Shown one piece after another: positions 1 through 64,000 of a stretch of DNA of 64,000 nucleotides. The notes below the pieces were generated by a model. The model was given only the letters and a program-made list of their open reading frames with translations. It ran no database searches and had not been told where the DNA came from. Each line of letters begins with the position of its first letter. The first letter of the stretch is position 1. This DNA is from Phyllobacterium endophyticum (GTDB lineage Bacteria; Pseudomonadota; Alphaproteobacteria; Rhizobiales; Rhizobiaceae), in the NCBI RefSeq assembly GCF_003010935.1, contig NZ_PGGN01000001.1, forward strand, positions 992,001 through 1,056,000, written 5' to 3'. Position numbers and translations under genes: made by a program.

Positions 1-1
1 G

Positions 2-1558
2 CGGACCCTGCTACTTGCCATTCTCGCCGCCTTCGGTTCGACTATGGTTGGTCTTTGTTTTGCGCTCGTTGCAACACGCACGCGCTTCCCGTTTAAAAAG
101 GGTTTGCGGCTTCTAACGATATTGCCGATCATCACGCCGCCATTCGTCATCGGGCTCGCACTGATCCTCCTGTTCGGTCGTGCCGGCGTGGTAACGCAGC
201 AACTCTCGAATTTGTTCGGCATCGAGCCTGGGCGTTGGCTCTACGGCCTTACCGGGATCTTGATTGCACAGGTACTGTCGTTCACTCCAATCTCATTTCT
301 CGTACTCATTGGTGTCGTCGAGGGTGTCAGCCCGTCCATGGAAGAAGCATCGCAGACCTTGCGTGCCGACCGTTGGCGCACATTCTGGAAGATATCCCTG
401 CCGTTGATGAAGCCCGGGCTCGCCAATGCATTTCTGATTGGATTCATCGAGAGCATGGCAGATTTCGGCAACCCGCTGGTGCTTGGCGGCAGCCATGGCG
501 TACTGTCTACCGAGATATTCTTCGCGGTGGTCGGCTCACAAAATGACCCGTCGCGTGCTGCGGTCCTGGCAATCATCCTCCTGTTCTTCACACTTTCGGC
601 GTTCCTCGCGCAACGGGTGTGGCTTGCGGGGAAGAGCTTTGCGACTGTCACAGGGAAAGGCGACTCCGGCGCTCATATCGCACTGCCAAGGCCCCTTTCG
701 ATCGGCATTCACGCAGTTGTAATACCTTGGGTTTTGTTCACGCTCGTGATCTATGGAATGATCTTCTTCGGTGGCTTCGTGCGTACCTGGGGCCTCGATA
801 ATACGCTGACTTTCGAGCACTATCGCCGCGCATTCTCGTTCACCTTTGAGAATGGCGCTTTCGCTTGGACCGGGGTCGCATGGAATTCCTTCTGGACAAC
901 TATCGAGATCGCCCTGATCTCAGCGCCGCTGACGGCAGCAGTAGGGCTCCTGACCGCCTATCTAATTGTCAGGCAGCGATTTGTCGGGCGCAACGTGTTC
1001 GAATTTGCGCTGATGATGAGCTTTGCCATTCCAGGCACCGTAATCGGCATAAGCTATATCATGGCCTTTAATCTGCCGCCGCTGGAGATGACTGGCACGG
1101 CGCTTATCCTCGTTGCGTGTTTCGTTTTTCGTAACATGCCAGTCGGCGTGCGAGGCGGTGTGGCAGCGATGAGCCAATTGGACAAAAGCCTGGACGAAGC
1201 CTCGTTGACACTGCGCGCCACAAGTTTCCGGACGATGCGCAAAGTGATCCTGCCATTGCTTCGCCCGGCAATCGTCGCGGCTCTCGTTTATTCGTTCGTA
1301 CGGGCGGTCACATCCATCAGCGCTGTGATATTTCTGGTCAGTGCCGAATACAACATGGCGACATCCTACATCGTGGGGCTCGTCGAGAATGGTGAATACG
1401 GTGTTGCCGTTGCATACTCGTCGATGCTCATCATTGTCATGATCGTCATCATCACATTTTTCCAACTATTGGTGGGGGAACGCAGGCTGCGTCGCGAAAA
1501 CCGGGTCGCGACAGCTTTCGTGCCATCTGCCACACCCCAAGAAAAGGCCGCATCATGA
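2..1558 (+). CDS. ABC transporter permease, Fe3+/sugar-phosphate type (5' partial)
   Basis: Inner-membrane permease of a binding-protein-dependent importer. The reading frame is open to the left edge of the window, so the true start lies outside; 518 residues are visible. Two MetI-type permease domains are fused in tandem, as in FbpB/AfuB proteins. Each carries an EAA loop that docks the ATPase: MEEASQTLRADRW in the first half and LDEASLTLRATSF in the second, each followed by a G-x(n)-LP-like segment. Many hydrophobic helices are seen. The stop overlaps the start of the ATPase gene (ATGA), so the two are co-translated. The periplasmic binding protein should lie upstream, outside the window. 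The substrate cannot be read from the permease; iron(III), phosphonate and hexose-phosphate importers all share this architecture. Confidence 0.85.
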   Translation, partial: RTLLLAILAAFGSTMVGLCFALVATRTRFPFKKGLRLLTILPIITPPFVIGLALILLFGRAGVVTQQLSNLFGIEPGRWLYGLTGILIAQVLSFTPISFLVLIGVVEGVSPSMEEASQTLRADRWRTFWKISLPLMKPGLANAFLIGFIESMADFGNPLVLGGSHGVLSTEIFFAVVGSQNDPSRAAVLAIILLFFTLSAFLAQRVWLAGKSFATVTGKGDSGAHIALPRPLSIGIHAVVIPWVLFTLVIYGMIFFGGFVRTWGLDNTLTFEHYRRAFSFTFENGAFAWTGVAWNSFWTTIEIALISAPLTAAVGLLTAYLIVRQRFVGRNVFEFALMMSFAIPGTVIGISYIMAFNLPPLEMTGTALILVACFVFRNMPVGVRGGVAAMSQLDKSLDEASLTLRATSFRTMRKVILPLLRPAIVAALVYSFVRAVTSISAVIFLVSAEYNMATSYIVGLVENGEYGVAVAYSSMLIIVMIVIITFFQLLVGERRLRRENRVATAFVPSATPQEKAAS

Positions 1559-2616
1559 CGACTCACAGCAACGGATCCGTCGTTTTCGACAATGTCAGAA
1601 AGCAGTTCGGGACCTTCACCGCAATCCATGGCCTCTCGCTCCACATTGAGCCCGGTACTTTGGTAACGTTGCTTGGACCTTCCGGCTGCGGCAAGACGAC
1701 GACATTGCGAATGCTGGCAGGACTTGAGCATCCGACCTCCGGGCGCATTCTCATCGGTGGCAAGGATGTCACCATGCTGCCCGCCAATGAGCGGGATGTT
1801 TCCATGGTGTTCCAATCCTATGCACTATTCCCGCACATGTCAGTGCTCGAGAATGTCGTGTACGGGCTTGAATCGTCCAAGATGAACAAGAATGAAGCCC
1901 GCTCTCGCGCCGAGGACGGATTGAAGCAAGTCGGACTGGCCGGGTATGGGCAAAGGCTACCGGCAGAACTTTCGGGTGGCCAGCAGCAGCGGGTCGCTGT
2001 TGCGCGCGCACTGGTGCTCGAACCGCAAGTTCTTCTGCTGGACGAGCCGCTATCGAACCTCGACGCTCGCCTGCGCCGACGCGTGCGCACGGAGATCCGA
2101 GAGTTGCAGCAACGGCTCGGTTTTACTGCCGTTTATGTCACCCATGATCAGGAAGAAGCGCTGGCGGTTTCAGATCGAATTGTCGTCATGCAGGACGGCG
2201 CCGTGGCACAGCAGGGTTCGCCGCGGGAACTCTACGAAGCGCCAGCTTCGTCATTCATTGCCGATTTCATCGGCGAGGCCAATGTGGTGCCTTGCGAAGT
2301 CCTGCGGAGCGACGGCGGCCAGGCAATTATCCGGGTTGCCAGACTGGAGCACTCAGTTCCTGGCCGGAGTGCGCGGCCTGGCCCGGCGAAGATCGCCGTC
2401 AGGCCCAACGCGATTACACTCGATGCTGCCGAGGCCGCGGCATTCCCCGGCAGTATCCGGCATGCCGCTTATCTCGGCGACCACGTAGAATACGAAGTTG
2501 AAACCGAGGCAGGCACGCTCTTCGTTGTGGACCCCGCTGTGGACAGAAACCTTACACCCGCAACGAATGTCAGTATCGGTTTCCACCCCCGTGGTATTGC
2601 CATTATCGACAATTGA
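1555..2616 (+). CDS. ABC transporter ATP-binding protein, PotA/FbpC family
   Basis: Cytoplasmic ATPase that powers the adjacent two-domain permease. 353 residues. Walker A GPSGCGKTT at residues 41-49, Q-loop FQSYALFP near 86, signature LSGGQQQR at 139-146, Walker B VLLLDEP at about 159-165 and switch histidine THD near 197 are all intact. A C-terminal part of about 120 residues fits the regulatory TOBE domain of FbpC/PotA/UgpC-type ATPases. The ATG overlaps the permease stop. Family membership is clear; whether the cargo is iron, polyamine, phosphonate or sugar phosphate is not. The following phosphatase gene favours a phosphorylated organic substrate (inference). Confidence 0.9.
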   Translation: MTTHSNGSVVFDNVRKQFGTFTAIHGLSLHIEPGTLVTLLGPSGCGKTTTLRMLAGLEHPTSGRILIGGKDVTMLPANERDVSMVFQSYALFPHMSVLENVVYGLESSKMNKNEARSRAEDGLKQVGLAGYGQRLPAELSGGQQQRVAVARALVLEPQVLLLDEPLSNLDARLRRRVRTEIRELQQRLGFTAVYVTHDQEEALAVSDRIVVMQDGAVAQQGSPRELYEAPASSFIADFIGEANVVPCEVLRSDGGQAIIRVARLEHSVPGRSARPGPAKIAVRPNAITLDAAEAAAFPGSIRHAAYLGDHVEYEVETEAGTLFVVDPAVDRNLTPATNVSIGFHPRGIAIIDN

Positions 2617-2644
2617 ACATCTCGATTTTAAAGGAATTATTTTC

Positions 2645-3442
2645 ATGACATTGCCCGCGAATGAACTTCAGGAACGTTTCGCGCTAGCTCGAAGCATGGC
2701 CTTCGAAGCCGGCGCAATCGCCCTTCGTTACTTCAATGCGCGTGAACGGCTGGTGATTGAAACCAAAGCGGATGCGCAGGATGTGGTATCCATCGCCGAT
2801 CGCGAAGTGGAAGAGTTGATACGCAGCCGGATTGCCGCAAGCTTTCCGGGTGATGCTGTTATTGGTGAAGAATATGGCGTCAGCGCAGGCACGTCCGATT
2901 ATACCTGGGTTGTCGATCCGATTGACGGGACCAGTCCCTTCGTTAACGGAATGCCCACATGGTGCATCTCGATCGCAGCGCTGCGAGGCGAAGAAATTGC
3001 CATTGGTGTGATCTATGTTCCCTGCAACGATGAACTTTACGCCTCGGCCATGGGAATGGGTGCGACATTGAATGGCAAGTCGCTCAGGCTTGATGAGAGT
3101 CGCAATATCCGCAACGCAGTGACAGGTATCGGTGCCAATCATCATGTGACGCCTGCCGCGGTCGCTTCGATAGTCGAGAAACTCCTCGACGCCGGTGGTA
3201 ATTTTATACGTAACGGCTCCGGTGCGCTCATGCTGGCATATGTGGCCGCCGGACGCCTCGTGGGATACTACGAGCCTCATATGCATGCTTGGGATTGTCT
3301 GGCCGGTTATTGCCTGGTCAAGGAGGCCGGCGGCTGGCACCACCCATTCCCCGTGCAAGGTGATGGTCTTACCAAGGGATCACCGGTGCTCGCCGCCGCC
3401 AGTGGTGCCGTCAATGATCTGCGGGCCATCGCAGGACTGTAG
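2645..3442 (+). CDS. Inositol monophosphatase family protein
   Basis: Mg2+-dependent phosphatase of the IMPase/CysQ/histidinol-phosphatase superfamily, 265 residues, the usual length. Metal-site motifs are present: GEE at about 74-76, DPIDGT at about 91-96, and a C-terminal HAWDCLAGYCLVKEAGG stretch that matches the WDxAAG motif. The ATG at 2645 was chosen over an upstream in-frame start because it follows an AAGGAATT ribosome site and gives the family-length N terminus. It lies 28 bp after the ABC ATPase gene, so it is probably in the same operon. It could dephosphorylate an imported sugar or inositol phosphate. The exact substrate is not readable from sequence. Confidence 0.85.
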   Translation: MTLPANELQERFALARSMAFEAGAIALRYFNARERLVIETKADAQDVVSIADREVEELIRSRIAASFPGDAVIGEEYGVSAGTSDYTWVVDPIDGTSPFVNGMPTWCISIAALRGEEIAIGVIYVPCNDELYASAMGMGATLNGKSLRLDESRNIRNAVTGIGANHHVTPAAVASIVEKLLDAGGNFIRNGSGALMLAYVAAGRLVGYYEPHMHAWDCLAGYCLVKEAGGWHHPFPVQGDGLTKGSPVLAAASGAVNDLRAIAGL

Positions 3443-3612
3443 ATTTACGAAGCCTTCCAAGATTGCGCGGATAAGTGAAGGGACAATCCCGGCATTTGAT
3501 GTTATCTCCTTTTTATCGATCTTGCTTTCAAGAACCGCAAGATCATTCCGTCAAAGACATGCCGAACTGCCGCATGTCAGCAACCCTGCAGCACCTGCTG
3601 ACCGGAATAATA

Positions 3613-4611
3613 ATGAAGTCACGTTTCCTACCGGATACCTTCACCCTTCTTCTTTTAGCGACCGTGTTTCTCGCCTCGATCATACCGATTAGCGGCGTTG
3701 CGGCGGATTATTTCGGAACGGCAACAAAGCTCGCGATCGCGCTGCTCTTCTTCCTGCACGGAGCGAGGCTATCACGCGAAGTGGTCGTCGCAGGTCTCTT
3801 CCACTGGAAACTGCATCTCACGATATTGGCTGCGACCTTCATCCTGTTCCCTTTGTTGGGATTGGCCACGAGCGCTCTGGTCCCCCAGATATTGCCGCCT
3901 TCACTTTATACCGGAATAATCTTTCTCTGCGTGTTGCCATCAACGGTACAGTCATCGATCGCCTTCACATCGATGGCAGGCGGCAATGTCCCGGCCGCGA
4001 TCTGTGCCGCGTCGGCCTCGAACATCCTTGGCATGTTCCTGACGCCCTTGCTGGCAGGCATCTTGCTCACTGCGGGCGGACATACAAGCTTTTCGCTAGA
4101 CGCACTCCAGGCCATTCTCCTGCAGTTGCTGGCGCCCTTTGTCTTGGGCCAGGTGCTTCAACCTTGGATTGGAAATTACATCCGAAGCAAAGGCAAGATC
4201 CTCATGCCGGTCGATCGCGGGTCGATCTTGATGGTGGTGTACCTGGCGTTCAGCGAATCCGTAAATGAAGGATTGTGGCAAACGACATCCTTACGGGACC
4301 TGGCCGTGGTGATAATTATTGACATAGCTATCCTAGCGATCGTCCTTGCCGCTACCATGTATGGCAGCCGCCTGCTTGGATTTTCCCGCCCGGATGAAAT
4401 CGCAATCACATTCTGTGGGTCAAAAAAGAGCCTGGCGAGCGGACTCCCGATCGCAAATGTGATTTTTGCCGGGGGCAGCATTGGCAGCATCATCCTGCCG
4501 GTCATGCTTTTTCACCAGATACAGCTTATCGTCTGCGCCTCCATTGCCCACCGGTATGCAAGAGCGAAGTTCATAAAAGAGGCCGAGGTGGAGAACGTGC
4601 CTGTCTCGTAG
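3613..4611 (+). CDS. Bile acid:sodium symporter-like transporter (SBF_like, YfeH type)
   Basis: Polytopic membrane protein of 332 residues with about ten hydrophobic helices, matching the bacterial SBF_like branch of the bile acid:Na+ symporter superfamily. Recognisable stretches are FFLHGARLSREVV after the second helix, the PSTVQSSIAFTSMAGGN segment and the CGSKKSLASGLPIANVIF segment typical of this branch. The start at 3613 gives a short N-in tail before the first helix; longer in-frame starts add a hydrophilic leader not seen in the family. It follows the phosphatase by about 170 bp on the same strand. The substrate is unknown; organic anions are typical of the superfamily. It is the last gene before the tRNA-Thr fragment. 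Confidence 0.85.
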   Translation: MKSRFLPDTFTLLLLATVFLASIIPISGVAADYFGTATKLAIALLFFLHGARLSREVVVAGLFHWKLHLTILAATFILFPLLGLATSALVPQILPPSLYTGIIFLCVLPSTVQSSIAFTSMAGGNVPAAICAASASNILGMFLTPLLAGILLTAGGHTSFSLDALQAILLQLLAPFVLGQVLQPWIGNYIRSKGKILMPVDRGSILMVVYLAFSESVNEGLWQTTSLRDLAVVIIIDIAILAIVLAATMYGSRLLGFSRPDEIAITFCGSKKSLASGLPIANVIFAGGSIGSIILPVMLFHQIQLIVCASIAHRYARAKFIKEAEVENVPVS

Positions 4612-4634
4612 ACTTTTTTTGGAAGGCGTGAAGA

Positions 4635-4685
4635 TAGTGCCGCTTGGGTGACTCGAACACCTGACCCCATCATTACGAATGATGT
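4635..4685 (-). repeat. Orphan 3' fragment of tRNA-Thr(CGT), att-like site
   Basis: On the minus strand this reads the anticodon stem-loop (TTCGTAA loop), variable region, T arm and acceptor 3' strand of the tRNA-Thr gene found intact at 41134-41209. It stops where the D-arm should begin. Of 51 positions 49 match; one mismatch lies in the acceptor/T-arm junction and one in the CCA. It cannot fold as a tRNA. It is interpreted as the displaced half of a site-specific integration target. Confidence 0.8.
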
Positions 4686-5299
4686 ATATCTTCTCCATTT
4701 TGATCGTCCTGAGCGGAGTACCATTGATGCCAGTTGGGGCCATCGCGGCGCCCTCGCGGCGGATGGTGGCTGGATGCTCGCCAAGCGTCTGACGACAATC
4801 AGTTGGCGTACATGCCTGGCGGCAAGCTGATCGCCGAGCGTCCCGCTCTGCGCTTGACACGACCGTCGACGCGAAAGGCTACACTGAACTGCTGACCATG
4901 CGTCCGAAGGAACTGGCAGTTCATCTAGCGAACTTGAAGACGGCGCCGATCTCCGGCTTCAAGTCTTTTCTAGAAGAGCTTTCGAACAGGATGCTTTTTG
5001 CGGCGTCTGGTGCAAGCGTTTGATCCTGTCCTCGACCTCCGGCAGCCGGAGCGCCGTGGTCCTTTCCGATGGGCCACTTTAGCAACCCGATTCTCTGGCG
5101 ACGTAACATAACCGTCAATATCAATCCAACGTATAACTCACTCAAACAACCCGGTTATTTACCGGCACGTCGGTATGATGGAACATTCAGTGCGGGAGCG
5201 CTAGTTTGCTTCATATTGACATTCTGCAAGTGCTCGATTCAACCAGTGGGAAGGACCCAGGCTTTGACCGATCTGCTAAATCCAAAGAATGCTGCTGCG
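4686..5299. other. Gene-poor stretch next to the tRNA fragment
   Basis: About 600 bp without a convincing gene. Short open frames change phase often. One readable piece near 4855-5022 on the plus strand (containing GYTELLTMRPKELAVHLANL) has protein-like composition but no start, and no family was recognised; it may be a gene relic at the island border. A half-site GTATAACT preceded by CAAC lies at 5127-5138, similar to the dyad motif described for 6671, about 165 bp before the next gene. Confidence 0.4.
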
Positions 5300-5725
5300 A
5301 TGTGTACCCGTGATGCAAGGTCAGTCTCACACGCGTCGAAATCCAAATCCCGAAGTTTGGCCCGCGTTTTCGCCATCGTATTCGGCGTCCAGGCGGTCGT
5401 CGCTTTGGAGCTTGTTTCGACCGCACACGCGGGTCCCTGTACTAAAGAGATTGAAGCCCTTCAGGGGCGGGTCGACGCTGTACTTGAAGCCACTGCCGGA
5501 GCTGGACCTACACTCCCCGAGAGCCAATTTGCGGGTCTCCATCACGAACCTACACCTCAGTCGATCGCGCATGCGGAGGCACAAGCTGGTGAGGGGGCGG
5601 AAGGCGAACACGCCTTGGCGGGACTAGCGCGAGCTCGCGAGGCCGACAGGGCCGGTAACGCCCGCCTTTGTGATACAGCACTACACGACGTGCGGCGCGA
5701 AATTGCCCCTTTGGCAGCGGGCTGA
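5300..5725 (+). CDS. Small exported protein of unknown function
   Basis: 141 residues. The N terminus has basic residues (KSKSRSLAR), a hydrophobic core (VFAIVFGVQAVVALELV) and an AHA cleavage signal, so the mature protein should start at GPCTKEIEALQ and be periplasmic. The mature part is about 100 residues, Ala/Glu-rich and helical, with a His-Glu-Pro-Thr-Pro-Gln-Ser segment like that of short uncharacterised proteins common in Rhizobiales. The internal ATG at 5300 is preferred because it places the signal peptide near the N terminus; an upstream in-frame start at 5069 would add about 77 odd residues. Function is unknown. Confidence 0.6.
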   Translation: MCTRDARSVSHASKSKSRSLARVFAIVFGVQAVVALELVSTAHAGPCTKEIEALQGRVDAVLEATAGAGPTLPESQFAGLHHEPTPQSIAHAEAQAGEGAEGEHALAGLARAREADRAGNARLCDTALHDVRREIAPLAAG

Positions 5726-5829
5726 TTCAACACCGAACACAATGGTGACTCGGGAGTGTGCACCGGAGCGGACGAAGCAACGGTGCTAAGCGGCTCTTAT
5801 AGGCGACGCCACTTGCTCACGTCCCCTAG

Positions 5830-6603
5830 CTATGTGCGCCCGGTCGCTTCGAGGATGAGTTTAGTGATCTCGTCTGGTTTTGAGATCAGCGACAGATGAC
5901 TCGCCTTCACTTCAATCGTCTTGGCTCCCATGCGTTTGGCCATGAAACGCTCCAGGTCCGGATCTATCGTGCGATCTTCTGTAGAGACCGCATAGAAGCT
6001 CGGCTTGGACCGCCATGCCGCTTGGGTCGTCCGGCCCGCCAGAAGAGCTTTCTGAAATGGTTGCTGTACTGCATAAAGCACTCGAGACTTTGCTTCAGGC
6101 AGGTCACCGGCAAAATCGCGTAGGAACGCAATTTCGCTCAAGCGCCCCTCGTCACCATTGAATACAATGCCCGCCGTGGCAGGGGGCGTGGAGAACGTCT
6201 TCGCCAGCGCCGGGTAATCCTCACCCGCATCCGGCGCCCTTGCCGCAACATAGACGAGTGCTGAAACATTTGGATGCATACCTGCCTCTGTAACGATCAT
6301 TCCCGCAAACGAGTGTCCGACGAGGACCGTCGGGCCATCCTGCTGGGCGAGCACCCGCTCAGCGGATGCCACCGCTTCAGGCAACGTCGTCAAGGGGTTT
6401 TGAACGGCCGTAACATTGATCCCGGCGGCTTGAAGGCGAGCAATCACTTCCGACCAGCACGATCCATCTGCAAACAAGCCATGGACGAGGACGACGTTCC
6501 GAGCCAAGGCTGGGGGCGTCCGCGCCGCCATGCCACGGGAAGATATCAACGATACCGCGCCAGCGGCGAGGGCAACCGAAAATGCCCGCCTGTTCATAGT
6601 CAT
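5830..6603 (-). CDS. Alpha/beta hydrolase, Tat-exported
   Basis: Serine hydrolase of the alpha/beta fold, 257 residues. The N terminus MTMNRRAFSVALAAGAVS has a twin-arginine pair before a hydrophobic core and an AMAA-like cleavage region, so export by Tat to the periplasm is likely. The nucleophile elbow GHSFAG puts the catalytic serine at residue 98; HG at 41-42 forms the oxyanion region, D210 and H236 (KASHLSL) are likely triad partners. It resembles the EstC/salicylate-esterase-like hydrolases seen often in Rhizobiales. A GGAGG ribosome site lies six bases before the ATG. A perfect TATAC-N4-GTATA dyad sits 68 bp upstream. Natural substrate unknown. Confidence 0.85.
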   Translation of the reverse strand: MTMNRRAFSVALAAGAVSLISSRGMAARTPPALARNVVLVHGLFADGSCWSEVIARLQAAGINVTAVQNPLTTLPEAVASAERVLAQQDGPTVLVGHSFAGMIVTEAGMHPNVSALVYVAARAPDAGEDYPALAKTFSTPPATAGIVFNGDEGRLSEIAFLRDFAGDLPEAKSRVLYAVQQPFQKALLAGRTTQAAWRSKPSFYAVSTEDRTIDPDLERFMAKRMGAKTIEVKASHLSLISKPDEITKLILEATGRT

Positions 6604-6670
6604 GTCATGCCTCCAGCATTGTTTGGTCTGATCTCCTTTGTGATTAGCGTGTGAAAAGATTATTATCGAT

Positions 6671-6684
6671 TATACATGCGTATA
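6671..6684. promoter_or_regulatory. Dyad TATAC-ATGC-GTATA upstream of the hydrolase gene
   Basis: Perfect 5-4-5 inverted repeat, 68 bp before the hydrolase ATG on the minus strand. The same 5-4-5 dyad recurs at 10156 and 35411, with one-mismatch forms at 9992 and 20925. On the minus strand it reads GTATAATCG, so it could also contain an extended -10 element. Confidence 0.5.
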
Positions 6685-6716
6685 GTCTGGGTGCGGCTGG
6701 CGGCTTCCTCAATCAA

Positions 6717-8264
6717 TCATAGGCGGGCTTTCGGCTGAATCGGGTAGGCAAGCATGATCAACAACAAAGGTACGAGGGTAATTAGCGCAAGCACGGCCCA
6801 AGCATCGTTGATGCCCTGGACCAGCGCAGCCTTTACTATCATCGGGTTGAAAATAGTCTGAGCAATCAGATCAATCTTGCCCGACATGTCCGCGGCCGCA
6901 CCAGGAGCCATCCCAACGAACGCCTGCGTTCGTGCATCGCCGGCCAGGAGACCATTTACGATTGCGACACCGTGCGTGGCCGACCGGGTGTAGATCACCG
7001 AGTCCACCAGTGCCAACCCTATCGCGCCGCCTATGTTGCGCATCAGATTGAACAGACCGCTGGCATCCGGTATCCGCTCGTCTTGGATGTTGCCAAGCGC
7101 GAGGCGCGTTGGCGGAAGGAGGCAGATCATGATTGCCATGCCTCGCACGACTTGCGGCCAGAACATCCCGGCAGCATCGGTTTGCGGAATTTGCAGGGAA
7201 CTCGACCCAAGGCCAATCGCGAATGACAGGAAACCAATGGTCGAAAGCAATCTGGCGTCGAGGCGCTGTTCAAGCATGACTGCTAAGGGCGCAATCATGA
7301 GCTGCGCCATACCAGTCACAAGCATAGTCTCGCCTATTTGCAAGGCGTTGCGCCCCCTGACGTAAGCTAGGAACACCGGCATGAGATAGACCGACCCGAA
7401 TAGGCCGAATCCCAGGACGAAGCTCAGAATGCAGCCAAGGGCAAAGTTACGGTCTTTGAAATTATGCAAGTCGACAAGGGGCGTAAGCGAGTACCATGTC
7501 CGGAGGGTAAAAGCGGTCAGAGTGATCATGCTGAATGCACAAAGCGACAGGACAACCGAGCTCGACCAACCGCGTTGCGGGGCTTCTTTCAAAGCTATCT
7601 CCAGCGCTGCAAGACCAGTGGCCATCATTGCCAACGACCTGAAATCAATTGAACGGAAGTGCTTCAACTCGAATGTCTGGCGCGGGAGTAAACAAGCTGC
7701 CAATGCGGCTGCTAACAGCCCCGGGGCAACATTGATCAGGAACAGCCAGTGCCAGGAGTACGTTTCGGTAATCCACCCACCTACGATCGGGCCGACAGTG
7801 GGAGCCATCACTGCAACGACACCGGCGACTGTCGTGGCAACGTTTTGATGTCTAGGAGTAAACAACAGGAAAACCGCGGAAAAAACAGTGGGGATCAAGG
7901 TACCGCCCGAAAATCCCTGTATGGCCCGCCAGAGGAGCAAGGCATTGAAACTTTCGCTCTGTGCACATCCGACGGAAGCTGCGGTAAACAGCAATGCACC
8001 ATATGCGAAAAGCCGGCGCATGCTAAGCAGGCGGGTCAAGAATCCCGTTAGTGGAATAGCAATGATCTCTGCAATCAAATACGCAGTCTGTATCCAGCTC
8101 ATTTGATCCGGATTGATGTTCAAAGCGCCCTGGATGGTCGGCAGCGACGTCGCCACAATCTGAACGTCGAGAATGGCCATGAACATCCCGATGCACATCG
8201 CGAAGAAGCTGAGCCAGGTTGAACGACTTGGCTGAGCTTCGTCCGCGTCAGGCCCCCGCGTCAC
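6717..8264 (-). CDS. MFS drug:H+ antiporter, DHA2 (EmrB/QacA) family
   Basis: Inner-membrane exporter of 515 residues with about 14 hydrophobic helices. The first helix carries the family motif LDVQIVATSLPTIQGALN, typical of EmrB-type DHA2 proteins, and helix 5 carries the GPIVGGWI antiporter motif. The start is GTG at 8264, supported by GGAG seven bases before it. The gene overlaps the methyltransferase gene by 17 bp and is the last of a three-gene minus-strand operon with the polyketide synthase. This suggests it exports the polyketide product or a related toxic lipid (inference), although no EmrA-like adaptor is adjacent. Confidence 0.85.
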   Translation of the reverse strand: MTRGPDADEAQPSRSTWLSFFAMCIGMFMAILDVQIVATSLPTIQGALNINPDQMSWIQTAYLIAEIIAIPLTGFLTRLLSMRRLFAYGALLFTAASVGCAQSESFNALLLWRAIQGFSGGTLIPTVFSAVFLLFTPRHQNVATTVAGVVAVMAPTVGPIVGGWITETYSWHWLFLINVAPGLLAAALAACLLPRQTFELKHFRSIDFRSLAMMATGLAALEIALKEAPQRGWSSSVVLSLCAFSMITLTAFTLRTWYSLTPLVDLHNFKDRNFALGCILSFVLGFGLFGSVYLMPVFLAYVRGRNALQIGETMLVTGMAQLMIAPLAVMLEQRLDARLLSTIGFLSFAIGLGSSSLQIPQTDAAGMFWPQVVRGMAIMICLLPPTRLALGNIQDERIPDASGLFNLMRNIGGAIGLALVDSVIYTRSATHGVAIVNGLLAGDARTQAFVGMAPGAAADMSGKIDLIAQTIFNPMIVKAALVQGINDAWAVLALITLVPLLLIMLAYPIQPKARL

Positions 8265-8754
8265 GGCGCAGCTCCAAAAGCTCAGAATTCTCCGTCCGGA
8301 TTCTTACCGCAAGAACAAGGGCGTTGATGAGGGAAAAGACGAGGGAATACCAGACAAGCCCGAAACATAAGGGGAGAATTGCGATCTCTCCGATTACCAC
8401 GACATAGTTTGGATGCGAAAAGATACGGTACGGTCCGGTCCTTACAAGAGGCCGTCCGGGCAAGACGATGATGCGTGTAGTCCAGCGTTCGCCCAATGTT
8501 GCGAGGACCCACAATCGCATCCCCTGGAGCAAAATGAAAACAGCAAACCATTCTGCCGCAATAGGCCTGTCGCCGGCGAAGACCCACATCCCTGCTAGCC
8601 AAACGGCATGAACAACAACGATGAGCGGGTAGTGACCGGGCGAAGCTTCGTAGGCGCCCTTTGCGATGAGAGTTCTCGTATTGTGCCTTGCCAGCAAGAG
8701 TTCGCCAAGACGCTCGAGAGTAACGAAGCCAAGTAGCGCAAATGTCGCGATCAT
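8248..8754 (-). CDS. Isoprenylcysteine carboxyl methyltransferase-like membrane methyltransferase
   Basis: 168 residues, four or five membrane segments, and the ICMT/PEMT signature RTGPYRIFSHPNYVVVIGEI that forms the S-adenosylmethionine-binding part. It overlaps the upstream type III polyketide synthase gene (ATGA), so the two are translationally coupled. In known alkylresorcinol clusters such as srsAB of Streptomyces griseus, a methyltransferase of this family O-methylates the phenolic product of the type III PKS. By analogy this enzyme is likely to methylate a lipidic resorcinol or pyrone in the membrane rather than a prenylated protein. The specific substrate is inferred. Confidence 0.8.
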   Translation of the reverse strand: MIATFALLGFVTLERLGELLLARHNTRTLIAKGAYEASPGHYPLIVVVHAVWLAGMWVFAGDRPIAAEWFAVFILLQGMRLWVLATLGERWTTRIIVLPGRPLVRTGPYRIFSHPNYVVVIGEIAILPLCFGLVWYSLVFSLINALVLAVRIRTENSELLELRRDAGA

Positions 8755-9914
8755 GCTGCTCTCTTCAGTGAAACACAGTTGACGCTGAAGCCCGGTCCCA
8801 TGGCGGTAAGCAAGGTGCGCGATGGCAAACCCGCTTCGATGAGACGCTGCAGAACGAACAGCGCCGTGGGTGCCGACATATTCCCATGCTCGGCCAATAC
8901 GTCGCGCTCATGGTTCAAAGCGCCTTGACCAAGGCCAAGCGCCGCCTCTAAAGCGACCAGAACTTTCGCCCCGCCGGGATGACAGGCAAACCGATCGATA
9001 TCACTAAGTGCGAGTCCTGAGCGCCCGACGATCTCGGAAATAGCAGGGGCGATGTGCTGTTCGGCAAAGGGTGGAATAGCGCGATCAAAAATGACGCCGA
9101 GCCCTTGTTTGTCAACGCTCCATCCCATTATGCCGAGTGTGTCGGGCCAAGTGTGCTGGCCAGACATTTCCACCGCGGCGATTCCCTCGTTTGCGACCGC
9201 AAGAACACATGCCGCCGCGCCATCACCGAAAAGCGCGCTCGCCACTATATTGGCTTTGGTAAGCTGGTCCATTCGGAATGCCAATGTGCACAGTTCAACA
9301 GCAACCAACAAGACGATCGTTCCAGGTCTTGATGCTGCCAGTCGCGAAGCAATGGAAAACCCCGACACAGCACCCGCACAGCCCAGGCCAAACACGGGAA
9401 CGCGCTCGATATCGTCGCGAAATCCCACTTGGCGAGCCACGCGCGCTTCCAGCGTTGGAGTCGCGATACCGGTTGATGAAATTGTCACCACGGTATCCAC
9501 CTCATGTCCCCTGATACCCGCCTTCTCCAAGGCGCTGATGGCCGCCGAGACGAACAAACTGCTCGCTCCCTCGATATAAGCAGCATTTCTTTCAGGCCAT
9601 CCCAAGGGCTGCAGATACCATTCTAACGGTTTGACGGCGTAGCGCTTACGAATGCCTGAACTTTCAAATACCTTTGCCAGACGATCGAAGTCCCTGAACC
9701 GCGCCGAAAACGCTTGATGAGCGGCGACAGCGGCGTCACGTTGCTCAATAATGTGAGCGGGCACGGCTGTGGCGACGGAGACCAGTTTCACGGCTCCGGG
9801 CATCGATACTCCTGCCGGTAGTGCCGACGCTCTCGATGCTGCAAAGGTGCTGCCATCACGACCCTGAAAGGCATGTCTGTTCGACGGTAGTTGCACGGTG
9901 CGGACACTTGGCAT
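8751..9914 (-). CDS. Type III polyketide synthase (chalcone/stilbene synthase family)
   Basis: Condenses a starter acyl-CoA with malonyl-CoA units to make alkylresorcinols, alkylpyrones or similar aromatics. 387 residues. The catalytic triad is intact: Cys179 in FGLGCAGAVSG, His312 in FACHPGGAK and Asn345 in EHGNMSAPT. The first about 40 residues are longer than in most family members; another ATG at residue 38 exists, but a GGAG ribosome site six bases before 9914 favours the long form. It is first in an operon with an ICMT-like methyltransferase and an MFS exporter. Two dyad motifs (9992 and 10156) lie upstream. Product identity cannot be told from sequence. Confidence 0.9.
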   Translation of the reverse strand: MPSVRTVQLPSNRHAFQGRDGSTFAASRASALPAGVSMPGAVKLVSVATAVPAHIIEQRDAAVAAHQAFSARFRDFDRLAKVFESSGIRKRYAVKPLEWYLQPLGWPERNAAYIEGASSLFVSAAISALEKAGIRGHEVDTVVTISSTGIATPTLEARVARQVGFRDDIERVPVFGLGCAGAVSGFSIASRLAASRPGTIVLLVAVELCTLAFRMDQLTKANIVASALFGDGAAACVLAVANEGIAAVEMSGQHTWPDTLGIMGWSVDKQGLGVIFDRAIPPFAEQHIAPAISEIVGRSGLALSDIDRFACHPGGAKVLVALEAALGLGQGALNHERDVLAEHGNMSAPTALFVLQRLIEAGLPSRTLLTAMGPGFSVNCVSLKRAA

Positions 9915-9991
9915 GACTTACTCCAAAGCCGGAAATATCCGGTGCAGTTGAACTCAGCTTTGAAGTAGTACCAGCACGATCATGCGCGTAT

Positions 9992-10005
9992 TATACATTG
10001 GTTTA
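9992..10005. promoter_or_regulatory. Dyad variant TATAC-ATTG-GTTTA before the polyketide synthase gene
   Basis: Matches the 5-4-5 dyad with one mismatch, 78 bp before the polyketide synthase ATG. Read on the minus strand it is TAAAC-CAAT-GTATA followed by ATACG, very like the copy at 20925. Confidence 0.4.
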
Positions 10006-10155
10006 GGACGTGTAACTCTATCTGAACCCCGCCACCGGCCGCTTCCCAGAAGGGCTCGAGGCAAGAAGTGAAGATAGATGTTGTGAACTCACCTCGCGAA
10101 AGACGCGCTGCGTTCTCCGTGGAGAATTTGAGATTGGGCTTTGGTTTAATCGCAG

Positions 10156-10169
10156 TATACCAACGTATA
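10156..10169. promoter_or_regulatory. Dyad TATAC-CAAC-GTATA
   Basis: Perfect 5-4-5 dyad that extends to AGTATAC-CAAC-GTATACT (7-4-7). It is 242 bp upstream of the polyketide synthase gene and is the second copy in that interval. Confidence 0.5.
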
Positions 10170-10299
10170 CTTACGCACTCATCGGCATCGATGTATTCCT
10201 TCCAATGCGCTGTCACCCACACCGACAGGCTGGTAGTTCCCCCGGCTACCATACTTCAACGTTTTCCGCCCGTTGAAGCGCGGCCAAACGCTGGCCCGC

Positions 10300-10334
10300 A
10301 AAAGACCGTCCGAGCCCCTCCCGGACGGTCTTTT
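10300..10334. terminator. Rho-independent terminator hairpin
   Basis: AAAAGACCGTCCG pairs with CGGACGGTCTTTT across a nine-base loop, giving a 13-bp stem with A and T runs on both sides, so it could act in both directions. No intact gene ends at it in either direction, so it may be left over from a lost gene. Confidence 0.7.
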
Positions 10335-10643
10335 GTCTTTCGGCAGTATCTTTGTTGGTTTGCTTTTGACGGCGATTGCCGGTTCGTGCGGAGCAGCATC
10401 GCCTCTCGGCTCTACACAAGAGTATACCTAATCAAACGCGATGTATAATTTCTTCCATTTAAAATAACCCTTATACCAGAAAAAGGCACGCCAAGGTGTA
10501 GTAGTTGTTGTTCTTGACCAGAACGACGGTCGCAAGAGACATAACGGAGCGAAGCGACGCGTTGAACAACAAGTCTGCAACGGGCTTTGCAATGCAAACC
10601 ACGCTCGTCCATAGCCAAAACCGAAACGATGGAAGAAACGAAG

Positions 10644-10847
10644 ATGACAAATAGCACAATAGATCAAGATGCGGTGGCAACTACCAGTCGGATCGATAAG
10701 TTGGAGCACAAAGTCCACGACTTGGAAGCTGATCTCAACCGTGTGGTCGAAATCGCATATTTGCGCGGCGCCACTGAATGGGTTCGCATCAACTACCCGT
10801 TGCACTACGAGCGACTGCTTATGCAATATGACAGCTGCGCGGCGTGA
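10644..10847 (+). CDS. Small helical protein of unknown function
   Basis: 67 residues from the ATG at 10644 (72 from an alternative ATG at 10629). The segment RIDKLEHKVHDLEADLNRVVEIAYL is a heptad-patterned amphipathic helix, likely a short coiled coil, followed by RGATEWVRINYPLHYERL. No signal peptide or membrane segment. A GAAG-rich stretch precedes the start. It lies convergent to the FixJ-like regulator gene, 91 bp from its end. Coding potential is supported by the coiled-coil pattern only; the family was not recognised. Confidence 0.5.
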   Translation: MTNSTIDQDAVATTSRIDKLEHKVHDLEADLNRVVEIAYLRGATEWVRINYPLHYERLLMQYDSCAA

Positions 10848-10938
10848 CACGACTCACTGGCTGGTGGCTTAGTTCGGCTGATTCAGCCACTGACCTGACG
10901 TTGCTCGCGACGGTCGTTGTTCTACGGTGGTATTGGCA

Positions 10939-11568
10939 CTACTTGTTCAAAACTGGCTTGATGGCTTCATAGACCTTGACGAGTTCAGCAAGTGTTCGCA
11001 CGGCCATTTTCTCCATCAGGTGTCCACGATGGATCTTAACCGTTATCTCGCTCAGGCCGAGTTCCCACCCGATCTGCTTGTTCATCAGGCCTCTTGTCAC
11101 CAGGGCAATAACCTCGCGCTCCCGACTCGTCAGACTCTCATAGCGTTTCACCAGCGCGGAAAGTTCGCCGTCGCTTGTGCGGCGAGCCTGGTCGAGAATC
11201 AGCGCATTGGAAACCGCATCAAGCATGTCCTGGTCGCGGAACGGCTTGGTGAGAAAATCGATGGCGCCCGCCTTCATTGCCCGAACCGACATTGGGACAT
11301 CACCGTGGCCGGTCATGAATATGATGGGGATATTGGTGCCAAGGCGAGCGAGCTTGTCCTGGAAATCGAGGCCACTTACTCCGGGCAGCCTGATATCAAG
11401 GACAAGGCAGCTGCCCGAAGAAACCTTGGAGGGACGGTCAAGCAATTCTGACGTGGAGCCGAACACTTCGACATTCAAGCCGACCGACTCGAAAAGATTT
11501 CCCAGTGCATCTCTCATATGTGCATCATCGTCGACGACAAGGACGAGTGGTGATCCTTGTCCGTCCAT
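10939..11568 (-). CDS. FixJ-like response regulator, copy 1
   Basis: Two-domain transcription factor of 209 residues. The receiver domain has the acidic pocket VVDDD near residue 11, the phosphoacceptor Asp58 in LVLDIRLPG and Lys108 in FLTKPF. The C-terminal LuxR/FixJ helix-turn-helix includes LTSREREVIALVTRGLMNKQI and LGLSEITVKIHRGHLMEKM. The start at 11568 overlaps the kinase stop by one base (TGATG); a longer open frame to 11676 lies inside the kinase gene and is not credible. It is the likely phosphorylation partner of the kinase at 11568-13190. A second pair of the same type sits at 33093-35245. Target genes are unknown; the shared dyads in this region are candidates. Confidence 0.9.
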   Translation of the reverse strand: MDGQGSPLVLVVDDDAHMRDALGNLFESVGLNVEVFGSTSELLDRPSKVSSGSCLVLDIRLPGVSGLDFQDKLARLGTNIPIIFMTGHGDVPMSVRAMKAGAIDFLTKPFRDQDMLDAVSNALILDQARRTSDGELSALVKRYESLTSREREVIALVTRGLMNKQIGWELGLSEITVKIHRGHLMEKMAVRTLAELVKVYEAIKPVLNK

Positions 11569-13190
11569 CACCCTGTCCCTTGTACCAGCGGTATGGTGAA
11601 CTCGAAAATGGTGCCTGCCCCTGGTTTGGAACTTGCACTGATGCTTCCGCCATGCGCATTCACAATGGAACGGCAAATCGACAGCCCCATGCCCATGCCA
11701 TCTGGCTTGGTCGTGTAAAAGGGACTAAATAGCTTCGTTCGCGTTTCAGGCGTCAGACCCGGGCCATTGTCGTGAATCTTAACAAGGGCGGCCCGTTCTT
11801 CGGCGAACGTTTCTATCAGCAGCTTGCGAGTGTTGCCCGCCGCGTGTGTCATCGCCTGAATGGCGTTTAACACCAAATTCAGAATTACCTGCTGCAGTTG
11901 CACGCGATCCCCATTGACCCCGGGCAAGTCGGTGGCGAGATGGAACTGCAAGCTTACTTGATGGATGTCAATTTCGCGTCGCACAAGCGCCACCGTCTCA
12001 TCAAGAATTTCGTTGAGGTTGACGTGGGTGGACTTCGGCGGTGATTTCGCCGATAGAGCGCGCAGGTTCTTGATGATCTCGCTGGCCCGATGTGCATCGG
12101 CGATCATCCCTTCCATCGACAACTGGATTTTCTCGAGATCTGGTACGTCTCGTTGTAGCCAGCGCAAACCGGCTCCTCCATTGGCAACCACAGCTGCCAG
12201 GGGCTGATTGAGCTCATGAGCGATCGAGACCGTCAATTCGCCAAGGGTGGCGACCCGGGCGACATGTGCCAGCTCCGCTCGCGCTGCGTGGAGCTGGTTC
12301 TCGGCTTCCCGCCTGCCGGTCACATCCATGATACTTAGCAAAACCATATCGAGGGCGGGACGATTCGCAGGGAAGGCGACGTTGTATAAAACGGCCATCT
12401 GCCTGCCTTGCGCATCGTCGATGATTGTTTCGGCTTCGTAGCTCGACTTGCCAGACCAGACTGCCGCAAGGAACTTCCATGCATTGTCGACGTCAGCGTT
12501 GATGAGTTTGGGCAACATGGTCTCAAGTGCGATGATATCTGCGGCATTGAACATCTTCAGTGCCGTATCGTTCGCGTTGATCAGCCTTATGGTATTTGGC
12601 TCCCCGATGGGAGATTCCAAGTCCATGCTGCGGGCATGATCGATATCCCTCACGCCAGCGGTTTTGAGCTTGTCGACGGCCGCTTTGAGTTGTGTGAAAT
12701 CCAACTGAAGAATGCCAACTCCCGTCGTTAGAAAAATTGTGCGATAACGCTGTTCACTTTCAGCCAGAACGGCAATCGCAGCTTTTACCCTGACGGCGAG
12801 AAGTGTTGTAATCCCAATGGCAGCAACGCTGACGAAGCAACGTCCCAATGAGTCTTCAAGCGCAGGCAACCCATCCCCATGCGAGATCAAAAACCCCAGG
12901 ACGGTCAACCCGATGCAACCAGAACCGATTACAACAAGGCCCGTTTGCGTCGCGAAGTTGAGCGATAGCAACACCACGAGCACATAAAGCACGGCAATGG
13001 CGATGTCCAAGCTTGTCAGGGCGTCGAGCAGAAAAACGACCGCAGCAATGATGCCAGCAGCGGGTCTCGAGTATCTTGACTGGCAAGCGAAACGCAAGAT
13101 GACATAAAAGGGCACCTTAGCCGGCCGCGCAGATCTGGCGAGGCCAATTTTTTCTCTCGCGATCGCTGTTCTTGTCTTAATCGTGGACAT
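11568..13190 (-). CDS. Membrane PAS histidine kinase, FixL/TodS-like, copy 1
   Basis: 540 residues. Three to four membrane helices at about 43-137 form a compact sensor without a large periplasmic loop. A PAS-like region follows at about 145-295 (SEQRYRTIFLTTGVGILQLDF to SIMDVTGRREAENQL). The transmitter has the phospho-accepting His325 in SIAHELNQPLAAVV, N-box Asn442 (NLVLNAIQAM), DNGPG at 474-478 and GMGMGLSICRSIV near 498-510, so all catalytic boxes are present. GAGGGTGAA precedes the ATG. It is co-transcribed with the FixJ-like regulator. No haem-binding PAS histidine could be assigned, so the signal is unknown. It is strikingly similar to the kinase at 33734-35245. Confidence 0.9.
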   Translation of the reverse strand: MSTIKTRTAIAREKIGLARSARPAKVPFYVILRFACQSRYSRPAAGIIAAVVFLLDALTSLDIAIAVLYVLVVLLSLNFATQTGLVVIGSGCIGLTVLGFLISHGDGLPALEDSLGRCFVSVAAIGITTLLAVRVKAAIAVLAESEQRYRTIFLTTGVGILQLDFTQLKAAVDKLKTAGVRDIDHARSMDLESPIGEPNTIRLINANDTALKMFNAADIIALETMLPKLINADVDNAWKFLAAVWSGKSSYEAETIIDDAQGRQMAVLYNVAFPANRPALDMVLLSIMDVTGRREAENQLHAARAELAHVARVATLGELTVSIAHELNQPLAAVVANGGAGLRWLQRDVPDLEKIQLSMEGMIADAHRASEIIKNLRALSAKSPPKSTHVNLNEILDETVALVRREIDIHQVSLQFHLATDLPGVNGDRVQLQQVILNLVLNAIQAMTHAAGNTRKLLIETFAEERAALVKIHDNGPGLTPETRTKLFSPFYTTKPDGMGMGLSICRSIVNAHGGSISASSKPGAGTIFEFTIPLVQGTG

Positions 13191-13381
13191 TTCACCCTCT
13201 TCGGCCCTGCCGGTGTAAGGAAATGCCCGCGGGTGAAGAAAGGAAAGTTTCGAGATGTAAATAATTGTTAAGCCGATGTAGCCTCAACGGCAAAGGTTGT
13301 TGCCATCGTCACTTCGCCGGGCAGCGACCAAACCGGGAAAACGCCACAACGCGCCGTCTCCAGCATTGAGTGTGGGTGTAA

Positions 13382-14719
13382 TCACAGCTTTAGGCGATCG
13401 AATTTGCGCCTCCAGCTGTCCGCGACAGCCCGCAGTGCAACTCTGGCGGTCGTCTGCCCTTGCAGTGTACCTGAAATGCCAGCGCGCAGATCAAGTTCAA
13501 GGGAGCCCCAGTGGGCGTCATTTGGATTGGCCTGAGCCGTTTTCATTTGTGCAGCGGCAGCCGCAGTCCAGCCGTAGGTTTCCACGATATCCGGGTCCGT
13601 CAAAACGGAGAGGCGAGCCGAAGCGTTTCCCTTCTCCATGGATCGGCGTGCCCATTCCTTGCTCGTGATGTGCTGAATGAATTCGAAAGCCCACCCCTTG
13701 TTTCTTGATGCGGATGGTACGGCGAACGACCATACGAAGAATGGACTTTTGCTCTCTTCAGGTCTCTGGGAACCGGGCACGACCGCCCAATCCCATCGCC
13801 CGGCTGTTTTTGAGCCCTTTGACTTGTTCAATGGGGTTCCTGAAGCGTTCAGCGTGATAGACATGGCGTAGCGATCATTCTGACCATTCGCAATTATCTC
13901 GTCCCATTCCCACGTTACCGCCTCCGGGGGCATGACTCTGTGTTTTGTCATCAAATCCCCGTAATACTCCAATGCGTCAATGGCTTCTTCTGTGTCAATC
14001 AGGATCGTCCTCGTCTTAAGGTCGTAGAACGAGCCGCCGTTCGAGAGCAAGAACGGGCAGAAATGGTTGCTGATTGCAGGTCCTTGACGACCGCAGGTTC
14101 CTACCCCGTACCGATAGGGCGCACCTCGACGTGTCAGAGCCTCTGCGGCAGCCCGAAATTCGGCAAATGTCGCGGGCGCGCCCGCAAAGCCTGCCGCCTT
14201 GAGCAATTCCTTCTGGTAGTGGAGTATGTACACCGTTGCGCGATAGGGGATGCCGCATAGTTTGCCATCGACGGACACTGCATCAAGCGTTCGGGGCGCG
14301 AAATCACTGATGTCGAAATCAGATGCATGTTGGCCCGCGGCGGCTGACAACAAACTCTTGTGGTCTTCAACATAGGGGTGCATCCATCCAACCATGGAGG
14401 AACCCATTTGCACAATATCGAAGCTTGTGGGTCCTTGACCTGACATTTCGGCCCGACAGCGTACGACAAGCGCTTCCATCGGCAATTGCACATACTCGAC
14501 ATCAATGCCGGTGTCTTTTGTGAAGGCAGGGATTGCGTCCTGAAGGATTGTTCCTTTCCAGGATGCGTTGTCGCCTAGGACAAGGAGTTTGGCGGGTTTC
14601 TCCCCCGATGCCGTGCTCGCTGTCCTGGCTGAGCCGAGCGCGGCAAGATTGAAGCCGGCCAGGGTGGATCCGATAAGCGCGCGTCGACTAATCAGGCCAG
14701 TCTTGTTTGAACCGGACAT
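13382..14719 (-). CDS. Sugar ABC transporter substrate-binding protein (MalE/UgpB type)
   Basis: Periplasmic binding protein of 445 residues, the usual size for family-1 solute-binding proteins. The N terminus GLISRRALIGSTLAGFNLAALGSA has a twin-arginine pair and a hydrophobic core, so Tat export is likely. The ATG at 14719 was chosen because GGAGGGAG lies just before it; starts at 14731 and 14734 are poorer. It is the distal gene after two permease genes in the same operon. The family usually binds di- or oligosaccharides, polyols or glycerol phosphates; the ligand is not readable here. Confidence 0.85.
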   Translation of the reverse strand: MSGSNKTGLISRRALIGSTLAGFNLAALGSARTASTASGEKPAKLLVLGDNASWKGTILQDAIPAFTKDTGIDVEYVQLPMEALVVRCRAEMSGQGPTSFDIVQMGSSMVGWMHPYVEDHKSLLSAAAGQHASDFDISDFAPRTLDAVSVDGKLCGIPYRATVYILHYQKELLKAAGFAGAPATFAEFRAAAEALTRRGAPYRYGVGTCGRQGPAISNHFCPFLLSNGGSFYDLKTRTILIDTEEAIDALEYYGDLMTKHRVMPPEAVTWEWDEIIANGQNDRYAMSITLNASGTPLNKSKGSKTAGRWDWAVVPGSQRPEESKSPFFVWSFAVPSASRNKGWAFEFIQHITSKEWARRSMEKGNASARLSVLTDPDIVETYGWTAAAAAQMKTAQANPNDAHWGSLELDLRAGISGTLQGQTTARVALRAVADSWRRKFDRLKL

Positions 14720-14737
14720 GGCTCCCTCCATCACCCG

Positions 14738-15595
14738 TTATCGGACCCTAGCATCATTTACCGGCCCTGACGACAAGCCAGAGACAAGGTGCTTTTGCAC
14801 GCCTAGGGAGAACACGATCACCGGCACCAGCACCAGAATGCCCGAGGCGGCAATAGCTCCCCAATCTGTTCCTGTCTCGCTACCTGCGTAAGTGCTCAGA
14901 AGAACGGGCGACGTACGCGTTGCACTATTGGTGAGGATTGCCGCGAAGATAAAGTCATTCCAGGCAAGAAGCATCGACAAAATGGCGGCGGTGGTAATAC
15001 CCGGCCTGGCCAAGGGGAGGGCGATCTTGAAAAACGCGCCGAACCGAGACGCCCCATCCACATAGGCAGCTTCTTCGAGATCCCGTGGAACACCTTTGAA
15101 AAAGTCACGCGTTATCCACACGACGAGGGGAAGACTGAATGTTGTATAAGCCAAGATGAGGCTCATTCGTGAGTTGATCAGGCCCCCGAGGCTGAACATC
15201 ACGTATAGTGGCAAAAGCACCGCGATTGGCGGTAACATGCGCATTACCAGGAGCGAGAAGAAAATGAGCTGGCGACCAGCGAAGCGATATCTGGCGATGG
15301 TGTAGGCGGCAGGTACGCCGGCAAACAGCGACACCAAAACTGTTGACGCCGTTACCAAGAAGCTGTTCCAGAAGGAATTCAGAAAGTTCCCCTCAGACAG
15401 TACTGCGACGTAGTTCTCCAACGTTGGCCACCACAGAAAAAGTGGTGGCGTCGTGAAAATCTGCTCCCTTGTTTTCAGCGATAGTCCAAGCAGCCATAGC
15501 AGGGGCAGCAGGAAAATCGCAAGCAAGCAGATCAAAGAGCCATAGACGCAGGCGTAGTAGAAGCCTGTTCGATAGGATCTACTGGAAAATCGCAT
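14738..15595 (-). CDS. Sugar ABC transporter permease (MalG type)
   Basis: Inner-membrane permease of 285 residues with six predicted helices. The EAA loop is EEAAYVDGASRFGAFFKIALPLARPG, the ATPase docking site of carbohydrate-uptake family 1 importers. Its ATG overlaps the stop of the MalF-type gene by one base (TGATG), so translation is coupled. It forms a heterodimer with the MalF-type partner. Confidence 0.9.
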   Translation of the reverse strand: MRFSSRSYRTGFYYACVYGSLICLLAIFLLPLLWLLGLSLKTREQIFTTPPLFLWWPTLENYVAVLSEGNFLNSFWNSFLVTASTVLVSLFAGVPAAYTIARYRFAGRQLIFFSLLVMRMLPPIAVLLPLYVMFSLGGLINSRMSLILAYTTFSLPLVVWITRDFFKGVPRDLEEAAYVDGASRFGAFFKIALPLARPGITTAAILSMLLAWNDFIFAAILTNSATRTSPVLLSTYAGSETGTDWGAIAASGILVLVPVIVFSLGVQKHLVSGLSSGPVNDARVR

Positions 15596-16530
15596 CAGTC
15601 GGGCTCCCTTCTACGCATCGCTGCGATCAAAAACAGACAGGTCGCAAGGACGACCAACAACATTACCCATGACGCAGCTGAAGCGAGCGTGAGGTCAAAA
15701 CTGAAAAAGGATGTTTGATAGACGTAGATCGAAAGCACGAGGGTTGCGTTAGCTGGTCCGCCTGCCGTCATTACATAGACGTTGTCGAATGCCCTGAACT
15801 CGAAAATGGTTCGTAACAATAGCGCCACCAGCAAATACGGTGACAGGAATGGCAATGTTATGTGTCGAAACTGCGCTATTCTAGTTGCGCCGTCGATTGT
15901 TGCCGCCTCCATCACATCCTTTGGCAAGGATTGTAGACCCGCCAAGACGAGAAGGGCCACGAAGGGCGCATTCTGCCACACACTCACCCCGCCCACTGTG
16001 ATAAGCGCCAGCATCGGGTCGCCTAGCCAGATGATTGGTGACCGCATCAGGTAGTCGACAAGGCCATAGGTGGGATCGAGAAGAAGCTTCCAACAAAGCG
16101 CAGCAACAATAGGGGTAACCATCATCGGCACGATCAACGCTACTCGAAAGAAGCGAATGTATGGAAGATTGAGATTGAGAAGCAGGGCAATTGCCAGGCC
16201 GACCACGATCTCCAAGCAGACCGTCGCAGCAGTATAGCCAAGCGTGAGGAAAAGGCTTGCAACGAATACCGGGTCTGCAAGAAGATCCCTATAATTGCGC
16301 AATCCCACGAATTCAGCTTCCCAGACGGGTTCATCGATCGACCAGGCAACGAAGCTCATGATCAATGACAGCAACAGTGGAAAACCCAATATTGCGACGC
16401 TAAGGGTTATGGTGGGTAAAACAGTTAGAGGAACGAAACAATAATCCGCAAATCTTCCTAGTTGCGCAAGGTACTTTTCCCGGCGTCCTCCCGCACAGGT
16501 TTTACCATCGCTGACATCGTGGTGCCCCAT
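15595..16530 (-). CDS. Sugar ABC transporter permease (MalF type)
   Basis: 311 residues, six predicted helices, EAA loop MEAATIDGATRIAQFRHITLP. A purine-rich GGGGGAAAGGC precedes the ATG at 16530. It is the first transporter gene of the operon, 150 bp after the LacI-type regulator gene on the same strand. Together with 14738-15595 and 13382-14719 it makes an importer that lacks only the ATPase. Confidence 0.9.
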   Translation of the reverse strand: MGHHDVSDGKTCAGGRREKYLAQLGRFADYCFVPLTVLPTITLSVAILGFPLLLSLIMSFVAWSIDEPVWEAEFVGLRNYRDLLADPVFVASLFLTLGYTAATVCLEIVVGLAIALLLNLNLPYIRFFRVALIVPMMVTPIVAALCWKLLLDPTYGLVDYLMRSPIIWLGDPMLALITVGGVSVWQNAPFVALLVLAGLQSLPKDVMEAATIDGATRIAQFRHITLPFLSPYLLVALLLRTIFEFRAFDNVYVMTAGGPANATLVLSIYVYQTSFFSFDLTLASAASWVMLLVVLATCLFLIAAMRRREPD

Positions 16531-16680
16531 GCCTTTCCCCCAAGGCTGCTGCGCGGCCCCTCCGCAACCAGCCTATGTTAACCCGCTATCGATGTGAGTC
16601 ATAGTCTTGGCGAACATGCTTACGGCGTCTTCTATCGATTGTGATGAGGTCGGTTCCGCTGTGTATGTTTAAGCTGCCGT

Positions 16681-17685
16681 CTATCTTCGTTGCCACGGGA
16701 CCGGCGAAGCGGGGCCGGTCGATTCGCGTATGATCAATTCCGGCACAAGATTAATACGAAGAGGAGGTACTGTTCGAAAGCGCGGATTGGAAACCCTGTC
16801 AATAATGCAACGAGACATCGCTGCTCCCATCTCCACGTGAGGTGTCCTTATTGTTGTCAGGCTTGGCGCTACCTGCGAGGCAGATATGAAATCATTGAAG
16901 CCAACTACAGAAACATCGTCAGGTACACGAATGCCAAGAAGGGCCAGTTCCGAAATGACGCTCACAGCTATGCCGTCATGTGCACAAAACAGCGCAGTTG
17001 GTTTGCCCCCGGCATCCATGTACGCGATGAGGGGCTTGCGCAGCCCAGCCTGTTCATCGAATACAAGATCGTCGACAGTTCCCCCAATTTCCTTGGCGCC
17101 GTCGCACAAGCCGCGAAATCTCTCGGCCCTGCCTAACAATCTTGCGTCTCCGTGAACGAAGGCAAACTTCCGATGCCCCAGCGTTGCCAAATAGCGCGCG
17201 ATGGTGACGCCAGCTTCCCAATCTGTTCCCGAAACCTGATCGATGTGCTCCAGTGGTCCTGCATATCCCGAGCAAACCACTGGGAGGTTGAACCCGCTTG
17301 CAGTGCCCGAGATCTCATCAGGATAGGGTACCGCTAGGATCAATCCAACAACGGCCTCATCCAACGATCCGTCGAAGAGGCTGTGCGCCTGCTTCGGTAC
17401 GACTGTATATCCGTAAGCTTCGGCTTGCTGTTCGGCACCCAATAGGATGTTGGACCACAACTCGGTGCTGACACGATCAATCTCCTGGCGCATGAACCAT
17501 ATTTGTCCTTTGTTGTACGCCTGCTCCGGTGTCAACGGATAGCCCATGTCCCTCGCAGCGCTTTCAATTCTGCGCCGTGTATCTTTCCCCACGCCGGGTT
17601 TGCCCGACAAAGCTCTTGAAACGGAAAATTTCGAAACTCCGAGCGCGTCTGCAAGATCTTGTAACGTCACGCGTTTTCTTGCCAT
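16681..17685 (-). CDS. LacI/GalR family transcriptional regulator
   Basis: 334 residues. N-terminal helix-turn-helix and hinge helix: VTLQDLADALGVSKFSVSRALSG at about residues 5-27, followed by the periplasmic-binding-protein-like effector domain with the family stretches VPDDVSVVGFNDF and SLTTIRTPHVEMG. It lies immediately upstream of the sugar importer genes on the same strand, so it probably represses them in response to a sugar. The repeated TTGCGCAA boxes 48-64 bp before its start are candidate self-operators. Confidence 0.9.
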   Translation of the reverse strand: MARKRVTLQDLADALGVSKFSVSRALSGKPGVGKDTRRRIESAARDMGYPLTPEQAYNKGQIWFMRQEIDRVSTELWSNILLGAEQQAEAYGYTVVPKQAHSLFDGSLDEAVVGLILAVPYPDEISGTASGFNLPVVCSGYAGPLEHIDQVSGTDWEAGVTIARYLATLGHRKFAFVHGDARLLGRAERFRGLCDGAKEIGGTVDDLVFDEQAGLRKPLIAYMDAGGKPTALFCAHDGIAVSVISELALLGIRVPDDVSVVGFNDFISASQVAPSLTTIRTPHVEMGAAMSRCIIDRVSNPRFRTVPPLRINLVPELIIRESTGPASPVPWQRR

Positions 17686-17732
17686 TCAACCGCAATCCTG
17701 CTCTCGACTTCGCTCCACATCACCTACCAAGT

Positions 17733-17749
17733 TTGCGCAAATTGCGCAA
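17733..17749. promoter_or_regulatory. Tandem TTGCGCAA palindromes, candidate LacI-type operator
   Basis: Two perfect 8-bp palindromes TTGCGCAA separated by one A, with a third partial copy (TTGCGCT) at 17754. They lie 48-64 bp before the LacI-family gene. Short palindromes with a central CG or GC step are usual for this family; assignment to this protein is inference. Confidence 0.4.
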
Positions 17750-17980
17750 TGTATTGCGCTGACAGTTATGTTATGGTAGGAGTGTCAAAGTTTCATAGAT
17801 ACTTAGCCGGTGCAAAGGAGCGCTGAGGATTTTGCGCTTTGACGAAATAGTGCGCCCTGAAAATTTGGCTCCGGCAGCCGTTCTGCATAGGCTATTGCAG
17901 TCTACCGACCACCGCTCAAGCGGGTGCTAGCTTTGGTCTTACCAGAAGAGTTGGTGGCAAGAAGAAGGAGGACAAGGCAA

Positions 17981-18538
17981 ATGACGCTGAATTCCGCCGC
18001 CAGTCTGGCTCCAAGCGCATCGCCAGGCAGCGTTTTTGTTTTTGGTCCATTCCAACTTTCCGGCAAAGAAAGGCTTCTCCAGCGCAACGGAGAGCCGCTT
18101 GCCATCAGTAGCCGCGGGCTTGAAATATTGATCGCTCTAGTCGAACGCCCCGGCGAAGTCATTTCACACAAAGAGTTAATTGATCGCGCGTGGCCCAACG
18201 TTGTCGTGGAGGACACGAACCTGCGCGTCCACATTGCAAATCTCAGAAAGGTATTGCGGGACACCAAGACGGGCCCACGTTACATAATGAGCGTTCCAGG
18301 GCGCGGTTATTGCTTTGTTGCGAAGGTGGATTTGACGTATACGTCTGGCTCACTCGGCTGGCAAAGCTCGCTGTCAGCGCAAACAACGGACACGCACCCA
18401 ACGGATGCTCTGATCTTTGCAGAAGGACAAGTCCAGTTAGGCTTTCAACTGTTGCGCAATGCTTTGGCGACGCTGCAAGCGAGACGGTCTGACTTGGCGG
18501 CAAGCGAGATTCTGGGCAGTGGGGGACGGACCGATTGA
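17981..18538 (+). CDS. OmpR/PhoB-type winged-helix DNA-binding protein, truncated architecture
   Basis: 185 residues. After a 17-residue tail comes a Trans_reg_C winged-helix domain: FVFGPFQLSGKERLL, a recognition region GEVISHKELIDRAWPNVVVEDTNLRVHIANLRKVL and the wing GPRYIMSVPGRGYCFV. No receiver or membrane helix is present. In most proteins with this exact N terminus a long ATPase/TPR or TPR-only sensor part follows; here the frame ends about 60 residues after the domain, so this may be a truncated regulator. The start at 17981 has GGAGG nine bases before it, better than 17924. It is convergent with the ECF sigma gene. Confidence 0.7.
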   Translation: MTLNSAASLAPSASPGSVFVFGPFQLSGKERLLQRNGEPLAISSRGLEILIALVERPGEVISHKELIDRAWPNVVVEDTNLRVHIANLRKVLRDTKTGPRYIMSVPGRGYCFVAKVDLTYTSGSLGWQSSLSAQTTDTHPTDALIFAEGQVQLGFQLLRNALATLQARRSDLAASEILGSGGRTD

Positions 18539-18573
18539 GTGCGGGCGAGACGAACTAGGCCCCGCAGCAGAAC

Positions 18574-19110
18574 TCACTTCTTTTGTCTTGGGTGAGCCTG
18601 CGATACAACTGCCTTTCCGGCGCTCGTCCGGCTGGGCAGCAGCGCTCCGGTACTGCCTTCCCCTTGGCAGCTCGCTCTTTGATTTCGATCTTTTTCGGCC
18701 AGCATAACCCGAACGCAGGTGAGGCGGCTCCTGACGGTGCTCACCGGTATGGCAAGAACCTTGGCAATTTCGGCATATGACAGGTGTTCGACATAGGCGA
18801 GGTACACGGTAGCGCGATATGCATCTGAAAGTGCAGTCAACTGGCGCAGGATCCCATCATCCATCGCAGGTATGGCGACGTCTTTCCCGAGAATAAACGC
18901 AGGTTTCTGCCAAATCGAATATAGGATCGCAAAAAAGTCGTAGTCAACGTTGCGGTTGTCGAAATGGGGCGAACCGTCAAGCCCGCGAATGCAAGTTGCT
19001 TGAACAAGCGCCTCGGCCAGACCAGAACTGAGGGAAAGGACCGCGCCAAAGCGCCAAAGACGGCGCAGACACCGGGATAGATCCGCCTTGATTTGGGCTT
19101 TGTCGGTCAT
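18574..19110 (-). CDS. ECF-type RNA polymerase sigma factor
   Basis: 178 residues. A sigma region 4 is clear at about 90-142: LTALSDAYRATVYLAYVEHLSYAEIAKVLAIPVSTVRSRLTCVRVML, the standard helix-turn-helix of ECF sigma factors. Region 2 at the N terminus is recognisable but weak (SGLAEALVQATCIRGLDG). A basic, low-complexity C-terminal tail of about 35 residues is unusual. AAGGA precedes the ATG. It is 82 bp downstream of a gene for an exported protein on the same strand; no typical membrane anti-sigma is adjacent. Its promoter target is unknown. Confidence 0.75.
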   Translation of the reverse strand: MTDKAQIKADLSRCLRRLWRFGAVLSLSSGLAEALVQATCIRGLDGSPHFDNRNVDYDFFAILYSIWQKPAFILGKDVAIPAMDDGILRQLTALSDAYRATVYLAYVEHLSYAEIAKVLAIPVSTVRSRLTCVRVMLAEKDRNQRASCQGEGSTGALLPSRTSAGKAVVSQAHPRQKK

Positions 19111-19192
19111 AAATCGTCCTTGAAAGCGACGGTGGCCGTTCCCTCAAGTGAAGTAGGCACCGATAGATCTGCACCTCCCTCAGGAAATGAAC

Positions 19193-19864
19193 TCACATCG
19201 GCGGGACAACCCCATTGCTGCCGTAAATGACACGATGCGTTGTTAGTGTGCCGTCGTTAGCATGATCTGCGGCGATGAAAACGTTTGTCCCAGCCCTCAG
19301 ATCCTTTGGTGCAGCAACCTCAAGGGTTACGATCGGCGTAGTCTCGGGGATGTCGATCTTCTTCTGTCCGCCACGATAAGTAACCATGACAGTCCGCCCA
19401 TCCACACTTGTTACGGCATTCGCAACGGTGGCGTTTGTCATGCTACTATTGGGCCTCAAGTCCCAGGGACGATCGCCTTCGCCTGTACCTTTGAGAGCGG
19501 CTGGGAAGATAACGACCTCGAGAGCGCTGCTGACACCATCGGCTTTCGGCACATTGGAGATGCCAACAAAATCTCCCGGCTTGATATCCTTTACCGAAGC
19601 CGGCGTAACGCTGTTGATGAGGCAATCGTCGTTCAAAATTACCGTTGCATCGCCACCTTCCCGGGTCCTGACCACCAGCGACTTACCCGCGAGGCTTGTA
19701 ATTACACCGCGTATATTGACGTGGCCGGATGCTTGTACGGCTGCCAGGGGCTTACTCGATTGCATCATTGTGCTCTGCGCGTTGGCCGGCAGAGTTAGCG
19801 CGATGGCTCCTGCTGTTCCAAGAGCAAGAGCGAGTAACTGTTGTCTTTTGAACGTGATATGCAT
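19193..19864 (-). CDS. Exported protein with DUF5666-like repeats
   Basis: 223 residues. Signal peptide MHITFKRQQLLALALGTAGAIALTLPANAQS, then two beta-rich repeats of the type IRGVITSLAGKSLVVRTREG and VTSVDGRTVMVTYRGGQKKIDI, reminiscent of small OB-like DUF5666 modules. The ATG at 19864 has GGAGA before it and puts the signal peptide at the N terminus; the longer open frame to 19957 does not. It is probably co-transcribed with the ECF sigma factor. Location periplasm; function unknown. Confidence 0.7.
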   Translation of the reverse strand: MHITFKRQQLLALALGTAGAIALTLPANAQSTMMQSSKPLAAVQASGHVNIRGVITSLAGKSLVVRTREGGDATVILNDDCLINSVTPASVKDIKPGDFVGISNVPKADGVSSALEVVIFPAALKGTGEGDRPWDLRPNSSMTNATVANAVTSVDGRTVMVTYRGGQKKIDIPETTPIVTLEVAAPKDLRAGTNVFIAADHANDGTLTTHRVIYGSNGVVPPM

Positions 19865-20005
19865 CCTTGATTCTCCAGATTTTACGGCAACACTGCGGCC
19901 CTGCTTATTCTGCTCGACGAGATTGCCTCTGCTTTCAGCGCTTCGCGGGCCCGCCATTTAGTTGCATTCGATGCTCGACCAAGCAGGCTGGCCCGATCGG
20001 CGTCG

Positions 20006-20266
20006 CTAGCGAACTCTTATCCTTGTGTTGCCCAAGGTCGCTGTCGCCTGACCAACTGAATTCATGTCCATTCGGCTTGCCGACGTATAGGACCGACTGG
20101 TCGTGCCGACGCGGCCAGAATCCCGGTTGCCGTCGACACCGGGCCGCCCCGTTTGCAGACTATGGAATGCTTCTGCGCTGAGGCCATGTGGAGCGGCAAA
20201 AGCTGCCGCGAAGGAATTGGAAACGAACAAGACCGTGAGTGCCGTCTTCAGGATGAAAGGGCGCAT
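20006..20266 (-). CDS. Small exported protein, paralogue of 32197-32484
   Basis: 86 residues with signal peptide MRPFILKTALTVLFVSNSFAAAFAA. The mature part is short, polar and rich in Ser, Gly and Arg. The signal region follows the same pattern as the small exported protein at 32197 (MR-x-x-I-x-x-TA ... FAAAFAA), suggesting paralogues. GGAGA precedes the ATG. Function unknown. Confidence 0.6.
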   Translation of the reverse strand: MRPFILKTALTVLFVSNSFAAAFAAPHGLSAEAFHSLQTGRPGVDGNRDSGRVGTTSRSYTSASRMDMNSVGQATATLGNTRIRVR

Positions 20267-20412
20267 TTGAGGCTTCTCCAGAAGTATGAAGGGGAATCTT
20301 GTCGCCCCTCATTTTCAAGACCGTCCAGTTCCGTCGCGTCGCGCTGAACATTGTCCACCGCCGGCGGTTCCCGGTCTTTATCGATATCGAAGAACATCTT
20401 CGGATGAACGGT

Positions 20413-20514
20413 TCAATACAGAGCGAAAATATCGCCAGTAGCAAATGCGAGGGTCACGATAGCGGCTGAACCGATCAGGAATAGCATGAGCCAAATTGTG
20501 TCGAGTCTCTCCAT
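20413..20514 (-). CDS. Possible 33-residue single-helix membrane protein
   Basis: Reads MERLDTIWLMLFLIGSAAIV followed by TLAFATGDIFALY and a TGA. One hydrophobic helix covers about residues 8-26. A GAAGGG lies nine bases before the ATG. It resembles in design the 46-residue membrane protein at 21539. Being very short, it could be chance; no family was recognised. Confidence 0.4.
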   Translation of the reverse strand: MERLDTIWLMLFLIGSAAIVTLAFATGDIFALY

Positions 20515-21006
20515 AGCATCAGGCCCTTCAGGTTATGGGATGGTGGATCGGTATCCATCGTCACCACCCAGTGCAGCTTGTGTTCTCCCAATAGTATTGC
20601 CGAAACAACATACATGCTCCATCATCCCAAGGTGCGCGTGGCTAATGCGCTGGTTTGATCAATTCATACTTAGGTTTACGTCACTAGAGCCAGATCGGTG
20701 TCGTTATCTCGTTCATTTCTCAGATTCGAACTCTAGATGGACTGCGAGCAAGCCAAAACGCAAAAGGCAGCGCTAGCGGAACACGTCGTGTAGCCGCCGA
20801 TGAACAAACGGTAGAGTGGAGCTATGCGAACCGCCGCGCAAAAGCAAAAATGTTCCGTGGAAGCAGTGCGGCAAAAATACTTCCGACAACTTGAAAGAAC
20901 CTTCAACCATAAGTCCTAACCAGATAAACCTACGTATAATACCAGGAAAGACTTGCCGGGTTCATATTCGGTCAGCTTCACATTGGAAGCTTTCAAGGAG
21001 TGAATT
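20515..21006. other. Intergenic stretch with dyad variant
   Basis: No convincing gene on either strand. It carries the dyad variant at 20925-20938 in front of the Gly/His-rich protein gene, and otherwise nothing that could be recognised. Confidence 0.4.
20925..20938 (+). promoter_or_regulatory. Dyad variant TAAAC-CTAC-GTATA
   Basis: One mismatch to the 5-4-5 dyad, followed by ATACC. It lies 69 bp before the ATG at 21007, nearly the same spacing as at the hydrolase and polyketide synthase genes. Confidence 0.4.
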
Positions 21007-21372
21007 ATGAGAAAGTCAGCATCAATTCTAATGATAACCGCTCTCGGTGCAATGGTCGCGGTAGGCTCGGCAACTGAATCGATGGCTCACGGCGGCGGCG
21101 GTCATGCCGGCGGCGATCATGGCGGTCAAGGCTTTGTTGGTGGTCGAGGAGACTTCGGCGCAAGGGACAACGGCTTTCACGGAGGAGCCGTTTTTGGCCG
21201 GGGCGGTATCTTCAACAGCGCACATGGACTTGCGATGAACCACAGCCGTTTTGCGGACCGCAGAGACCACTTCAGGGGATTCCCCCATGATGATAATTAT
21301 TGGGGCCCATACTACTCCTGTGAGTATCCGTTCCGTTGGAGCGCGCCTCTTTATAATGAATACTGCCAATAA
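21007..21372 (+). CDS. Gly/His-rich small exported protein
   Basis: 121 residues. Signal peptide MRKSASILMITALGAMVAVG with cleavage near ESMAHG. The mature part begins with a Gly/His repeat (HGGGGHAGGDHGG) and ends in an aromatic, Cys-containing segment (YYSCEYPFRW, NEYCQ) that could form one disulfide. CAAGGAGTG precedes the ATG. Such proteins are common in Rhizobiales and of unknown function; metal binding by the His-rich part is possible but unproven. Confidence 0.75.
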   Translation: MRKSASILMITALGAMVAVGSATESMAHGGGGHAGGDHGGQGFVGGRGDFGARDNGFHGGAVFGRGGIFNSAHGLAMNHSRFADRRDHFRGFPHDDNYWGPYYSCEYPFRWSAPLYNEYCQ

Positions 21373-21389
21373 TCCTTCCTAAGCTTTCG

Positions 21390-21420
21390 GGTCCGTACCC
21401 CAATTATGGGAGCACGGACC
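21390..21420. terminator. Hairpin after the Gly/His-rich gene
   Basis: GGTCCGT pairs with ACGGACC around an inner CCC-AATTAT-GGG hairpin. No T-run follows, so it is a weak terminator candidate or an mRNA 3' stabiliser. Confidence 0.4.
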
Positions 21421-21538
21421 TGAATCCGAAGGCATCTGGAATTCGGGATACCCGGCCACGATCCACCGCTGACAACTCTCGTCGTTCTCACTCAGGCCAC
21501 TAATGCCCTGAATGCATGCGTTTTTTAAGGAGGCTCAA

Positions 21539-21679
21539 GTGCAAAAGTCTTTCCGTCGCCCTCTCAACGACCACCTGCCGCACATGGACTTGGCGGAGAT
21601 CATTTTGCTGATGACTGTTGTTGGCTCGGTCGCTCTCACCATCGGGTTCGACTGGATTTACCGAGTTTTGCTTAGCTGA
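21539..21679 (+). CDS. 46-residue single-helix membrane protein
   Basis: GTG start five bases after a perfect AAGGAGG. The product begins MQKSFRRPLNDHLPHMDLAE and continues with one hydrophobic helix (IILLMTVVGSVALTIGFDWI) and a short YRVLLS tail. A basic N terminus and a single helix suggest a small inner-membrane protein. The strong ribosome site is the best evidence that it is translated. No family recognised. Confidence 0.55.
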   Translation: MQKSFRRPLNDHLPHMDLAEIILLMTVVGSVALTIGFDWIYRVLLS

Positions 21680-21832
21680 GCGCATGTTCCCTAAGCCCAG
21701 TCTGCTTTGTTCGAGCACTATCATGCCATTGGCTTCAAGATGGGATCGAGCTGACCCATCCTTGCCTTTGTGCCTCTTTCGTTTTTCGCTGCGGCAGGTT
21801 TGCAACGCCCACTATCCAGGGCGCCTCGCCCG

Positions 21833-22096
21833 TACATTCTCAAAATCGCTACTTTCGCAATTCTCATGTTGGTCGTGGGAAACGGTTATTCCACGTTTCC
21901 TTAGCTATACAGTTCATCCAGGTCTCGCGAGCTCTCTCGCGCATTGCGACCCTTCGTTTATTCTCGTCGGATTGGGTTAGATCTCAAACTCTTGCCGGAA
22001 GAAGGGCGCTGCCTTGTTCCCGCCGGTGCGATCCTGTCGATCCTAGCCAATCCATTGCTTGTTGCCGCTTTGAAGCGAGCAGTGCCGTGGCTCTAA
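21833..22096 (+). pseudogene. Remnant of a CPA2 (YbaL/KefB-type) cation:proton antiporter
   Basis: Pieces of the last membrane helices of a monovalent cation:proton antiporter-2 are readable in alternating frames. Frame A, 21833-21904, reads ILKIATFAILMLVVG and ends in TAG. Frame B, 21912-21976, reads GLASSLAHCDPSFILVGLG, matching the family segment SLAQIGEFSFILAGLG. Frame A resumes at 21977 with LDLKLLPEEGR and AGAILSILANPLL before a TAA at 22094. Order and spacing match the family, but two frame changes and a stop break it, and the long N-terminal part and the TrkA-N domain are missing. It is a decayed gene. Confidence 0.6.
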
Positions 22097-22473
22097 GGAC
22101 GTGAGAACCGCACTGAATCCATCGAACCGGTGCCCGAAATCAGAGCGATAAGTACAGAGGCGATTGCACGGCCGAGTCGAAAGGTTGCCGAGGCCGTATT
22201 TGCAGTCGGTCTGCCTCCACTTAAACACTCAACAGTTGCGTGGATCTGAGGCATGGGGTGAGAAATGAAACGTCGATGGCTCGTGTTGCCAGAGATGGCC
22301 GCCGAGTCGACCTACCGCGAGGACAACCGCGATAACCAGCATTACGGAAACGTATGTCGACAAAGCAGCTCGGGCGGCCAGATTCACCTCGTGTTTGCCG
22401 TGCCGGTGGCCGGCCAAGGGTCCTGACATTTCGCATGTGTTGCAAGAATTCGCCAAGCGATCGCGGCAAGGAG
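22097..22473. other. Gene-poor stretch between antiporter remnant and RND operon end
   Basis: No intact gene seen. Short open frames on both strands lack recognisable composition. Further antiporter debris cannot be excluded. Confidence 0.3.
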
Positions 22474-25400
22474 TCAATCCTGGACATCGACTGTCCGCCT
22501 CGAGTGTTGACCAAACTTCCAGCGGCTCAGCCTGTCGAGGTACAGATAGACAACGGGCGTGGTATATAGAGTCATTGCCTGGCTCAGGATCAGGCCCCCG
22601 ACCATGGCATATCCCAGCGGCTGCCGCAGTTCAGACCCGGTACCATGACCCAACATCAAGGGAACTCCGCTGAGCAAGGCGGCCATGGTGGTCATCATGA
22701 TCGGCCTGAAGCGTAGCAAACACGCCTGGCGGATTGCTTCCTCTGGGCGCAAGCCATGGTCCCGCTCGGCAGCAATAGCGAAGTCAACGATCATGATGCC
22801 GTTTTTCTTGACGATGCCAATAAGGAGTATGACGCCGATGAGGGCAATCACAGTGAAGTCGAAGCCGAAGGTCCACAGCATGACGAGCGCTCCAAGGCCC
22901 GCAGATGGTAGCGTCGACAAGATCGTCAGGGGATGGACATAGCTTTCGTAAAGAACACCCAAGATTATATAGATCACAGCCAAAGCCGCAAACACAAGCA
23001 GGGGCTCGCTCGATAAGGACGTTTGATAAGCCTGCGCATTGCCTTGGAAGGTTGCGATCAGGGTTGGTGGCACTCCCAGATCCGCTTCGCCCCGGTGGAT
23101 CGCCGCAACGGCCTCGCTCAAGGCTACACCCGGTGCGAGGTTGAATGACAACGTCACCGAAGGAAATTGACTTTGATGATTGATCGCCAGAACTGTCGTC
23201 GGCTGCGTCGATTGTTTTACGAGCACGTTGAGCGGGACTTGCGCGCCAGTCAGCGGTGACTTGATATAGAGCTCATTGATAGCAAGCGGTGAACTTTGAA
23301 CCTGTGGCGGCAGTTCCAGAATGACATGATAACTGTTGAGGTCGGTGAAGTATTGAGTGACTTGCCGTTGGCCGAACGCATCGTCGAGGGTGTCGTCAAT
23401 CGCCTGAGGCGAAATGCCAAACCGTGCTGCTTGATCCCGGTCGATGTCAAGTGTGACGGTTGCCCCGTCGGATTGCTGATCCGTCGCAACGTCGGTGAGT
23501 TCGGGAAGCGTGATTAGCTTTGCCAGGAGCTTTGGAGCCCAATTGCTTAATTCGTCCGCATTGCCATCCTGGATCGTGTATTGAAACTGGGTGGCAGTAC
23601 TTCGGCCCCCCACGTTGATATCCTGCGCTGGCTGCAGAAAAAGCTTCACACCTTCGACGCGTGCGAGCTTGGGGCGCAGGCGTCCGATGATTTCGCTTGC
23701 CGTAGCGTCTCGCTGATTCCGGGGCTTCAGTGTGATGAACATTCGACCGGTATTGAGCGTGTTGCCCGAGCCACCACCGACTGCCATCCCTACCGAAGCA
23801 ACTCCCGGATCGCTGGAGACCACTTTGCCGATCTCTATCTGATGGCGCGCCATCTCCGCAAAAGAGGTGTCTTGTGCACCCTGCAGCAGGCCCGTGATCA
23901 AACCGGTATCCTGGATTGGAAAAAAGCCCTTCGGGATATTAATGAACAAATAACCGGTGGCCACCAGCGTCAACAGAAAGATGCCAAACGTGACGCGATG
24001 ATGGTGTAAGGCAATGTCGAGCGTAGTGCGATAACCGCTCAGAAGAGCGTCGAAACCCCTTTCCGAAATTCGATAGAGTCTGCCGTGTTTGATACTGCCT
24101 TCGCTTTGCAAAAAACGGGCACACATGACTGGCGTCAGCGTCAGCGACACAAGTGCCGATACGGCGATGGTGATGGTTACTGTTATAGCGAACTCATGAA
24201 AGAGCCTGCCAACGATTCCGCCAAGAAACAGGATGGGTATGAAGACAGCAACAAGGGAGAGGCTGATGGAGATAATCGTAAAGCCAATCTCTCTTGATCC
24301 ATCCTTGGCAGCCTCCAGTGCCGATTTGCCGTCTTCCATATGACGCTGGATGTTCTCCAGCATGACTATAGCATCGTCAACGACGAAACCTACCGCGATG
24401 CTCAGTCCCATCAATGACAGGTTATCAAGGCTGAACCCTAGTGCGTACATGAGCGCGAAAGTGCCCACGAGCGCGAGAGGGACAGTGACCGCTGGGATCG
24501 ATGTAGCCCAGACGTTCCGCAGAAAAACGAATATCACCATGATGACTAGGGCGATCGTTAGCAGAAGGGTGAATTTTACATCCGTCACCGACGCCCGAAT
24601 GGTCGTCGTACGGTCGCTCAGACTAGCTATGTGCAGCGCTTTCGGGGCTATTGCCTGCAGTTGGGGCAGTAAAGCTTTTATTTGCTCTACGGTCTCGATG
24701 ACATTTGCGCCAGGCAGTTTTGAAATTGGTAGCAGGATGGCCGGCTTGCCGTCAGCCCAGGCCGCAATTTGGGTGTTTTCCGGCGCGTCGATAGCCCGGC
24801 CGATGTCGCTTACTCTAACTGGTGCGCCGTTCCGGTAAGCAATGATTGCGTCGTTCCATGGGCCCGCAGCCAAAAGCTGATCATTGTCGTAAAGCGTATA
24901 GGTTCGCAGAGCTCCCTGAATGCTACCTTTTGGTGCATCGGTCGTGGTAGCGATGATTGCAGAGCGTATATCCTCCAATGACAGTCCGAGATCGGCTATT
25001 TTGCGCGGGTCAACCTGGACTCGAACTGCTGGTTTTTGTTGACCAAAGACCGACACCTGCGCCACACCGGAGACTTGGCTGATGTGCTGCACCAGAACAT
25101 TCTCGGCGAAATCATCAATCTGGGTCAATGGCAAGGTATCTGACGTAAGTGCAAGTACCAGGATGGGAGGATCAGCAGGGTTCACCTTTCGATAGGTCGG
25201 CGGAGAGGGGAGATTGCTTGGCAGCTGGCCACCAGCGGCGTTGATCGCGGTTTGCACATCCTGCGCTGCGCCATCGATATTGCGGTCCAATTGGAATTGC
25301 AGCGTGATAGAGCTGCTGCCGAGTGTGCTCACAGACGTCATCTGTGTAACACCGGAAATTTCGCCGAACTGCCGCTCCAACGGCTGGGTGACCGAAGATG

Positions 25401-25578
25401 CCATCGTTTGCGGGCTAGCTCCCGGCAACTGGGTGGAGACTTGAATGGTTGGAAAATCGACCTGCGGCAGCGGCGCTACGGGCAGCAGTGGATAAGTTGC
25501 CAAGCCGATCGCCAATATACCCAGCATGAGCAGCGACGTTGCGATGGGCCGCTGGATGAACCAGTGAGAGATCGACAT
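22474..25578 (-). CDS. RND multidrug efflux permease (MdtB/MdtC-like, HAE1 family)
   Basis: Inner-membrane proton-driven pump subunit of 1034 residues, full length for the family. N terminus SISHWFIQRPIATSLLMLGI and the conserved PxxxFPxIxVxTxxPGAS region (PLPQVDFPTIQVSTQLPGAS) match MdtB/MdtC. Twelve helices in two halves, with two large periplasmic loops. Helix 4 shows the proton-relay acidic residues in FVVDDAIVMLENIQRHME. The ATG at 25578 overlaps the adaptor stop by one base (TGATG); an upstream TTG is less likely. No outer-membrane TolC-type gene is nearby. Substrates unknown. Confidence 0.9.
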   Translation of the reverse strand: MSISHWFIQRPIATSLLMLGILAIGLATYPLLPVAPLPQVDFPTIQVSTQLPGASPQTMASSVTQPLERQFGEISGVTQMTSVSTLGSSSITLQFQLDRNIDGAAQDVQTAINAAGGQLPSNLPSPPTYRKVNPADPPILVLALTSDTLPLTQIDDFAENVLVQHISQVSGVAQVSVFGQQKPAVRVQVDPRKIADLGLSLEDIRSAIIATTTDAPKGSIQGALRTYTLYDNDQLLAAGPWNDAIIAYRNGAPVRVSDIGRAIDAPENTQIAAWADGKPAILLPISKLPGANVIETVEQIKALLPQLQAIAPKALHIASLSDRTTTIRASVTDVKFTLLLTIALVIMVIFVFLRNVWATSIPAVTVPLALVGTFALMYALGFSLDNLSLMGLSIAVGFVVDDAIVMLENIQRHMEDGKSALEAAKDGSREIGFTIISISLSLVAVFIPILFLGGIVGRLFHEFAITVTITIAVSALVSLTLTPVMCARFLQSEGSIKHGRLYRISERGFDALLSGYRTTLDIALHHHRVTFGIFLLTLVATGYLFINIPKGFFPIQDTGLITGLLQGAQDTSFAEMARHQIEIGKVVSSDPGVASVGMAVGGGSGNTLNTGRMFITLKPRNQRDATASEIIGRLRPKLARVEGVKLFLQPAQDINVGGRSTATQFQYTIQDGNADELSNWAPKLLAKLITLPELTDVATDQQSDGATVTLDIDRDQAARFGISPQAIDDTLDDAFGQRQVTQYFTDLNSYHVILELPPQVQSSPLAINELYIKSPLTGAQVPLNVLVKQSTQPTTVLAINHQSQFPSVTLSFNLAPGVALSEAVAAIHRGEADLGVPPTLIATFQGNAQAYQTSLSSEPLLVFAALAVIYIILGVLYESYVHPLTILSTLPSAGLGALVMLWTFGFDFTVIALIGVILLIGIVKKNGIMIVDFAIAAERDHGLRPEEAIRQACLLRFRPIMMTTMAALLSGVPLMLGHGTGSELRQPLGYAMVGGLILSQAMTLYTTPVVYLYLDRLSRWKFGQHSRRTVDVQD

Positions 25579-26747
25579 CAATCCCCCTCCCTATCGGCAT
25601 CGCTTACATCTGTTGTCTTGTCAGGCATGGCTTCTACCGAAACTCTCGAGCCCGCCTCGAGACGATATTGCCCGGCAGTTACAACGCGCTCGCCAGGTGT
25701 AAGGCCGCTTTCTATTAGTGCGCGTCCGGAGGAAATTTGTCCGGGCTTGATCGAACGAACTTCCACTGTGTCATCCGGGTTGACCACGTAAACGAAGAAC
25801 CCGTCCTGACCTCTCTCAAGCGCAGCAGAAGGTACCGTGATCGCCTGATGAACGACCTTTTCCTGCAACCGAATGTCGACGAATTGCCCCGGCCAAAGTT
25901 TCTCGCCCATGTTGGGAAACGTAGACTTCAATCGCATGGTGCCACTCGTCTGGTCGATCTCGTTATCGATGACCGACAGCGTTCCCGTCCCCAGCTTTGC
26001 GCTACCATCACGGGAGTAGGCCGTTACACTGACCGTGCCTGCATCCTGAGCTGCACGCACAGCCGCCAAGTCGTCTTCTGGCAGTGTCGATACGACGGAG
26101 ATCGGTTGCGTCTGCGTAATGACCACGATGCCGGTTGTGTCCGTCGCATGTACATAGTTCCCCTGATCGACCAGCCTCAGTCCCGTGCGTCCATCGACTG
26201 GAGCGATCATCTGTGTATAGGAAAGCGATACGGCGGCGGCATCTTTCGCGGCAGCATCCTGCGCAATTTGAGCTTGAAGTTGCGCGACGGTGCTTTGCTG
26301 TGTCTGCGTGGTTTCTACGGTCGTAAATTCCTGGGCGGTAAGTTTCTTGTCCCTCTGCAGAATGATTTTGTCATTGTCCAGGTTCGCTTGATCCTGGACC
26401 ATCTTGGCTGATGCCTGATCGAACGCGGCCTGAAAGGGGCGAGGGTCGATGACAGCCAGCAGATCGCCTTTCTTGACGCTCTGTCCCTCGGTGAAGAGCA
26501 CTTGCTGGAGTTCGCCATCCACCTTGGCTTTCACGGTAACGGTATTGAATGCCTGAACCGTTCCGAGACCGTCAAGGAAGACGGGCACATCGGCCTGCAC
26601 CGCCACTGCGGCCTGCACCGGTATGCTTGCAGGAGCCGGCGCGACTGCAGCGATAGCCTCGCGGCTGGTGAGCCAATAGGCTCCAGCTGCGCCTAGCATC
26701 GCCACACCTAACGCGATGCTCACCCCATTTCGAACTGAACGATGCAT
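25578..26747 (-). CDS. RND periplasmic adaptor subunit (MdtA-like)
   Basis: Membrane-fusion protein of 389 residues linking the RND permease to an outer-membrane channel. One N-terminal membrane anchor (GVSIALGVAMLGAAGAYWL), then the lipoyl halves (TVTVKAKVDGELQQVLFTEGQSVKKGDLLAVIDPRPFQ and APVDGRTGLRLVDQGNYV) flanking a helical hairpin. The ATG at 26747 has GGAG six bases before it; a TTG at 26759 is poorer. It is co-translated with the permease and probably co-transcribed with the lipoprotein gene upstream. Confidence 0.9.
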   Translation of the reverse strand: MHRSVRNGVSIALGVAMLGAAGAYWLTSREAIAAVAPAPASIPVQAAVAVQADVPVFLDGLGTVQAFNTVTVKAKVDGELQQVLFTEGQSVKKGDLLAVIDPRPFQAAFDQASAKMVQDQANLDNDKIILQRDKKLTAQEFTTVETTQTQQSTVAQLQAQIAQDAAAKDAAAVSLSYTQMIAPVDGRTGLRLVDQGNYVHATDTTGIVVITQTQPISVVSTLPEDDLAAVRAAQDAGTVSVTAYSRDGSAKLGTGTLSVIDNEIDQTSGTMRLKSTFPNMGEKLWPGQFVDIRLQEKVVHQAITVPSAALERGQDGFFVYVVNPDDTVEVRSIKPGQISSGRALIESGLTPGERVVTAGQYRLEAGSRVSVEAMPDKTTDVSDADREGD

Positions 26748-26855
26748 GTTGTGCTCCAACTCTATTGCGGGTCGGTTATCCGTGTGAGCCCTGGCGCCGC
26801 CCGTTCATAAAGAATTCTTCGTGGCCACCCGCAAGCAAGGCGTTTAATGAGTCGG

Positions 26856-27104
26856 CTAATTGGCCTGACGTTTGCCGAACCCCGCATATCTGCCGGATCC
26901 TTCCGCATGTCCGCTGCGACCATGGTCGATGCTATGGTCATGATGCAGATGGCCGTCGAAAAGACCATCTGTGTAGTTATCCTCATAGGCTGCAGTATTA
27001 ATAAGATCGCTATGGGACCCGTGATTCCCGCTGTCTATACATGCCGACAGAGGCAGGCTCGACAGTAGTGTCAAAGACGCAATGGATAATGATTTCACAA
27101 GCAT
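26856..27104 (-). CDS. Small His/Asp-rich lipoprotein
   Basis: 82 residues. Lipoprotein signal LVKSLSIASLTLLSSLPLSAC with a good lipobox (LSAC), so Cys is probably lipidated. The mature part is rich in His, Asp and Gly (GNHGSHSD, HLHHDHSIDHG), suggesting metal binding. GAGGA precedes the ATG at 27104; the longer open frame to 27179 lacks the signal at its N terminus. It is 108 bp upstream of the RND adaptor on the same strand, so it may belong to that efflux operon. Family not recognised. Confidence 0.55.
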   Translation of the reverse strand: MLVKSLSIASLTLLSSLPLSACIDSGNHGSHSDLINTAAYEDNYTDGLFDGHLHHDHSIDHGRSGHAEGSGRYAGFGKRQAN

Positions 27105-27551
27105 TTCGCGTATCCTCGCAAAGCAAACAACAAAACGCAGGCCCGTTGGCACAAGCAAGTCACCACAAGGACGATGCATGATAGAAGCACGATCACGTGC
27201 TAAGCTTAGATGGCCTCACGGGGAGCGGTCGCAATTCAGTTTGTCGTGATCGCCACGTGACGAAATTTTGCAAATGTCACGCCGCCATGGCACCGGAAAG
27301 CCAAAAAGCCCGCCAATCCTGAGGATTCATCGAGATTGCGCGAGATCTTCGAGTTCGACCCGCCTGCGCGACCCGAAACCAAAGTATGAACCGATAAGAC
27401 AAGCGAATAATAACCTGCCACGTGTGTATGATGGAGCCAGCGAGGCCGCCTCGGTAGTCTGACATAGCCACCCTCCTGTGGCAGGAGTTCGGGACAACAA
27501 GGTGTCGAGCTTCTCCCCCTGAGCCTTCAAGCACAACAGGACTCTGCACCA
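27105..27551. other. Divergent intergenic region between the two RND operons
   Basis: About 450 bp separating divergently transcribed efflux operons. No gene is credible. A perfect CTCCTG-TGG-CAGGAG inverted repeat lies at 27473-27487, about 65 bp before the second pump gene, and could be an operator or part of a leader hairpin. Confidence 0.4.
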
Positions 27552-27558
27552 ATGGGTA

Positions 27559-30500
27559 TTGTCAGATTCGCGCTGCGGTTCCCGGCACACGTTCTACGTG
27601 TTGGCCGCCTTGATAATCTTTCTTGGCGGGGTCGCAAGTTACGAGATGCGAACGGACATCTTTCCGGAAATCAACATTCCCGTTGTATCGGTGATCTGGA
27701 GCTATGGCGGTCTCAGCACCCCGGAAATGGAGCAGCGCGTTACCACTTACAGCCAGTATGCGATCAGCTCCAATGTCAACGGCATCAAGAATATCGAAGC
27801 GCAGACGCTGGGCGGCCTTTCCATCCAGAAGATTTACTTTCAGCAGGACGTCAATCTGGATTTGGCAATCGCGCAGATCGTTTCCGCGACAAACGCGATC
27901 CGCGCGCTCTTGCCGGCCGGAATTCAGGCGCCGCTTGTGGTGCAGTTTAACGCTTCCAGCGTACCGGTCCTGCAGATCAGCTTGAGTTCCGACACGCTCA
28001 ACGAGCAGCAGCTCTATGACTATGGCATCTACCGGATTCGCCAGCAATTGGCGCCGATTCCCGGGATCACGCTTCCAACACCCGCTGGCGGCAAGTATCG
28101 ACAGATCATGGTTGACCTGGATCCCTCGAAGCTCCTCGCCAAGGGCCTTACGCCACTTGATGTCGTCAATGCAGTCAACACGCAAAACCTGACGCTGCCG
28201 TCCGGAACGGCCAAGATCGGCGACACTCAATATGTGGTACGCACCAACGCCACGCCGGCAACCATCGACGAGCTCAACGACATCCCGGTGAAAGTCGTCA
28301 ATGGAGCGACGGTTTTCGTAAAGGATGTTGGTCAGGTTCATGATGGTTGGCTGGTTCAGCAAAACATCGTTCGCCAGGACGGCCGCCGCTCGGTCCTTCT
28401 GAGTGTTATCAAAAACGGCAATGCATCGACGTTGGAAGTGGTCAATGCGGTGCGTCGTGCTTTGATCACAGCGCGCGCGTCCGCGCCAGCGGGCATGCAG
28501 ATCAAGGAGATCTTCGATCAGTCGGTATTCGTCAAGCAGTCCATTGCAGCTGTGCTTCGCGAAGGCGCAATCGCGGCTGCTCTGACTGCCTTGATGATCC
28601 TGCTGTTTCTGGGGTCGTGGCGATCCACATTGGTGGTCATGATCACGATACCTCTCGCAATCCTGACGTCGGTCATAGCGCTGTATTTCTGCGGCGAGAC
28701 GCTAAACACAATGACTCTGGGAGGGCTCGCGCTGGCAGTCGGAATACTCGTGGACGATTCTACTGTAACGATCGAAAACACCCATCGCCTGCTGACGGAA
28801 GAAGGGAACTCTCTGGCCCAGGCAACGCTCCACGGAGCCGCCGGAATTGCGATACCGACGTTGGTATCGACCTTGGCCATCAGCTGCGTGTTCACGTCGG
28901 TCGTCTTTCTCGAGGGGCCTGCCAAGTATCTCTTCACCCCCCTAGGTCTCGCCGTCGTGTTTGCAATGCTGGCGTCCTACGGCCTTTCCAGAACGCTCAC
29001 ACCGATCTCGATCGGGTTGCTTCTCAAAAGCGAGCAGCGTCACCAGTCGACAGGCCGGTTCGCCCGACTTCACGCACGATTTGAGCATGGGTTTGAGGCT
29101 ATGCGCGTTGGCTATGTCGGCTTGTTGAGATTGCTGCTTACGCGGCGCCTGATCATGCCTGTGGTGGCTGTATCGGTCTTGGCCCTCGGAGCGATATTGC
29201 TGCTTTTCGTGGGTCGCGATTTTTACCCTGTCATCGATGGCGGGCAAATCCAACTTCATGTCCGGGCACCGGCCGGAACTCGGATCGAAACGACAGAACG
29301 CATCTTCCAGCAAGTCGAGGACAAAATCCGTCAGATCATACCTGACAGCGACCGCCAGCTCGTTGTTGACAATATCGGCTTGCCCGCGCGTTCATACAAC
29401 CTTGCATTCACCGACGGCTCGACTATCGGTGTGAACGACGGCGTGATTCTTGTCGCCTTGAAACAAGGTCACGCGCCTACTGCCGATTATGTGCGGAAAT
29501 TGCGCGCAGCATTACCGCAAGCCTTTCCAGACGTCCTGTTCTACTTCCAGTCGGCGGACATCGTCACGCAGATCCTCAATTTCGGCCTCCCGGCTCAAAT
29601 CGATGTCCGCACGGTGGGCTACGATCGGGCCACGAATTTGCGCGTGGCAACCGAGCTTCAGCGGCGCATTGCCGCCATACCTGGCATTGCGGATGCTCAC
29701 CTCCAACAGGAAGTTGATGCGCCTGCATTCGATACGATCATCGATCGAACGCGTGCAGCGCAACTTGGGTTGAATGCGAACACCATCGCTACGAACATCA
29801 ATGTCAGCCTGAGTTCTTCCGAGCAGGTATCACCTAATTTCTGGACCGATCCGGCCACGGGCATTCCCTATTACCTTGCTGTCCAAACGCCCGAATCGAA
29901 GATCAGCTCTATAAATGACCTCGGCAACACGCCTGTGTCGTCAACCATATCCACGGCCGGAGCGCAGGTGCCAGGTCTCTTGGGCAACGTCGCGACATTC
30001 AAGCGAAGCGCTCTACCCACCAATAGCAACCAGGCAAACGTTCAGCCTCTCTACGAAGTCTTCGCAAGTGTCCAGGGTCGTGATCTCGGGAGTGTTTCCA
30101 ACGAGATCAACGCGATCGTCACGGATATGCAAAAGCAGTTATCTCCTGGCAACTACATTCAGGTCGCCGGCCAGGTTCAGAGCATGAACGATGCGTTCCT
30201 TGATCTTGGGATCGGCCTGCTGTTTGCCGCCGTGTTCGTTTACATGTTGATGGTCGTCAATTATCAAAATTTCGGAGATCCGTTCGTGGTCATCCTGGCC
30301 TTGCCGGCGACGCTTTGCGGCATTCTGACGATGCTCTTCGTAACCGGCACGACTCTGAACGTGCCCTCGCTCATGGGGGCGATCATGGCAGTCGGTGTCG
30401 CGTCAGCCAATTCGATCTTGCTGGTTACATTCGCCAGAGAGCAGCAGCTGGCCGGTAAATCGGCGTTTCAGTCGGCCATTGACGCGGGGCATACCCGCAT

Positions 30501-30726
30501 CAGGCCCGTCCTGATGACCGCGACGGCCATGATCGTCGGCATGATTCCGATGGCCATAGGTGGAGCTGGGGAGGAGCAGAATGCCGCCCTGGCCCGCGCA
30601 GTGATTGGCGGTCTCCTTTTCGCAACTCCAACGACACTTCTCTTCGTACCCTACCTGTTTGCCATGCTGCGCAGCGGACAGGACGGCAAGGCAGCTCACG
30701 GCGTATTCAACGAGGAACCAGCATGA
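27559..30726 (+). CDS. RND efflux permease (AcrB superfamily) with apparent N-terminal frameshift
   Basis: Proton-driven RND pump subunit of about 1055 residues, otherwise full length. It shows TDIFPEINIPVVSVIWSYGG after helix 1, the helix 4 VDDSTVTIENTHR and the second-half GVASANSILLVTFAREQ motifs of this branch. The expected start MGIVRFALRFPA is readable from the ATG at 27552, but in a different frame from TFYVLAALIIFLGG onward; skipping one C at 27588 restores the usual N terminus. As written, only a TTG start at 27559 gives the long frame, with an unusual leader. The body is intact, so the defect is either a recent mutation, a sequencing error or slippage at CACAC. It overlaps the adaptor gene by ATGA. 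Confidence 0.8.
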   Translation: MSDSRCGSRHTFYVLAALIIFLGGVASYEMRTDIFPEINIPVVSVIWSYGGLSTPEMEQRVTTYSQYAISSNVNGIKNIEAQTLGGLSIQKIYFQQDVNLDLAIAQIVSATNAIRALLPAGIQAPLVVQFNASSVPVLQISLSSDTLNEQQLYDYGIYRIRQQLAPIPGITLPTPAGGKYRQIMVDLDPSKLLAKGLTPLDVVNAVNTQNLTLPSGTAKIGDTQYVVRTNATPATIDELNDIPVKVVNGATVFVKDVGQVHDGWLVQQNIVRQDGRRSVLLSVIKNGNASTLEVVNAVRRALITARASAPAGMQIKEIFDQSVFVKQSIAAVLREGAIAAALTALMILLFLGSWRSTLVVMITIPLAILTSVIALYFCGETLNTMTLGGLALAVGILVDDSTVTIENTHRLLTEEGNSLAQATLHGAAGIAIPTLVSTLAISCVFTSVVFLEGPAKYLFTPLGLAVVFAMLASYGLSRTLTPISIGLLLKSEQRHQSTGRFARLHARFEHGFEAMRVGYVGLLRLLLTRRLIMPVVAVSVLALGAILLLFVGRDFYPVIDGGQIQLHVRAPAGTRIETTERIFQQVEDKIRQIIPDSDRQLVVDNIGLPARSYNLAFTDGSTIGVNDGVILVALKQGHAPTADYVRKLRAALPQAFPDVLFYFQSADIVTQILNFGLPAQIDVRTVGYDRATNLRVATELQRRIAAIPGIADAHLQQEVDAPAFDTIIDRTRAAQLGLNANTIATNINVSLSSSEQVSPNFWTDPATGIPYYLAVQTPESKISSINDLGNTPVSSTISTAGAQVPGLLGNVATFKRSALPTNSNQANVQPLYEVFASVQGRDLGSVSNEINAIVTDMQKQLSPGNYIQVAGQVQSMNDAFLDLGIGLLFAAVFVYMLMVVNYQNFGDPFVVILALPATLCGILTMLFVTGTTLNVPSLMGAIMAVGVASANSILLVTFAREQQLAGKSAFQSAIDAGHTRIRPVLMTATAMIVGMIPMAIGGAGEEQNAALARAVIGGLLFATPTTLLFVPYLFAMLRSGQDGKAAHGVFNEEPA

Positions 30727-31970
30727 AACCCTTAGAACCGTCGGATAAACGGATTGACCAGACCTATAAGCCGCAACTCCAGAAGTCGCCCGGACGGGCA
30801 GCGTGGCTTGTGGGGCTTGGTACTCTATCCGGGCTTGTTGCGATGCTTGCTTTTGGCGCGTGGGGTCATCACTCGCGGGCCGAGGAGGCTGTTGCCACGG
30901 CCAACCAACTGCGCGATTTCGTGCCATCGGTGCACGTCGTCGCGATAAAGCCGAGCTCTGAAACCCTGGACATCAGCCTTCCCGCAACCACGTCGGCCTT
31001 CGAAGAAGTTCAAATATTCGCTCGGGCAAGCGGGTACATCGAAGAGCGGGAAGTGGATATCGGAGATCACGTTAAGAAAGGGCAGCTCCTCGCCAAAATC
31101 GCCGTACCGGAACTCGACGACCAAATCCTCGGAGGGCAGGCTACCTTGGGTCAGCTCCAGGCTGCTTTGAAACAGGCACAGGCGAATTCAGACCTCGCAC
31201 AGGTCACATGGGACCGGGACAAACCACTGGTCGCCAAGGGCTGGATAACGCAACAACAGGGTACCATCGACGTGCAGACCCTTAAAGCCCAACAGGCAAC
31301 GGTGGGCGTCGCGCAAGCCAATGTGAAGGCGCAGCAAGACCAACTGGAGGTGCTCAATCAGCAAAGGCTATACCAGCAGGTCATCGCGCCGTTCGATGGT
31401 GTCATTACCCAGCGCAACATTGACAAGGGCAGCCTTGTACAGGCTGACACGACCACCAGCACTTTCCTGTTTGCCATCATGCAGGGAGACGTCATACGCA
31501 CGCAAGTGTTCGTGCCCCAGGACGAAGCCTTCGGTGTTCGCCCCGGTGACAAGGCGGTGGTAGAGGTTCCCGAAATTCCTGGCCGTACTTTTAGCGGAAC
31601 AGTCACACGGATCGCCGATTCCTTGCAGCCTGGCACCCGAACCTTGCTGACAGAAATCGACTTGCCCAATCCTGACGGCCTTCTCACTCCAGGCACCTAT
31701 TGCACGGTCCAGCTCCAGGTTCCGCGCAAGACGCCCAGCGTTTCGATACCCTCCGATGCCCTCATTTTCAATGCTGAGGGATTGCAGGCCGCGGTCGTTG
31801 AGAATGGTGTAGCGCACATTCGCAAGTTGATTGTAGCGAGAGATCTGGGAACCTCAGTCGAAGTCTCCAACGGCGTGAAACAGGGTGATCTGGTGATACG
31901 CAATCCTCCAGTGCAACTGGTGGAAGGTAGCCCTGTACAAGTCGAGCCTGAGGAAACGCCGCCCGTGTGA
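30723..31970 (+). CDS. RND periplasmic adaptor subunit
   Basis: 415 residues, partner of the pump at 27559-30726 with which it overlaps. One N-terminal membrane anchor (LVGLGTLSGLVAMLAFGAWG), then barrel-sandwich and hairpin: VQIFARASGYIEEREVDIGDHVKKGQLLAKI, a coiled-coil with ALKQAQANSDLAQV, and APFDGVITQRNIDKGSLV. Order permease then adaptor is the reverse of the MdtABC-type operon next door. No outer-membrane channel gene follows. Confidence 0.9.
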   Translation: MKPLEPSDKRIDQTYKPQLQKSPGRAAWLVGLGTLSGLVAMLAFGAWGHHSRAEEAVATANQLRDFVPSVHVVAIKPSSETLDISLPATTSAFEEVQIFARASGYIEEREVDIGDHVKKGQLLAKIAVPELDDQILGGQATLGQLQAALKQAQANSDLAQVTWDRDKPLVAKGWITQQQGTIDVQTLKAQQATVGVAQANVKAQQDQLEVLNQQRLYQQVIAPFDGVITQRNIDKGSLVQADTTTSTFLFAIMQGDVIRTQVFVPQDEAFGVRPGDKAVVEVPEIPGRTFSGTVTRIADSLQPGTRTLLTEIDLPNPDGLLTPGTYCTVQLQVPRKTPSVSIPSDALIFNAEGLQAAVVENGVAHIRKLIVARDLGTSVEVSNGVKQGDLVIRNPPVQLVEGSPVQVEPEETPPV

Positions 31971-31982
31971 CGATTGAGCTAG

Positions 31983-32081
31983 TATATTCACGTAAAATCG
32001 ATATAGAACTGACGTAGAAATTATGTATAACTAAATATTAACTTTAATTAATTTGCACAATACGGCGGGATATTATAATAT
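31983..32081 (+). promoter_or_regulatory. AT-rich promoter region with degenerate dyad
   Basis: A degenerate copy TATAT-TCAC-GTAAA (two mismatches to the 5-4-5 dyad) lies at 31983-31996 and a GTATAACT half-site at 32025. A perfect 12-bp palindrome ATATTATAATAT at 32070-32081 contains TATAAT, about 118 bp before the next gene. The stretch is clearly richer in A and T than its neighbours. Confidence 0.35.
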
Positions 32082-32196
32082 TTACTTGTAGGTCGGGAAC
32101 CGCCGGCATTGAGTAATACAATGTGACAGGACGGAACTGGACGATCTTAGGAAGAAGGGTGACGCTATTGCCCTTGTTACTTGTGGAGGCGCCAAA

Positions 32197-32484
32197 ATGC
32201 GCTCGCTAATCATTCGGACGGCAATCGCTGCCGTTTTCATCTCAACTCCATTCGCTGCCGCTTTTGCCGCTTCAGGCGGTTCACACGGTTCCCACGAATC
32301 GGGGGGGGCTCGCGCTTCCCACGAGAGCCGATCAGCCACCAGCGCCCGTTTGGATCGGTTGGACTCGGAACACGAGTCATACGAGGGAACACCCAATCCC
32401 GATTATCTCTTCAAAAGCCGCATGGAGAAGCAACCTTCGGAAAAGCCCATGGCCGCACGAGATTCGACGGATCCGTTGCGCTAA
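32197..32484 (+). CDS. Small exported protein, paralogue of 20006-20266
   Basis: 95 residues. Signal peptide MRSLIIRTAIAAVFISTPFAAAFAA, then a His/Ser-rich stretch (GGSHGSHESGG) and a charged C terminus. GGAGG lies before the ATG at 32197. The signal region matches that of the protein at 20006. A strong terminator follows at 32534, so it is a single-gene unit. Function unknown. Confidence 0.65.
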   Translation: MRSLIIRTAIAAVFISTPFAAAFAASGGSHGSHESGGARASHESRSATSARLDRLDSEHESYEGTPNPDYLFKSRMEKQPSEKPMAARDSTDPLR

Positions 32485-32533
32485 GGTATCGAGGCTGACC
32501 GAAAGATACGGTCATCCACGATAATGAGCATCG

Positions 32534-32566
32534 AAACGCCCTTCAAATTTGGAGGGCGTTTTTTTG
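32534..32566 (+). terminator. Rho-independent terminator
   Basis: AACGCCCTTC pairs with GGAGGGCGTT across a short AAATTT loop and is followed by a run of Ts. It lies 50 bp after the small exported protein gene. Confidence 0.8.
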
Positions 32567-32640
32567 AGTCAAGGTACAATGGCCGCGTCGCCGGTATGGC
32601 GCTTTGGACCATGAGACAGCCGCAACTGATGAACCGGATG

Positions 32641-33009
32641 CTACCTGGTTAGTGCATGATCGATGCAATCGATGATGGCTTGGCTTTCAAATGGTTTTCG
32701 AAAGAAACCCTTTGCCCCAGCCGCCATCACCTTCTTGTGGATTCGTTCATCTTCGAACGCCGTAATGAAGATCACCGGAGTTGGGACGCCAATCTTGAGC
32801 AGGATATGGAATAACTCTACCCCGCCCATTCCGTCCATTTGCACGTCGGTTATCAGGCAGTCGATTTCGATGTGAGCCCTTTGCGCGAGGAACGCTTCTG
32901 CGGAAACAAATGTATAAACGTTAAGCCCATGTGAGCTTATCAGGTTCTCCATGGCGGCGCGGAGCGACGCGTCGTCTTCAACGACGGCTATGGATTTCGA
33001 ACGGTGCAC
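32641..33009 (-). CDS. Single-domain response regulator (receiver only)
   Basis: 122 residues, receiver domain only. Acidic pocket VVEDDASLRAAM, phosphoacceptor in LITDVQMDGMGG, conserved Thr in FITAF and Lys in FFRKPF. Sequence is FixJ-receiver-like but no output domain is present. The start is uncertain: GTG at 33009 has GGAAG before it, TTG at 33015 is possible. It lies 83 bp downstream of the second FixJ-like regulator on the same strand, so it may act as a phosphate sink or extra output of the kinase at 33734-35245 (inference). Confidence 0.8.
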   Translation of the reverse strand: MHRSKSIAVVEDDASLRAAMENLISSHGLNVYTFVSAEAFLAQRAHIEIDCLITDVQMDGMGGVELFHILLKIGVPTPVIFITAFEDERIHKKVMAAGAKGFFRKPFESQAIIDCIDHALTR

Positions 33010-33092
33010 CAGCAATCTTCCAAGTAATAAAACCTGTGACTATCGGTGAATTAGATGCACTAGCCGGGAACAAGAAGATATCATACTCATGT

Positions 33093-33737
33093 TTAGGTTT
33101 TGCCTGACTTGTCTAACACAGGCCGAAGCGCCTCGTAGGCCTTGACGAGTTCCGCTAGTGTCCGAACGCCCATTTTCTCCATAAGATGACCACGGTGAAT
33201 TTTAACGGTTATCTCGCTGACACCGAGCTTGCCTGCAATCTGTTTGTTCATCAAGCCGCTTGTCACCAGAGCGATCACCTCACGCTCACGAGCCGTCAGG
33301 CTTTCATACCGCGTCATCAGTGCAGAGCGCGCGCCGTCACTTTCTCGGCGAGATCGATCGAGGGCCAGTGCATTGGCAACCGCATCAAGCATGTCCTGAT
33401 CCCGGAACGGTTTGGTGAGAAAGTCGAGAGCACCTGCTTTCATGGCCCGTACTGACATCGGAACATCACCATGCCCCGTCATGAAGATGATGGGGATATT
33501 GTTACCCAGTTTCGCCAATTGATTCTGAAAATCAAGGCCGCTGACACCTGGCAGCCGAATATCGAGAACAAGGCAGCTCTCGGCAGAAATCTTGGCTGGG
33601 CGAGCGAGAAGTTCCGCCGTTGAGCCAAACAGTTCCACGCGCATGCCCACAGATGCGAAAAGGTTGCCCAAGGCCTCTCGCAAATGCTGATCATCGTCAA
33701 CGACGAAGACAATTGGCGTTGTGAGTTCGGCCATCAT
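33093..33737 (-). CDS. FixJ-like response regulator, copy 2
   Basis: 214 residues, receiver plus LuxR/FixJ DNA-binding domain. Phosphoacceptor in LVLDIRLPG, Lys in FLTKPF, helix-turn-helix LTAREREVIALVTSGLMNKQI and LGVSEITVKIHRGHLMEKM. Over most of its length it differs from copy 1 (10939-11568) by scattered substitutions only. Two ATGs at 33737 and 33734 overlap the kinase stop, with GGGAGA before them; the first is taken. Cognate kinase is the gene directly upstream. Confidence 0.9.
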   Translation of the reverse strand: MMAELTTPIVFVVDDDQHLREALGNLFASVGMRVELFGSTAELLARPAKISAESCLVLDIRLPGVSGLDFQNQLAKLGNNIPIIFMTGHGDVPMSVRAMKAGALDFLTKPFRDQDMLDAVANALALDRSRRESDGARSALMTRYESLTAREREVIALVTSGLMNKQIAGKLGVSEITVKIHRGHLMEKMGVRTLAELVKAYEALRPVLDKSGKT

Positions 33738-35245
33738 CCGATCTCCCTGTTGAATGGAATGGTGAATTCGAATGTGGTTCCCGCTCCGGGTTCCGAACTT
33801 GCACTTATGCCCCCGCCGTGCACGGTCAAGATTGACCGACATATCGACAGACCCATGCCCATTCCGTCCGGCTTCGTTGTATAAAACGGATCGAAGAGGT
33901 TACTAGAGATCTCAGGAGGAATGCCCGGACCGGTGTCATGCACACTGAACAGGACCGCGCTTTCCTCTCGCGAGGATCTCACCAGTAGCTCTCGCCGGCT
34001 CTCAGGTACATGCGCCATGGCTTGAATCGCGTTCAACAACAGATTGAGAACAACCTGCTGCAGCTGCACCCGATCACCGACGACCTTTGGCAGATCTTCT
34101 GCAAGATCCACTCTCAAACTCACCTGGTTTATATCGATTTCGCGTTGCAGCAGCGTGATTGTCTCCTCGGCGACCTCATTCAAATCAACATTGTCGGGGT
34201 CTGGGGGCGACTTGACCGACAATCCGCGCAAATGCTTGATGACATCGCTGGCGCGGGTTGCATCGGCTACCATGGATTCCATCGACGATTGTACTTTCGT
34301 CAGATCGGGCACTTCTCGCTTGAGCCAACGCAGGCCAGCTCCTCCGTTTGTGACCACAGCTGCCAAAGGCTGGTTCAACTCATGGGCAATGGATACCGTC
34401 AGTTCTCCAAGGGTAGCGACGCGCGCGACATGCGCCAACTGACTACGCGCCGCATGGAGTTCGTTTTCAGCTTCTCTTCTTGCTGTGACATCCATGATGC
34501 TGATCAAGACCATGTCGAGAGCTGGCCGATCGAAGGGCACCGCTACATTGTAGAGAAAAATCAGTTGGCGACCGTCCGACATCTTCAAAACGGCTTCGGC
34601 TTCATAACTCTGGTTTCCGGCCCATAGGGACGCCAGCAACTTCCATACTTTTCCCTCCATATCCTCACTAACAAGTGACGGCAGCAGCAGCTCAAGAGCG
34701 CCAACATTTGGGGCGTTGAACATGTTCAGGGCAGTATTGTTGGCATTGGTCAGCTTGAACATTTTCAAGGCACTGCGGGCAAAGCCGGGCTCGCGTCGCT
34801 CGATATCATCAATGCGTTGCACATTGTTGGACTTGTACCTGTCAAAAGCGTTTTTTAACCCTGTGAAGTCCATCTGAAGGATACCGACACCGGTCGCCAA
34901 GAATATCGACCGGTAACGCTGCTCGCTATCAGCCAAAATTCCAATCGCCGCCTTTACCCTGAAAGCGAGAAAAGTTGTTATTCCGATAGCAGCGAGGCTG
35001 ACCAAGCATCGTCCAATGGAGTCAGCCGGGAGTTGGTGCCCATGTGACAGCAGGAAGCTAAGGAGCGTCAGCCCCATACAACCGGCACCAATCGCCACAA
35101 GCTCGATCTTTCCGGCGAAATTGAGCGCGAGCAGTACGACGACGACGTAGAGAACAGCGATGGCGATGTCAAACGTCGTCAGAGTATCAAGAATGAAAAC
35201 CGCTACAGCTATGACAGCTGCAGCTAGCGGTGCAAATCTCGCCAT
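33734..35245 (-). CDS. Membrane PAS histidine kinase, FixL/TodS-like, copy 2
   Basis: 503 residues from the ATG at 35245, which has GGGGA before it and places the first membrane helix at the N terminus; an open frame to a TTG at 35419 would add 58 residues not matching copy 1. Membrane helices at about 5-95, PAS region at about 105-255, phospho-accepting His288 in SIAHELNQPLAAVV, then N, G1 (DTGPG) and G2 (GMGMGLSICRSIL) boxes. Very similar to the kinase at 11568-13190. It is divergent from the Dps operon, and the shared upstream region contains a perfect dyad. Confidence 0.85.
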   Translation of the reverse strand: MARFAPLAAAVIAVAVFILDTLTTFDIAIAVLYVVVVLLALNFAGKIELVAIGAGCMGLTLLSFLLSHGHQLPADSIGRCLVSLAAIGITTFLAFRVKAAIGILADSEQRYRSIFLATGVGILQMDFTGLKNAFDRYKSNNVQRIDDIERREPGFARSALKMFKLTNANNTALNMFNAPNVGALELLLPSLVSEDMEGKVWKLLASLWAGNQSYEAEAVLKMSDGRQLIFLYNVAVPFDRPALDMVLISIMDVTARREAENELHAARSQLAHVARVATLGELTVSIAHELNQPLAAVVTNGGAGLRWLKREVPDLTKVQSSMESMVADATRASDVIKHLRGLSVKSPPDPDNVDLNEVAEETITLLQREIDINQVSLRVDLAEDLPKVVGDRVQLQQVVLNLLLNAIQAMAHVPESRRELLVRSSREESAVLFSVHDTGPGIPPEISSNLFDPFYTTKPDGMGMGLSICRSILTVHGGGISASSEPGAGTTFEFTIPFNREIG

Positions 35246-35410
35246 GCGAAAGTCCCCAAATAGCCGTTCCGACCGGCCTATATCAGATTGGTTGCATGGC
35301 TGCACAATCTTAAGTAGCGCGAAGTCGCTGAAAATTTCAGGCGCTCCCAGCGGTGTTGCTGTTCGCCTCGCGCACGCCAACACCTCGAGCCGATGTAAAA
35401 TTCTCCGTCC

Positions 35411-35424
35411 TATACTCAAGTATA
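35411..35424. promoter_or_regulatory. Dyad TATAC-TCAA-GTATA between kinase and Dps operon
   Basis: Perfect 5-4-5 dyad in the divergent region, 166 bp before the kinase ATG and 100 bp before the Dps ATG. Same spacing as at 6671 and 10156. Confidence 0.5.
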
Positions 35425-35523
35425 ACTTAATCGAAACGAGTATCCACTGTCAGCGCGAGCAAGCTTGTCCTAGGGTCAATTCAACAGACAGCAAACATAC
35501 GCAGAACAGGAAAGGGCCGTTGA

Positions 35524-36093
35524 ATGAGCCTGTCAATTCATACAGATAACCATGTGAGGTCACCCTACCCAAGTGATGCTGCCGCCGAAGTTTCGGCGGC
35601 CCTGACGACCCTGCTTGCGGACACGTTCGCCTTATACCTAAAGACGAAAAGCTTTCATTGGCACATGGCCCCGACGGGTTTTGGTATCTTTCAGCCTCTG
35701 CTGGACGAACAAGCCGAACAGATACTTTCGATTACAGACATTATCGCCGAACGTATCCGCGAACTCGGAGGCACAACTCTCCATTCGATTGGTCATATCG
35801 GGCGTCTTCAAAGACTTGCCGATAACGACACCGACTATCTCACGCCCGCAGAGATGTTGACCGAACTTGCCAGCGACAACAGGCAGCTCTCTTCATTCCT
35901 GCGCACCACCCGCGATGTCTGCGACATGCACTGGGATTTCCAGACGGCAGAATATTTCGAGACATGGATCGACGAGGCCGATGGCCGAACCTGGTTTCTC
36001 GTCGAAGCGTGGCGTGCGCACCTCAGGTCGATCCCCACAACGGCTGCGGCACTGCAGGCGCCAACGACACTACCTGAAAGGCTGACAAAATGA
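35524..36093 (+). CDS. dps: Dps/ferritin-like DNA-protection protein
   Basis: Iron-storing, DNA-protecting protein of starved or oxidatively stressed cells; 189 residues. The ferroxidase residues are present: KSFHWHMAP gives His45 and His47, and LLDEQAEQI gives Asp61 and Glu65. The four-helix pattern is complete, with about 20 extra residues at the C terminus. It is first in an operon with the oxalate decarboxylase gene (ATGA overlap). Such coupling links acid/oxalate stress with iron and peroxide protection. Confidence 0.85.
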
Positions 36094-37313
36094 ACGCTTT
36101 CAACCGTCGTGAGGCACTCCTGGCACTATCTGCAGGAGGCGTTGTTGCCGCCACAGGGACAGCGAGTTTTGCCGCGGGCTTGCCCCAACCGCAAGGTTCC
36201 CACGTGGGCGGCGATGACCCTGGGCCGCGAAATCCCGATCGGGACGTCCAAAATCCCGACATTCTCAATCCACCGGCTACCGATGCCGGCACCTTGCCCA
36301 ACCTGCGCTTCTCCTTCGCGGATGCGCCGACAAAACAATACGCCGCGGGCTGGACCCGCCAGGTTACGAAACGGGAACTTGGAATATCCAAGAGCATCGC
36401 CGGTGTTGATATGCGGCTGAACGCCGGCGGTGTTCGAGAGTTGCACTGGCACAAAGAAGGCGAATGGGCCTACATACTTTATGGAACTGCCAGAGTTACA
36501 GCTGTCGATCCCGATGGCAGAAATTTCGTCGGCGATCTTGGTCCTGGTGATATCTGGTACTTTCCATCCGGTACGCCGCACTCCATCCAGGGGCTTGGGC
36601 CCGACGGTTGCGAATTTCTGCTTGTTTTCGACGATGGCGGTTTTGATGAAGACAGCACATTCCTGCTGAGCGACTGGTTCCGGCATATACCCAAGAGCAT
36701 TCTGGCCAAGAATTTCGGCGTGCCTGCAGCTAGCTTCGATCATCTCCCGGCACCCAGTGACCGCTACATCTTCAATCTGCCCGTTCCGGGGAGCCTTGAC
36801 AGCGACAGGATTGCTGGCGCGACAACAGTCCCAAACGGGTTCGTACATCGGATGAGTTCACAGACTCCCATAAAATCCGCCGGAGGCACTGTGCGCATAA
36901 CAGACTCGCGCAATTTTCCCGCGGCGAAAACGATTGCCGCAGCGCTTGTGGAAATCGAGCCCGGGGGCATGCGAGAGTTGCACTGGCACCCGAACACCGA
37001 TGAATGGCAATACTATATTCAAGGCATCGGACGAATGGGTGTGTTTGCGGCCAACGGTGCCTCTCGCACGTTCGATTTCGCAGCCGGGGACGTAGGCTAT
37101 GTGCCATTCGCGACGGGTCATTACGTCGAAAACACTGGCGACAAGCCGCTTGTGTTTCTCGAGATGTTCAAAAGTGACCATTATGCGGATGTGTCCCTCA
37201 ATCAGTGGCTGGCGCTAACGCCACCAGAACTCGTCTCGGGGCATCTGAATTTCGACGCTGCGACTATGAAGGCTTTAAAAGCAGGCAAGCAGCCCGTCGT
37301 GGGTTCCGCTTAG
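36090..37313 (+). CDS. oxdC: Oxalate decarboxylase, bicupin, Tat-exported
   Basis: Mn-dependent conversion of oxalate to CO2 and formate with consumption of a proton. 407 residues. The N terminus [14 protein letters not shown] has a twin-Arg pair and hydrophobic core, so periplasmic location is likely. Cupin 1 has metal ligands His119, His121, Glu125 ([10 protein letters not shown]) and His164; cupin 2 has His298, His300, Glu305 and His344. The active-site lid reads FDEDST, keeping the Glu that corresponds to the decarboxylase-determining lid Glu (SENST of Bacillus OxdC), which favours decarboxylase over oxidase. It overlaps dps and precedes a formate channel gene. Confidence 0.9.
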
Positions 37314-37386
37314 CCGAGGGTCGACGCCACAAATCTTGGCGGAGCCAAAAAACATCTCAATGACACTACTCCCTAGGAAAACTGCC

Positions 37387-38211
37387 ATGTACGAAGAAGC
37401 AATTTCCAGACTTTCCGAATCCGGCAGGTCAAAGTCCAGCGCACTAACGGCTAACCCGATTTCATTCATCGTCGGCTCGGCGATGGCGGGTGCATATATC
37501 GGCTTCGGCGATATCATCATGTTTACCGTCGGCGCTCATGCCGATCCTGCGTGGAGTCATCTCGTGATGGGTGCCGTTTTCGCGTCGGCACTCACGATCG
37601 TCATCTTTGCCGGGTCTGAACTTTTCACAGGTATGGCCATGTATATGCCGCTTGCCCTTCTGAGCGGCAAGACTGGTCTGATTGACCTCCTGCGTGTTTG
37701 GATACTGTGCTGGCTGGGCAATTTCGCTGGAGCATTCTTGCTAGCCGTGCTTTTTAAACTTGGCGGGGGAGGTGTCCTTCTCGGCGACGGCAGTCCGGCT
37801 TTTTTTGCAGCGGTTGCGGCAAAAATCAGTGCCCCGGCCCATGAGCTTTTTGCACGCGGCATCATATGCAACTGGCTGGTTTGCCTGGCAATCTGGATGG
37901 CTTATCGAACTGAAAACGATGCTGCAAAGGTCTTCTTGATATTCTGGCCGATCATGATTTTCGTAGCCGCTGGTTTCGAACACTGCGTGGCGAACATGTT
38001 CGCTTTTTCACTGGCACTCCTCGGCCCTCATCCTGCGACCATCAGTGTATACGGCGCGTTGCACAATCTGGTATTTGTCACCTTGGGCAACATTGTTGGC
38101 GGCGGGATCATGGTGGCCGGCGGATACTGGGTGCAATTCGCAGGCACTGCACAGGCCACTTCAACGCTCGCGGCGCGCCGGACAACTCCTCCGGTCAGCA
38201 GGAATAGCTGA
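37387..38211 (+). CDS. Formate/nitrite transporter family channel (FocA/NirC type)
   Basis: Pentameric inner-membrane channel of 274 residues with six helices. Family stretches: AGAYIGFGDIIMFTVG, FAGSELFTG (first reentrant loop), GIICNWLVCLAIWMA and AAGFEHCVANMF. These include the pore His in the FEHCVANM motif. The ATG at 37387 has AGGAAA before it; starts at 37360 and 37336 are less well placed. It sits between oxalate decarboxylase and a formate-dehydrogenase-like gene, so formate is the likely cargo. Confidence 0.85.
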   Translation: MYEEAISRLSESGRSKSSALTANPISFIVGSAMAGAYIGFGDIIMFTVGAHADPAWSHLVMGAVFASALTIVIFAGSELFTGMAMYMPLALLSGKTGLIDLLRVWILCWLGNFAGAFLLAVLFKLGGGGVLLGDGSPAFFAAVAAKISAPAHELFARGIICNWLVCLAIWMAYRTENDAAKVFLIFWPIMIFVAAGFEHCVANMFAFSLALLGPHPATISVYGALHNLVFVTLGNIVGGGIMVAGGYWVQFAGTAQATSTLAARRTTPPVSRNS

Positions 38212-38248
38212 ACACACCCTATCAACACTGTTCGAAAGCGAATTTACC

Positions 38249-40570
38249 ATGGCCAGCAAACGACCCGACGGAATTGAAAGATATGATGCGCCTGCCGGAG
38301 GTTGGGGAGCGTTGAAGGCGGTAGCGGAGAGCCTCTCACGACAGCAGATCGTTGCGCAGGGCGCTGCGACACTCTTGAAGGTCAATCAACCCGACGGATT
38401 TGACTGTCCGGGCTGCGCATGGCCTGATCCGCGGCATACATCGTCGTTTGAGTTCTGCGAAAACGGTGCCAAGGCTGTAACGTGGGAATCGACCGCCAAA
38501 CGTCTGACACCTTCATTCTTTGCATCTCACACTCTCACAGAACTGTGGGATTGGCATGATCATGAGCTCGAAAATCAGGGGCGGCTGACTCACCCGCTGA
38601 TCTATGATTCGTCTTTGGACACCTATGTGGAAATTCAATGGGACGCCGCCTTCCGGATCATCGCCGCGGCGCTCAATGAACTTCCCGAACCGGACATGGC
38701 CGAATTCTATACTTCTGGCAGGGCTTCGAATGAAGCCGCGTTCCTCTTTCAACTTTTCGTGCGGGCTTACGGGACTAATAATTTTCCCGACTGTTCCAAT
38801 ATGTGCCACGAAGCGACGAGCGTCGGGCTGCCGCAGTCGATCGGCGTTGGCAAAGGCACTGTCACGCTCGAAGACTTTGATCATGCCGATGCGATCTTCA
38901 GTTTTGGGCACAATCCCGGTACTAATCATCCACGCATGATGACGACGTTGCGGGAAGCCGCAAAGCGCGGCGTTCCGATAGTCGTATTCAATCCGCTCAA
39001 GGAGCGGGCACTTGAGCGATTTGCTTCACCTCAAAGTGCCGTCGAGATGGCAACTTTGTCATCGACAGAGATCGCATCGGCCTATCACCAGGTGCGACCA
39101 GGAGGCGACGTTGCAGTTCTCAAGGGAATGATGAAGCGAATTTTCCAGCGCGACAGACAGGACATTGACAATGGCGGAAGCGGCCTGCTCGATCGCAGTT
39201 TTATCGCCGAGCACACGGATGGCATCGATGCCTTGCAAGCCGACATCGATGCGACTGCCTGGGAGGATGTCGAGGCGATCTCGGGTCTCACGCAGAAGGC
39301 CATCGAAAGCGCGGGCGACGTTTACCTGAAGGCCAGCAATGTCATTCTCTGCTACGGCATGGGGATCACGCAGCACAGGAACGGTACTTCCAACGTGCAG
39401 CAGATCGCCAATTTTCTGATGTTGCGCGGAAATATCGGTCGCCAGGGCGCCGGCATATGCCCGTTGCGAGGTCATTCGAATGTTCAAGGTGATCGCACCG
39501 TAGGTATCACCGAAGCGCCCAGCGCCGCCTTGCTTGATGGCATGGAACGCGCCTTTGGTTTTCGCCCGGTTGCGGGAAAAGGGCACAATGCTGTTGAGGC
39601 GATTGAAGCTATCCAGGATGGCCGGTCAAAAGCACTCATCTGCCTCGGTGGGAACCTCGCTGTGGCAATGTCCGACCCCGAGGCGACTTTCGCCGGCATG
39701 CGCAAGCTTGATCTGGCGGTTCACCTAACGACCAAGCTCAACCGTTCACATCTGCTAACCGCGAAGACGTTGATCTTGTTGCCTGTACTCGGCCGTACGG
39801 ATTCGGATGTTCAAGCGACCGGTCCACAATCCGTGACCGTCGAGGATTCAATGTCGATGGTCCATGCATCGCGAGGCTTTCTGAAACCGCCCAGCGAAGA
39901 GGTTCGTTCTGAACCGGCTGTAATTGCCGGTATCGCAAAAGCCACCCTTGGAAGCCGGCACGCCATTGCGTGGGATGCAATGATCGAAAACTACGACAGA
40001 ATCCGTGACAAGATCGAGGTCGTTTTTCCGGACTTCCATGATTTCAACGCAAGGATACGGCAACCAGGCGGGTTTCGTCTGAGCATTCCAGCTTCCAACC
40101 GCGATTGGCGAACCCCAGCCAGGAAAGCCCAGTTCCTGGTCACCGCAAGCCTTGATGAAGATCCTCAGCTGTCGGATCCCGACCTCCTTACTTTGACGAC
40201 CATTCGCAGCCACGATCAGTATAACACTACCATTTACGGTATGGATGATCGCTACAGGGGCGTGTTCGGGCGGCGAGATGTCATCTTTCTCAATAGCGAC
40301 GATTTGGCCAGCAGGGGTTTGGCTGACGGAGATATACTTGACGTTGAAGCAGCCCGTAACGCTGCTGAGATCGATGACCGCCGACGCCTGGTCCGCCGGC
40401 TCACTGCAATCGCGTATAATATCCCGCGCGGTTCCGCAGCCGGATACTACCCGGAGATGAACGGCCTGATCGCCTTGTCGCACTACGACCGTCGCTCCGG
40501 AACTCCTGGATTCAAGTCGATTCCCATCCGCATCAGGCTTGCGACTGCGCCGGATGGAGGTCGTGTGTGA
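38249..40570 (+). CDS. FdhF/YdeP family molybdopterin oxidoreductase
   Basis: 773-residue molybdenum-cofactor oxidoreductase of the YdeP branch. The N terminus has PDGFDCPGCAWPDP, only a CxxC where true formate dehydrogenases bind a 4Fe-4S cluster with four Cys. The active-site region reads FPDCSNMCHEATS, with Cys where FdhF has selenocysteine, followed by FGHNPGTNHPRMM and a C-terminal molybdopterin-binding domain (LTTIRSHDQYNTTIYGMDDRYRGV). E. coli YdeP contributes to acid resistance; here the neighbours suggest formate oxidation or a related redox role. The start at 38249 avoids 68 upstream codons that overlap the formate channel gene. Confidence 0.85.
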   Translation: MASKRPDGIERYDAPAGGWGALKAVAESLSRQQIVAQGAATLLKVNQPDGFDCPGCAWPDPRHTSSFEFCENGAKAVTWESTAKRLTPSFFASHTLTELWDWHDHELENQGRLTHPLIYDSSLDTYVEIQWDAAFRIIAAALNELPEPDMAEFYTSGRASNEAAFLFQLFVRAYGTNNFPDCSNMCHEATSVGLPQSIGVGKGTVTLEDFDHADAIFSFGHNPGTNHPRMMTTLREAAKRGVPIVVFNPLKERALERFASPQSAVEMATLSSTEIASAYHQVRPGGDVAVLKGMMKRIFQRDRQDIDNGGSGLLDRSFIAEHTDGIDALQADIDATAWEDVEAISGLTQKAIESAGDVYLKASNVILCYGMGITQHRNGTSNVQQIANFLMLRGNIGRQGAGICPLRGHSNVQGDRTVGITEAPSAALLDGMERAFGFRPVAGKGHNAVEAIEAIQDGRSKALICLGGNLAVAMSDPEATFAGMRKLDLAVHLTTKLNRSHLLTAKTLILLPVLGRTDSDVQATGPQSVTVEDSMSMVHASRGFLKPPSEEVRSEPAVIAGIAKATLGSRHAIAWDAMIENYDRIRDKIEVVFPDFHDFNARIRQPGGFRLSIPASNRDWRTPARKAQFLVTASLDEDPQLSDPDLLTLTTIRSHDQYNTTIYGMDDRYRGVFGRRDVIFLNSDDLASRGLADGDILDVEAARNAAEIDDRRRLVRRLTAIAYNIPRGSAAGYYPEMNGLIALSHYDRRSGTPGFKSIPIRIRLATAPDGGRV

Positions 40571-41133
40571 GGTGCCTTTTGTGTCGTCAGTAACCGCCCA
40601 GTCTTGCTCTTTCAACAGGCCTAGGACGCGACGGGATCTTCTAGTAGTTCCAGTCAGGGGTCGTAGAACGCTTTTGGCGATCTGTTCTTCCCGGCGCGTC
40701 CGACCATGATCAGCACAAATTTATGGCTTTCAATTGGAGCATGGCCAGCTTTGCCCTCCCCGGGGCGTGGTGCGTTACGCCGGTGCGGTACAGACAGCTT
40801 CGTATTAGAACTAGAGGCAAAAGGGTGCCGAAATCCTGCCCCTCACTCCACGAACATCAATCGTGTTCATCGACGCGACAGGCAACAAAGACTGCAGCGA
40901 TCCCATAAATCCGACGTTTGGACGCGGCGCTGCATTAGGAGCCGGTTACCGACGCTAATCAAGAAACCGTGGCGCAAATTGAAGCGTAAGAAGCTCGGAG
41001 TCGCCTCAGAACCGTTTCGCGCAATTGAGTTGACAGGCGAAGCCAACTGTCACGCAAATATCAGCTATAAATCGGTTGGAGCTTTTGTAGGTCGCGGTAA
41101 TGAGTGGTAGCAATGCAGTCGCAAAGCTGAAAA
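40571..41133. other. Gene-poor stretch at the tRNA-proximal end of the island
   Basis: About 560 bp with only unconvincing short frames. This is where a tRNA-targeting integrase gene would be expected, but no integrase motif could be read in any frame. Confidence 0.4.
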
Positions 41134-41209
41134 TGGTGCCGCTTAGGTGACTCGAACACCTGACCCCATCATTACGAATGATGTGCTCTACCAACTGAGC
41201 TAAAGCGGC
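41134..41209 (-). tRNA. tRNA-Thr (anticodon CGT)
   Basis: On the minus strand a complete cloverleaf: acceptor GCCGCTT/AAGCGGC, D arm GCTC-AGTTGGTA-GAGC, anticodon arm CATCA-TTCGTAA-TGATG giving anticodon CGT (reads ACG, Thr), variable GGGTC, T arm AGGTG-TTCGAGT-CACCT, discriminator A and encoded CCA. 76 nt. Its 3' half is duplicated at 4635-4685. Confidence 0.95.
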
Positions 41210-41478
41210 GGGGAACATGTTCCCGATCCTTAAATCGGCCATCACGATGTACCGGCGGATGACGCGCCTGATACCTTCATTGGACAACGATTGCAAGCCC
41301 GGAGATGGCAAGAGGTTATGTTGATGGCGCCATAGATTCCCCTTCCGCTTTATGGGAAGACGCTCATTTAGAATTTTTCTATTTTGCCGATAGACAAGTC
41401 CGCCGGAGCAGTTAATCTTTGATCGAGGACCTGTGAGGCCCGGAAGAGGCACGTCGGTCAATGTTCTGGGAGGGACCT

Positions 41479-41967
41479 ATGGCTAAAGTGGAACTGTTTG
41501 TGAATGGCCGGGCTGTCAAAGGCGAAGCCGAAGATCGCGCGCTGCTCGTACATTTCCTGCGTGAAAATCTTGGCCTGACTGGCACCCACGTAGGTTGTGA
41601 CACATCACAATGTGGTGCCTGCGTGGTGCATGTCGATGGCAGGGCGGTCAAATCCTGTACAATGCTCTTGGCCCAGGCCTCTGGCTCCTCGGTAACCACT
41701 ATCGAAGGTCTCAGTCAAAATGGCGAATTGCACCCGCTTCAGGTTGCGTTCCGCGAAAACCATGCACTTCAGTGTGGATTTTGTACACCTGGTATGATCA
41801 TGAGTTCTGCCGACATGATCAGGCGCCATCCGGAGGGGCTTGATGAGGCGACTGTGCGTCTTGAGCTTGAAGGCAATATTTGCCGCTGCACTGGTTATCA
41901 CAACATCGTCAAAGCCGTGCTCGATGCATCGGACAAACTCCGCAAGGCGCCAAGCGAGGCAGCCTGA
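41479..41967 (+). CDS. CoxS-like 2Fe-2S subunit of a molybdenum hydroxylase
   Basis: 162 residues with two 2Fe-2S clusters. The plant-type ferredoxin site has Cys40, Cys45, Cys48 and Cys60 ([10 protein letters not shown]), and the second site Cys99, Cys102, Cys135 and Cys137 (CGFC and CRC). It passes electrons from the Mo site to FAD in the trimeric enzyme with the next two genes. GGGAGG lies just before the ATG at 41479. First gene of a coxSLM-ordered operon. Confidence 0.9.
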
Positions 41968-42051
41968 ATAGCTGAATTCAGTTTAGCAGCCGTTTGCCGA
42001 AGTCCCACCTCAGGTTTTCGGCGAAGCGCCTGCAGCAGGGAGAGATAAGCC

Positions 42052-44397
42052 ATGGGTGTTGAAGGTATTGGAGCTCGCGTCCTTCGCAAGGAAGACAAGA
42101 GATTTATGACAGGCAAGGGCCGCTATACCGACGATATGGTGGTGCCCGGCATGAAGCATGCGGTGTTTGTGCGCAGTCCCCATGCCCACGCAAGGATCGC
42201 CGGAATAAACGTCGAGGAAGCCAAAAAGATGCCTGGCGTCATCGGCGTCCTCACCGGTAGTGAATTGAAAGCGGACGGCATCGGCAATCTCATTTGCGGT
42301 TGGATGATACATTCCAAGGATGGCAGCCCCATGAATATGGGAGCTTGGTCGCCGCTGGCGACTGACACGGTCCGCTATGTCGGAGATGCGGTCGTGCTCG
42401 TAATAGCTGACACCAAGGGCGAGGCGCGGGATGCTGCCGAGGCCGTCGACATATCCTATGATGAACTGCCCGTAGTGGTGAATGCAGTCGAGGCGCTCAA
42501 GCATGGTGCGCCGCAAATACATCCGGAAGCGTCGAACAATATGATCTTCGACTGGGATCTCGGCGATGAAATGGCGACAAACGACGCCTTCGCCAAAGCT
42601 GTGCACGTGACGAAGCTCGACATCGTCAACAATCGCCTCATACCTAATGCTATCGAGCCGCGGGCTACTCTTGGTGTGTACGACGCTGCGGAAGATCATT
42701 ATACGTGCTGGACGACTTCACAAAACCCGCACGTCGCTCGGCTCGTGATGAGCGCTTTTTATAATGTTGCACCAGAAAATAAGCTGCGCGTCATTGCGCC
42801 AGATGTCGGCGGCGGGTTCGGTTCCAAGATATTCATCTATCCAGAAGAGGTCGTCTGTCTCTGGGCTTCCAAGAAGACGGGCGTTCCCGTCAAGTGGGTG
42901 GGCGACCGCACCGAAAGCTTCCTGGCCGATGCGCACGGCCGAGATCACGTCACCCATGCCGAGATTGCTTTCGATCAGAACAACAAGATCCTTGGATTGA
43001 AGGTCCAGACGATTGCCAATTTCGGCGCCTATATGTCGTTGTTCTCAAGTTCGGTACCGACCTATCTCTATGCAACGCTTCTCTCCGGCCAATATGATAT
43101 TCCGGCCATTCATGCGAACGTAAAGGCGGTTTATACCAACACCGCGCCAGTCGATGCCTATCGTGGCGCAGGGCGTCCCGAAGCCACTTTTGTGCTTGAA
43201 CGGATTATGGAAACAGCGGCGCGGGAACTGAATGTATCGCCGGCCGAGCTTCGTCGGAAGAACTTCGTTCGCACATTTCCCCATCAGACGCCCGTGATCA
43301 TGAACTATGATACTGGAGACTTCGACGCCACGCTCGATGCTGCCATGCAAGCGGCGGATTACGCCGGGTTCGAGCAGCGCCGCCAACAGGCAGCAAAACG
43401 TGGAAAGCTGCGCGGTATCGGCATGAGTTGTTACATCGAGGCATGCGGTATCGCGCCTTCGGCGGCAGTAGGTTCCCTGGGTGCAGGTGTCGGGCTGTGG
43501 GAAAGCGCGGAAGTTCGCGTCAATGCGGTGGGGACAATCGAAATCCTTACCGGCTCGCATTCACACGGGCAGGGGCATGAAACCACCTTCGCCCAATTAG
43601 TAACGGAACGCTTCGGCGTGCCGATTGAAAGTGTTTCGATCGTGCATGGCGACACTGACAAGGTGCAGATGGGCATGGGAACCTATGGTTCGCGCTCAGG
43701 TGCCGTTGGCATGTCGGCGGTCGTCAAGGCTCTGGATAAGGTAGAGGCGAAGGCAAAGAAAATCGCAGCCCACCTGCTCGAGGCGGACGAAGCCGACATC
43801 GAGATCAACAACGGCGACGTCAGGGTGGTAGGCACCGACAAGTCTCTGCCTTGGTTCCAGGTGGCGCTGGCTGCCTACACCGCGCACAACCTGCCCTCGG
43901 GCATGGAGCCTGGGCTCAAGGAGGGCGCGTTCTACGACCCCGCCAATTTTACTTTCCCCGGCGGCTGTCATATCTGCGAGGTGGAAGTCGATCCCGAGAC
44001 AGGGGTGACGGAGATAGTGCAATTCGTCGCCGCGGATGATTTCGGCAAGATAATCAACCCGATGATTGTCGAGGGGCAGGTTCATGGGGGGCTGGCGCAG
44101 GGTATTGGACAAGCATTGCTTGAGGGCACGCATTACGATGCAAGTGGCCAACTGCTGACGGCGAGCTACATGGACTATGCGATGCCGCGGGCATTTGATC
44201 TGCCGTCGTTCAGAATTTTGACGACCGAAACGCCCTGTCTATCCAATCCGCTCGGCATTAAGGGGTGCGGCGAGGCAGGGGCAATCGGCTCGCCGCCAGC
44301 TGTGATCAATGCACTGACCGACGCTATTGGCAGCAACGAGCTTTCGATGCCGGCAACGCCGCAAGTCGTTTGGAACGCCATTCAGGCCATCAAGTAA
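42052..44397 (+). CDS. CoxL-like molybdopterin subunit, form II
   Basis: 781-residue catalytic subunit of the xanthine oxidase/CO dehydrogenase family. The active-site loop near residue 369 reads AYRGAGR, the form II signature, not the AYxCSFR of bona fide form I CO dehydrogenase. The catalytic Glu lies in GIKGCGEAGAIGSP near residue 741. The QGHET stretch and GGGFG motif of molybdopterin binding are present. Gene order S-L-M is that of form II. The real substrate is probably an aldehyde or heterocycle; CO oxidation is doubtful. Confidence 0.9.
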   Translation: MGVEGIGARVLRKEDKRFMTGKGRYTDDMVVPGMKHAVFVRSPHAHARIAGINVEEAKKMPGVIGVLTGSELKADGIGNLICGWMIHSKDGSPMNMGAWSPLATDTVRYVGDAVVLVIADTKGEARDAAEAVDISYDELPVVVNAVEALKHGAPQIHPEASNNMIFDWDLGDEMATNDAFAKAVHVTKLDIVNNRLIPNAIEPRATLGVYDAAEDHYTCWTTSQNPHVARLVMSAFYNVAPENKLRVIAPDVGGGFGSKIFIYPEEVVCLWASKKTGVPVKWVGDRTESFLADAHGRDHVTHAEIAFDQNNKILGLKVQTIANFGAYMSLFSSSVPTYLYATLLSGQYDIPAIHANVKAVYTNTAPVDAYRGAGRPEATFVLERIMETAARELNVSPAELRRKNFVRTFPHQTPVIMNYDTGDFDATLDAAMQAADYAGFEQRRQQAAKRGKLRGIGMSCYIEACGIAPSAAVGSLGAGVGLWESAEVRVNAVGTIEILTGSHSHGQGHETTFAQLVTERFGVPIESVSIVHGDTDKVQMGMGTYGSRSGAVGMSAVVKALDKVEAKAKKIAAHLLEADEADIEINNGDVRVVGTDKSLPWFQVALAAYTAHNLPSGMEPGLKEGAFYDPANFTFPGGCHICEVEVDPETGVTEIVQFVAADDFGKIINPMIVEGQVHGGLAQGIGQALLEGTHYDASGQLLTASYMDYAMPRAFDLPSFRILTTETPCLSNPLGIKGCGEAGAIGSPPAVINALTDAIGSNELSMPATPQVVWNAIQAIK

Positions 44398-44410
44398 GGG
44401 GGCACGTGCC

Positions 44411-45220
44411 ATGTATGAGACAAAGTACCACCGTGCTACCTCTGTTGAAGCGGGTGCAAGGCTCATGTCCGAGGCGGAAGACGGCAAGTTTCTAGCCGGC
44501 GGAATGACGCTCATCCCGACCATGAAACAGCGCTTGGCGTCGCCGAGCGATGTAATCGACCTGAGGCGAATCGAAGCAATGAAAGGTATCGTAATCAGTG
44601 GCCGGACGGTGCGCATTGGCGCAGCGACGACCCATTACGATGTCTCCATCGATGAGGAACTGGCAAAGATTTGCCCGGCCATCGTCAGCCTTGCGGCTCA
44701 TATCGGTGATCCGCAAGTTCGCAACATGGGAACGATTGGCGGGTCGATCGCCAACAATGATCCTGCTGCCGACTACCCATCTTCCATGTTGGCGCTGGAT
44801 GCGATGATCATTACCAATGAGCGCTCCATTCCCGCATCGGATTTCTTCGTTGGTCTTTTCGAGACGGCGTTGGAGCCTGGCGAAATCATAACGGCAGTGG
44901 AGTTTATCGCGCCGGATAGAGCAGCTTACAAGAAGTTTCCCAATCCGGCTTCGCTTTACGCCATGGCGGGGGTATTCGTGGCCAGGTCCGGCGATGTCAT
45001 TCGCGTTGCGGTGACTGGCGCGGGCGAAAACGGTGTCTTCAGGCTCATAGATGCCGAGGCAGCTTTAGCCAGCAATTTCAGCTCTGCGGCACTCGACAGC
45101 CTCATAGTGAACCCGGACGGCCTCCTGTCCGATATGCATGCTTCTGCTGACTACCGAGCCAATCTCGTGAAGGTCATGGCGAGACGGGCGATTGCGGAAA
45201 TCGCGAACAGACCGATGTAG
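44411..45220 (+). CDS. CoxM-like FAD-binding subunit
   Basis: 269 residues. FAD-binding motifs AGGMTLIPTMKQR near residue 34 and TIGGSIANNDPAADYP near 110 match the medium subunit of CO-dehydrogenase-type hydroxylases. GGGGGCACG precedes the ATG at 44411, 13 bp after coxL-like. It ends six bases from the convergent nitronate monooxygenase gene. Confidence 0.9.
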   Translation: MYETKYHRATSVEAGARLMSEAEDGKFLAGGMTLIPTMKQRLASPSDVIDLRRIEAMKGIVISGRTVRIGAATTHYDVSIDEELAKICPAIVSLAAHIGDPQVRNMGTIGGSIANNDPAADYPSSMLALDAMIITNERSIPASDFFVGLFETALEPGEIITAVEFIAPDRAAYKKFPNPASLYAMAGVFVARSGDVIRVAVTGAGENGVFRLIDAEAALASNFSSAALDSLIVNPDGLLSDMHASADYRANLVKVMARRAIAEIANRPM

Positions 45221-45226
45221 CTCTGT

Positions 45227-46189
45227 TTACGTGGCGCAGAGTGCTGCCTTGGCCGCGTGATATTCCCTTTCCAGGCGCGCAACCAAGTCGCTTGTGGGGA
45301 CGATCTCCTTGATTGCGCTGATTCCCTGACCGCATCCCCAGATGTCTTTCCAGGCCTTGGCCCCGGTTGTTGCGGCCTCGAAGTCCATCTTTGTGGGGTC
45401 CGCATCGGGTAGATGGTCGGGATCCATTCCAGCTTTGGCTATGGAGGGTCTCAAATAGTTGCCGGCGATGCCGGTGAAATAGTTTGAATAGATGATGTCC
45501 GAGGAAGCGGACTCGACGATCATCTGCTTGTATCCCTCGACCGCGCGCGCCTCATCGGTCGCGATGAAAGGGGAACCGATATAGGCAAGGTCGGCTCCCA
45601 TGACTTGCGCTCCGAGAACTGCTCTACCGGTGGCGATGGCGCCTGATAGAAGCAGGGGCCCGTCAAACCATTCGCGGATCTCCTGCACAAGGGCGAAAGG
45701 CGAGAGCGTTCCGGCATGCCCGCCAGCACCAGCTGCAACCGCTATCAACCCATCGGCTCCTTTGCGTATAGCCGAGTTCGCATGACGATTATTGATGATG
45801 TCGTGCAATACGATACCGCCATAGGAGTGAATGGCCTGGTTCACTTCCGGAACTGCACCAAGCGACGATATAACAATGGGTACCTTGTATTTTACACATG
45901 CCGCCAAGTCATGTTCGAGCCGTTTGTTCGACCTGTGGACGATCTGATTCACGGCGAAAGGCGCGGCAGGGCGATCAGGATTTTTCTCGTCGTGACTGCG
46001 CAGGTTCTCCGTGATCTCAGCCAACCAATCGTCAAGCTGGGTTTCCGGACGGGCGTTCAAAGCGGGAAAAGAACCGACTATTCCGGCTTTGCACTGCGCG
46101 ACCACCAGACCTGGATGGGAAATGATAAACAATGGAGCACCGACCACCGGGATGCGAAGCTTTGACTCGAGAATCTCCGGCAAGGCCAT
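45227..46189 (-). CDS. Nitronate monooxygenase (2-nitropropane dioxygenase family)
   Basis: FMN-dependent oxidoreductase of 320 residues. TIM-barrel motifs: RIPVVGAPLFIISHPGLVVA at the N terminus, the flavin-phosphate region AAGAGGHAGTLSPFALV, and LLLSGAIATGRAVLGAQVMGADLAYIGSPF. The ATG at 46189 lies six bases after GGAG and is preferred to that at 46201. It detoxifies nitronates such as propionate-3-nitronate in characterised relatives. A LiuR-like palindrome lies 15 bp before its start, like that of the beta-oxidation operon. Confidence 0.85.
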   Translation of the reverse strand: MALPEILESKLRIPVVGAPLFIISHPGLVVAQCKAGIVGSFPALNARPETQLDDWLAEITENLRSHDEKNPDRPAAPFAVNQIVHRSNKRLEHDLAACVKYKVPIVISSLGAVPEVNQAIHSYGGIVLHDIINNRHANSAIRKGADGLIAVAAGAGGHAGTLSPFALVQEIREWFDGPLLLSGAIATGRAVLGAQVMGADLAYIGSPFIATDEARAVEGYKQMIVESASSDIIYSNYFTGIAGNYLRPSIAKAGMDPDHLPDADPTKMDFEAATTGAKAWKDIWGCGQGISAIKEIVPTSDLVARLEREYHAAKAALCAT

Positions 46190-46203
46190 ATTCAGCTCCA
46201 TAT

Positions 46204-46225
46204 TTGACGTTCGCGTAAACGTAAC
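46204..46225. promoter_or_regulatory. LiuR-like palindrome upstream of nitronate monooxygenase
   Basis: Halves TTGACGTTCGC and GTAAACGTAAC, an imperfect 22-bp palindrome close to the one at 53941 (TTGACGTTTAC and GCAAACGTCAA). It resembles the ACGT-rich operators of the MerR-family regulator LiuR of branched-chain amino acid and fatty acid genes. Confidence 0.5.
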
Positions 46226-46427
46226 TCTTGTACCAGACCTTCCGAATTGGGCAAGTCAAACCTTGTTTGCTCACTTTTGCGCAATTTGCGGCGGAAACTC
46301 AGCAGGTCCATCAGCGTTCACAACGTTTGGCTGGCCATCATTGCGCCGCGAGAGTCTTGAATAAGCAGTGGGATGCGTTATGGCTAACCTGCAACCGTGA
46401 GGCCACATCAGAGGGATAACCGTCCAG

Positions 46428-47483
46428 TTGGAAGCGATCGAACATGCAATCCGAAATGCGTTGGCCAAGGCCGATTTCGGAAATCCTGCGATCCGGCAGA
46501 AGGTCTACGAGTCGGCTTGGAGTGCGCATGAGCGCTCGCTAGCAGCTAACGGAGCGCTGGACGATGAGCAGCGAGACGAGCGTCGCGAACGGTTGAAAGA
46601 TGCAATTACACGAATTGAGAATGAAGTTCAGTCGACAGGTTCAGTAGCGCCGCCTACTGCTCCGGCTCCCATCGCTGAAAGACTCGAACCGGTACTTTCT
46701 CAGCCTGAACCATCTACAGCAAGAGTTGAGCCCTCTATCGACACTTTGCGGGAGCCTGAACTGGACGCGCCTGAACCGGCATCCGACCGGTCGGCCGTTG
46801 CTGACAATTATCGCCCGGACCGGCTGCGTCCAAGATTAAAACGGAACAAGGAGCGTAAGAAGGCGAGTGGCATTGCCAAGCTCGCAATCACCCTCGTCAT
46901 ACTCGCTCTTGCACTCGGCCTTCTATGGCTCGTCGCGTCGGGAACTATAAATACAAAGCCGTCGAGCGTTGCTCCAAGTACGGGTAATCCAGCTACAACA
47001 GGTAGTCATGAACCGCTGAAGGAGGGCCAACTGCCATCGGAAGGCAGCTGGATCACAATCTTTGATCCGTCCGACACGACCCAGGTCTCGGTCTCAGGAC
47101 GCGCAACGGCGACGATCACGGGCGACCAGGTCGCGAAGTATTTACGCATAAAATCACCGGGCGAATCCGACGAGATTATTTTCCAAGTCGGTCAGGGCGT
47201 TCTCGAACAGCTCGCCGGCAAGAACGCAATGTTCGATATTGTCGCCAAGAGTGAAGACGGAACTCGGACGCAGATGGCGGTAAGTTGCGATTTCGGCGCC
47301 CTTGGTGACTGCGGCCGCACGAGGTTCGATGTTTCGGATGCGAGCGGCGAATATCTTGTGCAGAAACAGTTCCCAGCAGACGAGAGGCCGTCTGCTGGCG
47401 GCTCCATCAAGATCAATTCGGATATAGCCCAGACTGGACATTCGGTGGATATCATTTCCATTCGTGTCCAGGTCACGAATTAG
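46428..47483 (+). CDS. Membrane-anchored protein of unknown function
   Basis: 351 residues from a TTG at 46428; no better start is visible. The N-terminal 65 residues are helical and charged, followed by a Pro/Glu-rich linker to about 125, a basic stretch (RLRPRLKRNKERKKASG), one membrane helix (IAKLAITLVILALALGLLWLV) and a C-terminal domain of about 170 residues with two Cys (SCDFGALGDCG), probably periplasmic and beta-rich. The organisation suggests a single-pass inner-membrane protein. It is five bp from the methyltransferase gene. No family was recognised beyond a general likeness to short conserved Rhizobiales proteins. Confidence 0.7.
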   Translation: MEAIEHAIRNALAKADFGNPAIRQKVYESAWSAHERSLAANGALDDEQRDERRERLKDAITRIENEVQSTGSVAPPTAPAPIAERLEPVLSQPEPSTARVEPSIDTLREPELDAPEPASDRSAVADNYRPDRLRPRLKRNKERKKASGIAKLAITLVILALALGLLWLVASGTINTKPSSVAPSTGNPATTGSHEPLKEGQLPSEGSWITIFDPSDTTQVSVSGRATATITGDQVAKYLRIKSPGESDEIIFQVGQGVLEQLAGKNAMFDIVAKSEDGTRTQMAVSCDFGALGDCGRTRFDVSDASGEYLVQKQFPADERPSAGGSIKINSDIAQTGHSVDIISIRVQVTN

Positions 47484-47488
47484 CAACC

Positions 47489-48406
47489 ATGGAACGTGCA
47501 TTCCTTTCTTCGGGCGATTTGATTGCCGATCGTCGCGCATCCTACGCTGATATGCTGTTCGAATCGGGCGATCACGTCGCGGCTGCCGATCTCATGCGGC
47601 AGGCGCTCGAGATAACGCCTGAGTGGACTGCAGGTCTGTTTCGTCTTGGTGAAATGCAGGAAACGGCTGGAGATGAGGGGGCTGCGGTAGTTGCCTGGCG
47701 TAAACTGCTGAAGCTTGATCCCGATGACCGCTTCGGCGCGGGATTGAAGCTCGCAGCGAGCGGGTATGCTGCCGTACCCGAAGCGCCGCCGCCGGCCTAT
47801 GTAGAGACGTTATTCGACGCCTATGCACCAACGTTCGATAACGCCCTTCTGGAGAAATTGGACTATCGCGTTCCCGACTTGCTCGCGAAAGCCATCGAGG
47901 AGTCTGCACCAGACCGGCGTTACCAGTCGGTATTCGATCTTGGTTGTGGCACTGGCCTGATAGGTTCGCACATTCGAGAGCGCTGCGATTTCCTGGCCGG
48001 TGTCGATCTCTCGGATGCAATGCTGCAGAAGGCAGCCGACAAGCGAGTCTACGACAGTCTCACCAAAGGTGATGTCAACGAATTCGTGATGCCTCAGCGA
48101 AGCGTGGATCTCGTCATTGCAGCCGACGTATTTGTCTATGTTGGGGACCTTCACCGTGCTTTTGTCAACGTCCGGAGGGCTTTGACTCTTGATGGCTTGT
48201 TTGCATTCTCGGTCGAGACTCACTCAGGTGAAGATGAAATGATCCTGCAGCCATCGCTGCGCTATACCCATTCGGAAAGCTACGTGCATCGGCTTTTGTC
48301 CGAACATTCAATGTGCGTTGTGAGCATTCGTCGAGAGGATATTCGGCTTGATCGAGGGCAACCACTGTCGGGGCTCATTGTTGTGGCCGGACCTGTCCCG
48401 GGTTAG
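47489..48406 (+). CDS. TPR-containing SAM-dependent methyltransferase
   Basis: 305 residues. Residues about 15-85 form two TPR-like helical pairs (DHVAAADLMRQALEITPEWTAGLFRLGEM), then a class I methyltransferase domain with motif I VFDLGCGTGLIG near residue 151 and the acidic end of strand 2 in AGVDLSDAML. The motif IV region reads DLVIAADVFVYVGDL. The domain pair is common in alphaproteobacteria; the substrate is unknown. Its stop overlaps the end of the convergent gene by four bases. Confidence 0.85.
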   Translation: MERAFLSSGDLIADRRASYADMLFESGDHVAAADLMRQALEITPEWTAGLFRLGEMQETAGDEGAAVVAWRKLLKLDPDDRFGAGLKLAASGYAAVPEAPPPAYVETLFDAYAPTFDNALLEKLDYRVPDLLAKAIEESAPDRRYQSVFDLGCGTGLIGSHIRERCDFLAGVDLSDAMLQKAADKRVYDSLTKGDVNEFVMPQRSVDLVIAADVFVYVGDLHRAFVNVRRALTLDGLFAFSVETHSGEDEMILQPSLRYTHSESYVHRLLSEHSMCVVSIRREDIRLDRGQPLSGLIVVAGPVPG

Positions 48407-49200
48407 TCCTTGCGGAATATGAGCCGGCCCATCCAACCGGTGACAACTGCGAGGAATACTGCGAAGAACCCGTAAAGCAGGCTGTACTGATTGGCAGCGC
48501 GATAAATACGAAATTCGAGTCCCGCTTTGACGATGTTGAGGCTCGTTGCGCTCTCCCGTAGGAACTCACCATTGCGGAACAGGTATGCGCGTGCGACATG
48601 CTTGCCTACAGGCACATTGGCTGGCAGCGACAAGGTTGCCCGAAACAGTGTGGATGACAGGAACTGCACATCGCCCGGTCGTTGGTTGTAAAGCCGCTGC
48701 TTGAGTTTCAGCCGCGGGAGTTCCTTGGTGAACTCCTTGAGCGATTGACTGGACCCAAAGCCATCCGGCATCGGTTCGTAGTAAATATTGTTCACGCCGA
48801 GGCTCAACTGCCCGAATATCTTCGGAGACGCAATGTCCTGAAGGTTACGGGTTGATGCAAGCGAATAGGAGGCGGGGATATGTTGGAACGAGACAGATTC
48901 AGCATTGACCCATATTCCGAAGAATCTGTCTTTGCGCCGTACGACGAAATCCCGCGCTGGCCCCTCCAGAACGACCACGATATCGTATCTTCCTTGCCGC
49001 TGGATCAGCGGGTCGGCATTGTCGAGGGCACCGAATACGGTGAGATCTGTACCGCGGAAACCTGATGTAATCGCGATCGTGTCAGTGGACAATCCTATCT
49101 CGACCGTTTCCTTGTTGCCGGGCAACTGTTGCGCACCAGCTCCACCTACTGCAGCGAGCGCGAGGACCAATGTGAGGAACGCGGATGACAGGGCACTCAT
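48403..49200 (-). CDS. TIGR02186-type transmembrane protein
   Basis: 265 residues. Cleaved signal peptide or anchor (SALSSAFLTLVLALAAVGGAGAQ), a periplasmic beta-rich domain (VEIGLSTDTIAITSGFRGTDLTVFGALDN), and a C-terminal membrane helix (LYGFFAVFLAVVTGWMGRLIF). This matches the conserved alphaproteobacterial family found beside TauE/SafE permeases. ATG at 49200 overlaps the permease stop (ATGA). Possible accessory subunit of the permease; function unknown. Confidence 0.75.
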   Translation of the reverse strand: MSALSSAFLTLVLALAAVGGAGAQQLPGNKETVEIGLSTDTIAITSGFRGTDLTVFGALDNADPLIQRQGRYDIVVVLEGPARDFVVRRKDRFFGIWVNAESVSFQHIPASYSLASTRNLQDIASPKIFGQLSLGVNNIYYEPMPDGFGSSQSLKEFTKELPRLKLKQRLYNQRPGDVQFLSSTLFRATLSLPANVPVGKHVARAYLFRNGEFLRESATSLNIVKAGLEFRIYRAANQYSLLYGFFAVFLAVVTGWMGRLIFRKD

Positions 49201-50162
49201 GACGAGCCTGAGGCGAGCGCAATGCTGATCGAATAAAGATCGTCCGGCGTAACGAAGAGTTCGATGGCAAGGCGCAGACCAACAGCCAATACCAGCATGG
49301 CCAGTAGCGCGCGCAACTGTTCGCCCCGCAGCTTCTGGCCGATACGCGCGCCATATTGCGCTCCGATCACACCCCCCGTCATCAGCAGCATTGCGAGAAC
49401 TATGTCTACCGACCGGTTCGTGGTTGCCTGCATCACTGTCGTGAACGCCGTCACGAACACGATCTGGTAAAGCGACGTCCCGATGACGACATTGGTCGGC
49501 ACCTTTAGCAGATAAATCATCGCCGGAACCATGATGAAACCGCCGCCAACGCCCATGATCGACGAGAGGAAACCGATGGCCCCGCCGAGCACCAGAACGG
49601 GAATGATGCTCACATAGATCTTGGATGCACGAAAGCGCATCTTGAACGGCAAACGATGCACCCAATTGTGCTGACCTGGCTTCTTCAGGTTAGCGAGCTG
49701 TCCAGCTCTTGTCCGCCGCATGGATTGAACGCTCTCATATAACATGAGGCCGCCTACCGTACTGAGGAATATGACGTATAGGAGCGAGACGATGAGATCG
49801 AGTTGTCCAAGTTCCCGTAACAGTACGAACACGTAAATTCCCAGCGCAGCCCCCGCGATACCACCTGCGACCAGCAGGGAGCCCAACTTGAAATCCAGCG
49901 TTCCCCGTTTGAAATGGGTTAGAGCGCCGCTGAATGACGAGGCGATAACCTGATTTGCGCCTGTAGCAACGGCTACTGCTGGCGGGATATTGTAGAAGAT
50001 CAACAGAGGGGTGATCAGAAATCCTCCGCCAACACCAAACATGCCCGACAAGAACCCTACCGCCGCGCCCATAAAAAAGAGAACGAACACGTTGACCGAA
50101 ATTTCGGCTATAGGCAGGTAGATACCCAATATGAACCCCAAACCCAATGTGGTGGCGGACAC
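49197..50162 (-). CDS. TauE/SafE (TSUP) family anion exporter
   Basis: 321 residues, about eight helices. Two copies of the family repeat: VGFLSGMFGVGGGFLITPLLIFYNIPPAVAVATGANQ and IGFLSSIMGVGGGFIMVPAMIYLLKVPTNVVIGTS. Members move sulfite, sulfoacetate or similar anions. The start is uncertain: GTG at 50162 as given, or a TTG about 12 codons in, which would begin at GIYLPIAE. Co-translated with the TIGR02186-type gene. Confidence 0.85.
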   Translation of the reverse strand: MSATTLGLGFILGIYLPIAEISVNVFVLFFMGAAVGFLSGMFGVGGGFLITPLLIFYNIPPAVAVATGANQVIASSFSGALTHFKRGTLDFKLGSLLVAGGIAGAALGIYVFVLLRELGQLDLIVSLLYVIFLSTVGGLMLYESVQSMRRTRAGQLANLKKPGQHNWVHRLPFKMRFRASKIYVSIIPVLVLGGAIGFLSSIMGVGGGFIMVPAMIYLLKVPTNVVIGTSLYQIVFVTAFTTVMQATTNRSVDIVLAMLLMTGGVIGAQYGARIGQKLRGEQLRALLAMLVLAVGLRLAIELFVTPDDLYSISIALASGSS

Positions 50163-50303
50163 TAGCGCAATATCACATAACAGCTATTCTTTAAGGTTTC
50201 TTGCCCGGTAGAAGGTCCGGAGTCAAACTTTGACTAAAGCGGCCGAAGCACACCGGTTCAAACGCGAACCCGGCGTGTCGTAACCGCCATTTATCGCCAG
50301 AAC

Positions 50304-53300
50304 CTAGCCATTTTTTTGGAGCAGGTTACGCACAAGGTCCTTATCGATACTGCCCGTCGGCTTCAGTCCATTGTCTTTCTGGAAAGCCATTATTGCGTCG
50401 CGCGTCTTGGAACCGATCTTTCCGTCCGAACCGCCAGCGTCGTAACCATGCTTGTTCAGGATCAGCTGGATATTCCGGATCGCCTTTTCCATGTCGATCG
50501 AACCTGTAGTGGTTTCGCTCTCCACCCACCCGTCAGGAACGTTCAAAGCATTGGCGTCGGGACTTAGTACTTTGGGTTTCCAAAGTTCAGTTGCCGCTTT
50601 CGCGCGCTCCAACTGCCCATCCGACATGGCCTTGGCGACGTCGTCTCGCTTCTGCGCCGCGTCTTTGTCGCCAGCAATGGCTGCAAGCGCAAACCACTTA
50701 TAGCTCTCCTCGAGGTTCTGTGGCATGCCCACGCCCTTCGCCGAGAGAATACCAAGATTAAATTGGCTGTCCTTTACCCCAAGCTCGGCGGCCTGCGTAA
50801 ACCAGCGGACAGCTGCTTCGTTGTCCGGCGCTGCGCCCTCAATTCCGCCAGCAAACAGAACTGCAAGATTGTGCATGGCACTGGCATTTCCCTGTTCGGC
50901 AGCAAGTTGATAATAGCTCTTCGCCTTCGCTAGATCGCGGGCGACGCCAAGACCCTTCTCGTAAAAATTGCCAATGCGGTATTGTGCCGGAGCAAAATCG
51001 CGTTCCGCTGCAAGGTTGTACCATTCGGCGGCTTTGGAATAGTCGCGGGTGACGCCTCGACCGTCCATGTAGCGGTTCCCGATCTCGAAAAGTGCCTTGC
51101 TGTCGCCAGCGGATGCAGCCACTCGGAGAGGCTCCGGCCCGGCTTCTACGGGGATTGAAGGAATGGCAGCAGTCGGTGCACTCACAGCAGCCGTTGGCGA
51201 CCGTGAGGCATCGATCGTTGATGGTGTTGCCTGTTGCGTGGCGATTACAGCCTCGACGCTGGCAGGCGCTGGTTGGGACGCAGCCCGCTCCTGAGTTGCT
51301 CCATTCTGAACGGAAGCCGGTGCATCTGCCTGTCCCGCTGGCTGAGCTGACACACGCGATTCTGTTGCGGGTTGGGGTGCCGCAAGCTGGTCAATGGTCG
51401 GTGTGTCTGTCGCTGCCGGTTGATTTAAGAAGGCGTTCTTCAACTGCAGACCGGCGAGTGCGATCATGATTGCGCCTATCGCAAGCAGAATGGGTTTGCG
51501 ATGGCGCGAGAAGAGGCCGGCTCTCCTAGTATCGGTTTCATCCGATGATACGTGTTTTTGACTTTCTACTTCCGACGTGGCCGCCTGGGCGGCGCGCCGA
51601 GCGGCGGCGATGAAATCGGCCTTGCCCGAGGATGCGTCGCCAGCAACCGGTACATCCTTGCGCTCATCGCGAACGCGCTTCAGGATTGAGTTGAGATCGG
51701 GCATGCCGGAACCAGGTTCAAGCGGGCGGTTGAGTATGTCCGAGTGGATGTTGAGCTTTCCGTCGGCCTCTCCACTCGCCCCGGCGAGATCAATCTCCGG
51801 GTCTTGAGGCAGGATTTCCTGCTTGTTCCGTGATTTGAGGCTTCGGGCGAGGCTGCCGAACAATGACTTCTTTTCGCTAGGCTCCACTGCTGACACTGCA
51901 GGGTCACCAGCGAGGGTCACTTCAGGTAAGGGTTCGGCGGTCTCAGAATGTGCGAGCGTATCGGGAGCAGGGCTAACATCCATAGCGGGATCGTAGGCAA
52001 GTGTAGCCTTCATCGCAGGCAATTCCGCGATGGATGTCTCCTCGGCGCGTGCCGCGATTGGTCTGTAAACGGGCATCGGGCCGTTTTCCAGCGAGGCGAG
52101 ACGGTCAACGATCTTGAGCAAGGTGTCGTGAATTGCCTCGAATGTCTTGCTGTTTCGTTCCTCCGACTTACGCGCTAGTTTTTCGAGTGTCTTGAGGTCG
52201 TCGGCCAGTTCTCGGGCGATCACGCTATCATGTTCGCTGAAATTGCCAGTAGTGCGGATCGCCTCTGCCGCAGCATTGCGCGCAGCCTCTATCACGAAAT
52301 CACGGTTTGCGGCCATGGATTCTTCGATCGCGTCGAGCCTGGGCGGGATCGCGGAGAGCTCTGCCTGACGATTGTTCGACTGAACCAGATGTTCGGCCAA
52401 ACCGGCAATCTGTAACTCAAGGCTACGGATGGCGTGGTGCGTATCTTCAGTCTGAGGCAAGTTTTGCGCGATGTAGCGTGCCATGTCCTCAAAATGGGAT
52501 TCGATTGTGTCGGTAAGGCGAATATCGCTGTTCTCGGTCATGACATGGTGGTCGTCGAGGCGGCGCGTCAATTCTTCAAAGCGCCGGTCAATTTTCTCAA
52601 CAAAGGTGGGATCAGTCGCTGGCTGCGGCATGGTTTCAAGCTTCGCGATAATTTGCAGCACGCGGTCTTCCAAGTCGCGGAAGTCGGAGATGGTGATCGC
52701 AGCCGGCGCGCCTTGCAAATGGCGCATGACAGCCGCGAGTTGTTCCGACAAGATGTCTAGATTGATTGCTGGTTCTTTGCTCTGGGCGGTGAGGTGTTCG
52801 ACACGTTCGGCAAGCTCTCCCATACGCTTGAGGATCGTATCGGAACTGCGCTCGCCAGAGGCAAGAGCCGCGATACGCGCCTCCAACCTTTCGAAAGCGT
52901 CGACTTCGGCCGGTTGGCTGAGGGTTGCCTGCGAGGTAGCAACGATGGCGCGGCTGATTTCGTCAAGGCGTTCATCGATCTGCTGCATATACTTGGCGGG
53001 CAGAGAGGCGTTGCTTACATGAGCCGAAGGGTTCCGTTGCGTAAACGTATCGAAGCGTTCATCGATCGCATCCCAACGATTGCCGAGGCTTTGCAGTGAT
53101 TCTTCGCGGGCCAGCAGATTGACGGTCCGTTTCAACTCGTCGAGGTCTCCACGCAGGAAGGAAAGGTGACTGGCCTCGGGCCGGCTCGCGGAAGCACGGT
53201 TGAACAGTCGATCGTTTGATGAAGTTGACTGGCTGAGCCGGCCAATCGTTTCGTTGTGAGGCTCTGCCTGGTTTATGGACGCTTTGACTTCCTTCTCCGT

Positions 53301-53579
53301 CTCCTCGCGGAGCTGCTTGAGTTGAGCAGCAACCGCCGAGAGGTCATACTTGGGTAATCCCGAAACCTGCGCTGCGGGAACGTGACGGGGTGCAGCCAAT
53401 TGACCTGCGCGTGAGGCGAGGGCAGCAAATCGGTCAGCAATATCCTCGTTGTCAGAAAAATCGTCACTCCTTGGCTCAATCGCAGTACGCAACTGTCGTT
53501 CAAGATCCTCAAGGGTACGGTTGAGACTATCCAGCGACGTAGCATCACGGCGTGCGCGATTCACATTGACCTGTTCCAT
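50304..53579 (-). CDS. podJ: PodJ-like polar localisation protein with Sel1 repeats and peptidoglycan-binding domain
   Basis: 1091 residues. The first about 640 residues are long coiled coils; a basic segment and a membrane helix follow (RHRKPILLAIGAIMIALAGLQL). The periplasmic part has an Ala/Pro linker, Sel1-type repeats (KALFEIGNRYMDGRGVTRDYSKAAEWY, then AQYRIGNFYEKGLGV, AMHNLAVLFAGG and FNLGILSAKGVGM) and a C-terminal peptidoglycan-binding domain (IQLILNKHGYDAGGSDGKIG). This order is that of PodJ, which organises the growing pole in Rhizobiales. The start at 53579 has AGAGG before it; 53600 does not. Confidence 0.8.
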   Translation of the reverse strand: MEQVNVNRARRDATSLDSLNRTLEDLERQLRTAIEPRSDDFSDNEDIADRFAALASRAGQLAAPRHVPAAQVSGLPKYDLSAVAAQLKQLREETEKEVKASINQAEPHNETIGRLSQSTSSNDRLFNRASASRPEASHLSFLRGDLDELKRTVNLLAREESLQSLGNRWDAIDERFDTFTQRNPSAHVSNASLPAKYMQQIDERLDEISRAIVATSQATLSQPAEVDAFERLEARIAALASGERSSDTILKRMGELAERVEHLTAQSKEPAINLDILSEQLAAVMRHLQGAPAAITISDFRDLEDRVLQIIAKLETMPQPATDPTFVEKIDRRFEELTRRLDDHHVMTENSDIRLTDTIESHFEDMARYIAQNLPQTEDTHHAIRSLELQIAGLAEHLVQSNNRQAELSAIPPRLDAIEESMAANRDFVIEAARNAAAEAIRTTGNFSEHDSVIARELADDLKTLEKLARKSEERNSKTFEAIHDTLLKIVDRLASLENGPMPVYRPIAARAEETSIAELPAMKATLAYDPAMDVSPAPDTLAHSETAEPLPEVTLAGDPAVSAVEPSEKKSLFGSLARSLKSRNKQEILPQDPEIDLAGASGEADGKLNIHSDILNRPLEPGSGMPDLNSILKRVRDERKDVPVAGDASSGKADFIAAARRAAQAATSEVESQKHVSSDETDTRRAGLFSRHRKPILLAIGAIMIALAGLQLKNAFLNQPAATDTPTIDQLAAPQPATESRVSAQPAGQADAPASVQNGATQERAASQPAPASVEAVIATQQATPSTIDASRSPTAAVSAPTAAIPSIPVEAGPEPLRVAASAGDSKALFEIGNRYMDGRGVTRDYSKAAEWYNLAAERDFAPAQYRIGNFYEKGLGVARDLAKAKSYYQLAAEQGNASAMHNLAVLFAGGIEGAAPDNEAAVRWFTQAAELGVKDSQFNLGILSAKGVGMPQNLEESYKWFALAAIAGDKDAAQKRDDVAKAMSDGQLERAKAATELWKPKVLSPDANALNVPDGWVESETTTGSIDMEKAIRNIQLILNKHGYDAGGSDGKIGSKTRDAIMAFQKDNGLKPTGSIDKDLVRNLLQKNG

Positions 53580-54036
53580 TAGTGACCTCTGGTTTGTCAT
53601 GGACGTCTGCTGCTCGAGTTGCCGCCACCGGCGGATGGAATTTCATTGCTCTGGGGAAACGGCCGGTAACGCTATGCGCGTCGGGCCAAACCGGAGAGCG
53701 CGAGGCTTGCGCCCCATGCGATCCGACAAGCCGTGAAAAACAAAATCACACATAGACACGGTTCACCGTCATCGTGACATTGGCGAAACGTGGTAAACAA
53801 CTGGTTAAGAGCTCGGTGGAAAAGGTTAAATTCATGCATCCAGTCTGGAACTCGATAGCGGATGTCAGATCCAGAGCGTCGGCGCAATTTCGGAAGCCGA
53901 CAACGCGAGAATGGGTTGAACACCGAATGATTTTTCAAGATTGACGTTTACGCAAACGTCAAAGTTTGATAGGGTCGACAACATCTCAACGGCGCCCTTG
54001 CTTGCGTGCCGTTTTTGCTATGTTTGGAGGAAGCTG
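53580..54036. other. Divergent promoter region between podJ and the beta-oxidation operon
   Basis: About 460 bp with no gene. It holds the LiuR-like palindrome at 53941-53962 and the promoter regions of both units. An open frame starting at a TTG within the palindrome is an upstream extension of the acyl-CoA dehydrogenase gene and is not credible. Confidence 0.5.
53941..53962. promoter_or_regulatory. LiuR-like palindrome upstream of the beta-oxidation operon
   Basis: Halves TTGACGTTTAC and GCAAACGTCAA form a 22-bp palindrome with one mismatched pair, 75 bp before the first gene of the operon. Very similar to the site at 46204. It resembles LiuR operators. Confidence 0.6.
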
Positions 54037-55830
54037 ATGCCGAGCTATCGCGCGCCTGTTGACGACACGCTGTTTATCTTGAACGATGTTCTCGGTTTTC
54101 AACGTTACGGTAATTTGCCTGGGTTCGGTGATGCATCGCCAGATATCGTCGAGGCCGTCCTCGCTGAAGGCGCAAAATTGGCCGAAAATACGTTGTTCCC
54201 CGTAAATCAGGTAGGGGACCACGAAGGCTGCATTCGACACGAGGATGGCTCGGTAACGACGCCAAGGGGCTATAAGGAAGCGTTCAATCAATATCGCGAA
54301 GGCGGCTGGGTTGGCCTCGCCGTGCCACAGGAATTCGGCGGCCAAGGTCTGCCCTATGCTCTCCACGTGGCTGTTGGCGAATACATGGCCTCCGCCAACA
54401 TGGCGCTGGTCATGTATCCTGGCCTCACGCAGGGCGCGATCGCGGCTATCCTGACCCACGGCACCGACGAGCAGAAGCAGACATACCTGCCGAAGATGAC
54501 CGAAGGTGCATGGACAGGCACCATGAACCTGACGGAACCGCATTGCGGGACTGACCTTGGTCTGCTGCGCTCCAAGGCAGTACCGAACGCTGACGGCTCA
54601 TACAGAATATCGGGCCAGAAGATTTTTATCTCGGCCGGCGAACACGACATGGCCGAAAATATTATCCATCTGGTGCTCGCGCGCATCGAAGGTGCGCCGG
54701 AAGGTACAAAGGGCATTTCGCTGTTCATCGTGCCCAAGTTCAATATCGACGAAAATGGCAATCCAGGAACACGCAATGGCGTCTCCTGCGGCTCCATCGA
54801 AGAGAAGATGGGCATTCATGGCAATTCGACCTGTGTCATGAATTATGACGAGGCGACCGGCTATCTGATTGGTGGAGAAAACAAGGGCCTCCGTGCCATG
54901 TTCACCATGATGAATGAAGCACGGCTTGGCGTCGCGCTGCAAGGCCTGTCGATTGGCGAAATTGCCTATCAAAACGCTGCTGCATATGCGCGTGAACGCG
55001 TACAGGGACGCGCACTGACGGGTCCGAAAGAACCAGACAAGAAGGCCGATCCGATCATCGTTCATCCGGACATTCGTCGCATTCTCCTGACGATAAGGTC
55101 GTTCAATGAAGCCGGCCGGGCTTTCATCCTTTGGTCTGCATTGAAGTCGGACGTGGCGCATCGTTCTTCGGACGAGAGCGAGAAGCAACTGGCCGATGAT
55201 ATTCTCGGACTGATGACGCCTGTTCTGAAGGGCGTGCTGACGGACAAGGGATTCGAGCACGCATGCATGGCACAGCAGGTTTTCGGCGGCCACGGCTACA
55301 TCGAAGAGCACGGCATGAGCCAGTATGTGCGCGATGCGCGTATCGCGATGATTTATGAAGGCGCAAATGGTATTCAAGCCCTTGACCTTGTCGGCCGCAA
55401 GCTCGGAGCCAACGGTGGGCGCGCAGTCATGGCTTTTTTCAAGGAAGTTGGTGACTTCTGCGAAGAGAACCGCAGCAACGAGAAGCTATCCTTCTTTACA
55501 AAGCATCTGAAAAAGGGACTTAACGATCTGCAAGCCGCTTCCATGTGGTTGATGCAAAATGGTATGACGAACCCGGATAATGCCGGTGCTGCCTCCACCG
55601 ATTACATGCATCTCTTCGGACTGGTTGCATTGGGGTATATGTGGGCGCGCATCGCCGATGCGTCACAAGCCAAGCTTGCCGAAGGTGCCGACAACGAGGC
55701 GTTCTACGAAACCAAATTGGTCACGGGCAAGTTCTTCATGGAACGAGTCATGCCGGAAACGGCAGCGCATCTGGCCAGAATTCAGAGTGGGGCGGATACG
55801 ATGATGGCGCTTGCAGCGGAAGCCTTCTAA
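54037..55830 (+). CDS. Acyl-CoA dehydrogenase, long form with C-terminal domain
   Basis: 597-residue FAD flavoprotein that makes the first oxidation of beta-oxidation. Family stretches: [19 protein letters not shown] and [24 protein letters not shown] for FAD and substrate binding; [35 protein letters not shown] with the catalytic Glu in YEG. A C-terminal acyl-CoA dehydrogenase C domain is present, as in 3-methylmercaptopropionyl-CoA-type enzymes. GGAGGAAG lies before the ATG at 54037. It opens a four-gene operon. Confidence 0.9.
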
Positions 55831-55900
55831 GCATCCGTTGACGCTGACTTGGGGCCGCAGGCTTCGCGGCTTCTCAAATTTTGATCGCGGGAGGATTGTT

Positions 55901-57073
55901 ATGGGTCTGCGACCTGAAGAAGTTCTTGGTGTTCCAATACCCGACTGGAAGACTGACGATGTCGTGATGCTGCAAGAGATGGCAACAAAGTTTCTCGAAA
56001 CCGAGGTGCTGCCCCACTATGATCGCTTCGAAAAGCAGGAGATTTTCGACCGTTCTGTTTGGGAACTCGCCGGCAAAAACGGGCTTCTCTGTGCCTCCAT
56101 GCCCGAAGAATATGGCGGTGCCGGTGGAACCTACGCACATGAAACCGCAATTCTCGAAGCGATCAGCCATGTCGGCGTCGATGGCTTCGGCATAGCACTG
56201 CATAATTCCATCGTAGCTCCTTATATCTTGCACTATGGTTCCGAAGACCAGAAACAGAGATGGCTGCCGAGGATGGCGACGGGAGAACTGATTGGCGCCA
56301 TTGCCATGACTGAGCCAGGCGCCGGTTCCGATCTTCAAGGTGTCAAGACGAGCGCCAGGAAGGACGGCAATCATTACGTCATCAACGGGTCGAAGACCTT
56401 TATTACCAATGGACAACTCGCCAACCTTGTCGTCGTCGTCACCAAGACCGATCCGGCACAGGGCGCAAAAGGCACGTCGCTTTTCATTGTGGAGACGGAT
56501 GGACAGCAGGGTTTTGAGCGGGGCAGGAATCTCGACAAGGTTGGCTTGAAATCGAACGACACATCCGAGTTGTTCTTCAATGAAGTTCGGGTTCCCGCGT
56601 CCAGTCTACTAGGCACGGAGGAAGGCCAGGGCTTCGTCCAACTCATGCAGCAATTGCCACAGGAACGGCTTCAGATCGGCGGCACTGCTATCGCCATGGC
56701 GGAGCGCGCGATCGCGATTACTTCAGATTACGTCAAGGATCGCAAGGCTTTCGGCAAGGCGGTGATAGAGTTCCAGAATACGCAATTCAAACTGGCCGAG
56801 CTCAAGACAGAAGCGACGATTGGCCGGGTGTTCTACAACCATTGTGTCGAGCGTCATTTGAATGGTGGGCTCGATCCCATGACGGCCTCGATGGCCAAAT
56901 ATTGGTTGACTGATTTGCAGAACAAGGTGGTCGATGAATGCCTGCAGTTGCACGGCGGCTATGGCTATATGAATGAATACCCGATTGCCCGAATGTTCCG
57001 CGACGCGCGCGTCCAGCGGATCTATGGCGGGACCAACGAAATCATGAAGCTTTTGATCGCCCGCAGCCTCTGA
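55901..57073 (+). CDS. Acyl-CoA dehydrogenase, short form
   Basis: 390 residues, standard size. FAD region IAMTEPGAGSDLQGVKTSA and YVINGSKTFITNGQLANLVVVV; C-terminal QLHGGYGYMNEYPIARMFRDARVQRIYGGTNEIMK. The usual YEG Glu is Gly here (YGG), so the catalytic base is probably the Glu in QLPQERLQIGG, as in isovaleryl-CoA and long-chain enzymes. GGGAGGATT precedes the ATG; 70 bp after the first dehydrogenase gene. Confidence 0.9.
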   Translation: MGLRPEEVLGVPIPDWKTDDVVMLQEMATKFLETEVLPHYDRFEKQEIFDRSVWELAGKNGLLCASMPEEYGGAGGTYAHETAILEAISHVGVDGFGIALHNSIVAPYILHYGSEDQKQRWLPRMATGELIGAIAMTEPGAGSDLQGVKTSARKDGNHYVINGSKTFITNGQLANLVVVVTKTDPAQGAKGTSLFIVETDGQQGFERGRNLDKVGLKSNDTSELFFNEVRVPASSLLGTEEGQGFVQLMQQLPQERLQIGGTAIAMAERAIAITSDYVKDRKAFGKAVIEFQNTQFKLAELKTEATIGRVFYNHCVERHLNGGLDPMTASMAKYWLTDLQNKVVDECLQLHGGYGYMNEYPIARMFRDARVQRIYGGTNEIMKLLIARSL

Positions 57074-57100
57074 GCTGTGGATTTTGACAGGGAGTATATA

Positions 57101-58309
57101 ATGGCTGACGCATATATTTACGATCACGTCCGCACGCCGCGCGGCAGGGGTAAGAAGGATGGCAGTTTGCACGAAGTGCCCGCCGTTCGTCTGGGCGCCC
57201 ATGTTCTGGAAGCGCTGCGCGATCGCAACGGTCTCGACACGGGATTGGTCGATGACATTATTTATGGTTGCGTCGATCCTGTGGGCGAAGCGGGTGCGGT
57301 CATCCCCCGCTCCTCCGCTTTCGAAGCAGGGTATGATTTCAAGGCGCCTGGCATGCAGATTTCGCGCTTCTGCGCATCGGGCCTGGATGCGGTCAATTTT
57401 GCCGCTGCCAAGATCGTGCAGGGCGCCGATGATATCGTTATCGCAGGCGGCGTCGAATCCATGTCGCGCGTCGGCATGGGCATGTCCGGGGGCGCCTGGT
57501 ATATGGACCCGTCGGTTGGCTTGCCAGGTTATTTCATGCCGCAGGGCGTTTCCGCTGATCTGATTGCAACCAAATATGGCTTTAGTCGTGACGACGTTGA
57601 CGCCTATGCGGTAGAAAGCCAAAAACGGGCCGGCGAGGCGTGGAGCAAGGGTTACTTCAAGAATTCCGTGTTGGAAATCAAGGATCAGAATGGATTGATG
57701 ATCCTCGATCGCGACGAGCATATGCGCCCGACTACGGATATGCAGGCCTTGGCATCGCTCAATCCGTCTTTCGTCATGCCCGGTGAGATGGGTGGCTTCA
57801 ATGCCGTCGGCATACAGGCGCATCCGGAAGTCGAGGCAATCAATCATGTGCATCATGCGGGCAATTCTTCCGGCATTGTCGACGGCGCAGCTGGTGTGTT
57901 GCTGGGGTCCAAAAGCGCTGGCAGGTCTCTCAATGCCAAGCCGCGCGCGCGTATACGCGCGTTCGCCAACATCGGATCTGATCCGGCGCTGATGTTGACG
58001 GGGCCAGTCGACGTAACTGAAAAATTGTTGAAGCGGGCCAAGATGAAAATCTCGGATATCGACCTGTTCGAATTGAACGAAGCTTTCGCCGCGGTGGTTC
58101 TGCGCTACATGCAGGCCTTCGACATCCCTCGGGACAAGATCAACGTAAACGGTGGTGCGATAGCGATGGGGCACCCGCTTGGTGCTACAGGCGCGATGAT
58201 CCTTGGAACCGTTCTTGATGAGCTGGAGCGCCGAGACCTCAATGTTGCACTTGTAACGCTTTGCATTGGTGCCGGCATGGGCACTGCAACGATCATCGAA
58301 CGCGTCTGA
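57101..58309 (+). CDS. fadA: Acetyl-CoA acyltransferase (3-ketoacyl-CoA thiolase)
   Basis: 402-residue thiolase that cleaves 3-ketoacyl-CoA to acetyl-CoA. Nucleophile Cys91 in ISRFCASGLDAVN, His near 358 in AMGHPLGATGA and Cys388 in TLCIGAGMG complete the catalytic set. GGGAG lies before the ATG at 57101. It sits between the dehydrogenases and the FadB-like gene and is likely the thiolase of this operon. Confidence 0.9.
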   Translation: MADAYIYDHVRTPRGRGKKDGSLHEVPAVRLGAHVLEALRDRNGLDTGLVDDIIYGCVDPVGEAGAVIPRSSAFEAGYDFKAPGMQISRFCASGLDAVNFAAAKIVQGADDIVIAGGVESMSRVGMGMSGGAWYMDPSVGLPGYFMPQGVSADLIATKYGFSRDDVDAYAVESQKRAGEAWSKGYFKNSVLEIKDQNGLMILDRDEHMRPTTDMQALASLNPSFVMPGEMGGFNAVGIQAHPEVEAINHVHHAGNSSGIVDGAAGVLLGSKSAGRSLNAKPRARIRAFANIGSDPALMLTGPVDVTEKLLKRAKMKISDIDLFELNEAFAAVVLRYMQAFDIPRDKINVNGGAIAMGHPLGATGAMILGTVLDELERRDLNVALVTLCIGAGMGTATIIERV

Positions 58310-58320
58310 GGGGAAGAAAT

Positions 58321-60540
58321 ATGACCTATACAAACTTCAAACTTGATGTAGACGCGGACGGCATTGCCCTTGTGACCTGGGATATGCCCGATAGGTCCAT
58401 GAATGTTTTCACCGAAGAGGTGATGAAGGAACTCGATACCATTGTTGATCGCGTCACCAAGGATGATGCCGTCAAGGGCGCCGTTATCACCTCTGGCAAG
58501 GACACGTTCTCGGGTGGTGCGGATCTGACCATGCTCAAGCGCATGTTCCAGCTCTTTCATGACGAAAAGGCAAGGGACCAGAAGAAAGCAGTTGAGCTTC
58601 TATTCGAAAACACAGGCAAAATGGGCGGCCTTTTCCGGAAGCTCGAAACAAGCGGAAAGCCTTGGGTCTCGGCAATCAATGGAACCTGCATGGGCGGTGC
58701 ATTTGAGATGTCACTCGCCTGCCATGGACGTGTGGTCTCGGATGATCCTGCAGTGAAGATGGGACTACCTGAAGTAAAGGTCGGCATTTTCCCCGGTGCC
58801 GGCGGCACACAGCGCGTCCCACGACTTACGAACCAGCAAGACGCGTTGCAGATGATGACAACAGGTTCCAGCCTGACAGCCTCGCGTGCGAAGGCGATGG
58901 GACTGGTACATGAAGTTGTCCCGGCCAAGAAGCTGGTTGAATCAGCCAAGAAGATGATCAAGGCAGGTCTGAAGCCGGTGCAACCGTGGGACGAGAAGGG
59001 CTTCAAGCTTCCAGGTGGCCCGATTTACTCAGCTGCGGGCGCAAATCTCTGGCCGGCCGCCACGGCGATCCTGCGCCGCGAGACCTATGGCAATTATCCG
59101 GGTGCAGCGTCGATTCTCAAATCGGTGTATGAGGGCCTGCTCGTGCCGTTCGACACGGCGCTCAAAATCGAGCAGCGCTATTTCACCAAGATTTTGCAGA
59201 CGACCGAAGCCGGGATGATGATCCGTTCGCTATTCGTCTCCTTGCAGGAGCTGAACAAGGGCGCGCGACGTCCAGCCGATATCAAACCGACGAGGCTCAA
59301 GAAAATCGGCGTCGTGGGTGCCGGCTTCATGGGCGCAAGCATTGCGTACGTCACCGCCAAGGCGGGTATTCCGGTCGTGCTGCTCGACCAGAGCGTTGAA
59401 GCAGCAGAAAAGGGAAAAGCCCATTCTGCCGATCTCATCACCAAAGAGATGCAAAGGGGCAAGGCGACCGCCGAAGAAAAGGACGTGCTGCTTGGTTTGA
59501 TCACGGCGTCCGCCGACTATGCCGATCTTGATGGGGCGGATCTTGTCATCGAGGCAGTGTTCGAGGACCGCGAAGTCAAACGAGTGGTGACAGAAAAGGC
59601 GGAAGCGGTGCTGAAGCCTGCGGCGATCTATGCCTCTAATACTTCGACCTTGCCGATCACCGGGCTTGCCAAAGCTTCGAGCCGTCCCAAGAACTTTATC
59701 GGCATTCACTTCTTCTCGCCCGTCGACAAGATGATGCTGGTTGAAGTCATTCTAGGTAAGAAGACTTCCGACAAGGCGTTGGCCGTGGCGCTCGATTTCG
59801 TGCGGGCCATCAAGAAAACTCCAATCGTCGTCAATGATACGCGCGGCTTCTATGTCAACCGTTGTGTCCTACGCTACATGTCCGAATCCTATAACATGCT
59901 GATTGAAGGCGTTCCTCCGGCCATGATCGAGAATGCCGCCCGCATGGCCGGAATGCCGGTCGGCCCCCTGGCTCTCGGCGACGAAACCGCGATAGATCTG
60001 GCTCAGAAGATCATGAAGGCAGCGGTGGTGGATCTTGGCGAGAAAGCTGTCGATCCACGCCATATTGAGCTGGTCAACACGCTTGTGGATAAATATGACC
60101 GGCGCGGACGCAAGAATGGCAAAGGTTTCTATGATTATCCTGCGAAGCCTGCCAAAAAGCATCTATGGCCCGAGTTGAAGACCCTGTTCCCACAACAGGA
60201 CGCTGACAAGATTGACGTCGAGGTGCTGAAACAGCGCTTCCTCTTTACGATCGCTCTCGAAGCGGCACGCGTCATGGAGGAGGGTATCGTCACCGATCCG
60301 CGTGAGGCCGATGTGGGATCAATCCTGGCCTTCGGTTTCGCACCTTATACGGGTGGAACGTTGTCTTATATCGATGGCATGGGTGCAGCAAAGTTTGTGG
60401 AAATCGCCAAAGGGCTGCAGCGCAAGTACGGCGCCCAATTCAGGACGCCCAAGCTCTTGCTCGAAATGGCCGAAAAGGGTGAAACTTTCTACGATCGTTT
60501 CAATCCCTACTCCGTCGAAGGCAAAAAAGAAGCTGCGTGA
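58321..60540 (+). CDS. Trifunctional 3-hydroxyacyl-CoA dehydrogenase/enoyl-CoA hydratase (FadB/FadJ-like)
   Basis: 739 residues. An enoyl-CoA hydratase/isomerase domain occupies residues 1 to about 200 (FSGGADLTMLKRM, GTCMGGAFEMSLACHGRV, EVKVGIFPGAGGTQRVPRL). A Rossmann NAD domain starts near 328 (GVVGAGFMGASIAYVTAKAG) and the hydroxyacyl-CoA dehydrogenase C-terminal domain follows (HFFSPVDKMMLVEVI, NDTRGFYVNRC). Start at 58321, GGGGAAG before it, 11 bp after the thiolase gene. Last gene of the operon. Confidence 0.9.
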   Translation: MTYTNFKLDVDADGIALVTWDMPDRSMNVFTEEVMKELDTIVDRVTKDDAVKGAVITSGKDTFSGGADLTMLKRMFQLFHDEKARDQKKAVELLFENTGKMGGLFRKLETSGKPWVSAINGTCMGGAFEMSLACHGRVVSDDPAVKMGLPEVKVGIFPGAGGTQRVPRLTNQQDALQMMTTGSSLTASRAKAMGLVHEVVPAKKLVESAKKMIKAGLKPVQPWDEKGFKLPGGPIYSAAGANLWPAATAILRRETYGNYPGAASILKSVYEGLLVPFDTALKIEQRYFTKILQTTEAGMMIRSLFVSLQELNKGARRPADIKPTRLKKIGVVGAGFMGASIAYVTAKAGIPVVLLDQSVEAAEKGKAHSADLITKEMQRGKATAEEKDVLLGLITASADYADLDGADLVIEAVFEDREVKRVVTEKAEAVLKPAAIYASNTSTLPITGLAKASSRPKNFIGIHFFSPVDKMMLVEVILGKKTSDKALAVALDFVRAIKKTPIVVNDTRGFYVNRCVLRYMSESYNMLIEGVPPAMIENAARMAGMPVGPLALGDETAIDLAQKIMKAAVVDLGEKAVDPRHIELVNTLVDKYDRRGRKNGKGFYDYPAKPAKKHLWPELKTLFPQQDADKIDVEVLKQRFLFTIALEAARVMEEGIVTDPREADVGSILAFGFAPYTGGTLSYIDGMGAAKFVEIAKGLQRKYGAQFRTPKLLLEMAEKGETFYDRFNPYSVEGKKEAA

Positions 60541-60688
60541 GAAAATCAAAGCGGGGAGGAGTTAGTCTTCTCCGCTTACACCAGCGGAGAAGCGAAAAAT
60601 GAGAAAGTTTTCCGTAATTTTGCTCGACTTTTGCAGAGGACCTTTATAAAACAGAACTGAAGGTATTTTTTCCTTATTGGATATCATC

Positions 60689-61330
60689 ATGTTTTCACAT
60701 GACCGCATATGGGCGGCCATAGATGCGCTGGCTGAACGCCACTCGCTTTCCGTATCGGGACTGGCGAAACGTGCCGGGCTTGATCCCACAACGTTCAACA
60801 AATCCAAACGATACGCTGTGGATGGTCGCGCGCGTTGGCCATCCACCGAGTCGTTGGCCAAGATCATGGAAGCTACGGGCGCCTCGCTCGACGAATTCAT
60901 GACGCTCGTTCTCGGCAGGGCCAGCAACGGGATTGCTGGCGCGACACGCTCCGTACCGCTGCTCGGTTTCGCGCAGGCGGGCGCCGGCGGTTTTTTCGAC
61001 GACGGCGGCTTTCCTGTAGGTCAAGGATGGGATGTTGTCGAGTTTCCGGTTGGACCTGCGGACGCGGTTTATGCACTGGAAGTATCGGGAGATTCCATGC
61101 TGCCGCTCTATCGCGATGGCGATACGATCATCGTTGCCCCGGGAGCAGCAGTGCGACGGGGTGACCGCGTGGTTGTGCGTACGAAAGATGGGGAGGTCAT
61201 GGCAAAGATACTCGCGCGGCAGACGCCCCGCACGATCGAGTTGCAATCGATGAATGCCGAGCATCCCACCCGCACTTTCGATGCGGCGCATGTTGATTGG
61301 ATCGCCCGAATCTTGTGGGCAAGCCAATAG
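60689..61330 (+). CDS. Helix-turn-helix repressor with S24 (LexA/CI-like) peptidase domain
   Basis: 213 residues. An N-terminal helix-turn-helix (SLSVSGLAKRAGLDPTTFNKSKRY), then an S24 domain with Ser136 (VSGDSMLPLYRDGDTI) and Lys173 (GEVMAKILAR) as the catalytic dyad. No clear Ala-Gly cleavage site for self-cleavage could be fixed, though FAQAGAGGFFD lies in the right place. It is not inside a prophage here; such single-copy S24 regulators are common in Rhizobiales chromosomes. Start at 60689 is preferred to a TTG upstream. Confidence 0.8.
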   Translation: MFSHDRIWAAIDALAERHSLSVSGLAKRAGLDPTTFNKSKRYAVDGRARWPSTESLAKIMEATGASLDEFMTLVLGRASNGIAGATRSVPLLGFAQAGAGGFFDDGGFPVGQGWDVVEFPVGPADAVYALEVSGDSMLPLYRDGDTIIVAPGAAVRRGDRVVVRTKDGEVMAKILARQTPRTIELQSMNAEHPTRTFDAAHVDWIARILWASQ

Positions 61331-61343
61331 GAACCCACTCTAC

Positions 61344-62234
61344 ATGCGCCAGCTACCACTTTATGTCCTGACTGTCCTGGTAGCTTTGGGGCTGGTTTAC
61401 GCATTCGTCGCCCCTTTCAGTGGTGCCATCGAAACGAGGGTTGGTACTCAAGGCGTCGACATCACACCCGAGAACTTTGAGCTACCCGACGAGATGACGG
61501 GCGTCGCACCGGAAGTGGCACAGGAAGCTGTACAGCCGCAGGGGAGAGTTACATCGCCTCAGGCGCGCCAGATCGATCCGGATGCAATGGCTTCCTCGGA
61601 TAGCGCCACGGCACCGCTGGAGCGGGTGGAGCCTCGCGCGCCCTTGAGCGTGCCTGAGACGATGGCTGGCAATCCTCCAGTAGTTTCTGCGCCGGAATCA
61701 CCTCCGGCGCCTGTCGACGGCACCGCCAAACCGACACTTCTCCATCGTCCGGTCGCGACAGCAGCAGGCACTATCGAAGCGGCCGGTTACCGGATCGCGC
61801 TCGACGGAGTTGAGGCGGTTCATCCGGATGAGACCTGCAATTTCGAGGGCGGTAATGCATGGCCGTGCGGCATGGCCGCACGTACAGCATTCCGCAACTG
61901 GTTGCGCTCTCGCGCCATCGAATGCAATGTGCCGGGACAGCCGCCCAATGACGTCGTCGCCACGCATTGTAAACTCGGCGATATGGATATCGCAGGGTGG
62001 CTGGTGCAAAATGGCTGGGCCCGTGCGAAGGATGGAACGCCGATGGCCGAGATGATGAAGAAAGCCGAGGAGGCCAAGCTGGGTATATTCGGCAGTCCGC
62101 CCGCAGCGCTGCCGGCCTCAGCCAACCTGCCCATACCCTCTATAAGTGATGTACCGGAGCCGCAGGCAGAGCCACTATTGGCTCCACCGCCATTGGCTGT
62201 ACCAAACGCTCCGTTCCCGCCGCGCCCGGAATAG
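61344..62234 (+). CDS. Membrane-anchored thermonuclease-like (SNase) domain protein
   Basis: 296 residues. N-terminal membrane anchor (LPLYVLTVLVALGLVYAFVAPF), a Pro/Ala/Glu-rich linker to about 130, then an SNase-like fold at about 135-250 (GYRIALDGVEAVHPDETC, WPCGMAARTAFRNWLRSRAIECNV, VATHCKLGDMDIAGWLVQNGWAR). The catalytic Arg/Glu/Asp pattern is not all obvious, so it may not be an active nuclease; four Cys may form disulfides. A short gap separates it from the S24 gene. It ends exactly where the convergent VOC gene ends. Confidence 0.7.
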   Translation: MRQLPLYVLTVLVALGLVYAFVAPFSGAIETRVGTQGVDITPENFELPDEMTGVAPEVAQEAVQPQGRVTSPQARQIDPDAMASSDSATAPLERVEPRAPLSVPETMAGNPPVVSAPESPPAPVDGTAKPTLLHRPVATAAGTIEAAGYRIALDGVEAVHPDETCNFEGGNAWPCGMAARTAFRNWLRSRAIECNVPGQPPNDVVATHCKLGDMDIAGWLVQNGWARAKDGTPMAEMMKKAEEAKLGIFGSPPAALPASANLPIPSISDVPEPQAEPLLAPPPLAVPNAPFPPRPE

Positions 62235-62618
62235 TCACGCTTCGTGGCAAACAGCCTCGACGTTGTGTCCATCAAGATCGCGAACGAACGCGCCATAATA
62301 GTTGGGATGATAGTGCGGGCGCAATCCGGGCTGTCCGTTATCTCTACCTCCAGCCGCTATGGCGGCGGCATGAAATGCGTCAACGATATCGCGGCTCTTG
62401 ACGCGAAAGGCGATGTGGAGCGGTGGCTTGTTGGGGTCGCCGTTGGTTACCCAGAAGTCGGGCTTGCCGCCCTCACCAAAGCCTGCCACATCCGCGCTCC
62501 CGGTAATCGAAGCGGGAACCTCATGGAGCAACTCGTATCCAAGTGGAGCGAGCGCTTCCTTGTAGAACCGCTTGCTTCGCTCGAAATCGCTCACAACGAC
62601 ACCTGTATGATCGATCAT
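62235..62618 (-). CDS. VOC (glyoxalase/bleomycin resistance) family protein
   Basis: 127 residues, two beta-alpha-beta-beta-beta units. MIDHTGVVVSDFERSKRFYKEALAPLGY at the N terminus and PNYYGAFVRDLDGHNVEAVCH at the C terminus are typical; a likely metal triad is His4, His68 and Glu121. GGAGGGATGA precedes the ATG. The substrate is not known. Confidence 0.8.
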   Translation of the reverse strand: MIDHTGVVVSDFERSKRFYKEALAPLGYELLHEVPASITGSADVAGFGEGGKPDFWVTNGDPNKPPLHIAFRVKSRDIVDAFHAAAIAAGGRDNGQPGLRPHYHPNYYGAFVRDLDGHNVEAVCHEA

Positions 62619-62651
62619 TCATCCCTCCAGAAAATTGTCGTGCCCACCAGT

Positions 62652-64000
62652 TCAAGATAGTTTCCCAGCAAGCGCTTTCGCGATCAGCGCGCGTGTTTCG
62701 GCAATACCGTAAAGCGCAACGAACGAGCCGAAACGCGGGCCGCGTTCCTGACCGATCAACACCTCGTAGAGCATCTGGAAGAACGAAACGGACACGCCGG
62801 GCCCTCCCTCGGGGCTTGTTTTTGTGTGATCCTGATATCGTTCGATGCTGCGGGCTACGTCCAGCATGGCATTTTGAATCATGCTTCCATCGGCATTGTC
62901 CGGCAAGCTTGCGAGCATTTTGTCCATTGCCCCGAGTGCCAGCCGTTCCACTTGATCAGGTGTCCGAAATTTCTTTGTTGGTTTCACGAAATCGTTGAAG
63001 TAGCGAATAGCGTAGCCCACGAGGTCATCCAGTTCCGGATTGTTCTGCGGTGTGACGCCCGGTGCGTACCGGTAAATGAAACCCCAAAGCACGCTACGGT
63101 TCTCGGCATTGGAAGCGCTGACCAAATTCAACAGAAGGGCAAACGGCACGGGCATCTCGACCGAAGGCGGATTGCCGTTATGTAAATGCCAAACGGGATT
63201 GTTCAGCCGATCCTTCCACGACTGGCGTCCGTAGGCCGAGAGATACGTAAAATATTCGTCCACTGCCTTGGGAATGACATCGAAATATAGGCGCTTTGCC
63301 GTCCTTGGCTTCTGGAACATATAAAGTCCGAGACTTTCCGTCGGCGCATAGGTCAACCATTCGTCGATACTGATGCCGTTCCCCTTCGACTTCGATATTT
63401 TCTGGCCAACATCGTCTAGAAAAAGCTCATAGACGAAATGCTCGGGAGCACGGCCTCCAAGAATCTCGCAAATGCGGTCATACACGATTGCATTTGTCTG
63501 GTGGTCCTTGCCAAACATCTCGAAATCGACCCCGAGTGCTGCCCAACGCATTCCGAAATCAGGCTTCCACTGCAGTTTGACGTTGCCACCGGTGACGGGA
63601 AGGGTTGTCTCCACACCGTTGTCGTCGTCGAACGTTATCGTACCTTGCGCAGGGTCCACATTCTTCATCGGCACGTAGAGAACCCGACCGCTGGTGGGCG
63701 AGATGGGCAGAAAAGGGCTGTAGGTGGCCTGGCGCTCTTCCCCGAGCGTGGGCAACATCACCTCCATTATTTCGCCATAGCGCTCGGCCGCCCGCAGCAA
63801 TACCTCATCAAAGCGTCCGGATCTGTAATATTCCGTAGCACTGGCGAACTCGTACTCAAAACCGAACGTGTCGAGGAACCGGCACAACATGACGTTGTTG
63901 TGGTCTGCAAAACTACTATACCCGCCACCGAAAGGATTGGGCACGGCTGAGAGCGGCTTGTGCAGATGCGGCACGAGCGCAGAGGGGTCTGGAACGCTAT
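62652..64000 (-). CDS. lysK: Lysine--tRNA ligase, class I (5' partial)
   Basis: C-terminal part of about 449 residues of a class I lysyl-tRNA synthetase, the archaeal type used by many alphaproteobacteria. The KMSKS motif reads [15 protein letters not shown]. The HIGH motif and N-terminal catalytic half lie beyond the window. No in-frame start is needed at 63974, since the frame stays open to the edge. Charges tRNA-Lys. Confidence 0.9.

Follow-up and report, generated by a model that had tools for sequence, protein, structure and literature searches.

The tRNA-Thr(CGT) gene, its displaced 3′ half and the genes between them

The window is a 64,000-nucleotide stretch of the 5.5-Mb genome of Phyllobacterium endophyticum (designated G000; contig C4, positions 992001-1056000), and its sole tRNA gene is an intact tRNA-Thr(CGT) on the minus strand (41134-41209; identified by both ARAGORN and Rfam). 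This gene is the putative integration target, and its 3′ half recurs 36,499 bp away in the same orientation. An attL-like copy of 57 bp (41128-41184, minus strand) covers the tRNA from position A26 onward and 6 nt past its 3′ end, and an attR-like displaced copy (4629-4685, minus strand), also starting from A26, aligns with it at 54/57 positions (95%), the three mismatches all being C/T. Within the tRNA proper, the displaced fragment corresponds to positions 26-74 at 48/49. The initial annotation had described a 51-bp repeat at 49/51 in the same orientation, a tRNA gene whole on one side only and a displaced half on the side expected for integration; our alignment reproduced the repeat and extended it to 57 nt, the only intact copy is the one at 41134-41209, and the displaced half does sit 3′ of the tRNA. 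Because the G000 genome contains just five matches to the tRNA (the gene, the fragment, one match at 83% covering positions 8-61 and two weaker ones), the fragment is not a common dispersed repeat, the reading that annotation had held out against its own proposal. Over the 304 kb around the fragment, the fragment itself matched at E 2e-20 and the next matches had E values of at least 0.06.

Between the two copies lies a 36.4-kb cargo-only island (4686-41133). Just inside attR, in the zone where prophages carry int (4686-5829), no integrase was detected. Next, on the minus strand, come an alpha/beta hydrolase (5830-6603), an operon of an MFS transporter, an ICMT-type methyltransferase and a type III polyketide synthase (PKS; 6717-9914), a response regulator and histidine kinase (10939-13190), a sugar-type ABC transporter (binding protein and two permeases) with a LacI regulator (13382-17685), and an RND efflux permease with its adaptor (22474-26759). 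A second RND permease and adaptor occupy the plus strand (27559-31970), followed on the minus strand by another response regulator and histidine kinase (33093-35419), paralogous to the first pair. The two pairs are in the same orientation, share a 300-nt stretch that is 76% identical, and each matches relatives of the other at 73-78%; this repeat probably breaks the assembly of one of the relatives discussed below (G018).

The segment nearest the tRNA (35524-40570, plus strand) encodes a ferritin-like (DPS) protein, an oxalate decarboxylase bicupin (OxdC), a formate/nitrite transporter and an FdhF/YdeP oxidoreductase. OxdC matches TIGR03404 with 549 bits against a cut-off of 254, and the FdhF/YdeP oxidoreductase, whose true start lies at ~38270 as judged by the start of the family match, matches TIGR01701 at 938 against a cut-off of 582. 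Because these four genes share one direction, they would by arrangement form a single operon. Oxalate decarboxylation uses up a proton and yields formate, so that, judging by the gene families, the operon could plausibly help the bacterium to use oxalate or tolerate acid on plants, and what is known of these families makes oxalate decarboxylation, formate handling and acid tolerance the likely role of the operon. The remaining cargo falls, by family, into transport, efflux, regulation and the one type III PKS operon.

Extent of the insertion, its empty site and the search for an integrase

To the right of the tRNA, the plus strand encodes a coxS-type [2Fe-2S] protein (Pfam) and then two ORFs that we labeled coxL- and coxM-like by analogy (41461-45220). 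The tRNA and sequence of its right flank are conserved in 19 relatives in the genus, and coxS lies within 1 kb of tRNA-Thr(CGT) in 13 of the 19. To the left of the displaced fragment is a second accessory segment (1-4628, plus strand), with an ABC transporter, an inositol-monophosphatase family protein and an SBF-like transporter, which extends 4.8 kb left of the window through binding protein, LacI, PiT and DUF47 genes. The ABC transporter and inositol-monophosphatase module (34-3422) is also found on Ensifer/Rhizobium plasmids at ~73% nucleotide identity (best 8 of 1895 records).

The SBF gene had been taken for the conserved left flank, and an empty site with coxS, tRNA and SBF side by side had been proposed. 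In fact this gene is accessory: it was matched in 19/19 relatives and stood beside tRNA-Thr(CGT) in 0/19, and the core begins 4.8 kb left of the window. We also rejected the idea that SBF belongs to a core block that had moved; at 20 SBF loci, SBF alone matches and its neighbors do not. The real empty site is the tRNA followed by an MFS gene, as found in G009 and G013 (P. zundukense), where conserved alignment starts after 65-66 bp. The annotation of the enclosed genes as accessory is supported. The left-core match resumes 0.7 kb past the tRNA in G002 and 3.8-48 kb past it in 12 other relatives, at the MFS gene in some and at a gene further on where the MFS gene is absent; in G007, G010, G015 and G018, the sequence stretch or contig ends before the left-core match. 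In G000, the left core (the MFS gene) resumes after 45.9 kb, at C4 ~987,197, 4.8 kb left of the window. Because the block comprises 36.4 kb from tRNA to fragment and 9.4 kb from fragment to core, this distance to the MFS gene means that another 9.4 kb is accessory. We conclude that tRNA-Thr(CGT) faces a composite 45.9-kb block, of which the 9.4-kb insertion is probably the earlier part. About 10-29 kb left of the window (C4 ~962.7-981.7 kb), G000 carries a further insertion of ~19 kb relative to G002, G009 and G013, in which its flanks nearly adjoin.

The far junction of the 9.4-kb segment, scored as a decayed tRNA end, gave a score reached by 31/2000 shuffles, by 42-50/5000 shuffles and by 5-7/1234 other windows, a weak resemblance that is suggestive. 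Among the occupants of this hot spot (15 genomes), G000 and G002 alone stand out for tRNA ends near the core boundary. In G002 (contig C1, L033), a 640-bp insert 3′ of tRNA-Thr contains a small exported-looking ORF (125 aa) and has a decayed tRNA 3′ end on its far side; we considered this insert as a remnant of the 36.4-kb island and rejected it, as no similarity was found. The acceptor stem of tRNA-Thr(CGT) has A6 with T in G002, G007, G009, G013 and G018 and T6 with A in G000 and others; the decayed G002 fragment reads TGTGCGG, nearer the swapped-pair form.

Comparison of GC and codon use inside and outside, one of the checks the annotation had pointed to, gave GC near native (55.0% in the block, 56.0% in the right core, 55.7% in the adjacent left core and 57.6% over C4 872-972 kb) and GC3 alike (61.8 inside vs 62.1 outside; Mann-Whitney p 0.39; 17 vs 13 genes). 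We thus discarded foreign base composition as a mark of the block. The suggestion that the island is old is doubtful; the repeat copies have 3 differences in 57 nt, a short sequence, against 13-17% at 4-fold sites in core genes of sister species. So few differences suggest, as far as so short a sequence can tell, that the G000 insertion postdates the divergence of G000 from every relative sampled. The earlier proposal of an integrative element at the tRNA thus stands in its tRNA-targeted insertion and falls in its conserved SBF flank, in its 36.5-kb extent (45.9 kb) and probably in its old age.

That no integrase would be seen was correct. The 11 PF00589 matches in the G000 genome all fall outside the block, and a tblastn search for remnants, run with five integrases as queries, yielded nothing better than E 0.4; a match at E 0.001 (query L235) was the tRNA sequence read as protein and was dismissed. 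By eye, no PF00589 match was among those listed within 50 kb 3′ of tRNA-Thr(CGT) in 20 genomes of the genus, some of whose contigs are shorter than that. Likewise, no integrase was among the matches listed for the insertions of 11 relatives (25 of 117 families; Pfam, 117 ORFs of at least 150 aa, those crossing stretch ends dropped). Pfam scans of window ORFs showed no serine recombinases, and in 29 of these ORFs (3475-41110, SBF included) no conjugation or mobilization gene was among the Pfam matches. Neither phage structural genes with an integrase, as in a prophage, nor, as far as Pfam scans go, an integrase of its own with transfer genes, as in an ICE or IME, was found in these ORFs, and no ICE/IME relics were found in the island. 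On contig C7 of G007, what is left of the 3′ half of a further tRNA-Thr-like gene (L240, 4243-4296, decayed; anticodon read by eye as GGT) lies ~750 bp from a PF00589 match, and a second tRNA-Thr may thus have received an island there.

Prophages with the same footprint and the history of the cargo

When IMG/VR was searched with the tRNA 3′-half pattern, we obtained 17 stretches on 16 contigs: 12 with the intact tRNA, four with the 3′ half alone (L228, L229, L231 and L233), and one (L224) that looks like a tRNA truncated where the locus ends. The four fragments start at A26, except that in L231 and L233 one further base, which may match by chance, moves the start to C25; the pattern demanded identity from C27, so that it shows a 5′ stop at A26 and later starts could not appear. 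On the element side of each, at a distance of 83-100 bp, is an open frame resembling an integrase gene, and both frames scanned (L229 and L231) are tyrosine integrases by Pfam with an Arm-DNA-bind_3 domain. On one contig (L223 and L229), the intact tRNA and the fragment lie ~40 kb apart, in the same geometry as in the window. Because these integrase-linked fragments start at or beside A26, the breakpoint of the window fragment is that of a known kind of insertion. Prophages at tRNA-Thr(CGT) in IMG/VR, such as IMGVR_UViG_2920822456_000001, are therefore like our segment in their tRNA, their start at A26, their far-end half and their size of ~40 kb, whereas in them an integrase gene sits immediately inward of the fragment and our segment has no integrase and no phage gene seen in Pfam scans. 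Phage RHph_N65 also has a copy of 45 nt (tRNA 32-76, 95.6%), with an HNH gene 0.15 kb and an integrase 0.8 kb away, and this copy starts at about position 32, not at A26.

We consider it likely that a tyrosine integrase set a 36.4-kb island, cargo-only and plasmid-linked, into the 3′ half of tRNA-Thr(CGT) beside a 9.4-kb insertion. The enzyme would have acted at the anticodon arm; the tRNA would have been rebuilt from the copy brought by the element, and its former 3′ half displaced to the other end of the insert, as the anatomical footprint indicates. Since there was no integrase or remnant inside, and no PF00589 match listed within 50 kb 3′, the enzyme is one we infer. The element now appears to be cargo only: as far as the scans reach, it has no integrase and no recognized transfer gene. 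It would have lost its int and transfer genes, or else an integrase would have been supplied in trans by a phage or another element at this tRNA. The annotation took the island to be fixed; perhaps an integrase acting in trans could still use both remaining att copies. The cargo would be part of a cluster, also borne by a repABC megaplasmid of the genus, that moved horizontally, and the island would have landed beside the other 9.4-kb insertion at the same site.

In contrast to the empty tRNA-Thr(CGT) of G009 and G013, the same tRNA is filled in G018 and G007 with a homologous block. The G018 island lies partly on contig C26 and partly on contig C2, whose link we deduced, with a 13-kb part inverted and the PKS operon and hydrolase absent from the block; the G007 island is also split over contigs, with just its two ends readable (8.5 kb and 4.3 kb). 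In both, the far end consists of a match to window 5115-5708, then, about 1.1 kb further along, TATGCGGCACCA (tRNA 65-76), and then the core MFS gene, so that 12 nt of the tRNA end are kept. This order puts the apparent far limit of the island where the window has its tRNA fragment. The tRNA-proximal ends differ among G000, G018 and G007.

In G013, nearly all of the cluster is on a 990-kb replicon with repC, the megaplasmid p_unnamed1 of P. zundukense A18/3m (NZ_CP104972.1), at 102.9-136.8 kb. This copy resembles the window in nearly the whole cargo, at 75-85% nucleotide identity in the main blocks, and differs in lying on a repABC megaplasmid with no tRNA, in having about half of the cluster inverted and in missing the MFS gene of the PKS operon. 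No tRNA or att was found beside it, and when we searched for the empty site of the cluster on the second replicon, the flanks matched different contigs and repeated sequences. A 21.8-kb contig of G009 carries the hydrolase and at least the part of the cluster matching window 22.5-40.5 kb. The oxalate/formate operon is plasmid-borne in Phyllobacterium sp. 628 too; in G018, G007 and G002, other contigs carry the PKS operon, and the largest contig of G013 holds it a second time.

These plasmid copies bear on a different history, in which the fragment is the scar left by another, since decayed element (e.g. a prophage), and the cargo arrived by homologous or IS-driven recombination and never traveled with att. 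The megaplasmid cargo without att, an annotated ISNCY transposase 2.9 kb from the first gene of that cluster, the inversions that separate the arrangements in G000, G018 and G013, and the lack of an integrase inside the island would all fit. We nevertheless regard it as unlikely, given that in G018 and G007 the cluster stops precisely where the tRNA 3′ end and the core begin, similar limits with similar cargo in two lineages, and that the G000 repeat is still at 54/57.

We compared a tree of concatenated OxdC, FocA and YdeP with a tree of three core genes. In the island tree, G000 grouped with G013 and G009 (96/96 protein, 100/99 DNA), with G018 and G007 outside; in the core tree, G018, G007, G002, G013 and G009 grouped together (100/100), with G000 outside. 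By the AU test, each data set rejects the clade of the other: with the island data, p is 0.0019 for DNA and a marginal 0.044 for protein, and with the core data, 1.5e-5 for protein and 8e-16 for DNA. This conflict argues, for these three genes, that the oxalate/formate operon has moved horizontally, and we infer that the direction was from plasmid to chromosome. Identities at 4-fold sites, island vs core, were 56.7/46.8 for G000-G013, 59.7/75.3 for G018-G013, 95.1/87.0 for G018-G007, 88.7/83.2 for G013-G009 and 47.8/46.4 for G000-G018, the last of which alone fits common descent. The island counts drop one kinase row, in which G018, G007 and G009 were represented by the paralogous kinase; this shifts the values by at most 2.7 points and leaves the conclusions unchanged. 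Because single genes vary in 4-fold identity, the cargo may be a mosaic.

The same numbers speak to whether the island already occupied the tRNA in an ancestor shared by G000 with the G018/G013 clade, with later losses in G002, G009 and G013. The like identities of G000 and G018 in island and core (47.8 vs 46.4) and the similar content at the same site are what such an ancestor would have left. The placement of the G000 operon beside its G013/G009 counterparts and the rejection of the core topology (marginal for protein, p 0.044), the far greater divergence of G018-G013 cargo than core (59.7 vs 75.3), and a repeat that looks too well kept for such an age make this quite improbable. Duplication of a tRNA fragment with no integrase involved, which would accord with the lack of one in the block, is very hard to credit given the breakpoint at A26 shared with integrase-bearing prophages, the matching geometry and the empty sites of relatives.

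Returning to insertion by a tyrosine integrase, we can put forward, as a tentative and rather doubtful extension, that an integrase-less cargo cluster shuttles between repABC megaplasmids and tRNA-Thr(CGT) by means of borrowed phage integrases and has been captured in at least two independent events, in the lineage of G000 and in that of G018/G007.

Classification and implications

We would class the segment as a CIME-like island that carries cargo only. A CIME is a cis-mobilizable element, as worded in PMC5704250, and the segment is like the elements described there in keeping attL and attR, here direct repeats in the tRNA 3′ end, in showing no integration gene (no integrase in tyrosine scans, nor a serine one via Pfam), and in its tandem position at one target gene; no transfer gene turned up in the Pfam scans of its 29 ORFs. 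It is a candidate CIME that differs in having its cargo also on a megaplasmid without att sites; this plasmid-borne homologue suggests a source other than ICE/IME decay. Shewanella CGI48 at tRNA-Trp, a composite genomic island (PMC8978831), is similar in that two adjacent insertions share a single tRNA; it differs from our window, where the far junction of the 9.4-kb segment is only weakly recognizable.

We found no paper linking oxalate decarboxylase, rhizobia and a genomic island, and for Phyllobacterium genomic islands, no such island was named in the titles or opening lines of abstracts among the matches listed. Since relatives have a similar cluster, whether at the same tRNA or on a megaplasmid, we regard this as an ordinary kind of genomic island whose cargo is unusually well traced. 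For the genus, these data make tRNA-Thr(CGT) an insertion hot spot in Phyllobacterium. They also provide a compact case in which an empty site, occupied sister sites, the cargo on a megaplasmid, and integrase-bearing prophages with the same footprint can all be compared, and through this four-way comparison the movement of an integrase-less gene cluster from plasmid to chromosome becomes testable.
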